Position numbers and translations under genes: made by a program. This document shows positions 1-37,031 of a stretch of DNA of 37,031 bases, in pieces. Below the pieces are notes generated by a model. The model saw only the letters and a list, made by a program, of their open reading frames with translations. It was not told the origin of the DNA and made no database searches. This DNA comes from Terramyces sp. JEL0728 (Eukaryota; Chytridiomycota; Chytridiomycetes; Rhizophydiales; Terramycetaceae): contig JADIIU010000123.1 of the NCBI GenBank assembly GCA_027603945.1, forward strand, positions 1-37,031, given 5' to 3'. The number at the start of each line of letters is the position of its first letter. The stretch's first letter is position 1.

Positions 1-1238
1 GAAAATGTAAATACTTCAATATTAAATTTATTGGAAACATTTCCCACACCCAAAGCGCCTACATCTCCGCCTCGAGCACTACGGAAATCAACTTCAAGGA
101 TTGCTGATTTTGCAGAAATCTTGAGGAGGTATATACAGTCTAAATTAGACCAGCGATTGTGGAAATTACTCTGCAAGAACAGCAGCAATTGTATACATAT
201 TTGATATCGCTTACACCCAGCGCATTGAATGATTTCCAGTATAAAACACGGCCGCGACTTGGGCAGGATATTGAAATTGATAATTATACTCTAATATTTC
301 CACACTATTTAAATAGATTTCAAACAAAGAGCATCAGGTTGAAAGCAAAGTATCAAAATACAGTCAAATATTCACTAATTATGCCAAAAGTAGATACAAA
401 TTTTGAACTGCAGGTTGACCCATTAGGAGGCAAGCTCGGAGGAAGACAGCCTGAGGTTGATTTGGTTGTAAAATTAAATTGTCTGAACAAATCAGCAGTG
501 GTGCTGAATGCGGTGATACAGATTGAAATCCAAGGAGGGCCGAGACATTTTGTGGTTATAAAATGCAGGAAAAGGGATACCAATAAACTACTGCCTCCTC
601 AACCAATGGAAGCTGATATAAATCAAAGGGATGCGATATTTCCCGGATCCAGTTACAGGTAGCCAATCTTAATACTAGTATACCAAAAACTCTAGTTAGA
701 CTGAGGCTAATGTTGTTTGCAGTTGATGGGATAAAGTTAAAAGGCATATTTAGAGAAGCTGGGCAATCATGGGAAGTTCAAGCGCTGGAAACTCATTTGA
801 AGAGGGGAACTTATTATTCATGCACAGATGGCTACTCAATAGCCTCATGTTTAAAAGTACTTGTTACTAACAGTAGAACAATCTTAAAACTCTCCCAAGT
901 GCTCCGTTTTTGAAAATCCCCAAAGATATTATTTATGGAACGCAGTCTTCGCAGCTGTGTTGGAATAGGCTTATCCTATCGTTCGCGGACAACTCTACTG
1001 AAATTAATCTAATAATGTGGGTCATTGACCTACTGACGACGGTAGTGATCAACGAAAGATATAATGAAATGGGAATCAAGAGTATAGGTAGCCTAATTTA
1101 ATTCCAGTGACAGCAGTGGTGCCAAATCTATGCGACGCAGCAGATTCAGCTGAAATGTACTTGTTACTGCCAGCAATGATTTCATTCATGTCAAAGTTGG
1201 TCGAACATCGATTAGCGATCCAGACTCAAATAAAGTAA
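1..1238 (+). CDS. RhoGAP-domain protein with an ASH-like N-terminal part (5' end outside window)
   Basis: Partial gene; frame 1 is open from base 1. Exons 1-128, 149-658, 679-856, 877-1087, 1108-1238, separated by four 20-nt GT...AG introns, leave 385 codons plus stop. The C-terminal half is a RhoGAP domain, the fold that stimulates GTP hydrolysis by Rho/Rac/Cdc42. KGIFREAGQ matches the GIFRxSG block carrying the catalytic arginine, and NEMGIKSI...VPNLCD matches the NKM...LAxxFxPxL block. The preceding ~170 residues (IFPHYLNRF, LIMPKVDTNFEL, IEIQGGPRHF) resemble a beta-rich ASH/MSP-like domain. ASH followed by RhoGAP is the C-terminal order of OCRL/INPP5B, but no 5-phosphatase is in view, so that identity is only possible. 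AATAAA lies just inside the end of the CDS. The RhoGAP call is firm; the ASH call is moderate. Confidence 0.8.
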
Positions 1239-1289
1239 TTGTATTTACAGCCGGCTAAAAGATCACAACTAAAACGTAAAAATTTATAT

Positions 1290-1816
1290 TTAAACCTTTT
1301 CAGTCTTCAAGCCATCCTTGAAATAAGTAATGTAAGGAGTGATGCCGTCTTCACGGTAGTTCAAGAGACCGACAGCGCCTTCTGGATCCATAGATTCACC
1401 GACAAAGAATTCGTAATCTTTGATGTTGCCTAGGATCTTCTTGACGAATGCAGGAGCGTTGGCTTCAAATGTAGCAACACGATCTGGGTTGTGTTCTTGA
1501 AGATGAGCCTTGATGGTCTTCATGTATCCTTTGATGTATGACATGTAAGATTTCTTGTCAAATGAGGTTTCACTGAGGCGGAAAGTATAGACAACATTGT
1601 TGACAGTAACAGCGCCATCTTCCAATTGCTCTTCTTGTTCTTCAGCGGAAGCATTGGCACCAATGTCGACATCAGCACCTGGCATGACGGTAATGTTCTG
1701 AATTAAAACGTAACTACCTTGCAATCTATTTCAATAGCGATATCGTCAATTTCGCGGATTTCGAAAGCGTCAGAAGCCATTTCATCCCCAGAGATAATGT
1801 CCTTGTAAATAATCAT
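1290..1816 (-). CDS. TMA19: Translationally controlled tumour protein (TCTP)
   Basis: Exons 1816-1718 and 1697-1290, with one 20-nt intron (1698-1717), encode 168 residues, the normal TCTP length. The product starts MIIYKDIISGDEM and carries IGANASAEE, YTFRLSETSFDKKSYMSYIK and the C-terminal block GESMDPEGAVGLLNYREDG, all hallmarks of the family. TCTP is an abundant cytosolic protein that associates with ribosomes. Without splicing the first 33 residues are in a different frame from the rest. Only 73 bp separate this start from the divergent VPS27 start, so both promoters must share that space. An unspliced reading would need a TTG start and would lose the conserved N-terminus. Confidence 0.95.
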
Positions 1817-1889
1817 TTTCTGTTGAGAAAAAAAATTTCAGTCAAGCAACGTTTCAAAGGAGAGGTGGCTGATATTGTAAACTTTGAAA

Positions 1890-3883
1890 ATGAATCTGTT
1901 TGCAAACCCAGCTGACGAAGATATTGGTGAATTTTAGCTTACCGTAGAAAAAGCAACTTCAGAGAATCTTCCCATTGGAACTGAAGACCTTGCGACTAAT
2001 TTGGACATTGCGGACAAAATCAAATCTGGCAAGATTTCGCCAAAGAACTATGTCGCTGCCATTAAAAAGAGGATCAACCATAAAAACCCCAATGTAACTC
2101 TTTTAGCTTTGAAATTGACTGACACTTGTGTGAAAAATAGTGGGAAATTGCTCTTGCAGGAAGTGACTTCGCGGGATTTCGTTGATAATTTAGTCTCGCT
2201 AGCCCGCCAATTGGTAATTATCGTTGACATAGAATACGCATGAGCAAGTACGAAAGAAATCTCTGGAGTTGATCCAAACATGGGCTGCCGCTTTCAAAGG
2301 AAGATCCGAATTTGTAATTGTATGTGAAACCTACGATATGCTCAGAAGAGAAGGTTTAGTTTACTAATACAGGGATGCAATTCCCTCCTATTGAAAAGGC
2401 TAATTCGCTGGCAGTGCTTTTTGAAACAACTACTGTAAGATCTATGCTTATTTAGGCACCAGAATGGACTGACAGCGATTATTGCATGAGGTGTAGGACG
2501 GATTTTACAACTTTCAATAGGAAGCATCATTGTAGAAATTGTGGATCTACGTTTTGTCAGGATTGCTCTTCCAAAAGTATTCCTTTGCCGCTGTTGGGAA
2601 TTACAGATCCTGTACGTGTGTGCGACACTTGCCATTACAAGATCACTACAAAGACAGGAGATGTTGGATCTACGCCTGTAAAGCTAAATAAGCCGGCAAG
2701 AGTAGATTCAGACGATGATGAGGATTTAGCAAAAGCAATTGCAGAATCATTGGAACTGGCAAAGAAATCTACCTCCCTACCAAGACCAAGAGAAGAAAAA
2801 CCAAAAGCCAAATCAAAGGAAGACGAAGAATTGGAATTGGCTATTCAGGAATCACTAAAAGAGGCAGATAGACAGGGAAGACTACAATCAACCCCCAAGC
2901 ACGAAACTAGATATGAGCAAACAAAGACAGAGGCAAAAGTAGGAGGATTGGCTGAATCTCAAGTCGAAAGTATCAGGATTTTCTGTGACTTGGTTGAAAA
3001 AGCAGATCGGGATGTTCAGCAAGGAGGACTGGGAAATTTGAATCCAATTCCGCTACAGACGACGTTTGCCAAAGTGTCTTCACTGCATCGTCCACTGGTA
3101 GATTCGTTGTCAGAGGCGGCTGACAAGTACAAAGCCTTATATGATCTGAACACTGAACTAACAAATGTAATCAAAGATTATGATGTATTGCTACAGCAAA
3201 GATTACAATATTCGCAAAGTGTTTCCGGTGGGCTTGGATCAAATCCCCAATATGGATATCCTTCGTATGGTAATTTCATATTAACCATAGGAACCTATCA
3301 AGGACATAGTTTTAATCCCGGCCCGCCATATGCTCCAGGACATCAGTCAAATCCTTCGCAGTCATACGGCCAACAATATCCTGTGCAAGGCGGATATTCT
3401 CCTGCACAATATCCCCCACAATCACAGGGCGGCCATCCTGTACACCATGCACCACCAGCCCAGTATGCAACATCGCAAACTTCAAATACTTCAACCCCAC
3501 AATACGCTCCGTTCCAGCCACCAGCCAATCAACCATACACTCCTTCGCATCCTCCAAACACAGCCCAGTATGAACAGTCAACCGCTCCTAGTCAACCAGG
3601 AGCAAACGATCAATACTCTGCACCGCCAGGAAACCAATATGTCCCATCTCAACCACCAGCCAGTGAATATGCAGGAAATCAAGAATACGCACCATCTCAA
3701 CCTCAACAGTATCCACAGCAATTTAACTCACAACCTAATCAATATGGTCAGCAATCGCAACAATATAACCCAAATGGTCCACACCACCAAGCGTATCCCC
3801 CACAACCTGGGTATCCAAACCAAACTCAACAGCAGCAAAATCCACCAGCCAAACCTCAAGAAGCACCGTTAATTGAGCTCTAG
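1890..3883 (+). CDS. VPS27: ESCRT-0 subunit Vps27/Hrs
   Basis: Six exons (1890-1926, 1948-2213, 2233-2353, 2373-2434, 2456-3269, 3291-3883) with introns of 21, 19, 19, 21 and 21 nt encode 630 residues. Order: VHS domain (about 1-145), FYVE zinc finger (about 165-225) with WTDSD, RKHHCRNCG and CDTC, two ubiquitin-interacting motifs (about 251-265, DLAKAIAESLEL; 284-299, ELELAIQESLKE), a coiled region, a Pro/Gln/Tyr-rich tail, and a terminal LIEL clathrin-box-like motif. This is the full Vps27 architecture. It sorts ubiquitinated membrane cargo on PI3P-positive endosomes. The last intron is 21 nt without an in-frame stop, so it is inferred from pattern; the other four are required by frame, by a stop, or by domain continuity. 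Confidence 0.97.
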
Positions 3884-4033
3884 TATATTGATAATAAATT
3901 GTATTCGTCCTTTATTGAAACAGTTTCGGCGGTCTGATAGACAGACTTTTCATCATGCTTTGCATCTATAGCAGGCGCCTAGTATTCCCAAAGTGTTGAA
4001 AAAGTACTTTTTTTGATTAGTACTAATTTCAAA

Positions 4034-4660
4034 ATGGAATCTGTACTTTGTGTAATTAGAGAATGTTTTGTTTATAAAATACCGCCACGAAATTCAGCAC
4101 AAGGATACAGGTAAACTATACTAATTCAGAGCGTCGGATTGGGATGTAAATTCATTTCTATGGACCGGAAGACTGAGAATGATATCGGTAGGTGATGATG
4201 TAGCTCTTCATCTGGAGGACAATACAACAGGAGAATTGTTTGCAAAATGTCCAATAACTGACGGTGCAGTTGAACCAGTTCTGGATTCATCTCGTTATTT
4301 CGTAATCAAAGTAGTCGCGCCGACTGGCCAATATGCATTTGTTGGACTGGGATTCCAAGAACGGTCGTACGCATTTGACATGAATGTAGCTCTACAAGAC
4401 CACCAAAAGTACTCTGGTATTAACATAGACGGGTAAACAATAAAGGAGCGATCCAGGAGCAACCTAAATTTGAATCTATTGATTATTCGTTAAAAGAAGG
4501 CCAGAAAATTGAGATTAGTCTGAACGGATTCAATAAGGAAAAGAAGGATAAAGTAGGCGATTTTTCAAAGTTTGTCATTGCACCACCTCCAAGCAACCAG
4601 AAGTGGGATGATTTTGGGGATTTCAAGTCTGATACTGATGGATGGACTTCTTTTGAATAA
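4034..4660 (+). CDS. NECAP-family clathrin adaptor accessory protein
   Basis: Exons 4034-4110, 4130-4408, 4429-4660 with introns of 19 and 20 nt give 195 residues. The N-terminal NECAP PH-like domain is clear: MESVLCVIRECFVYKIPPR, GYRASDWDVNSFLWTGRLR, DSSRYFVIKV and the DMNVALQDHQK block. The C-terminus carries WDDFGDF and ends WTSFE, acidic and aromatic motifs of the kind that bind AP-2 ear domains. NECAPs act in clathrin-coated vesicle formation. The second intron joins HQK to RVNNKGAIQEQPKF in a new frame, so splicing is required. The stop codon is embedded in GAATAAA. Confidence 0.95.
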
Positions 4661-4732
4661 ATTATGTTGATTATTGACTAATGAATTGGCTGCCTGAACA
4701 TTCTGATTTTCCCTTTTCAAAAAAACAAAAAA

Positions 4733-5170
4733 ATGTTTAATCTATTCAGAAACCTCAGAAGGTTCTCTAGCACACCACGAAACCTTGGACTGGAAGAGTT
4801 CTTTGATAACAGCAAAGGCTGGGTATGGGAAGAACAGGCATTGAAAACAGGAAGGGCATGGATGTCCTCTGAACTCCGAAACAAATCATTCGACGACTTG
4901 CACTCATTGTGGTGGGTATGTATCAAAGAAATGAATAAATTGCTGTCGCAGCAACAAGAAGCCAGGAGATTCAAAGTATTTTTCACCCAAGACACTCGTA
5001 AACACCAAGTTAAATTGACTATGGCTAGAATCAAACAAGTATTGTGGGAGAGAAGAAGCAATTGGATGGAGGCTAATGGGATTTACAAGTCAGTTAAAAA
5101 TAATGAAATTCCTGAATCTTTGCCGGAAAGAGGAAGAAGAAAAAAGTCTACTAGCTGGACAATAGTTTAA
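4733..5170 (+). CDS. MRPL4: Mitochondrial large-subunit ribosomal protein uL29m (MRP-L47/Mrpl4)
   Basis: An uninterrupted frame of 145 residues. The N-terminus (MFNLFRNLRRFSSTPRN) is basic and hydroxylated with no acidic residues, as in a mitochondrial presequence. The core WMSSELRNKSFDDLHSLWWV followed by EMNKLLSQQQEARR is the L29/MRP-L47 signature. It would sit near the peptide exit tunnel of the mitoribosome. No intron is needed. The start is preceded by CCCTTTTCAAAAAAAC about 10-20 bp upstream, a sequence close to those at the CstF-77 and BAG genes. TTTAATAAA overlaps the stop. Confidence 0.93.
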   Translation: MFNLFRNLRRFSSTPRNLGLEEFFDNSKGWVWEEQALKTGRAWMSSELRNKSFDDLHSLWWVCIKEMNKLLSQQQEARRFKVFFTQDTRKHQVKLTMARIKQVLWERRSNWMEANGIYKSVKNNEIPESLPERGRRKKSTSWTIV

Positions 5171-5272
5171 TAAATGTATCTTTATTAATTTCTACTGCAA
5201 TTTAGAACCATTGTCAGGCACTTACTGTCCATGTAGTTCTGCATCACAACTTTTTTTCAAAAAAAGATTCAA

Positions 5273-7676
5273 ATGGATCAGGGAAATCAGGAATGGCAGC
5301 CTACAAACCAAATCTCATTGAATATACAGCAGCTACAATCAAAAATCACCAAGAATCCATGGGACAATGAAGCCAGAGAGCAACTGATAAAAGAAACCAT
5401 CAAATTGGGAGATAATGAACAAGTTGACCTCGCATTTAAAGGCTTTTTGGATCAGTTTCCAACTTGCGTATGTTTTATTAATCCCAGGTTCGCATTTGGC
5501 TAAAGTACATTGACCATACGACTTCAATTCAAGACTATACAAAGCTGGAAGAGATTTTTAAATCATGTATTCAAAAAGTCCCTAACGTGCAGCTGTATAG
5601 CAAGTACGTTGATTATATTATTGAAATACAATCTGATTTTGAAACTGTTGTTTCTACTTTTGAATATTGTTTGAAAACTGTAGGTACTGATAAAGAATCT
5701 GGCGATTTATGGTACAAATACATTACTTATTGTCAGCAGCACCAAGTAACTATTCCTAATCCAGACTCAATCGAATTATGAAGAACAACAAAGGATGGAT
5801 CAGTTGCGAAAGATCTTTCACAGAGCTGTCCACACACCTTTAAACAACATTGAAGATATCTGGAAGGAATACGATACATTTGAAAATCAGCTGTCCAAAC
5901 TAACTGCGAAAAAGTTTATATCGGATCAAGCAAGTGGTTACATGACTGCGAGGGCTTGTTCAAAAGACTTGAAGGCATTGCTCGAACCGATTGAAAAAAC
6001 ACAGGCCAAATGGATTACTAAACCACCAACATGGTCGTCAAATCAAGTACAACTACTAAATTACTGGAAAAGATACTTGTCGTGGGAACAAAGTAATCCT
6101 CTGAATTTGGATAAAGAATCGTTGATAGCCCGCGTATTGTATGGATATAAATGCTGTTGGCTAATGTTGAAATATTTTGTCGAATTATGGTATGATTGTG
6201 CTAGTTTTTTGAGAGATAATGACAAGGCAGAAGAAGCAATTTCAATTCTTAAACAAGGAATCACTGAAAACCCCTCTTCTCTATTACTAAACTTTACTCT
6301 AGCAGAACACTATGAACAGAAAAAAGTACATTTCACCGAAATTCAGGCACTGTTTGATACTCTCTTGAAACTATTGGAAAGCAGCTATGAGTCCTCGAAT
6401 GAAAAGTTTGACCAGGAAAGGGAGCAGCTGAAAAGTTTACTGAAAGAAAACAGCTTTATGGAAGACGATGGTGAAGCCAGAGAACGAGAACGTGAAATTG
6501 CCAAAGGTATTTTGTACTAATTTAGAACATGAAAAGGAAGTCTACCAGAGAGTTGAAGTGCCAAGATTGAAAAAGAATGAAATGTTTAAACAAAGCGTCA
6601 GTTTGGTCTGGATTGTTTATATGCGACTAACAAGACGTAGTCAATCGATCAAAGCGGCCAGAATTGTATTTGGAAAGGCAAGGAAATCCACTTTGGTCAC
6701 TAGCCATGTTTACGTTGCATCTGCATTAATGGAATACTATGTCAACAAAGACGCAGTTGTAGCTGGTAAAATTTTTGAAGCTGGGTTAAAAGCGTTTCCC
6801 ATTAATGAAGATCCTCACGCTGCTGATTTCATTTCTCATTATATTGAATTTTTAAAGGGCTTGAATGATGACAACAGTAACCTTGGTTAACATAGATACC
6901 AGAGCGTTGTTTGAACGAGCTTTGTCCCAAATACCGCCTGAAAGATCGAGAGCATTGTGGACAAAATACATTGATTATGAAACTCAGTACGGTGATTTGT
7001 CCAATCTGTACAAAATTGAAAAGCGGTTAGGAGAGGTTTTCCCAACTGGTAAATTAGCCTTACGTTAGAGGATGTCAATTCAATCGACTGGGCAGTAAAA
7101 ATTGCATCCAAATGGTCGTATTTTGATATTGCCTATGTTGGCGAATTGGAGTTGGGGCTAAAGCACTTGGAAGGAATTCCGCGTATTCCTGCACCAGCGC
7201 AGGCAAAACAAGCGCAAAACTCTTTATTAAGAAATGATCAAGGCAGACAAATTGCAATGCTTGGCGGTGTCAATGTAGATCAATACCCTAGACCAGAGTT
7301 TGGAAAGTGGAATTTCTATAGAGCTGAGCCAGGACAGGCTAAAATATGCAAGATTACTGAGCTCGATCAACCAAGGAGCGAGCCTGTCGCCGTCAGTAGC
7401 CATACAGCCAAGAAGAAGGAAGGTCCACAAGTGCCTGAACCGATTGCCAGACTTATGGAGAAACTACCTCCCAAAGATGGATATAGCGGCCCTTATTTGA
7501 ATGTAGAAGAGCTGGTAACTTATTTGATGCGTCTAAATATTCCTGTTAGTTTGGGAAAGATGGTAAATGCCCCAGATCGTGATGTCAAACTCGGCATGAA
7601 GCGACCTCGCAATGATGATGATGGTAATTTTGGTTTAATATTAGGACGGCACTCAAAGAGTTATCGCACTGATTAA
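5273..7676 (+). CDS. RNA14: Cleavage stimulation factor subunit CstF-77 / Rna14
   Basis: Exons 5273-5467, 5488-5745, 5765-6506, 6526-6876, 6896-7048, 7069-7623, 7645-7676 with introns of 20, 19, 19, 19, 20 and 21 nt encode 761 residues. HAT (half-a-TPR) repeats run through the protein: NPWDNEAREQLI, RIWLKYIDHT, WKEYDTFENQLSK, ELWYDCASFLRDN, LVWIVYMRLTRR, RALWTKYIDYET, as in the Suf domain of CstF-77/Rna14. The factor is part of the pre-mRNA 3'-end cleavage complex. A further 18-nt GT...AG segment at 6584-6601 could be a seventh intron (NEILVWIV instead of NEMFKQSVSLVWIV); it keeps frame, so it is undecided. The last intron (7624-7644) also keeps frame. TAATAAA overlaps the stop. Confidence 0.95.
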
Positions 7677-7766
7677 TAAAGACAATTTTCAAATGTTTGG
7701 TTTCTGTTTTGGAAAACGCATAACGAGCTTCCATCAAGAATTGCTAGCCAGACGAAATATACTCGG

Positions 7767-7875
7767 ATGGATCTGTAGCATGGTGGCGATTTGATGCGAT
7801 GGATTTAGTTCCATATTAATGAGGTGGCTACCGGGATAACAATTCGACGATGGCGCACAGAACTTTCAAAACCTC
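7767..7875 (+). promoter_or_regulatory. Run of minimal upstream ORFs before Sac1
   Basis: Upstream of the Sac1 ATG are ATG-initiated frames of 3-6 codons at 7767-7778, 7780-7794, 7794-7808, 7799-7819 and 7819-7839. Several overlap as TGATG or TAATG. A sixth ATG at 7850 overlaps the main start out of frame. If transcribed, they would limit Sac1 translation. Other genes here seem to have very short leaders, so transcription may begin downstream of them. Confidence 0.3.
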
Positions 7876-10055
7876 ATGCCTAATCAGTTTGTTAGCAAAA
7901 CCTCTTATAGAGTATACAAGACGAATGACGCAAGAACATTGATAGAAAATCCTGCCCGATTGGATATTAATGGCAACGAGCCTAATACCATGTTGGCAAT
8001 CACCGATACTGGAATCACCGTGGGAGGTATTTCGTTTTAACAGCAGAAAAGAGCGACCTCTTCCCAAGTGCCCCTAATGCAATCATTTACACTCAGGAAA
8101 TCATGGGATTGGTAGGTGTAATCGAGCTGTCTTTTGGGAAATATTTATTGGCAATCACCTCCAGAAAACTTGCTGCTACTTTACAAACACACAAGATTTG
8201 GAAGATTACTGGTATTGCAGCAATTCCTATTGGGGCTGGAAACCCAGTTGACATCTTTGCACTTCCTGATAAAGATTTGGGGAGACATGCTGTGGATGAA
8301 GATGTTTTGAAATCCATTAAGGAAATCTTCCATTCTGGCCGCCTTTATTACTCCAACACCTATGATGTTACTCATTCTATCCAGCACAACTATTTCTCAA
8401 AAGCAATGAAACCAACCTCTACTATTGTCGACGATCGCTACTTTTTCAACGAAAATCTACAAAAGCAATTGATTAAAGGTAGCATTCGCTAATATAGCAA
8501 ACAATGCTGAAAATGACACTACCCCATGGATAACCAAGATCATTGCCGGCTTTGCTGGTACTATCGATGTCGATTTGAAGCAAAATGAAGCCAAAGCCAT
8601 CACTTACCAGGTATTGTTGCTATCTCGCATCAACCACAGGAGACTAGGCACTAGATATGTTCGCAGAGGGCTGGATTATCAAGGAAATGTTGCCAACAAT
8701 GTGGAAATGGAGCAAATTGTTTTGAATCAAGATTTCCTCAAAGACAAGTCTATTAGCTCTTATGTTCAACTCCGTGGCAGTGTTCCTTCAATCTGGGGTC
8801 AAGATTTGGATTTGTCTTACCGTCCAAGATTAGTATTAGCTGATATCAAAGACGAGACGATTTGGAAACCAATCAAGACGCATTATCTAGATTTAAAGCA
8901 CCAATACATTGGGGAGCGTGGATTCCAAGCTGGTATGGACAATGGAACTGTTGTTTGTGTCAATTTACTGAACGATGACGGGTTCGAAGGACCTTTAACG
9001 AATATCTACGAAAACACCGTCAAAAAGTTTGGTGATTCGAAAATCAGGTACGAGAACTTTCCAATGAGCAAGTTCTGCAAGAATGGAAACTTTGACAAGA
9101 TTGAAATTCTTAAAGATCGTGTGCATTTGCCGCTTATTAACAGTGGCTGGCTTGTTGCTGAAGGCGACGTTCCATCTCTCCAAACAGCTGGGAATTTACG
9201 AGTATCAAAGATCCAAACTGGTGCAGCCCGTGTTTCCTGCTTGGATTCATTGGATCGTACAAACTTGACTTGCAGTATCTTTGCGAGATATATGCTTCCT
9301 TACCAAGTGCAAGGTATTTCTCCAGGACTTCCATCTGTCCAAGTGCTACCTGCTACTGGCGTTGCTCCATCTGAAGTTCGAGACACTGTTGCTCCAACAA
9401 GAAAGGCTTTGGAAGGATGTTACACTACCCTCACCTGTTTATGGGCGGACTCTGGAGACAGCGTTTCCTTGATGTATGCAGGAACTGGTGCGTTGAAAGC
9501 AGATGTGACTCGGTCAGGAAAGAGACAACTGCAGGGCTATTACAACGACGGAATGAACTCTTTGACCAGATACTACTTGAACAACTGTATTTATTTTTAA
9601 CTATAGTTACTCATGGACATTTGCAGGATACCTATGATCTCTTGACTGGGAAGCTCACAGTTGAAAAAATCAATGAACTAGCAGAAGCTGAAGGCCCGAA
9701 AAAAGCAAAGAGAATCAAAAGCCCGTTGGTTAAAAGAAACAATTTCCCTGGAAACATTCTTCCATCTTCAGTGCTAGACATTGTCGAACCAGTATACTTT
9801 AATGCCAGAGAGTATTTGGAAACCAGCAAGTTAGCGGGCAAGGACAAGAAAGTAGTTGATCGCGTCTTGACTGTAATGAAGGAAGTTGCTCCAGAAAGAA
9901 TCAATACCATTTTTGAGCTAGTTTGGGCAATGTACATTTTCTTTTGGATATTCTTAATCACTAGACTTTTGAAGATCCAAGGACAAACAGTAGTTGATAC
10001 TCCAAAGTTGACAAAGGAAATGGTCGAATTAAAGAAAATAGTTCAAAAGAAATAA
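7876..10055 (+). CDS. SAC1: Sac1-type phosphoinositide phosphatase
   Basis: Exons 7876-8026, 8047-8478, 8498-9586, 9607-10055 with introns of 20, 19 and 20 nt encode 706 residues. The Sac domain is recognisable throughout: GRLYYSNTYDVTHSIQ, GTRYVRRGLDYQGNVANNVE, SVPSIWGQ, and the catalytic CX5R(T) motif CLDSLDRTN with Cys at about residue 442. GTGALKADVTRSGKR and YLNN-FTHGHLQDTYDLLTG (joined across intron 3) are also family blocks. Near the C-terminus, LVWAMYIFFWIFLITRLL is a membrane segment, as in ER/Golgi Sac1; only one clear segment is seen. The enzyme dephosphorylates PI4P. The middle serine of CLDSLDR replaces the more usual cysteine without touching the C and R needed for catalysis. 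Confidence 0.95.
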
Positions 10056-10143
10056 ACTCTGCATCTTTTTTATATCTAGAGTTGGTTACGCCAATTTAGA
10101 ATGTCAAACAGTTGTATTATGCAATGTCAAATAGTAATAGTAT

Positions 10144-10701
10144 TCAAATGCAATAATAGTAATAGTATGCGCCGGATATAGCACATGCAACACAAAGTCC
10201 CAATGCAATAGACGTGCAATTCCCAGGTTTGGCAACTCGCTTCTTTTTGGGCTTTGGTGTATACAGAGGCAGGCTGCAATTCTCCAAATTATTCTTGTAC
10301 TCGTCAATTACATGGAGTTTATCCTGAACTGCTTTGATAACCCTCTTTCTAGTATCCTTCAACACCTGGCTATCGTTCATGATCTCATCAAGCCCAATCA
10401 TTACTCCAAGCAGTCCTTCTTCATAAATATATAGCAGCTGGTTGTTTTCAGGAAGAATCTTTCCGTTGGTAATTACGAGACGAGTTTTAAGCAAGTCTGA
10501 TTCATAATCCTCTACTAATTCTTCCATTTGTCTTTTCAATTCATTGATACTGGATAGTAATTGAAGATGGTTCTTTGCAATTGTTGGTTGGAGTGTTTTC
10601 TTTTTTGGACGCTTCACGGTTTGCTGTTCACCCTCGGTTTTCATTTGCTCTTCCTTTTCTTTGGCTGCTTTCATCATCTTGCTCATTCTTCCTCTGGCCA
10701 T
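10144..10701 (-). CDS. BAG-domain protein with C-terminal membrane anchor
   Basis: 185 residues from the ATG at 10701 (MARGRMSKMMKAAKEKEEQ); a longer reading needs a TTG start. A lysine-rich N-terminus is followed by a helical BAG-like domain: ELKRQMEELVEDYESDLL, YEEGLLGVMIGLDEI, TRKRVIKAVQDKLHVID. BAG domains bind the Hsp70 ATPase domain and act as nucleotide exchange factors. The extreme C-terminus, SIALGLCVACAISGAYYYYYCI, is hydrophobic and looks like a tail anchor. This is the reverse of yeast Snl1, which has its membrane segment at the N-terminus. A TTTTTGAAAAA motif lies 10-24 bp before the ATG. The BAG call is by pattern; the anchor is an inference from hydrophobicity. Confidence 0.75.
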   Translation of the reverse strand: MARGRMSKMMKAAKEKEEQMKTEGEQQTVKRPKKKTLQPTIAKNHLQLLSSINELKRQMEELVEDYESDLLKTRLVITNGKILPENNQLLYIYEEGLLGVMIGLDEIMNDSQVLKDTRKRVIKAVQDKLHVIDEYKNNLENCSLPLYTPKPKKKRVAKPGNCTSIALGLCVACAISGAYYYYYCI

Positions 10702-10778
10702 TTTGACTGAATTTTTCAAAAAAATAGCGGAATGCCCAATCTATTCACGCTGGTGGATTGGACCAAACGCGGCTGCTT

Positions 10779-10831
10779 TAGTCCAGCAACACCCGGATAT
10801 CTCTCTAGTCCAGCATCACCGGATATCTCTC
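10779..10831. repeat. Short tandem duplication in the BAG/UBC gap
   Basis: Two head-to-tail copies, 10779-10805 (27 bp) and 10806-10831 (26 bp), of a sequence beginning TAGTCCAGCA and ending CCGGATATCTCTC, differing by a base change and one indel. They lie in the 298-bp gap between the starts-side of the BAG gene and the 3' end of the UBC4 gene. I see nothing else in that gap. The role is unknown. Confidence 0.8.
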
Positions 10832-10999
10832 AATTGCGCAACCCCTGCAGATAAATTACACTCTGCAGCGTATCGCTTCAAAATTACTCTCACGACAGAT
10901 CAAAGGTAAACGATAAGTAGTGGGACAAAACGATAGTTTATTATATCAAACTTACGCCTTAATTATCATATCTACATATAAGCAATAATTACCACTTTT

Positions 11000-11446
<447 letters not shown>

Positions 11447-11584
11447 CTAGTGTTAGTTGGAGATTACTTTTTTTTGTGTTGGAAGGTTTTGGAAAGCCGC
11501 ATCTGTCTTATGTAGCTAGGGTTGCTGAGCCCTAATTTTCGCACCATGTCAGCAATGGATAATGCCAGCAGATGGAATCAAATA

Positions 11585-11823
11585 GGATGGGAGTAATCGT
11601 CCAAGTTTCTTTGGAAAATTTGCTTCTGCCCTCAAACACAAATTTTAACCTGCAAGTAACTGTCCACGCCGAGTATTTAGAGCGCATCTCAATCTCGACA
11701 TGTACATTTCAATATCGTTTACGATGGATCGATTCCGAGTAATATCAACTGCGAGCAATACATAGGAATGACTCGTCGTGGATTATCTGCTCCTTGGATT
11801 CTAACAGACCCAGATTTACAGTA
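11585..11823 (+). CDS. Possible small gene of unknown function
   Basis: The gap 11444-11845 holds two adjacent coding-like stretches on the + strand. One runs from ATG 11585 (MGVIVQVSLENLLLPSNTNFNLQ). The other ends at the TAA at 11821-11823 (VHFNIVYDGSIP, CEQYIGMTRRGLSAPWILTD). A GT...AG segment of 25 nt ending TATTTAG would join them, longer than every other intron here. I do not recognise the product. It may equally be chance, and start and splice site are unsure. Confidence 0.25.
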
Positions 11824-11845
11824 ATATCAAAAACACAATATTTAT

Positions 11846-13261
11846 TTATTGTTCGGCATTTTCGTCCATCTTCTTGACCTTGCCTTCAAGCTTTAGGTCG
11901 TTTCCTGTAATGCGCTTGTAGATGCTCTTGACATCAGCGCAAGTGGTTTCAAAGTGGGAGGTGGAGTCGTAAGATTTGGAAATGAAGATTCCATCTTCCT
12001 TTCCGTCAGCGATTGGTTCGTAGATCTTTTTGATATCGACAAACTTTTCTTGAATGGATCCCAAAAGTGCCAAACCTGCTTCGCATTCCTTTTCTGGGGA
12101 ATCAGTTTCGACGATAGTAGAAACAATAGCGACAAAGTAATCTTTGGCACAAACGTTGTGGGCTGCAGAGACAGCGGCAACATAGATGTCGTGCTTTCTC
12201 TTGACTTGGTTTTGCGGAATAACGAGCTGAACAGAGTCAGCATCACCAGTGTTTGGAATTGGGTGGTTCAAGAAACAAATAACACGGACAACTCTGCCAA
12301 CCTCCTTTACTTTGTCTGAGAAGTATGAAGGATCGGCGATGACTACTTTGGTTTTTGCAACCTAGATTAACAACTCGTTTACTTCTCCCTCACTCTTTAC
12401 TCCGACAACCTTTCCGTTTTCGTAAACGATTTCTTCAACCGGCTTGGAAAGCATATAAGTACCGCCATAGATAGCACTTAATCTATATTAAACAAATCGT
12501 CACCTTGCGAAACCTTGTGGGAGCTCGCCAAGACCGTATAATGGATAAATATATGGGGATTTGCCATATCTTGCCATGGAGTTCATGTATAAGCAAATAC
12601 GCTCATAGGTATCACGGGCAGGCTGGGTCATGTAGGAATCGTCCAAGTGCAATGCCAAAGCATGGCCAATGAAATCTTGGGTGCCTGGCTCCAACCCAAA
12701 CTTTTTGTAAACTTCAACCATGGTTGCAGTGTTCAAATCAACGCCTTGGTGGGTAGATGGATTGGTGAAATCGTAATTTTGAACAAATTCAAAGAAACTC
12801 TTTGCACGACGCTTTTCAAACAATCCCATCAATGGAGACATCAATGCTTCTTGTTGATTTGCTGGCACTTTACTAATTTTCCCATCACGATATACAAAGG
12901 ATCCTTCGATTTGACGGAATTCAAGATAACGGGTGACATCCGTGTGGTAGAGGATATTGACAAATTCTCCTGATGCCATAGCGAACTTTGGAATCAAATC
13001 AACGTTGTAATCACGATCACGACCAAATTGGGATGGTGGAGCCATGCCTTCTCTGAATTTACGGTAGAGCTAAGTTAGATGTTTTCGTACTTGGGTGAGA
13101 TTCAAACTGGCAGATTCTGCGCCGTAGTAATCGTTACGATCCATATGCAAAACCTTTTTTCCTTCAACACTCAAAAGACCAGAAAGGATACATTCGGTTA
13201 AACCGGTGCCTAGTACAATAACGTCGTATTCTTCATTCTGCTGGTTAGTAAAATTTACCAT
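11846..13261 (-). CDS. GDI1: Rab GDP-dissociation inhibitor (Rab GDI)
   Basis: Exons 13261-13091, 13069-12504, 12482-12383, 12361-11846 with three 21-nt introns encode 450 residues, the family length. Each intron contains an in-frame stop, so splicing is needed. The N-terminal block [19 protein letters not shown], then [45 protein letters not shown] and [20 protein letters not shown] (across intron 2) are the conserved GDI/REP regions. Spliced HMDRNDYYG and the short C-terminus favour GDI over REP. GDI extracts GDP-bound prenylated Rabs from membranes and recycles them. CAATAAA overlaps the stop. Confidence 0.96.
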
Positions 13262-14064
13262 TTTGTTGCGATTGCGTAAGATTGCAAGACATGCTTTTCC
13301 CTATTTGCCGTTCTGTGGCGTTGCTGTTGGTCTTGCCCAATGAACGTTATGCCATCAGCAGCTGGGATTGGCAAACTTGGTGAATGAGAAGCGCATTAAT
13401 TTTATAGAACTTTCCATTTAGAATTTATTTGCGGTTGCCTGGGGGGATTGCGGTTCCAAACTATACACAAGGTGCCACAGAATTGATTTGTGAGCTTCAA
13501 CCACGGTTTGTTGCTGGACAGTAATCGATTGTCGGGTGTATTCGCAACCAGTTACGAGACTCACTGGAATTATCTGAAACACCAGCCCAAATAACATGAA
13601 ACCAGTTGATTTTTGACTGTCTCAGCAAGAGCATGGGTAGAAATTCCAAATGTGAACCTTGGTAATGACTTGGCATGCTCTGGTTAACCTTTTATCCTTA
13701 TTAAAAATATTAAATTTATGGTTATATTAAATTTTAAATGTCCGTTCCAATTTTCGAATGGCGTCTTTGCGAATTAATTGTTGGGGGTTCAATTATGTCA
13801 ACTGGACATCATTCACGCTCAGACTTTTTAATATGAGCTAGCAAAACTACTAGAAAAATTAGTGCTACGGAGCCAGATTTTCAGCTAATAGGAAACAATA
13901 TCCGCAAGGAAAACAGCTACTGGAGGGATGGCGCTCTCTAAAACTTTGGCGTCCGATTCCTGGTTAATCTTCCTGGGTGGCTTACCTAACGTGTCAATTG
14001 TGATTGGACTTGTAGGGGGCTTTCGTTAATTTTATATAAACATCGATTAAAGTGATTCACAGTT
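13262..14064. other. 803-bp gap without a supported gene
   Basis: The longest gap outside the repeat region. No conserved protein or tRNA was found on either strand. It holds an AT-rich stretch around 13690-13740, a 33-codon hydrophobic + strand ORF at 13929-14030, and a 58-codon - strand ORF opening MPSHYQGSHLEF; none is supported by family resemblance. TATATAAA at 14033-14040 is a likely TATA box for the gene starting at 14065. Confidence 0.6.
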
Positions 14065-15095
14065 ATGGCAGAAATAGAGTCGGAAGATTATAAACAAAAA
14101 TATTTTGCCGGATTAGAAGAGCAAATAAAGCTCCACAAAATAATAAAAGAACAGCAGGAGGAGATTAATATCTTGAAACACAAACTGAGTTTGCAAGAAG
14201 GAGGTATGAGATAATTAATGTAGAATCAAACCAGAACAGCGAGGATACCTTTGCGGATGATAAATCGACAAAGAGCGACACCAGAGCCTGTGGTGGTGAG
14301 CAAAAATCTAATTTAGATTGTGCAGCAACGGTAACAAGCCAATGGTATAACGACCATCAAAAACTGGGGAGCTATATCTGCAAGAACTGCTATAGAAAGC
14401 GCTGGCGGAAACGAAATTCCTCTTTGATGTCCGCCCAATGCGCCATTTGCAAAGCAACAGCATCCCCAGTGTGGCACCAAAACAAGCTGAACGAGACTGT
14501 ATGCGATAATTGTAGCCAAAATCCAGTCTCTGCCACCTGTAACCTATGCAAGTCGACTAATTCTCTGCGCTGGCATGCTGACCAGCATGACGGCACAATT
14601 TGTCATTCTTGCTTTTCGCATAAAAATAAGGATATGCCCAAGGTAGAGTCTCCTGCTTGGAGAACGTGTGGGAATTGCGGTGCTACTCAAACTTCTTGCT
14701 GGTACAAGGATCGTAAGAGGCTAGGCGGTCATGTGTGTAGAAAGTGCTATACCAATCAGAATCTTACTCGAGTCGATGTGCTCCCGGATGGCACTACCCA
14801 AAGAAGACAGTGCTCTACCTGCAGCTCCTTTGAGACTACTTCCTGGTACAATGATCCAGATAATCCTGGAACGTTCAACTGTATCCGCTGCTATCAAAAA
14901 CGAAGACTTCGAGCGCTTCAAGGAAATGAAAAGAAGTCGAAAAAGATTGTCAAGATGGAATCTACAGAGACCTTATTACCACCGATTGAAAGTAGCAGTC
15001 AAGTTGATAATACTGTACATTTAAAACTGCCTGATTGGAATTTAGAAGAAATCGGCGCTTTGATTGCCAAATCTGCATCTGAAGAGCAGAATTAA
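14065..15095 (+). CDS. Putative regulator with five GATA-like zinc fingers
   Basis: Exons 14065-14203, 14224-14295, 14317-15095 with introns of 20 and 21 nt encode 329 residues. Residues about 10-45 form a charged coiled coil (EEQIKLHKIIKEQQEEINILK). Five C-x2-C-x17/19-C-x2-C fingers follow: about 69-95 (CGDC...CKNC), 112-136 (CAIC...CDNC), 145-169 (CNLC...CHSC), 188-214 (CGNC...CRKC) and 236-262 (CSTC...CIRC). Each has a W at the place of the TPxW of GATA factors, and several end in C-Y-x-K/R, but the LCNACG block is absent. A basic stretch (NEKKSKKIVK) follows the last finger. Intron 2 sits between the two first cysteines of finger 1, so only splicing restores C-x2-C. Nuclear DNA binding is inferred; targets are unknown. 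Confidence 0.8.
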
Positions 15096-15215
15096 TTTTA
15101 TTTTAGTAATATAGTCGAACTTTTTATATTTGTGCGTCTCTATTTTGGCTCTGAATAAGCATTCCCTCGGCTTTCTTTCGAAATTGACTGGATAGCCAAG
15201 ATCAATACGGAGGAG

Positions 15216-15221
15216 TATAAA
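15216..15221 (+). promoter_or_regulatory. TATA-like box of the Nudix gene
   Basis: TATAAA 38 bp before the Nudix ATG at 15254, in an otherwise gene-free 158-bp gap. Similar boxes lie ~30 bp before the GATA-finger gene (14035-14040), ~25 bp before the GDPD gene and ~25-30 bp before the PPxY gene starting at 31920. All sit much closer to the ATG than is usual. Confidence 0.5.
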
Positions 15222-15253
15222 GCTCTAGTTAATTTTCATTTTTAATTTCAATC

Positions 15254-16185
15254 ATGGAAGGAAAGTTTCTGGATTACAAAGGAATAAACACCTCTGGAGA
15301 AAAGAGAGCCTCGGTTGCTTTGATTCTCAGGGAAACCCAAGGGCTGGAAATATTTTACATTCGCAGGGCAAACAACGCACGAGATAGGTGGTCTTCCCAT
15401 GTACTATATGTTTAAGTGTAGATTGCGTTCCCAGGCGGCAAAAGGGAAAGGAATGAAACTGATTTAGAGGCATGTAAAAGGGAGGTGCTGGAAGAGGTTG
15501 GATGGGACTTGGATGGGGCAGAGTGAGTTCAACCTAATCAAGGTTTCAACATATCGGGAGACTGGATGATAGAGAGGTCAAAGCACCCGCATCTTCAAGA
15601 AGAGTAATGGTACTATGCTGCTTTGTATTTTTGCAAAAGGAGGCAGCAGTGATCAAAACCGATCCCAACGAAATCTCGGTTGTTTATTGGGTTCCAATCA
15701 GAGAAATCTTGGAGTGCAAAAAATGGGAAGCAATCAGCTTTCCAATTACACAGCATTTGTTCCAAGGAAAGAGTAGTCTGCTGAATGCGTTAGTAGGATC
15801 CTATTCATTCTACGGAATCCCTATAGATGAGCTCCGTCGTGCTAAACATGTAATCGTGGGAGAGCCCAGAGCAGAAGCAAACCATAGGCTATTTCCGCTA
15901 TGGGGGCTTACCTTATGGATGACTAGCGATTTCTTGGAAGCTCTTGGCCATCCCTGCATTGGTATTTACGGCAAACCAAGATACTCGTCTCCTGAAGTTG
16001 ATTTATTCATTAGGATTATGTATACAAAGAACGATTTGAAAACATCTCTAGTGCGAGATCAGATGCGCTTTGGACTGGGCTACATTACCGTTGTCAGGCT
16101 TGCGGTTGGTCTATCTCTTACAGCGAAAGCTGCCGGGCTGTATGCTATATTCAGATTTATCAGTAATTATAGAAAATATTATTAA
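15254..16185 (+). CDS. Nudix hydrolase, coenzyme A diphosphatase-like
   Basis: Exons 15254-15400, 15422-15522, 15543-16185 with introns of 21 and 20 nt encode 296 residues. The Nudix box GX5EX7REUXEEXG is complete and is preceded by IAFPGG: G-KRERN-E-TDLEACK-REVLEEVG, formed only after intron 1 is removed. IGRLDDREV downstream fits the CoA/diphosphate sub-family (NUDT7/8, Pcd1), which cleaves CoA and other nucleoside diphosphate linkages with Mg2+. The C-terminal ~130 residues are not conserved in a way I recognise and contain a hydrophobic stretch (VVRLAVGLSLTAKAAGLYAI) that could be a membrane segment. The second intron ends AAG instead of YAG. Substrate is inferred. Confidence 0.85.
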
Positions 16186-16280
16186 ATCTTTGCGATAATT
16201 TGCCGCGAGTTAATTCAAAGCCTTCCAAACGACAAGGTACATTCATCGAATATATTAAATGATTGAAAATGTTAAAAAAT

Positions 16281-16353
16281 GGGGCCAACCCGGACTCGAA
16301 CCGGGAGCCCCTCGCACCCAAAGCGAGGATCATAACCCTTAGACCATTGGCCC
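16281..16353 (-). tRNA. tRNA-Pro (UGG)
   Basis: 73 nt on the minus strand. The acceptor stem GGGCCAA pairs with TTGGCCC, with discriminator C. The anticodon arm is CTCGC-TTTGGGT-GCGAG with anticodon TGG, and the T arm has GGTTCGAGTCC. No intron and no encoded CCA, as expected in a nuclear genome. Its 3' 50 nt occur twice more in the right-end repeat. Confidence 0.96.
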
Positions 16354-16404
16354 TTGAGTCAATCAGTTTTAAGCATTATTAATTGCAAAGGAATCGACAA
16401 TAGA

Positions 16405-18058
16405 TTAGTTTATTGATAAATTACTCAGCTGTTCAATGTGATTTGCTGCATGTTTTCCCACAGTTTCATCCATATTCCGTCGTTTGAATATTCCAAAATA
16501 GAGAATGGTGTCCACAAGAGTCATGCTCTCCATGGACACTAGCACGTTGTTCAGACGAGACACCTTTTGGAATGACAGTGAAAATAGTTTGAGCCCTTCA
16601 AGATGCAGCCTGTAAGCTGTCTCGATCTCTGGGCTCGTCACCTCTGGTATCTTTCGGCAGCATAGCAAGAGGAACGCGCACGGAAACAGCGTAAAGGTGC
16701 TTATCTGTTGGAAATTTGGATTGGATTGGATAATTAATTGGAGAATTTTCGCATGATCCAATACTGCTTCGACCGCTTCATTGAAATACAATTGCTGAGT
16801 GGTTTTCTTTCCCTTGATTACATTCTTCATAAAACTGGGAAGAATCAAGTTTACCCTATTGCAAATATAGACAATCGCCAAATAAACGGCGAGCCAAGCT
16901 TCTTCTAGATTACGTTCAATATTATTTTTCAGGTTGAAGAGATGAACGTTTAACTTTGGTGCAAATACATTGTACCAATCATTCAGAGATGCATTGATCG
17001 ACCCGACATAGTACGCAGTTTCCTTTCTACCATCGGTCAGTTCTATTTGATTGTATCGATGAATTTGCAATTGTATTCGATGCAATAACATACGATAGCC
17101 TTGAATCGATTGATCACGGATCAAAGCAGTGTACCATTCTTCGCTAGACATAATCTCGATCCCATAATAATCATTTGAAGTTGCAGATTCAAAGAGCGCG
17201 TTATTGGATGGGAGAAATATACCGTGTTCCAAGTTGGAAATTGTTTCCAGACCAAAAGAATTGGGAATTTGAACGAAATTAGAGTACATGAGCCACCAGA
17301 TTCTTCGTATATGCTCTCTTTCGTAATCAAACGGTGTAATATTGTTAATTCCTTCCTCGGTGTTGATTCTGAGCATTTTCGCCATTTCTATCGCTAATTT
17401 GGTATATATCAGCATTGAATCCTTTTTATCGGAATCTATGTTATTTACAATTACGGAATAGTACAGATCCGATGGTGGAGAGTGTCAATACGGTCAAATG
17501 GTCATAGTTGTGTGCAAAGGTAAACGACTGCGCTTTTTGAAGGAAAATATTACCCAGCTCCAGTCTATTTGCAATTCCGTTAGGCAGCAAGTCGTTTGTA
17601 ACAAAGTTGGATCCAGAAGAGAAAAGTGCGAACCGCAATGGCCAAAAGTGTTTCGCCGATTCCCTGTAGTACTGTTCCGAAACAACCGTCGTTGTGCTAG
17701 GAAACTTTTGAAATCTTAGTTCTAATAGATAATCGTGATTATTTTCAAATAGCTCCAATTCCAATTCTTTGGATAAGAATATTTCAGGTATATTTGGTGC
17801 CGAGGTGTGCTGCATTTTAACTTGCCAGCGGTATTTTGAAGGGATGATTAGATTCTGCTCAAGGGTTCTAATCCGTTCTTTGATTACCTGGAGTTCCTTC
17901 TCCTGAACTTCACTTCTGGAATAGATGCAACTCAAATTCCTTACGTAACATACAGAACAAGGATCCTTGCGATCACATTTCCGCTTCTATGTTTAGTTTG
18001 CGATTACTCTCTTGACGCAGGTATCGCATGAATACCGTTGGCGCCAATTGCTTTTCAT
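16405..18058 (-). CDS. Zn2Cys6 fungal transcription factor (copy A)
   Basis: Exons 18058-18008, 17986-17455, 17435-16405 with introns of 21 and 19 nt encode 537 residues. The start MKSNWRQRYS leads into CDTCVKRKRKC and CDRKDPCSVCYVRNLSC, a full C-x2-C-x6-C-x5-C-x2-C-x6-C binuclear cluster that appears only after intron 1 is removed. A coiled segment (VIKERIRTLEQNL) follows, as for dimer formation. The remainder is helical and includes YEREHIRRIWWLMYSNF, a typical block of the middle homology region of these regulators. It is a paralogue of the next gene, with both introns at the same positions. AATAAA lies within the last codons. Target genes cannot be told from sequence. Confidence 0.93.
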
Positions 18059-18422
18059 TCACCAAAATTTGCAAAAAAAATCCTACAATAGCTTGAGGAA
18101 TTGGGGTCCAAATGATAATGTTGATCATTACGAGCAATAAATTGACCAGGGTAACTTATTGTTACGCTTGGCTATAGTAAAAAGCAAATAACAAATAGCA
18201 GATCCGTAAAAATTATTAGATCCATAAAAATTGCATGATCCCAATGGCCGTATTCAGTTCCAGCAAAGAAAAATTGGTTCGCTCGCTGTTGAAGATACAC
18301 GACGGATTATTTTAATAAAAACTTGAAAACGAGTGCCCGGAAATCTGGATTGATACATTAAGATGGCATTGAGATATCTAGCAACTGTGGGTAAATACAG
18401 AGGAAGGTCCAAGCTCACGGTT
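18059..18422. other. 364-bp gap between the two Zn2Cys6 genes
   Basis: Probably holds the promoter of copy A. It contains an imperfect direct repeat AGATCCRTAAAAATT at 18200-18214 and 18218-18232, which could be a binding site pair. A 29-codon + strand ORF from 18363 overlaps the 3' end of copy B and has no support. Confidence 0.5.
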
Positions 18423-20079
18423 TTATTGATTAATATTCAAATTTTCCAATAATTCGATGTGACTTGAGGCGGGCCGTTCCATCAGTTCATCCATTCTCCT
18501 GCCAGTGAATATTCCATAATATATGATTGATTCCAAGAGATCTTTGTCCTGCAAGTGCACAAGGATTCCATAAAACTGATTGAGTTTTTGGAAAGCCAGC
18601 CTGTATTGGTTTAAACCTTCTAGGTGCAGTTTGTAAGCCGTATTAATACTTTCCACAGCAAAGTTGCCGATTTTGGTACAACACAGGAGAAAGAAAGCGC
18701 AGGGAAAGAGTGAAAACAGCCCAATAGACGTGAAAAACTGTAGCTGAGGGTTATAGCGCAACAGCAAAGATACAATCTGAGCATTGGAAAGTGCTGCATC
18801 CAAGGCTTCCTTGAAATATAACTGCAAAAGCACATTCTTCCCTTTGATGACATTCTTCATAAATTTTGGCATCATTAAATTGATTCGATTGCTATTATAC
18901 ACGCACGCCGTGTACACCGAAAGCCAAGATACATCAAAGTCTTTTGCGATTCGATTTTTGATTATGTAAAATGACTGTTGCAGTTTGACTGAAAATGCGT
19001 CCATCCATTCATTCAGTGACGAGGAAATAGTTCCTGCGATGTATTCCAAACCTGGTATCATGTGTGACAATTCCAAATTTACATATCTATGCAGTTTTGA
19101 CTGGATCCGCAGCAGCAAAGCATGGTACGCTTCAATCGATTGATTTGGTAAACTGGCAGTAAACCATTCTTCACTGCTCATGATTTCAACCCCATAATAA
19201 TCCAGATGCGTTGCAGATTCAAAATAGAATTTGTTTGAAGGCAAAAATATCTGGTTTTCCATATCTACAATGGTGCCATATCCCAAGTGCTTTGGAACTA
19301 TTGCATAGTTTGTATACATTAACCACCATATCCTTCGAATGTTTTCTCTTTCGTAATCAAAAGGTGTGAGTTTTACAATTCCCGATTCCGAATTAATCTT
19401 GCTAGATTTAGCGTACTGAAGTGCCAGTCTATAGTATATCCTTGCTTCGTCGATTCTATGTAAATCTAAATGAAAAATGTATTACGGTAGCAATTGGTGG
19501 CGATTGTTGAGAGCGTTAACACTACAACATGATCGCAGGCATCGGCATAGTTGAACGATTGGGCTTTTTGAAGAAACAAATTTGCAAGTTCGATCCGATT
19601 GGATATTCCGCGGGGCAGTAGGTCATCTTTTATAAACATTGCTCCAGAACAATACAAAGCAAACCGCAATGGCCAGAAGATTTTCGCAGATTCTCGATAA
19701 TACTGCTCGGGAATGCCTGTTGTGACGCATGGAAACTTTTGAAATCTTAGTTTCAGCAGATAATCATGGTTTTTTACAAACAGTTCTTTTTCCAATTCTG
19801 CCGGCAAAGTCACCTGCACTATTGGGGGCAATATCCTTTCCCTCTTTTCCAAATTGGTATTGTCCGGGACTAGTAAATTTTGCTCCATCTGTTTAATCCT
19901 CTGCTCCATCTTTGTTAATTTCCGCTCCAATTCTCTCTGCTGCGAATACTCACATTTTAATTCTTTGTTGGAACAATAGGTACATGGGTGTTTCCGATCG
20001 CACTTTCGTTTCTACGTTAATAGCCAGGTACTTTTAGCGTACAATTATCGCAGGAAAATCGAAGTTTCTTTATCATCAT
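18423..20079 (-). CDS. Zn2Cys6 fungal transcription factor (copy B)
   Basis: Exons 20079-20032, 20011-19486, 19465-18423 with two 20-nt introns encode 538 residues, one more than copy A. The zinc cluster CDNCTLKKRKC...CTYCSNKELKC is again cut by intron 1 between its second and third cysteines, at the same codon boundary as in copy A. The coiled coil is ELERKLTKMEQRIKQMEQNL. Shared blocks with copy A include ENNHDYLL/VKNHDYLL, LRFQKFP, EQYYRESAK, FWPLRFAL, DYYGxEIMSSEEW, MKNVIKGK and YGIF. The divergence is substantial, so the duplication is old. The start ATG-ATG at 20079/20076 is the only one before the cluster. CAATAAA overlaps the stop. Confidence 0.93.
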
Positions 20080-20257
20080 CGGATGTACAGGTTGGAGAAA
20101 AAAATAGTGAACAAAGTTTCATCAATTTTTCATGCGAGCCCGCCCAACTGGCAGTGCATTGTCGTGTGCAATTTCTCTTCAGACTGCATTTTGTCCCAGA
20201 GCGAAACGAAAATCAAAGATTATCTTTATTCCTTAAAAAGAAGGAAAAGAAAAAAAT

Positions 20258-20331
20258 CGCTCCCAGGTGGGCTTGAACCACCAACCTCTCGATTAACAGT
20301 CGAACGCGCTAGCCAATTGCGCCATGGAAGC
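20258..20331 (-). tRNA. tRNA-Asn (GUU)
   Basis: 74 nt. Acceptor GCTTCCA pairs with TGGGAGC (one T-G wobble), discriminator G. The anticodon arm is TTCGA-CTGTTAA-TCGAG with anticodon GTT, and the T arm has GGTTCAAGCCC. No intron and no encoded CCA. It lies 178 bp upstream of the copy B start. Confidence 0.96.
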
Positions 20332-20629
20332 TACGAGCAGCGAAAAAGTTTGTTGATGGTATTAATTAGAAAATATAGAAATAACTACATCTTGTGCCTG
20401 TTTGCTCGAATATCCACTTGCTCATATTTAATCAAAGGAGAGCCTACACCAGTTACTCGCCAGCCCAGACAGACAGTTTGATTCCTCTAGAACACCATGA
20501 GCTTAAACCTGGTATTTGATTTAAATATCATTGAAATACTCCTGTGAATAAATAGAAATTAAGGTTTTGATTGTATTTGGATCGCAATGAGTAATTATTA
20601 CTGCTTACTTAACCAGCTTTGAAAAGCCT

Positions 20630-21064
20630 ATGTTGGCTCATACAGAAAGACCTGCCGAAAGTTTCCCAAATATGAATAGCACACAGACGAATATTGTTAG
20701 CAGCTCGAATACATACCAAGGAGATGGACTGGCAATGAATCCCTGGCTAAATTTGGCGTTTGTATTTATAGTTGCATTGGTGCTAAATTGTTGCTTGATA
20801 TGCTGTAAAATAAGATGGAAAAGGAAATCAGAACCAAGAGAGCAATCGTTCATCGACATCCAATATGGCGGAGATGAACGTTGCACTATTGAAGAAGAGC
20901 CTTTACCAATTTATTCGCCAACAGAAAGTTATTTACCAACCATACAACCACGACCTTCTGCAAATAACCACACAGATACCAATGGAGAAGCTGCGTCGAT
21001 CGCATCGCATGTAAATATAACACCATTGCCTCCCACATATGAAGAGAGTGTGATTGCACAATAA
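20630..21064 (+). CDS. Single-pass membrane protein with C-terminal PPxY motif
   Basis: 144 residues, no intron. A short N-terminal region with possible N-glycosylation sites (MNST) precedes one membrane segment, WLNLAFVFIVALVLNCCLICC, then a basic stop-transfer stretch (KIRWKRK) and a Pro/Ser/Thr-rich tail ending LPPTYEESVIAQ. PPxY binds WW domains of Nedd4/Rsp5 ligases; yeast adaptors such as Rcr1/2 and Bsd2 have this design. The start could also be the Met at 20672. The 298-bp gap before it (20332-20629) shows nothing I can name. CAATAAA overlaps the stop. The adaptor role is inference. Confidence 0.75.
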   Translation: MLAHTERPAESFPNMNSTQTNIVSSSNTYQGDGLAMNPWLNLAFVFIVALVLNCCLICCKIRWKRKSEPREQSFIDIQYGGDERCTIEEEPLPIYSPTESYLPTIQPRPSANNHTDTNGEAASIASHVNITPLPPTYEESVIAQ

Positions 21065-21103
21065 ATGATTATAGTTCACACCATTTTTATTCATCGCTAA
21101 CTT

Positions 21104-24100
21104 TTATCTTCTGCCTCTGCGACCCCTGGTTCCTCGCCCACCTCTACCACCAGCTCTTCCACCTCTTCCATACGCGCTTTCAGGAGCAACATACTTGTGT
21201 TCATTCGCAACCGACATCAAGCTATTCAAAGTCTGATAGGCGGAATCCATTGCAGTGTAGAACGAAAGTCTATCCTGGCATACGGTCTTGTCCAATCCTT
21301 GCAATCGTGAAATGTTCAGAGCTTTGGTCTTGAGCAACATGTTTACTTTGCTCATGTTGGTAAATATGACATTCATTGATTCTGAAGCACCAGCATTATC
21401 AAAGAGTATCTGGAGCATTGGATTAAAGACATCAGCATGGTCGCTTCGTCCGACAACATAGTCTTTTCCCTTCTTCTTTAATTGCGCTTCAAAGTCCATA
21501 TACCTTTGCATTGAACTAACTACGTGATTGGCGATATGGTAGACAAAGTATTTGCTTGACGAGCGATCCATTTCCAATTTAACGTTCAAGACATAATCGC
21601 GAGATAGTGCAAAGATTGACGAATTTACAGTTTCATCGATTCCATACCAATGAGGAAGGCGGCAAAGAGCCAGCGACTTTGCTCGGATTGCATCGAGTGA
21701 ATCTTCGCTGCTATTGATCAATTTCAAGATGACATTATCAAAGTAACGCAGGGCAATCTCCTTCTTTGAAAAGACAATTTCCTTGATTTCACCAATAAAC
21801 CCTTCAACCCCATAGAATTGGCTCTTGACATCTGCAAACTGGTTCCACAAAGGATCCCAGAATTCAGAACTTGGAATATTCATTGCCATAAAGAGACTTG
21901 TAACTCCGCCAGATTCAACCATAGATTCGATGGCACTCCAGATTGCCTCGCTGTTGCTGAGGTTAAGCATTTCAATAATTGTCTCGACCAAACAGCTGCT
22001 TACCTTGGAGTGAAGATTCTTGAACTTTTTCCAGATCTGCAACAACATATTTTCACCTTCCTTGTATTCAGACAAAACTCTAATAATGGCCGTCATCGAT
22101 GCAACCCCAAGAGTATTAAACTTTTCAGTGACAATTTCTTCGAGCTTTCTATAAAAGAGGATTCCACCAACTTTAGCCAACTGTCCCAAGCTGTTGATCA
22201 AGAATACGTTCACATCTCGGTCTTCAATCCATTTAGGCGATAGGATCAAGTCCAGCACTTTCATGAATTCTGCTTCTTTGGAAATCAGAGCACCGGCAAG
22301 AGACTTTTTGACGAAAGCATGAGGAGGGGCTTCTTTGTCTTCATTCAACTTTTCCCACAACAACGCAATTTCCCCAACGGATGTGCTTGACAAGTGCGCA
22401 AAACGCTGAACAGCCAAAACCTTACGCTCAATCTTTTCAGTTGGGTCCATTGCAATGAATTTATACAATCCCGCAAGCTGTTGTTGCTCTTTGGTAGACA
22501 TGCGGTTCAAGAAAGCAGCATTTGGAATCAAAAAGTTTGGATCGCCAGGGTTTCCAATAGTAAACACACCCTTTGTGAATAGTTGAGACCCACGCTGGAA
22601 CTCCTTCTTGACTGTTTCCAGAACAAGCTCTGGCCGATGAAGCAACAAATCAGACAGTACCTGCTTTATATACAACGCAGATGGACATACAGTTACCAAC
22701 TGGATTGCATTATCGATCAACGTCTTTCTGATTCCATGGCTCTTGAGGAACAGTCTTTCGGCGTATCTATTTTCGTACTGGTTTACAACAAATTTCAAAT
22801 CACTCCACAAAGACTGGTGATGTTTGCCGGCGTACTTGATTTCCCACAGGTACTCGATACCAGAAATTTGAATCTTTAACAGTTGAATAATCGCTTGTGC
22901 CTCTGCTTGGCCAAGTTCTATTTGTTTGAAGATTTCTATTCCATACTTTGTTTTTTGAACTTTGCCAACGAATTCTTCTGAATTTGCAAAATCTAATAAT
23001 TCTTTCACCAAAAACAAGTCTTGGATACGTCTGTACGACTGTGTGTTTCTAACGGTATCATTATCACAAATAAAGCCCTTCAAAACGGTGAATATGTTGT
23101 TTAGGGTTTTTGATGGTAAATGGAACCGAATATAAAAGTCTTTCAGTTGGATAAATCTGTCAATTGTACCATAGCTGAGATGGTCTTCAACGTCTTTTGG
23201 AAGTTTGCCGTTCAGCATTTGCATCTGTTCAGGAGCCAATACCTTTTCATACAATCCAAGCACTACAGTCTCATACTTTCTTGTCACAGCCCGCATTGCA
23301 GTTCGCAGTCTTTTACGCAATTTGACATCGGACTTTGCGAAAAAGTCAATGATTCCATCATCGCTGCTGGCTGCCATAGGGAATACAAATGCTTGCTTGG
23401 CAAACGAATCGGATTGACGTCTAGAGTACGCTGTAAATTTCATGTTGAAAAGATATTCAAACCACAGCTGGTATACCTTTAATCTTTCATCCACTGTATC
23501 AATTGCGTATGGATACGGGTTAAATTTCAGCTCCTTCAAGAGCAAAAAGTATAACAAGCCGTTGGTAATTTGCTGAACATATCCCTGGAAAGATTCATTG
23601 ATTGCAGGATATGCAGTTGGCTCACAGTTGTATCTATCTTCAATCACTTCATTAAGGACTTCAATCAGTTTGACATTGCTTTCATAGCTTTCAATAAACA
23701 GCTTTTCGTCAATTGGAGCAACTTTTGGAAGATATAGTGACATCAAGCGGGGAAAGATTTGCAAGACAGGGTGCGTAAGACCTAAACGTGTAAATTCAAC
23801 CCTTCGTATTTTGCTTTCAACCCATTGGCATACTGGCAATACAGTGTCCAGTGTGGTAAATTTTCTGTTGCGCTCTACAAACGCCATAGCACCATTTACA
23901 GCAGTTGAAAAGTACGTTAATCTTTCTGGCTGTTCCCTTATCAAGGTCTGTCTGCGTAATATCATTCTTTGCACTCTTCTATCATATGGGTTAAGATGAG
24001 GAGAAAGATAGCTTTCAAAGACTGTAGGATCCTTGGTCTTGTCATTTAAGGACCAGTCTTCGTCGAAAAACATTGCCAACGCATCCTTTCTAGGCAAAGT

Positions 24101-26488
24101 CTCCAGGTATTTCACAATTTTGATTCCAAGATCTTCAGTCAAACTCTTCCTGGTTGAATAGAATCCATTAAGGATTCTGTAAACGGTTTGTACTCTGTTA
24201 TTGTATGTTGGCAGATCAAGGGCATCCCCAAGTAACTTTACAAGGTTTCGAGATGTTTCCTGATCGAAAAACATTTCCATGGTAACTTTCTTTTCCAATG
24301 TACCCATGTCTGGAAGAGACGACATGAATGATTCAAAGAATTGCAGGGTAATTTCGTCACTCTTCCAATCAGATATGGTGATACCAAGATCCAATGGGTA
24401 GGCAAACAATGCAACTCTAGTCCTGGCAATCTTGTGAAGCTTGTCAACATTCCCTACCATTAGATAGTAGTAAGTCGCTTGTGTCAAAATTTCATTTATC
24501 ATTGGAAAGTAATCAAATTGAACCTTTTCATACTTTACCAACCAAAAGTCGCAGAATTGATCAACAATTGGTGTCCACGTGTCGGAAGGGCTATTATGGA
24601 TCAATTGGATGAACAGCGGCTTGGTCTTGGTGAATAAATCAAGCAATTTCTTGTCGTTCAGGTCAACAGTAACTGAATCCAAGATCTTTTTCCAGACGAC
24701 CAATACTTTTGGGCCGAAATCGTACCATTTCCAGAATAGTGAATAAATGCCAAAGACTTTGGTCCTTACAGCGCTAAAGAAATCATTTAATGGGCCTTCA
24801 GGAATAGTGCTGGAAGCAAATAAGAAGTTGTCCATTGCATATTGGTGCGTTACAACGTTTGAGATGGTCATGACAGGCGAATTGAAATTCGTAAATAGTT
24901 TCAAGAACACTATTTCTTGGAACTCGTAGTAGTTTTGTTCAGTGATTTTTACGCTAAACATCTTGTCGAGGATGTTTCTGTAAAATGAAAACAAGCGCGT
25001 GTACCCTTCCAACAATACAGAAGTTCCAATCTTTGGATCTTTCTTGTCTGCATTGAGATACAGTGCTTTCAACTTTTTGGTCAAGTCTGCAAACACTTTT
25101 TGGAATATTTTGAACGCGATATCAATGAAATTGGTTCTGCAAATCTTTGTGATGGCTGCAGAATCTACCAAGACGCTAAAGTTGTTTTGCTCCAAGAACG
25201 GCTTTAGTTCATCAAAAGCAGTGATCAATGTTTTTTCCCAATTATCAATCAATTGGATAGTCTTTGCGGTCGAAGGCCAGTTATTTTTTTCAATGGATTT
25301 CATGATAAATTCAGCTGCGTATCTTTGCTTGTTGAACGACTCAAAGGAGGCACTGTAATCGTATTCAATATTATTTTGGTGGATAATATTTTTTACTCGT
25401 TTGAATGAATCGAGAATTAAGTCTGCCTTCAACTCCAACTTTGATCCCTTGCTGCAGGTATTGTTTATCCAATCCCAGATTTGGTCAGCCATCGATCTAA
25501 ACAAAAGATTTGGATCGTTGAGTTCCTTTTCCAACAGCCCAAGCCAGAACTTGACATCTTTTTCCTTCCTGGTGGAACTAAACAGATTAAACACTAGGAC
25601 GAGTTCAACTCTATCATCGTCAATTCCCAACTGTTCGTCCTTCTTTACTACAGAGCCGCTCCGTAGTTTTACTGGCGGATATTGCAAATACAGATAAACT
25701 ACTTTGTGGAGGAAGTCCACGGGGAATGCGCTGTTAAAGTAGGCCAAAAACCTGTACCATTCACTCTGTCTTTCAAAGATTCCCAGTTTTCCAATCTTTT
25801 GCACAAAGTAATTCAGGATTACGTCCTTGTGGTAATCTAAAAGGCTTTTCCAAGGAACGTTGGCGCTGTACACCCAATATTCATCCAAAAGACTTGCCAA
25901 ACATTCTGGAGAAACAGTATATAACATTTCGCAAACTTGTGCATTGGATAGTCCGTAACGATCTATTGTTAATTGATGAATACCCTTGTCTTTTACAATC
26001 GCGTCTAAAATTGCCGTTCTTCTAAACCGAATACAATTCTTGATCAACAAGCCTTGCACTGTTTTGGAAGATTGATCATAGAAAGAGAAAATCAGAGTGT
26101 CGCTTGCAGAGGAGCGGACAATTGCCGGCAAGATGATTTTTCTGGCAACCACAGGAAGTAATTGCTTTTCCTTGTTGAACCAACCGACCACTCGCTCATG
26201 AATCTCTGGGTGTTTTAGGATCATTGAGGATATGAGCAAACTCGCATTGGTTTGAAGGGAAACTTGCTTGTGAATGTCATCAAGCAACAGCACCTGCTCA
26301 ACTGCATCCAACGCACCCGGTTTTGGTGTTTGAGCGTAGTGGTTGACCACTTTTTGTTGGACTGAAGAAGACAATCCTTCAAGGTCCTTGCTGATGGAAA
26401 GGAGCGCATCTTTGGTTAACGACGGGTATTTCGTATTCAGTTGCAAAACTAATTGTTCGCTAACGTTAATTGAAAAACACCTTTGCAT
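21104..26488 (-). CDS. Large intronless helical protein with C-terminal RGG box, function unknown
   Basis: 1794 residues in one uninterrupted frame, the largest gene here and without a single intron, unlike most neighbours. I do not recognise the family. The sequence is mostly predicted alpha-helical. Stretches such as FVKKSLAGALISKEAEFMKV and DVNVFLINSLGQLAKVGG in the last third look like HEAT/ARM-type helical repeats. The last ~20 residues are an Arg/Gly tail (YGRGGRAGGRGGRGTRG), typical of RNA-binding or methylated proteins. No catalytic motif, signal peptide or membrane segment is apparent. Codon usage looks similar to its neighbours, so recent transfer is not obvious. It would suit a cytosolic or nuclear scaffold, possibly RNA-associated; this is inference. 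Confidence 0.85.
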   Translation of the reverse strand: MQRCFSINVSEQLVLQLNTKYPSLTKDALLSISKDLEGLSSSVQQKVVNHYAQTPKPGALDAVEQVLLLDDIHKQVSLQTNASLLISSMILKHPEIHERVVGWFNKEKQLLPVVARKIILPAIVRSSASDTLIFSFYDQSSKTVQGLLIKNCIRFRRTAILDAIVKDKGIHQLTIDRYGLSNAQVCEMLYTVSPECLASLLDEYWVYSANVPWKSLLDYHKDVILNYFVQKIGKLGIFERQSEWYRFLAYFNSAFPVDFLHKVVYLYLQYPPVKLRSGSVVKKDEQLGIDDDRVELVLVFNLFSSTRKEKDVKFWLGLLEKELNDPNLLFRSMADQIWDWINNTCSKGSKLELKADLILDSFKRVKNIIHQNNIEYDYSASFESFNKQRYAAEFIMKSIEKNNWPSTAKTIQLIDNWEKTLITAFDELKPFLEQNNFSVLVDSAAITKICRTNFIDIAFKIFQKVFADLTKKLKALYLNADKKDPKIGTSVLLEGYTRLFSFYRNILDKMFSVKITEQNYYEFQEIVFLKLFTNFNSPVMTISNVVTHQYAMDNFLFASSTIPEGPLNDFFSAVRTKVFGIYSLFWKWYDFGPKVLVVWKKILDSVTVDLNDKKLLDLFTKTKPLFIQLIHNSPSDTWTPIVDQFCDFWLVKYEKVQFDYFPMINEILTQATYYYLMVGNVDKLHKIARTRVALFAYPLDLGITISDWKSDEITLQFFESFMSSLPDMGTLEKKVTMEMFFDQETSRNLVKLLGDALDLPTYNNRVQTVYRILNGFYSTRKSLTEDLGIKIVKYLETLPRKDALAMFFDEDWSLNDKTKDPTVFESYLSPHLNPYDRRVQRMILRRQTLIREQPERLTYFSTAVNGAMAFVERNRKFTTLDTVLPVCQWVESKIRRVEFTRLGLTHPVLQIFPRLMSLYLPKVAPIDEKLFIESYESNVKLIEVLNEVIEDRYNCEPTAYPAINESFQGYVQQITNGLLYFLLLKELKFNPYPYAIDTVDERLKVYQLWFEYLFNMKFTAYSRRQSDSFAKQAFVFPMAASSDDGIIDFFAKSDVKLRKRLRTAMRAVTRKYETVVLGLYEKVLAPEQMQMLNGKLPKDVEDHLSYGTIDRFIQLKDFYIRFHLPSKTLNNIFTVLKGFICDNDTVRNTQSYRRIQDLFLVKELLDFANSEEFVGKVQKTKYGIEIFKQIELGQAEAQAIIQLLKIQISGIEYLWEIKYAGKHHQSLWSDLKFVVNQYENRYAERLFLKSHGIRKTLIDNAIQLVTVCPSALYIKQVLSDLLLHRPELVLETVKKEFQRGSQLFTKGVFTIGNPGDPNFLIPNAAFLNRMSTKEQQQLAGLYKFIAMDPTEKIERKVLAVQRFAHLSSTSVGEIALLWEKLNEDKEAPPHAFVKKSLAGALISKEAEFMKVLDLILSPKWIEDRDVNVFLINSLGQLAKVGGILFYRKLEEIVTEKFNTLGVASMTAIIRVLSEYKEGENMLLQIWKKFKNLHSKVSSCLVETIIEMLNLSNSEAIWSAIESMVESGGVTSLFMAMNIPSSEFWDPLWNQFADVKSQFYGVEGFIGEIKEIVFSKKEIALRYFDNVILKLINSSEDSLDAIRAKSLALCRLPHWYGIDETVNSSIFALSRDYVLNVKLEMDRSSSKYFVYHIANHVVSSMQRYMDFEAQLKKKGKDYVVGRSDHADVFNPMLQILFDNAGASESMNVIFTNMSKVNMLLKTKALNISRLQGLDKTVCQDRLSFYTAMDSAYQTLNSLMSVANEHKYVAPESAYGRGGRAGGRGGRGTRGRRGRR

Positions 26489-26713
26489 TTGGAATCCTTT
26501 TGTTGGATTTTCTTGAAAGCCGAGTTGCTTTTATGTGAAAACATGAGTCATGTGACTTGATTAACAGGCAAAGTTCAACCATAGACAATCTAGAGTTATC
26601 AACCAGCTTGGATGTCCTCGGAGAGATATGAAATTGCTGCTGTCCGAGTTGGACCAATCTCCCAGTATTCGCGGATAATCAGACGCATGAATTTTATTAA
26701 TGACAGAAATGAC

Positions 26714-27345
26714 TCACTCACTCAAATCAACAACTCTGGCCTTTGTCACTTTCTTGAATCTGTCAATAGGAAGAGCAATTTTCCAATCGACGTGTCCCGC
26801 ACCTAAAAACAAGACAGACGGCTGGAATTAACAACAATTACTTTTAATCTATCAATATTATCCGTTAGTAGCACTGGTACGGTTTCCAGCATTCCAATTG
26901 GCGTTACACCATTGTTTCCATATCCAGTAAGTTTGAGTGCTACTTCTTCTGGCGCAATTCTCATATTGATTGCCTTTGAGCTTTGCTGGCCCCATTCCTT
27001 CATCAAAGCATTTAGTTTTTTGTTGTTTATCTTGTCAGTATACTGAACGACCACCAGTATATATTTCGGATGGATGTAATCCAGCTGATTATCCTGTCCT
27101 TCTTTTGGCCTCCATTTTGTGTTTTCAAACAATAGGGATTTACATAAATGGTCAATTGACGGTGCTTGCAGTCTATCTCTCCGTTGTTCCAAGGGCCATT
27201 CGTAATAATCTGATTCAACTGAATAAAAATTGCTGACGTCATCAATCCCTAACTCTTTTGCGGCATCAATTACTTGAAGAGCAGCTTTAGGGATATCTCC
27301 ATGCTGCTGTGTCTTTACTCTTTCTAAAAAATTCTCCAAATACAT
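26714..27345 (-). CDS. YbaK/ProRS-associated aminoacyl-tRNA deacylase-like protein
   Basis: Exons 27345-26842 and 26821-26714 with one 20-nt intron encode 203 residues. The start is the ATG at 27345 (MYLENFLERVK); an upstream reading lacks a supported start. Blocks CKSLLFENTKW, YILVVVQYTDKINNKKL, GYGNNGVTPIGMLETVPVLL and, after the intron, LFLGAGHVDWKIAL are those of the YbaK fold, which hydrolyses mischarged tRNAs. Splicing is required because the glycine-rich end is in another frame. TTTTTGAAATTT lies just upstream of the ATG. The substrate, for instance mischarged tRNA-Pro, is unknown. Confidence 0.88.
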
Positions 27346-27441
27346 TAGAAATTTCAAAAATATTTTTTCCTGATAGATGCCCACAAGGTAAACTACTCAT
27401 GTTACCACAGCCAGTAATATCCATAAGTGAGCACTTGAACT

Positions 27442-28394
27442 TTATTCTAATTTTTTGGGTTCAACTTTATCCAGAGGGTGAGATTTAAGCCATTCCTTTA
27501 GAGCTGTCGGCTTATCTGAACAAATACCATTCGCACCCAAAGATCTCGCTCTCTCCCATTTTTCAGGATCATTTAGAGCCCCGCTACCGTCACGACCAAA
27601 GTAGATAACAGAAACTCCCCTTTCGTTCATAGCTTTAACGTATCCTCTATCTGCAAACAGTGTCATATCAGGGCATATCAACGCGGATTCTCTGAATTCC
27701 ATAATATTCAGCAATCCGATCTTGTACAGCATCACTGATTTCAACCCTCGGTACATGTCAAAAAACAGCGGAATTGAATCGCCAAAGTGATTGTGGCAAT
27801 ATTCGTTGATTGATGGCTTGAATGATCCCCAAACTGTGATTTTCTCCCTATTGTATTGCTGAATCATTTTGCCCACTTTAATCACCAGTTCTTCTGGCCC
27901 ATTCTTGCAATCCACTTGCATTGCACAGTTGGGAAACTCTTTCAAGACCGATTCAAAGAGTGGTATACGGTAAGAGTCTGGATTATTCACCACTTGCTTC
28001 TTCTCCAACAAATCTTGCGGGACAATGAGCTTGGGCAAGTCCTTGAAATCGCTGTCATTAGTGCAAATTACTAATCAGAGATTTTACTCTTTAACCCACA
28101 CATCTTTTCCAGTGTATTGTCATGGAAAACTACTATTTCTCCATCTTTGGTCATTTGAACATCCATTTCTAGCATAAATCAACAATAACCCAAAATATCG
28201 GCATTTATACTGGCAGAATACCTAAACCCGGGAAGTGTATTTTCAACCCACTCTCTAGATCCTCCTCTATGGGACATGTAGGTGTGTGGGAATGGGAGAC
28301 CGTTCTTCATTTTGGTAACCTGCTTGCTCTTCAATAGTTTGTATCCAACAAGTGAAGTTGTAGCAATGATAACAAGTGCTGCAGTCGTTGCCAT
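27442..28394 (-). CDS. Glycerophosphodiester phosphodiesterase, membrane-anchored (GDPD1-like)
   Basis: Exons 28394-28190, 28168-28072, 28051-27442 with introns of 21 and 20 nt encode 303 residues. An N-terminal membrane segment (TAALVIIATTSLVGYKLL) precedes the GDPD domain. The catalytic motifs are HRGGSREWVENTLPGF (His-Arg and Glu) and, formed across intron 1, LEMDVQMTKDGEIVVFHD (Glu-x-Asp, His). Later blocks YFGRDGSGALND and GANGICSDKP suit the C-terminal side of the TIM barrel. Layout resembles human GDPD1/GDE4, which hydrolyse glycerophospho- or lysophospholipids. TATAAA lies 20-26 bp before the ATG, and GAATAAA overlaps the stop. Confidence 0.93.
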
Positions 28395-28605
28395 CGGTGT
28401 TTTGTTGGAAAGTTTTATAGTTTAAAAGGGAAAATTTGGCTATGACGTCATTGCGGCACCTGAAAATGAAACAACTGAAATACCGTTGATGTCATTGAAA
28501 TAAATCAGATCACTGACCTTTTGTGATTGATTGACTATTGCAGTTTAGGACTGTGTGGAATTTGTGGATTAAGCAACAATCAAAAGAATTAAGGTTACAC
28601 GAAAA

Positions 28606-30439
28606 TCAATGTATTTGCCCTTTTATATCCACACCCTTCTTTTCCATAAGCTGGACTTGTTCAACAAGTACCCCATACGCGATCTTACAATCAATTTGAT
28701 CTTCTTCAATTTCAACACCATACTTTTGTATAAACCCTCTTGTTTCCCTGATTTCATTTTTCTTTGGGTTAGATAAAGAAAATCCTAAAAACAGAGAAAG
28801 CTGGTGGACAGATAGCTTTGGTCGGAAGGATTTGGTTAGCTTCCTGAATAAATTAAGTCGTTCCCGTGCTATGAATTGGTCCATCAAGTATCCCGACATG
28901 TTTGGTGCAGAGTGGTATAGCTTAAAGAATGAATTGAAATCACCGGTGGATAAACTCGACCTTACTGCTAGCGCGTGTTTCACATTTGGCCCTGGATCTG
29001 TGATACTACCTAGTAATTTGATTAGATCCTTTCTGTTGAACGTATGAAGCATATAAATGATCCGATACGAAATAAACTCATCTTTACAACCTGGCTGATT
29101 AAAAATGTTATATAATTGATTCAATTGAGCAGCACATTGATTGTATTCTCCCAAATCACCCTGAGTTAAAGAAAAATACCTTTTCAATGGCAATCCTTGC
29201 ATGGGTTTCATACACTTTGGCAGTAAACTCATTTTTAATTTGCTGGACTGTTAAATCCTGTCGAAGACTTTTAAACTGGTCGCAAATAAAGGTATAGTTT
29301 TCTTCTCTCTTCCATTTCTGTTTAAGGTGCTCTAGGGTTTTTGTAAGAACGCTTAGCGGTCTAACGGTGGAGGGATCCGGTGCTGTAGTTAGTCTTAGGT
29401 AAGGCTTTTCCAAGTCCTGGCAGGTTCCAATGATTGAAACACCATCCCAATTAACAAAATCTTGATGGTCGTCGCCATACTCCAGCCTTGCTTTTTCAAA
29501 CCTTTGCGACTGCTGCTTCTTTTTCCTTTGCTTATTCAAATGCTCATCCTTATCTGCTTTAAATCTATTTCTCCTCTGTTCTCTTCTCTTTGTTTCTATT
29601 TCCCGCTCTACAGGCGTTAAATGGCTCATATCCGGTTCTTTTTCGTCTTCTGAATCAGAATCAAATATTCCGCTTCCTACCGATGGGCTGGATACTACTG
29701 CCTTTCCTTTAGATTTCGCTAATAATTTACTTGCCTTTTTCGAGATTTGTGGGGATTTCATTAATGGTGATCTAATTTTGGGTGGTGCGTCTAGCGGTGA
29801 AGGAGTATATTGTTTTTTCGAAGCTGAAACTGGTAGATAAGCTGGAGCAAATCGCTGTGGTACTGAAGGGATGTGGTCTTGCGAAGTAAATGGACTGGAT
29901 TACAATAAAATTACTCTGGAAGAGGCATCCTGTCCCAATCAGTAGTCCAAATTGCGTTGGTATCCATTGCTACTCCAATTACTTTTTTCAGTTTAATTTC
30001 AATCATGCCTTTTGTTGCTGGGGTACTTGAATTTATCGCTCTACTTAAATAGCTCTTTAGACTCTCTGGCCATCCTTGACTTGCTTGCTGATCTACATTA
30101 ATGAAATGTTACTATTATTCTGAGATAATACTGCTGGTTTTGGCTGTTGCTGCTGCTGGTATTGTACTCCAGCAAGCTGGTATTGCGTTCCAGAATAGTT
30201 GGGATACTGTTGATACATCACTGGGTTTGCTTGAACTGTACCGTACGATCTTGGATTAATTACAATTACTGATTATAATACTGTTGGTATTGTTGGTAGT
30301 ACTGCTGATACTGCTGGGCCAGATGCGGATTCTGGGTGAAATATTGATTCATTTGATCCTGACTCCTGTAATTAAATATCAGGTACCAAGGTGTCCCGTC
30401 AGCGTTGACAAAATGTGAGGGATTGAACTGATGATTCAT
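28606..30439 (-). CDS. SAC3/GANP-family protein, LENG8/Thp3-like
   Basis: Six exons (30439-30387, 30365-30270, 30249-30113, 30092-29915, 29894-29180, 29160-28606) with introns of 21, 20, 20, 20 and 19 nt encode 577 residues. A Gln/Tyr-rich N-terminus is followed by [13 protein letters not shown] and [13 protein letters not shown] (across intron 4), a basic/acidic linker, and the SAC3/GANP domain: [42 protein letters not shown] (across intron 5). This order matches LENG8 and yeast Thp3, linked to transcription elongation and mRNA processing with a Csn12 partner. The start lies 27 bp from the divergent MECR start. The fourth-exon reading is fixed by frame through to [11 protein letters not shown]. 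Confidence 0.93.
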
Positions 30440-30466
30440 AATTTTAATTTTCTAATTTTCTCACAG
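30440..30466. promoter_or_regulatory. 27-bp divergent start-to-start region
   Basis: This is all that separates the ATG codons of the LENG8-like gene (-) and the MECR gene (+). It is nearly pure A/T apart from TCTCACAG next to the MECR ATG. Each promoter must therefore overlap the coding region of the other gene, or the two are co-regulated. Confidence 0.6.
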
Positions 30467-31639
30467 ATGTATCGCCAAGTAAGGAGTATCACATCCAAAG
30501 CATTGTTTTTTCGGTCCCATGGAAAACCAGAAGCTGTGTTGTCAGTAAAGAACTACGATTTGGCAATGAGTAACGAACAGGTGGTGGTAAAAGTACTCGC
30601 TGCTCCTGTTAATCCATCTGATATAAACATCATCGAAGGTATGTGACGTTTAATGTAGGGACATATCCTATTAAGCCGATTTGGACCGAGTTGGGGGCAA
30701 TTGGGGGGCAAGAAGGGTAGGTTTATCTTACTTTAGAGTTGGAGAAGTGGTAGAGGTTGGATCCAAAGTATCGCACCTTCGACCAGGTGACTGGGTATTA
30801 CCAGTCAAGCAATCATTTAGTAATTGGTGCTTACCTAGACACCTGGCAAACCTACGCAACTGCGAACGCAGCGAATGTGGTAAAGTTGGAAAACGTCAAA
30901 GAAATCTCTCCAATCCTAGCCGCTACTATCTCTGTAAACCCGCCAACAGGTACTCGTGGTTAATGCGAGCTTATAGAATGATTAAAGATTTTGTCAAGCT
31001 GGAAAGAGGAGATGTCATTATCCAAAACTCTGCAAATTCAGCTGTTGGTCAAGCCGTAATCCAATTAGCAAAAGCTTGGGGGTTCAAGACTGTCAATATT
31101 GTCAGGAACAGGTAGATACGCGCTAAAAAGACCTGATTTTGAAAATTTGGAAAAGGATTTGTCAGATTTAGGAGCCGATTTGGTAATCACCGAAGATCAA
31201 GTAAGAAGGTCCGATACCGAGAAAATGATCAATGATCTTGGGGTTCCAAGGTTAGGTTTGAATGGCGTTGGTGGTAAAAGTGCAACAAATATGGCGAGGT
31301 TGTTGGCGTAATTCGAGTTTAACCAACAGCAATGATGCATACATGGTTACATATGGCGGAATGTCAAAAGAGCCTGTCGTCATCCCTACATCTTTGCTTA
31401 TATTCAAAAACCTGACGTGTACCGGCTTTTGGATGAGTAAATGGGCTTCAGACAGACCTGATAGTGCCCGCATTGACATTTACTCTGACTTGTTTGAATT
31501 GGCTAAACAACGCAAATTCAAAGAACCTCTTCATGAAACCTGGTCTTTCAAAGACTTGCCTGGCGATCAACTGGTTAAAATCGCCTCGCGGCCTGAAAAG
31601 GGCTTTCAAAATGGTAAACGGATCCTTGTCCCAGCGTAG
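30467..31639 (+). CDS. ETR1: Mitochondrial enoyl-ACP/thioester reductase (MECR/Etr1)
   Basis: Seven exons (30467-30638, 30659-30716, 30737-30819, 30839-30949, 30970-31111, 31131-31307, 31330-31639) with introns of 20, 20, 19, 20, 19 and 22 nt encode 350 residues, the most intron-dense gene here. MYRQVRSITSKALFFR fits a mitochondrial presequence. GTYPIKP carries the family's conserved Tyr (about 60, across intron 1). GVGEVVEVGSKV and SANSAVGQAVIQLAKAWG (NADPH-binding) are MDR-superfamily blocks. The enzyme does the last step of mitochondrial fatty acid synthesis. Intron 6 is the longest seen (22 nt), and introns 4 and 5 end GAG and AAG. Confidence 0.96.
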
Positions 31640-31701
31640 ACACGCTCGTATGAGTCACTAGTCCAATCTCCACAGAAAGTAAAATTCCAATAAACATTAT
31701 T

Positions 31702-31920
31702 TTATTCAGGCTTATAAACTGGAGGCGGTTCTCTTGCCGGTAGTTGATTTTCTTGGGGTTCATGATACATTGGTAGCACAAGATCTGCTTCGTTTAACTT
31801 TGGCGGTTGAATCCAGAGTTGTCCCTCCCACCTTTTCATAGCAAATACCATGCCAATGCACATTCCAATCAGCAACAGAAATACACTTAGCAAAATCACA
31901 ATATGTACAAGCTGATCCAT
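31702..31920 (-). CDS. Small single-pass membrane protein with PPxY tail (paralogue 1)
   Basis: 72 residues from the ATG at 31920 (MDQLVHIVILLSVFLLLIG); the frame is open 37 codons further, but the paralogue next door and a TATA-like box at 31945-31950 favour this start. One membrane segment is followed by AMKRW, then PPKLNEADLVLPMY, shared with the next gene, and a tail ending REPPPVYKPE. PPPVY is a WW-domain ligand. GAATAAA overlaps the stop. Adaptor function for a Nedd4/Rsp5 ligase is inferred. A GTTTTGGAAAGCGG motif lies farther upstream at 32046-32059. Confidence 0.7.
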   Translation of the reverse strand: MDQLVHIVILLSVFLLLIGMCIGMVFAMKRWEGQLWIQPPKLNEADLVLPMYHEPQENQLPAREPPPVYKPE

Positions 31921-32142
31921 TGGGGGCTTCATGCATACAGTGAATTTATATCCTGTCATACACTGGAACGTGAACAGCCGGGGCCGTATGATAACGGATA
32001 ATCTCCAGTAAGTCGGGTTAGTCATTCCCATCCATCTACTTTTTTGTTTTGGAAAGCGGCAGTCTGCATAGGCTATAAAAACATTTTATTTTATTAGGGA
32101 TATATAGGATTGAATGTTGTGGTATAATACATTTTTACAGTT

Positions 32143-32469
32143 TCATTCCGAAGTATATGGCGGCGGACTTCCAACATACTCCACCTCCATTGTATTTGTA
32201 CTGGAATTGACTGTTTCATCCGTATGTATTGAATTCCTTCTCACTATGACTTCAATTCCATCCACACTGTGTTCCTGGAGCGCTCTCGTTACAATTTCTC
32301 TTTCGTCGTCGTCGTCAACATACATTGGTAACACTAAATCAACTTCCTCTAGCGTTGGAGGGAATTCCCATGACTTGTCTGTTATTCTGAGACAGTAAAT
32401 AAATATTATGGCAAGGATTATCCAAAATACACATGCTCCTATTATTAACAGCAGCTTTGTCGTATCCAT
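32143..32469 (-). CDS. Small single-pass membrane protein with PPxY tail (paralogue 2)
   Basis: 108 residues from the ATG at 32469 (MDTTKLLLIIGACVFWIILAI). The open frame continues upstream to 32601, but that part overlaps the repeat boundary and has no counterpart in paralogue 1. After the membrane segment come PPTLEEVDLVLPMY, an acidic stretch (VDDDDERE), a Ser/Thr-rich part and the terminal SPPPYTSE. PPPY is a strong WW-domain motif. The gene lies 222 bp from paralogue 1, same strand, so a tandem duplication is likely. Confidence 0.7.
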   Translation of the reverse strand: MDTTKLLLIIGACVFWIILAIIFIYCLRITDKSWEFPPTLEEVDLVLPMYVDDDDEREIVTRALQEHSVDGIEVIVRRNSIHTDETVNSSTNTMEVEYVGSPPPYTSE

Positions 32470-33006
32470 TAGATCAAAAAGTAATTTGCAAAGGTGGTAA
32501 AAGTTCTGACTAAAAAGGCTCCAAAACAAGTCAAGGTCACAGGGCAAAAGCAGAGGAAGGAACCCCGAGCCATGCGTTTCAGACATCAAAATATGTTGCA
32601 ATAGGACAAATTACAAAGAATGAGTGTGAATAATAGGACAAACTTGATGCCCGCCAGCCAGGGTATTGCTGGACCTTTTCCGGGTATTTTCCCCTCAAAA
32701 TCTTTCAGATTTCGTTCAAATGGAGTAGAGGCTAAACTTTTCTCCCACAGACACTCTTCTCTCCTATTACGCCAAAAGCGCAAATAAATAAGGCAAGTGT
32801 CCGCGATAGCTGTTTGCGGACTGTCGCTGCCGTTTGCTATTTGAATTTCCTTTGCTAAATTTGACACTTGTTTCGCCACGAGAAAGTTGTGAACGCACTA
32901 GATTTAGATTTCTGAAGAGCGGGTTTGCTAAATCTTGGTGGACTTGGAGTCATGGGTTGTTGCACGAGGATGCATTGAGCATGGACACCAATTGAGTTTG
33001 ATTTTA
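32470..33006. other. 537-bp gap upstream of paralogue 2 and downstream of monooxygenase copy 1
   Basis: Contains the left boundary of repeat unit 1 at 32576. A 97-codon minus-strand ORF (32586-32879) with a hydrophobic C-terminus is broken by indels in the second unit, so it is not supported. The segment left of 32576 should hold the promoter of the gene at 32143-32469. No other feature seen. Confidence 0.5.
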
Positions 33007-34587
33007 TTAAAACATACTATGGGCATTGCTTTTGAGGTACTTTAGACAAGGTTCAATTTGAAAAGAGTCTGCACGGTAGCCAATAAATCCATCTGGTCTT
33101 ACTAAAAAGACTGCTTCTTTCCCAGCACCAAACTGCGAGGTGTTTGTTTCATTTCCGTACAGGATCGCAGACACCAATCGGGTTGTTTTCAAGACATCAA
33201 GCAGTATAAATGGAATTCTTCCTCTGCAAAATACAATCACGGTAAAGCCGAATGAAGGCCCTGTGCATCTATGATCAAAAGTAGAATAAAGAGCTGGTGG
33301 AATTCGATCCCCTGCTAGTAGTTTCCTTCCAGGATATAAAAACGACAACCACCCACTATTTTCAACTGTTAATTCACCAAAATACTTTGGCGTGAGAATT
33401 CCAGTGAACTTTGTATGTACTGATTGAAACAACGGTGCGATATATTGCATCGTCGCGTTTCTAACGCTTTTCCCAAAATCACTCTTGATATCACACAAGC
33501 TTTGAATATCCGAGGACATTTTTAAAATCGTTTCCCCGACTTGTCTTTGTTCTGTATTGTAGGTTGCCAGCAGCTTTGGATGGGCGATTCCTTTCATAAC
33601 CATAGATACTTTCCAAGCAATGTTTAATGCGTCCTGTATTCCATAGTTTGCACCTAATCCGTGAGCAGGGGATATCATATGACATGCATCCCCAGCCAGG
33701 AAAACTCGGTTATTGTTCCAATAGCTATCAGCCAGGAGATTGTGAGTTCTGAATCTGGAGCTGTGCAGCACTTTGCCAAATGTAAATCCAGGAAACATTC
33801 TTTCGTGCACGAAATTTTCAATCGCTTCACTTGGAATTGGCAACAAATCGCCTGCATCATCTTTTGAACAGTAATCGTATTCCTCCCTTTCTGTAAAGTC
33901 AATTGCACCACAATAAGTGTTATTAGGAAGAGGAAGAAAGTAAGAGAGGCCGTTATCAGCCAGATAATATTTCAGGGTGTCGCTTGAATTGTGCGTGTAT
34001 TCGGTAGTGCATTGAAAGTATACGGATCCATTTGCGAAAGAGGTGCCTTTAAATCCAACTCCAATTTGCTTCCTTACAGTTGACTGACCGCCATCTGCTC
34101 CAATCAAATAATCCACTTCTACAACTTCTTTGTTGGACAACTTGACTTGCACTTTGTCTCCATTGTCGGTCACTTCTACAACGGATATTTCCCTGGCAAC
34201 GTATACGCCGTTGTCTGCCAGATATTTGGTCAGAAAATACTCTGTTTTCCATAGCTCAATGCTGCAAAAGAAGTTGTATTTGGTGAGTTTTGTGAGTACC
34301 GTTGAAACATCCAAGTTTGCAATTGCTTGTCCTTCGCCATAAACGTCAATTTTAGATAGCGGGATTGAGTTCTCTACTACTTGTTGTGCAACGTCTCCAT
34401 ACAATTCCAACACTTCAATTGTTTCCGGTGATAACGAACAAGGTCGAGGCAATTGATGAGGTTCTTTGAGTGAGTCTATGATAACAAAGTCAGAGACGGG
34501 CACTCCCTGACGTATAAATTCTGCTGCACACAGCAATCCTGTTGTGCCTGCCCCGACAATCATGCATTTGTAATTTTTGCGTTCCAT
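33007..34587 (-). CDS. FAD-dependent aromatic-type monooxygenase (copy 1)
   Basis: 526 residues from the ATG at 34587 (MERKNYKCMIVGAGTTG); an extension upstream would need a TTG. No introns. The Rossmann motif VGAGTTG is at the N-terminus, the GADGGQSTVR (DG) motif is in the middle, and FLAGDACHMISPAHGLGANYG (the GD motif for FAD ribityl) follows. The C-terminal part with FTVIVFCRGRIPFILL and AVFLVRPDGFIGYRA resembles the thioredoxin-like domain of phenol hydroxylase-type enzymes. Such enzymes hydroxylate aromatic compounds with NAD(P)H and O2; the substrate is unknown. TTTTAATAAAATC overlaps the stop. Lack of introns could reflect transfer or chance. Confidence 0.92.
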   Translation of the reverse strand: MERKNYKCMIVGAGTTGLLCAAEFIRQGVPVSDFVIIDSLKEPHQLPRPCSLSPETIEVLELYGDVAQQVVENSIPLSKIDVYGEGQAIANLDVSTVLTKLTKYNFFCSIELWKTEYFLTKYLADNGVYVAREISVVEVTDNGDKVQVKLSNKEVVEVDYLIGADGGQSTVRKQIGVGFKGTSFANGSVYFQCTTEYTHNSSDTLKYYLADNGLSYFLPLPNNTYCGAIDFTEREEYDYCSKDDAGDLLPIPSEAIENFVHERMFPGFTFGKVLHSSRFRTHNLLADSYWNNNRVFLAGDACHMISPAHGLGANYGIQDALNIAWKVSMVMKGIAHPKLLATYNTEQRQVGETILKMSSDIQSLCDIKSDFGKSVRNATMQYIAPLFQSVHTKFTGILTPKYFGELTVENSGWLSFLYPGRKLLAGDRIPPALYSTFDHRCTGPSFGFTVIVFCRGRIPFILLDVLKTTRLVSAILYGNETNTSQFGAGKEAVFLVRPDGFIGYRADSFQIEPCLKYLKSNAHSMF

Positions 34588-34743
34588 TTTGCCTTGGAGG
34601 CTCGAATTCGGAAACAAAAAACTTTACTTGCCATGGAGATAAGGATACACAATCACTACCTGTCTTAACCGACGAACAGTACAATTTTAACTATGGAAAC
34701 CATTTTGAGTAGCAAAGATATTCATCGAAAACGAATAAAAAAG

Positions 34744-34793
34744 GGGGCCAACCCGGACTCGAACCGGGAGCCCCTCGCACCCAAAGCGAGGAT
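34744..34793 (-). pseudogene. 3' half of tRNA-Pro (UGG)
   Basis: 50 nt identical to the 3' 50 nt of the tRNA-Pro at 16281-16353. It keeps the anticodon arm, variable loop, T arm and acceptor 3' strand with discriminator, but lacks the 5' acceptor strand and D arm. The break is just 5' of the anticodon stem, where GTTTCAGACATC of the next unit begins. Confidence 0.95.
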
Positions 34794-35245
34794 GTTTCAG
34801 ACATCAAAATATGTTGCAATAGGACAAATTATAAAGAATGAGTGTGAATAATAGGACAAACTTGATGCCTGCCAGCCAGGGTATTGCTGGACCTTTTCCG
34901 GGTATTTTCCCCTCAAAATCTTTCAGATTTCGTTCAAATGGAGTAGAGGCTAAACTTTTCTCCCACAGACACTCTTCTCTCCTATTACGCCAAAAGCGCA
35001 AATAAATAAGGCAAGTGTCCGCGATAGCTGTTTGCGGGACTGTCGCTGCCGTTTGCTATTTGAATTTCCTTTGCTATTTGAATTTCCTTTGCTAAATTTG
35101 ACATTTGTTTCACCACAAGAAAGTTGTGAACGCACTAGATTTAGATTTCTGAAAGAGCGGGTTTGCTAAATCTTGGTGGACTTTGGAGTCATGGGTTGTT
35201 GCACGAGGATGCATTGAGCATGGACACCAATTGAGTTTGATTTTA

Positions 35246-36826
35246 TTAAAACATACTATGAGCATTGCTTTTGAGGTACTTTAGACAAGGTTCAATTTGA
35301 AAAGAGTCAGCACGGTAGCCAATAAATCCATCTGGTCTTACTAAAAAGACTGCTTCTTTCCCAGCACCAAACTGCGAGGTGTTTGTTTCATTTCCGTACA
35401 GGATCGCAGACACCAATCGGGTTGTTTTCAAGACATCAAGCAGTATAAATGGAATTCTTCCTCTGCAAAATACAATCACGGTAAAACCGAATGAAGGCCC
35501 TGTGCATCTATGATCAAAAGTAGAATAAAGAGCTGGTGGAATTCGATCCCCTGCTAGTAGTTTCCTTCCAGGATATAAAAACGACAACCACCCACTATTT
35601 TCAACTGTTAATTCACCAAAATACTTTGGCGTGAGAATTCCAGTGAACTTTGTATGTACTGATTGAAACAACGGTGCGATATATTGCATCGTCGCGTTTC
35701 TAACGCTTTTCCCAAAATCACTCTTGATATCACACAAGCTTTGAATATCCGAGGACATCTTTAAAATCGTTTCCCCGACTTGTCTTTGTTCTGTATTGTA
35801 GGTTGCCAGCAGCTTTGGATGGGCGATTCCTTTCACAACCATAGATACTTTCCAAGCAATGTTTAATGCGTCCTGTATTCCATAGTTTGCACCTAGCCCG
35901 TGAGCAGGGGATATCATATGACATGCATCCCCAGCCAGGAAAACTCGGTTATTGTTCCAATAGCTATCAGCCAGGAGATTGTGCGTTCTGAATCTGGAGC
36001 TGTGCAGCACTTTGCCAAATGTAAATCCAGGAAACATTCTTTCGTGCACGAAATTTTCAATCGCTTCACTTGGAATTGGCAACAAATCGCCTGCATCATC
36101 TTTTGAACAGTAATCGTATTCCTCCCTCTCTGTAAAGTCAATTGCACCACAATAAGTGTTATTAGGAAGAGGAAGGAAGTAAGAGAGGCCGTTATCAGCC
36201 AGATAATATTTCAGGGTGTTGCTTGAATTGTGCGTGTATTCGGTAGTGCATTGAAAGTATACGGATCCATTTGCGAAAGAGGTGCCTTTAAATCCAACTC
36301 CGATTTGCTTCCTTACAGTTGACTGGCCGCCATCTGCTCCAATCAAATAATCCACTTCTACAACTTCATTGTTGGACAACTTGACTTGCACTTTGTCTCC
36401 ATTGTCGGTCACTTCTACAACGGATATTTCCCTGGCAACGTATACGCCGTTGTCTGCCAGATATTTGGTCAGAAAATACTCTGTTTTCCATAGCTCAATG
36501 CTGCAAAAGAAGTTGTATTTGGTGAGTTTTGTGAGTACCGTTGAAACATCCAAGTTTGCAATTGCTTGTCCTTCGCCATAAACGTCAATTTTAGATAGCG
36601 GGATTGAGTTCTCTACTACTTGTTGTGCAACGTCTCCATACAACTCCAACACTTCAATTGTTTCTGGTGATAACGAACAAGGTCGAGGCAATTGATGAGG
36701 TTCTTTGAGTGAGTCTATGATAACAAAGTCAGAGACAGGCACTCCCTGGCGTATAAATTCTGCTGCACACAGCAATCCTGTTGTGCCTGCCCCGACAATC
36801 ATGCATTTGTAATTTTTGCGTTCCAT
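35246..36826 (-). CDS. FAD-dependent aromatic-type monooxygenase (copy 2)
   Basis: 526 residues, the same length as copy 1 with the same FAD motifs intact. I see three amino-acid differences: K/N in LSN(K/N)EVVEV, D/N in HNSS(D/N)TLKY, and M/V in VSMV(M/V)KGI. About 15 further base changes are silent, and there are no indels. This pattern shows that both copies have been kept functional since the duplication, or that conversion acts on them. Confidence 0.92.
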   Translation of the reverse strand: MERKNYKCMIVGAGTTGLLCAAEFIRQGVPVSDFVIIDSLKEPHQLPRPCSLSPETIEVLELYGDVAQQVVENSIPLSKIDVYGEGQAIANLDVSTVLTKLTKYNFFCSIELWKTEYFLTKYLADNGVYVAREISVVEVTDNGDKVQVKLSNNEVVEVDYLIGADGGQSTVRKQIGVGFKGTSFANGSVYFQCTTEYTHNSSNTLKYYLADNGLSYFLPLPNNTYCGAIDFTEREEYDYCSKDDAGDLLPIPSEAIENFVHERMFPGFTFGKVLHSSRFRTHNLLADSYWNNNRVFLAGDACHMISPAHGLGANYGIQDALNIAWKVSMVVKGIAHPKLLATYNTEQRQVGETILKMSSDIQSLCDIKSDFGKSVRNATMQYIAPLFQSVHTKFTGILTPKYFGELTVENSGWLSFLYPGRKLLAGDRIPPALYSTFDHRCTGPSFGFTVIVFCRGRIPFILLDVLKTTRLVSAILYGNETNTSQFGAGKEAVFLVRPDGFIGYRADSFQIEPCLKYLKSNAHSMF

Positions 36827-36981
36827 TTTGCCTTGGAGGCTCGAATTCGGAAACAAAAAACTTTACTTGCCATGGAGATAAGGATACACACTCACTACCT
36901 GTCTTAACCGACGAACAGTACAATTTTAACTATAGAAACCATTCGAGCAGCAAAGATATTCATCAAAAACGAATAAAAAAG

Positions 36982-37031
36982 GGGGCCAACCCGGACTCGA
37001 ACCGGGAGCCCCTCGCACCCAAAGCGAGGAT
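36982..37031 (-). pseudogene. tRNA-Pro (UGG), 3' half at window edge
   Basis: The same 50 nt as at 34744-34793, running to the last base of the window. It could be the start of a full tRNA-Pro gene continuing outside, or another half followed by a third unit. The window does not tell which. Confidence 0.85.

What the first reader, a model, noticed from the sequence alone, without database searches (positions are those of the whole stretch)
129..31329. Uniform 19-22 nt spliceosomal introns across the region
I placed 46 introns in 15 genes: 11 of 19 nt, 22 of 20 nt, 12 of 21 nt and one of 22 nt. Removing them restores frame and family blocks in every case, for instance VPS27 2354-2372 (GTTTAGTTTACTAATACAG) and NECAP 4111-4129 (GTAAACTATACTAATTCAG). 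All complete spliced genes are divisible by three. Known introns this short are rare: the nucleomorph of Bigelowiella natans (18-21 nt) and Stentor (15 nt). I know of no well-described fungus whose standard intron is 20 nt. A spliceosome able to define such introns would be notable.
Basis: partly seen in the sequence, partly recalled or inferred. Interest (0 to 1): 0.92.

Follow-up and report, generated by a model that had tools for sequence, protein, structure and literature searches.

The report
Chytrid fungus with 20-letter introns
A chytrid fungus has genes cut up by introns only about 20 letters long, close to the shortest the splicing machinery could be expected to handle, and its splicing factor U2AF65 seems to have changed to match.

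Summary
Confirmed at DNA level; no RNA was seen. The window is a 37,031-base contig of Terramyces sp. JEL0728, a chytrid. One spliced protein equals NCBI's model (1 gene checked); 11 of 11 proteins scanned match their families. Ten paralogues share two intron sites with lengths 19-21 nt and frame kept. Genome-wide one 20-nt sub-pattern occurs 2893 times against 236 reversed. Of 263 motif instances joining open frames, branch A lies at +14, +15, +16 in 100, 57, 22; no other position exceeds 7. No clear excess above 23 nt. So 5'-site-to-branch distance sets a sharp floor, leaving no room for a polypyrimidine tract before AG. U2AF65 is kept, but RRM1's two RNP1 aromatics, present in 118 of 121 aligned proteins, are histidines here and in Boothiomyces, and lost in unnamed P0105. 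Comparable: heterotrich ciliates, mikrocytids, nucleomorphs. I found no fungus so described in ten paper searches. U1 and U6 were not found, unexplained.

The parts
129..148 (+). intron 20 nt, 5'-cut gene (1-1240)
   Evidence: frame restored only with it
659..678 (+). intron 20 nt, 5'-cut gene
857..876 (+). intron 20 nt, 5'-cut gene
1088..1107 (+). intron 20 nt, 5'-cut gene
1698..1717 (-). intron 20 nt, TCTP gene
   Evidence: TCTP 250 bits, full model
1927..1947 (+). intron 21 nt, VPS27
   Evidence: VHS 131 bits
2214..2232 (+). intron 19 nt, VPS27
2354..2372 (+). intron 19 nt, VPS27
   Evidence: same letters in contig C183
2435..2455 (+). intron 21 nt, VPS27
3270..3290 (+). intron 21 nt, VPS27
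4111..4129 (+). intron 19 nt, NECAP-like (DUF1681)
   Evidence: 196 bits
4409..4428 (+). intron 20 nt, NECAP-like (DUF1681)
5468..5487 (+). intron 20 nt, RNA14
   Evidence: spliced protein = NCBI model
5746..5764 (+). intron 19 nt, RNA14
6507..6525 (+). intron 19 nt, RNA14
6877..6895 (+). intron 19 nt, RNA14
7049..7068 (+). intron 20 nt, RNA14, branch CTTAC
7624..7644 (+). intron 21 nt, RNA14
8027..8046 (+). intron 20 nt, SAC1-like
   Evidence: Syja_N 231 bits
8479..8497 (+). intron 19 nt, SAC1-like
9587..9606 (+). intron 20 nt, SAC1-like
12362..12382 (-). intron 21 nt, Rab GDI
12483..12503 (-). intron 21 nt, Rab GDI
13070..13090 (-). intron 21 nt, Rab GDI
   Evidence: the one gap of the 1gnd alignment lies 3 residues before
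13238..13258 (-). intron 21 nt (or 18, tandem AG), Rab GDI
14204..14223 (+). intron 20 nt, zinc-finger-like gene
15401..15421 (+). intron 21 nt, NUDIX
15523..15542 (+). intron 20 nt, NUDIX
17436..17454 (-). intron 19 nt, Zn2Cys6 gene a, site 2
   Evidence: same site in 10 paralogues
17987..18007 (-). intron 21 nt, Zn2Cys6 gene a, site 1
19466..19485 (-). intron 20 nt, Zn2Cys6 gene b, site 2
20012..20031 (-). intron 20 nt, Zn2Cys6 gene b, site 1
26822..26841 (-). intron 20 nt, tRNA-editing-domain gene
28052..28071 (-). intron 20 nt, GDPD
28169..28189 (-). intron 21 nt, GDPD
29161..29179 (-). intron 19 nt, SAC3/GANP gene
   Evidence: 78 bits spliced vs 36 for 28609-29250 alone
29895..29914 (-). 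intron 20 nt, SAC3/GANP gene
30093..30112 (-). intron 20 nt, SAC3/GANP gene
30250..30269 (-). intron 20 nt, SAC3/GANP gene
30366..30386 (-). intron 21 nt, SAC3/GANP gene
30639..30658 (+). intron 20 nt, ETR1/MECR
   Evidence: no gap at junction vs 1zsy
30717..30736 (+). intron 20 nt, ETR1/MECR
30820..30838 (+). intron 19 nt, ETR1/MECR
30950..30969 (+). intron 20 nt, ETR1/MECR
31112..31130 (+). intron 19 nt, ETR1/MECR, weak score 2.2
31308..31329 (+). intron 22 nt, ETR1/MECR
11447..11467 (-). further likely intron 21 nt upstream of UBC start (not among the 46)
   Evidence: score 12.0
25963..25983 (-). further likely 21-nt intron in the 1.8 kaa gene, readable through (not among the 46)
   Evidence: score 10.8
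26460..26480 (-). further likely 21-nt intron in the 1.8 kaa gene, readable through (not among the 46)
   Evidence: score 9.1
14296..14316 (+). possible 21-nt intron in zinc-finger-like gene, readable through (not among the 46)
   Evidence: score 7.3

Best explanation
The segments are spliceosomal introns of Terramyces sp. JEL0728 that have shrunk, genome-wide, to a minimum. Shown from sequence: GT(A)...YTAAY...AG anatomy, branch A mostly at intron position 14, 15 or 16 with about 5-6 nt after it, hence 19-22 nt; no second, longer class with the same motifs was detected. Inferred mechanism: the major spliceosome removes them. U6 contacts the 5' site over about +1 to +6, U2 (unchanged branch-pairing stretch) pairs with about positions 9-15, and the AG follows at once; 6 + 2 spacer + 5 + branch A + 5 gives the observed floor of 19. 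U1 and U2 particles probably cannot sit on one intron together as in human complexes, so assembly must be sequential or strongly compacted. With no polypyrimidine tract behind the branch point, U2AF probably acts as a protein bridge (U2AF35 on AG; UHM to SF1/SF3B1), while RRM1's pyrimidine-reading surface has decayed. The confidence is for real spliceosomal introns; I give the U2AF-bridge step about 0.45.
For: 46 introns/15 genes reproduced. NCBI's own RNA14 model identical to my spliced 761 aa across 6 introns. Pfam: 11 of 11 spliced proteins scanned hit a family above its cut-off. U2AF65's own gene holds four such introns and scores 334 bits (cut-off 310.3) when spliced, against 251.7 and 27.9 for the two unspliced matches. 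GDI vs 1gnd: 438 residues, one 1-residue gap, 3 residues before a junction; ETR1 vs 1zsy: no gap at any of 6 junctions, nearest gap about 7 residues off. Ten Zn2Cys6 paralogues share both sites, lengths 19-21; in one 98.8% pair the only internal indel is 1 nt, in intron 1. 180 kb sample plus window: of 263 motif instances of 14-40 nt joining open frames, branch A +14:100, +15:57, +16:22, any other position at most 7. Whole genome: 2893 vs 236 reversed control for one 20-nt sub-pattern. U2 and U5 snRNA over cut-off with their conserved stretches. RRM1 RNP1 aromatics lost in 3 of 121 aligned proteins: Terramyces, Boothiomyces, unnamed P0105.
Against: No RNA evidence was available. U1 and U6 (24 and 29: weak hits inside coding genes; 40, 56, 62: nothing) were not found and RED_N gave nothing, none with a positive control. 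6 of 46 introns lack YTNAY at the usual place. At the last two RNA14 junctions only 31 of 95 and 5 of 43 homologues keep the length. In the long-intron test the bin 27-30 nt has 23 of 124 against 13 of 205, and the joining rates above 30 nt are for most bins slightly over the control's although the counts are not, save 28 vs 27 at 41-50; introns with other branch motifs would have been missed. The U2AF65 correlation rests on one named family and one unnamed protein.
Confidence: 0.95

Rival explanations
1. Real introns, but recognised the ordinary way: U2AF65 reads the T-rich stretch between the 5' site and the branch point (a polypyrimidine tract upstream of the branch), and the RRM1 changes are neutral or tune specificity.
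For: T is the commonest base at +5 to +9 (0.37-0.59) in the 177 selected introns; U2AF65 keeps RRM2 RNP1, the RRM1 RNP2 tyrosine, the ULM tryptophan and the UHM.
Against: That stretch is also where U1/U6 and U2 would pair; both RNP1 aromatics of RRM1 are lost; at least eight pyrimidines are said to be needed for strong U2AF65 binding (PMC8363638, passage), for which 20 nt leave hardly any room.
Confidence: 0.3
2. The segments are not removed at RNA level but skipped in translation (frameshift or bypass), or are errors or pseudogene lesions.
For: No RNA data here.
Against: Fixed GT, branch and AG spacing; 12-fold genome-wide excess over the reversed control; length variation at shared sites in ten intact paralogues; the frames are otherwise open.
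Confidence: 0.02
3. The sharp floor reflects deletion bias stopped by splice-signal length alone, with no change in the spliceosome itself; the same would happen in any fungus given deletion pressure.
For: The sum of conserved contacts already gives 19 nt (inference); PMC10245619 proposes such a threshold (passages).
Against: In human extract splicing stops at a 46-nt 5'SS-branch distance and about 52 nt is the estimated minimum without altering the spliceosome (PMC6692369, passages), so some difference in assembly seems needed; U2AF65 RRM1 differs.
Confidence: 0.3

Closest known systems
Heterotrich ciliate introns (Stentor coeruleus, 15-16 nt; PMC9505925)
   Same: One narrow length class, GUA at the 5' end, branch A at a fixed position, U2AF2 and U2AF1 homologues listed (sections 2.1, 2.5 and table passages)
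   Different: Stentor branch A at the 10th or 11th position and no strong branch consensus; here +14 to +16 with YTAAY in 32 of 46; here a fungus with about 1.2 introns per kb in the window
Mikrocytid introns (16-17 nt; PMC10245619)
   Same: Numerous, uniform, conserved in sequence (passages)
   Different: Intracellular parasites, 224 introns in 179 genes, 17-19 spliceosomal proteins found; here a fungus with an estimated 12,000-19,000 introns that encodes SF1 and U2AF65
Chlorarachniophyte nucleomorph introns (18-21 nt; as cited in PMC10245619)
   Same: Nearly the same length range (passages)
   Different: Relic nucleus of an endosymbiont; not a free-standing nuclear genome
Human short introns dependent on SPF45 or Smu1/RED (PMC8363638, PMC6692369)
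   Same: Truncated polypyrimidine tract; short 5'SS-branch distance as the limiting factor (passages)
   Different: The human model intron there is 56 nt; SPF45 and Smu1 were not sought here, RED not detected (no control)

Membership tests
U2-type (major) spliceosomal intron | GT-AG ends | tested here: met
   all 46 (the search demanded it); one GC-AG intron seen in SF1
U2-type (major) spliceosomal intron | Branch motif complementary to U2 snRNA | tested here: met
   YTNAY in 40 of 46; U2 keeps GUGUAGUAUC
U2-type (major) spliceosomal intron | Major snRNAs encoded | tested here: inconclusive
   U2, U5 found; U1, U6 not found; U4 not tested
U2-type (major) spliceosomal intron | Polypyrimidine tract between branch and AG | tested here: not met
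Not a feature of all lineages (recalled)
U2-type (major) spliceosomal intron | Removed from RNA | not testable with these tools
   no reads available
Ultrashort uniform intron systems (heterotrichs, mikrocytids, nucleomorphs) | One narrow length class with a sharp lower bound | tested here: met
Ultrashort uniform intron systems (heterotrichs, mikrocytids, nucleomorphs) | Fixed branch A position | tested here: met
   +14/15/16: 100/57/22 of 263 motif instances, no other above 7
U12-type intron | Long conserved 5' site and TCCTTAAC branch (recalled) | tested here: not met
   5' consensus GTAATT, branch YTAAY
Self-splicing group I/II introns | Catalytic RNA core of hundreds of nt (recalled) | tested here: not met
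   length 19-22 nt

The most novel reading that the evidence does not exclude
[quoted passage not shown] A compacted or sequential assembly, without U1 and U2 side by side on the intron, would be the only splicing mode in an opisthokont, a relative of yeast and human. The loss of RRM1 aromatics in the unnamed protein P0105 would mark a second lineage that went the same way.
Probability: 0.4. Interest if true: 0.86.

Novelty: new variant of a known kind. Interest (0 to 1): 0.75.

Why it matters
It brings minimal introns into a fungal lineage with a named strain and named relatives to compare, so the question how small an intron a spliceosome can process, and which parts must change, becomes directly testable in an opisthokont. 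It also names one concrete molecular correlate (U2AF65 RRM1) and warns that gene finders with a minimum intron above 20 nt would fail on such a genome.

Tried and rejected
U6: the Rfam model gave two 27-bit hits, shown again; the sequence around both reads as two copies of one protein-coding gene, judged by eye; rejected as chance. BLAST with the Rfam consensus and two patterns with up to 3 mismatches gave nothing; U1 by Rfam gave nothing. I draw no absence claim: assembly gaps or introns inside the snRNA genes are possible.

RED_N: nothing, but no eukaryotic control, so not used as evidence.

Apparent lack of intron 2 in four Zn2Cys6 paralogues was my gene finder reading through 21-nt introns without stops; GT and AG are in place in all four, so all ten have both sites.

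First SF1 model stopped early because only GT donors were allowed; a 21-nt GC-AG intron continues the protein.

The 177-intron consensus set was chosen for branch spacing 10-12 and gap 1-4; its spacing figures are therefore not evidence by themselves, and I use the unselected 263 for that.

Overlap with contig C183: 5 SNPs in 240 intron bases, 46 in 4148 coding bases (35 synonymous, 11 not), no intron indel; consistent but too small to weigh.

Papers: searches (all ten allowed) gave listings, some capped (15 of 2744, 20 of 355, 20 of 21, 25 of 57). No listed title or abstract start describes 20-nt introns in a fungus; the seven papers that hold both 'chytrid' and 'short introns' were not opened. 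The library lacks most subscription papers and preprints, and I did not see the genome paper of this strain.


Full report
WHAT IT IS. The window is G000:C123 of a 15.0 Mb, 231-contig assembly. The RNA14 protein spliced from 5273-7676 is identical over 761 aa to an NCBI protein of Terramyces sp. JEL0728 on a contig of 37031 bases, the window's length; next come Boothiomyces macroporosus 89% and Globomyces 55%. The strain is a chytrid of Rhizophydiales, Terramycetaceae; Boothiomyces is in the same family (85), Globomyces in the same order (86).

OBSERVATION. Reading the window and gene models from a dynamic-programming splicer (12, then 61 and 64) give 46 introns in 15 genes, 19:11, 20:22, 21:12, 22:1 (80). 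One choice was mine: the first GDI intron as 21 nt where the splicer took 18 (tandem AG). 34 of 46 shift the frame if kept. Against the reversed window the score gives 29 vs 1 (>=10) and 39 vs 5 (>=8) candidates (82); the score was learned on a set that included the window. Four more candidates, three of them 21-nt segments readable through, make 46 a lower bound (82).

HOMOLOGY. Pfam was run on 11 of the 15 spliced proteins (RNA14 in 16, ten in 67, VPS27 there cut to 427 aa); all 11 hit at least one family above its cut-off, in keeping with the names used here. The SAC3/GANP match rises from 36 bits for 28609-29250 alone (16) to 78 spliced (67). GDI aligns with 1gnd over 438 residues with one single-residue gap, three residues before the second junction (73). 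ETR1, with six introns including the weakest-scoring one, aligns with 1zsy without a gap at a junction; the nearest gap is about seven residues from the first (71). That 1gnd is bovine GDI and 1zsy human MECR is recalled. For RNA14, homologues keeping the same length in an 8-residue box at the six junctions are 83 of 85, 65 of 91, 90 of 94, 95 of 100, 31 of 95 and 5 of 43 (78); the last two fall in variable stretches and carry little weight.

NATURAL EXPERIMENT. Two Zn2Cys6 genes of the window and eight in contig C183 have introns at the same two alignment columns and phases. Site 1 has lengths 19, 20 or 21; site 2 has 19, 20 or 21. In four copies the 21-nt site-2 intron was left in by my splicer and shows as a 7-residue insertion exactly there; GT and AG are in place in all four. 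The copies starting at 91 and 7706 of the reverse complement of the 20,000 C183 bases held are 98.8% identical over 1645 bases, and their only internal indel is one base, in intron 1. Frame is intact in all ten. The eight C183 copies form two blocks of four near-identical partners, so they are fewer than eight independent cases.

GENOME-WIDE. I held 180 kb from C1-C3 besides the window and C183 (32). With GT[AG]...YTAAY...AG and open frames of 90 nt on both sides, counts are 53, 78, 30, 17 at 19-22 nt against 6, 6, 8, 7 in the reversed control; 18 and 23 nt give 9 vs 7 and 5 vs 3, and no other length from 14 to 40 stands out (51). A stricter test with GTA and lengths to 200 nt gives 42, 63, 13, 14, 8 at 19-23 nt against 2, 4, 0, 4, 2; the bin 27-30 has 23 against 13 (unresolved, perhaps overlap with true sites), and from 31 nt on the counts are at or below the control save 28 vs 27 at 41-50, though as rates mostly slightly above it (75). 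Longer introns with other branch motifs would be missed. Of 177 selected introns, 165 cannot be read through (82). Over the whole genome GTAN7YTAAYN3AG occurs 2893 times (1427 + 1466) against 236 for the reversed pattern (65). Scaling by the 10 of 46 window introns that fit, or by density, gives about 12,000 to 19,000 introns (80); duplicate haplotypes in the assembly may inflate this.

ANATOMY. In the 263 instances, not selected for spacing, branch A is at +14, +15, +16; +13 has 3 and no other position more than 7. In those 179 the branch A is followed by 4, 5, 6, 7, 8 nt in 12, 80, 78, 7, 2 cases, the search allowing 4-8. In the window 40 introns have the branch A at +14 to +16 (22, 14, 4; 89). 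So the 5'-site-to-branch distance, not total length, sets the floor. In the 177 selected introns the consensus is AAG|GTA, then A 53% at +4, T 46% at +5, T 59% at +6; G at +5 is only 19%, unlike the usual +5 G (recalled). Contacts recalled from spliceosome structures (U6 with +1 to +6, U2 with branch -5 to +1) sum to 19 with two spacer bases; this is inference.

MACHINERY. U2 (140 bits) and U5 (86 bits) are over cut-off and keep U2 GUGUAGUAUC and U5 loop GCCUUUUAC (17, 18, 29). U2AF65 is encoded on C2; its gene has four introns of 19-20 nt and the spliced protein scores 334 bits on TIGR01642, over the 310.3 cut-off, against 251.7 and 27.9 for the two unspliced matches. SF1 is on C39; with a 19-nt, a GC-AG 21-nt and a 20-nt intron it reads on through two zinc-knuckle motifs, seen by eye. 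In U2AF65 the ULM tryptophan, RRM2 RNP1 and UHM are kept, but RRM1 RNP1 reads KEHCHVEFR where most relatives shown read KNYAFVEFR, KNFAFLEFR or close to it. I aligned Terramyces with the 120 listed hits (of 1519; only 8000 candidates were scored): 118 of 121 have aromatics at both sites; the exceptions are Terramyces, Boothiomyces (same letters) and the unnamed protein P0105 (KNSAIVEFR, RNP2 also altered). RRM2 RNP1 keeps both in 120 of 121. That these residues stack on uridines is recalled. U1, U6 and RED were not found, without positive controls.

COMPARISON. Stentor introns are 15-16 nt with branch A at position 10 or 11 (PMC9505925, sections 2.1 and 2.5 read). Mikrocytids have 16-17 nt, nucleomorphs 18-21 nt (PMC10245619, passages). 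Trichomonas has some of 23 nt (PMC12316389, passages). In human extract a 46-nt 5'SS-branch distance abolishes splicing and about 52 nt is the estimated minimum without altering the spliceosome (PMC6692369, passages). Short human introns with truncated tracts swap U2AF for SPF45 (PMC8363638, passages); ciliates keep SMU1 and RBM17 (PMC12862383, passages). No paper listed or 76 reports, in title or abstract start, 20-nt introns as the rule in a fungus; the library is partial, and the introns are implicit in NCBI's gene model (15).

VERDICT. Real introns, 0.95. The floor is shown in sequence; the U2AF step is a correlation in one family and one unnamed protein and needs relatives' DNA and binding tests.

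Noticed in passing
33007-34587 and 35246-36826: Tandem copies (98.9% over 1581 bases) of a 526-aa FAD monooxygenase gene, each one open frame without introns, with shared neighbouring sequence.
   Followed up: partly
34744 and 36982: Partial extra copies (first 50 bases at least) of the tRNA-Pro gene 16281-16353, one beyond each monooxygenase copy.
   Followed up: partly
L007-L008 (C183, about 5070-19910, reverse strand): Eight Zn2Cys6 genes in two blocks of four, partners 98.7-98.8% alike: recent segment duplication or two haplotypes assembled together.
   Followed up: partly
1-4689: The first 4.7 kb of the window match the end of contig C183 at 98% identity on the other strand, perhaps separated haplotypes.
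   Followed up: partly
G000 (all contigs): U6 snRNA was not found by Rfam, BLAST or two mismatch-tolerant patterns, and U1 not by Rfam, although U2 and U5 are clear.
   Followed up: partly
13238-13258: Tandem acceptor CAGCAG at the first GDI intron (18 or 21 nt), which would add one glutamine after Met1.
   Followed up: no
L035 (SF1 gene, reverse strand): A 21-nt GC-AG intron in the SF1 gene, so the class is not limited to GT donors.
   Followed up: partly
21104-26530: Minus-strand 1.8 kaa gene with Gly/Arg-rich C-terminus and no Pfam match.
   Followed up: no
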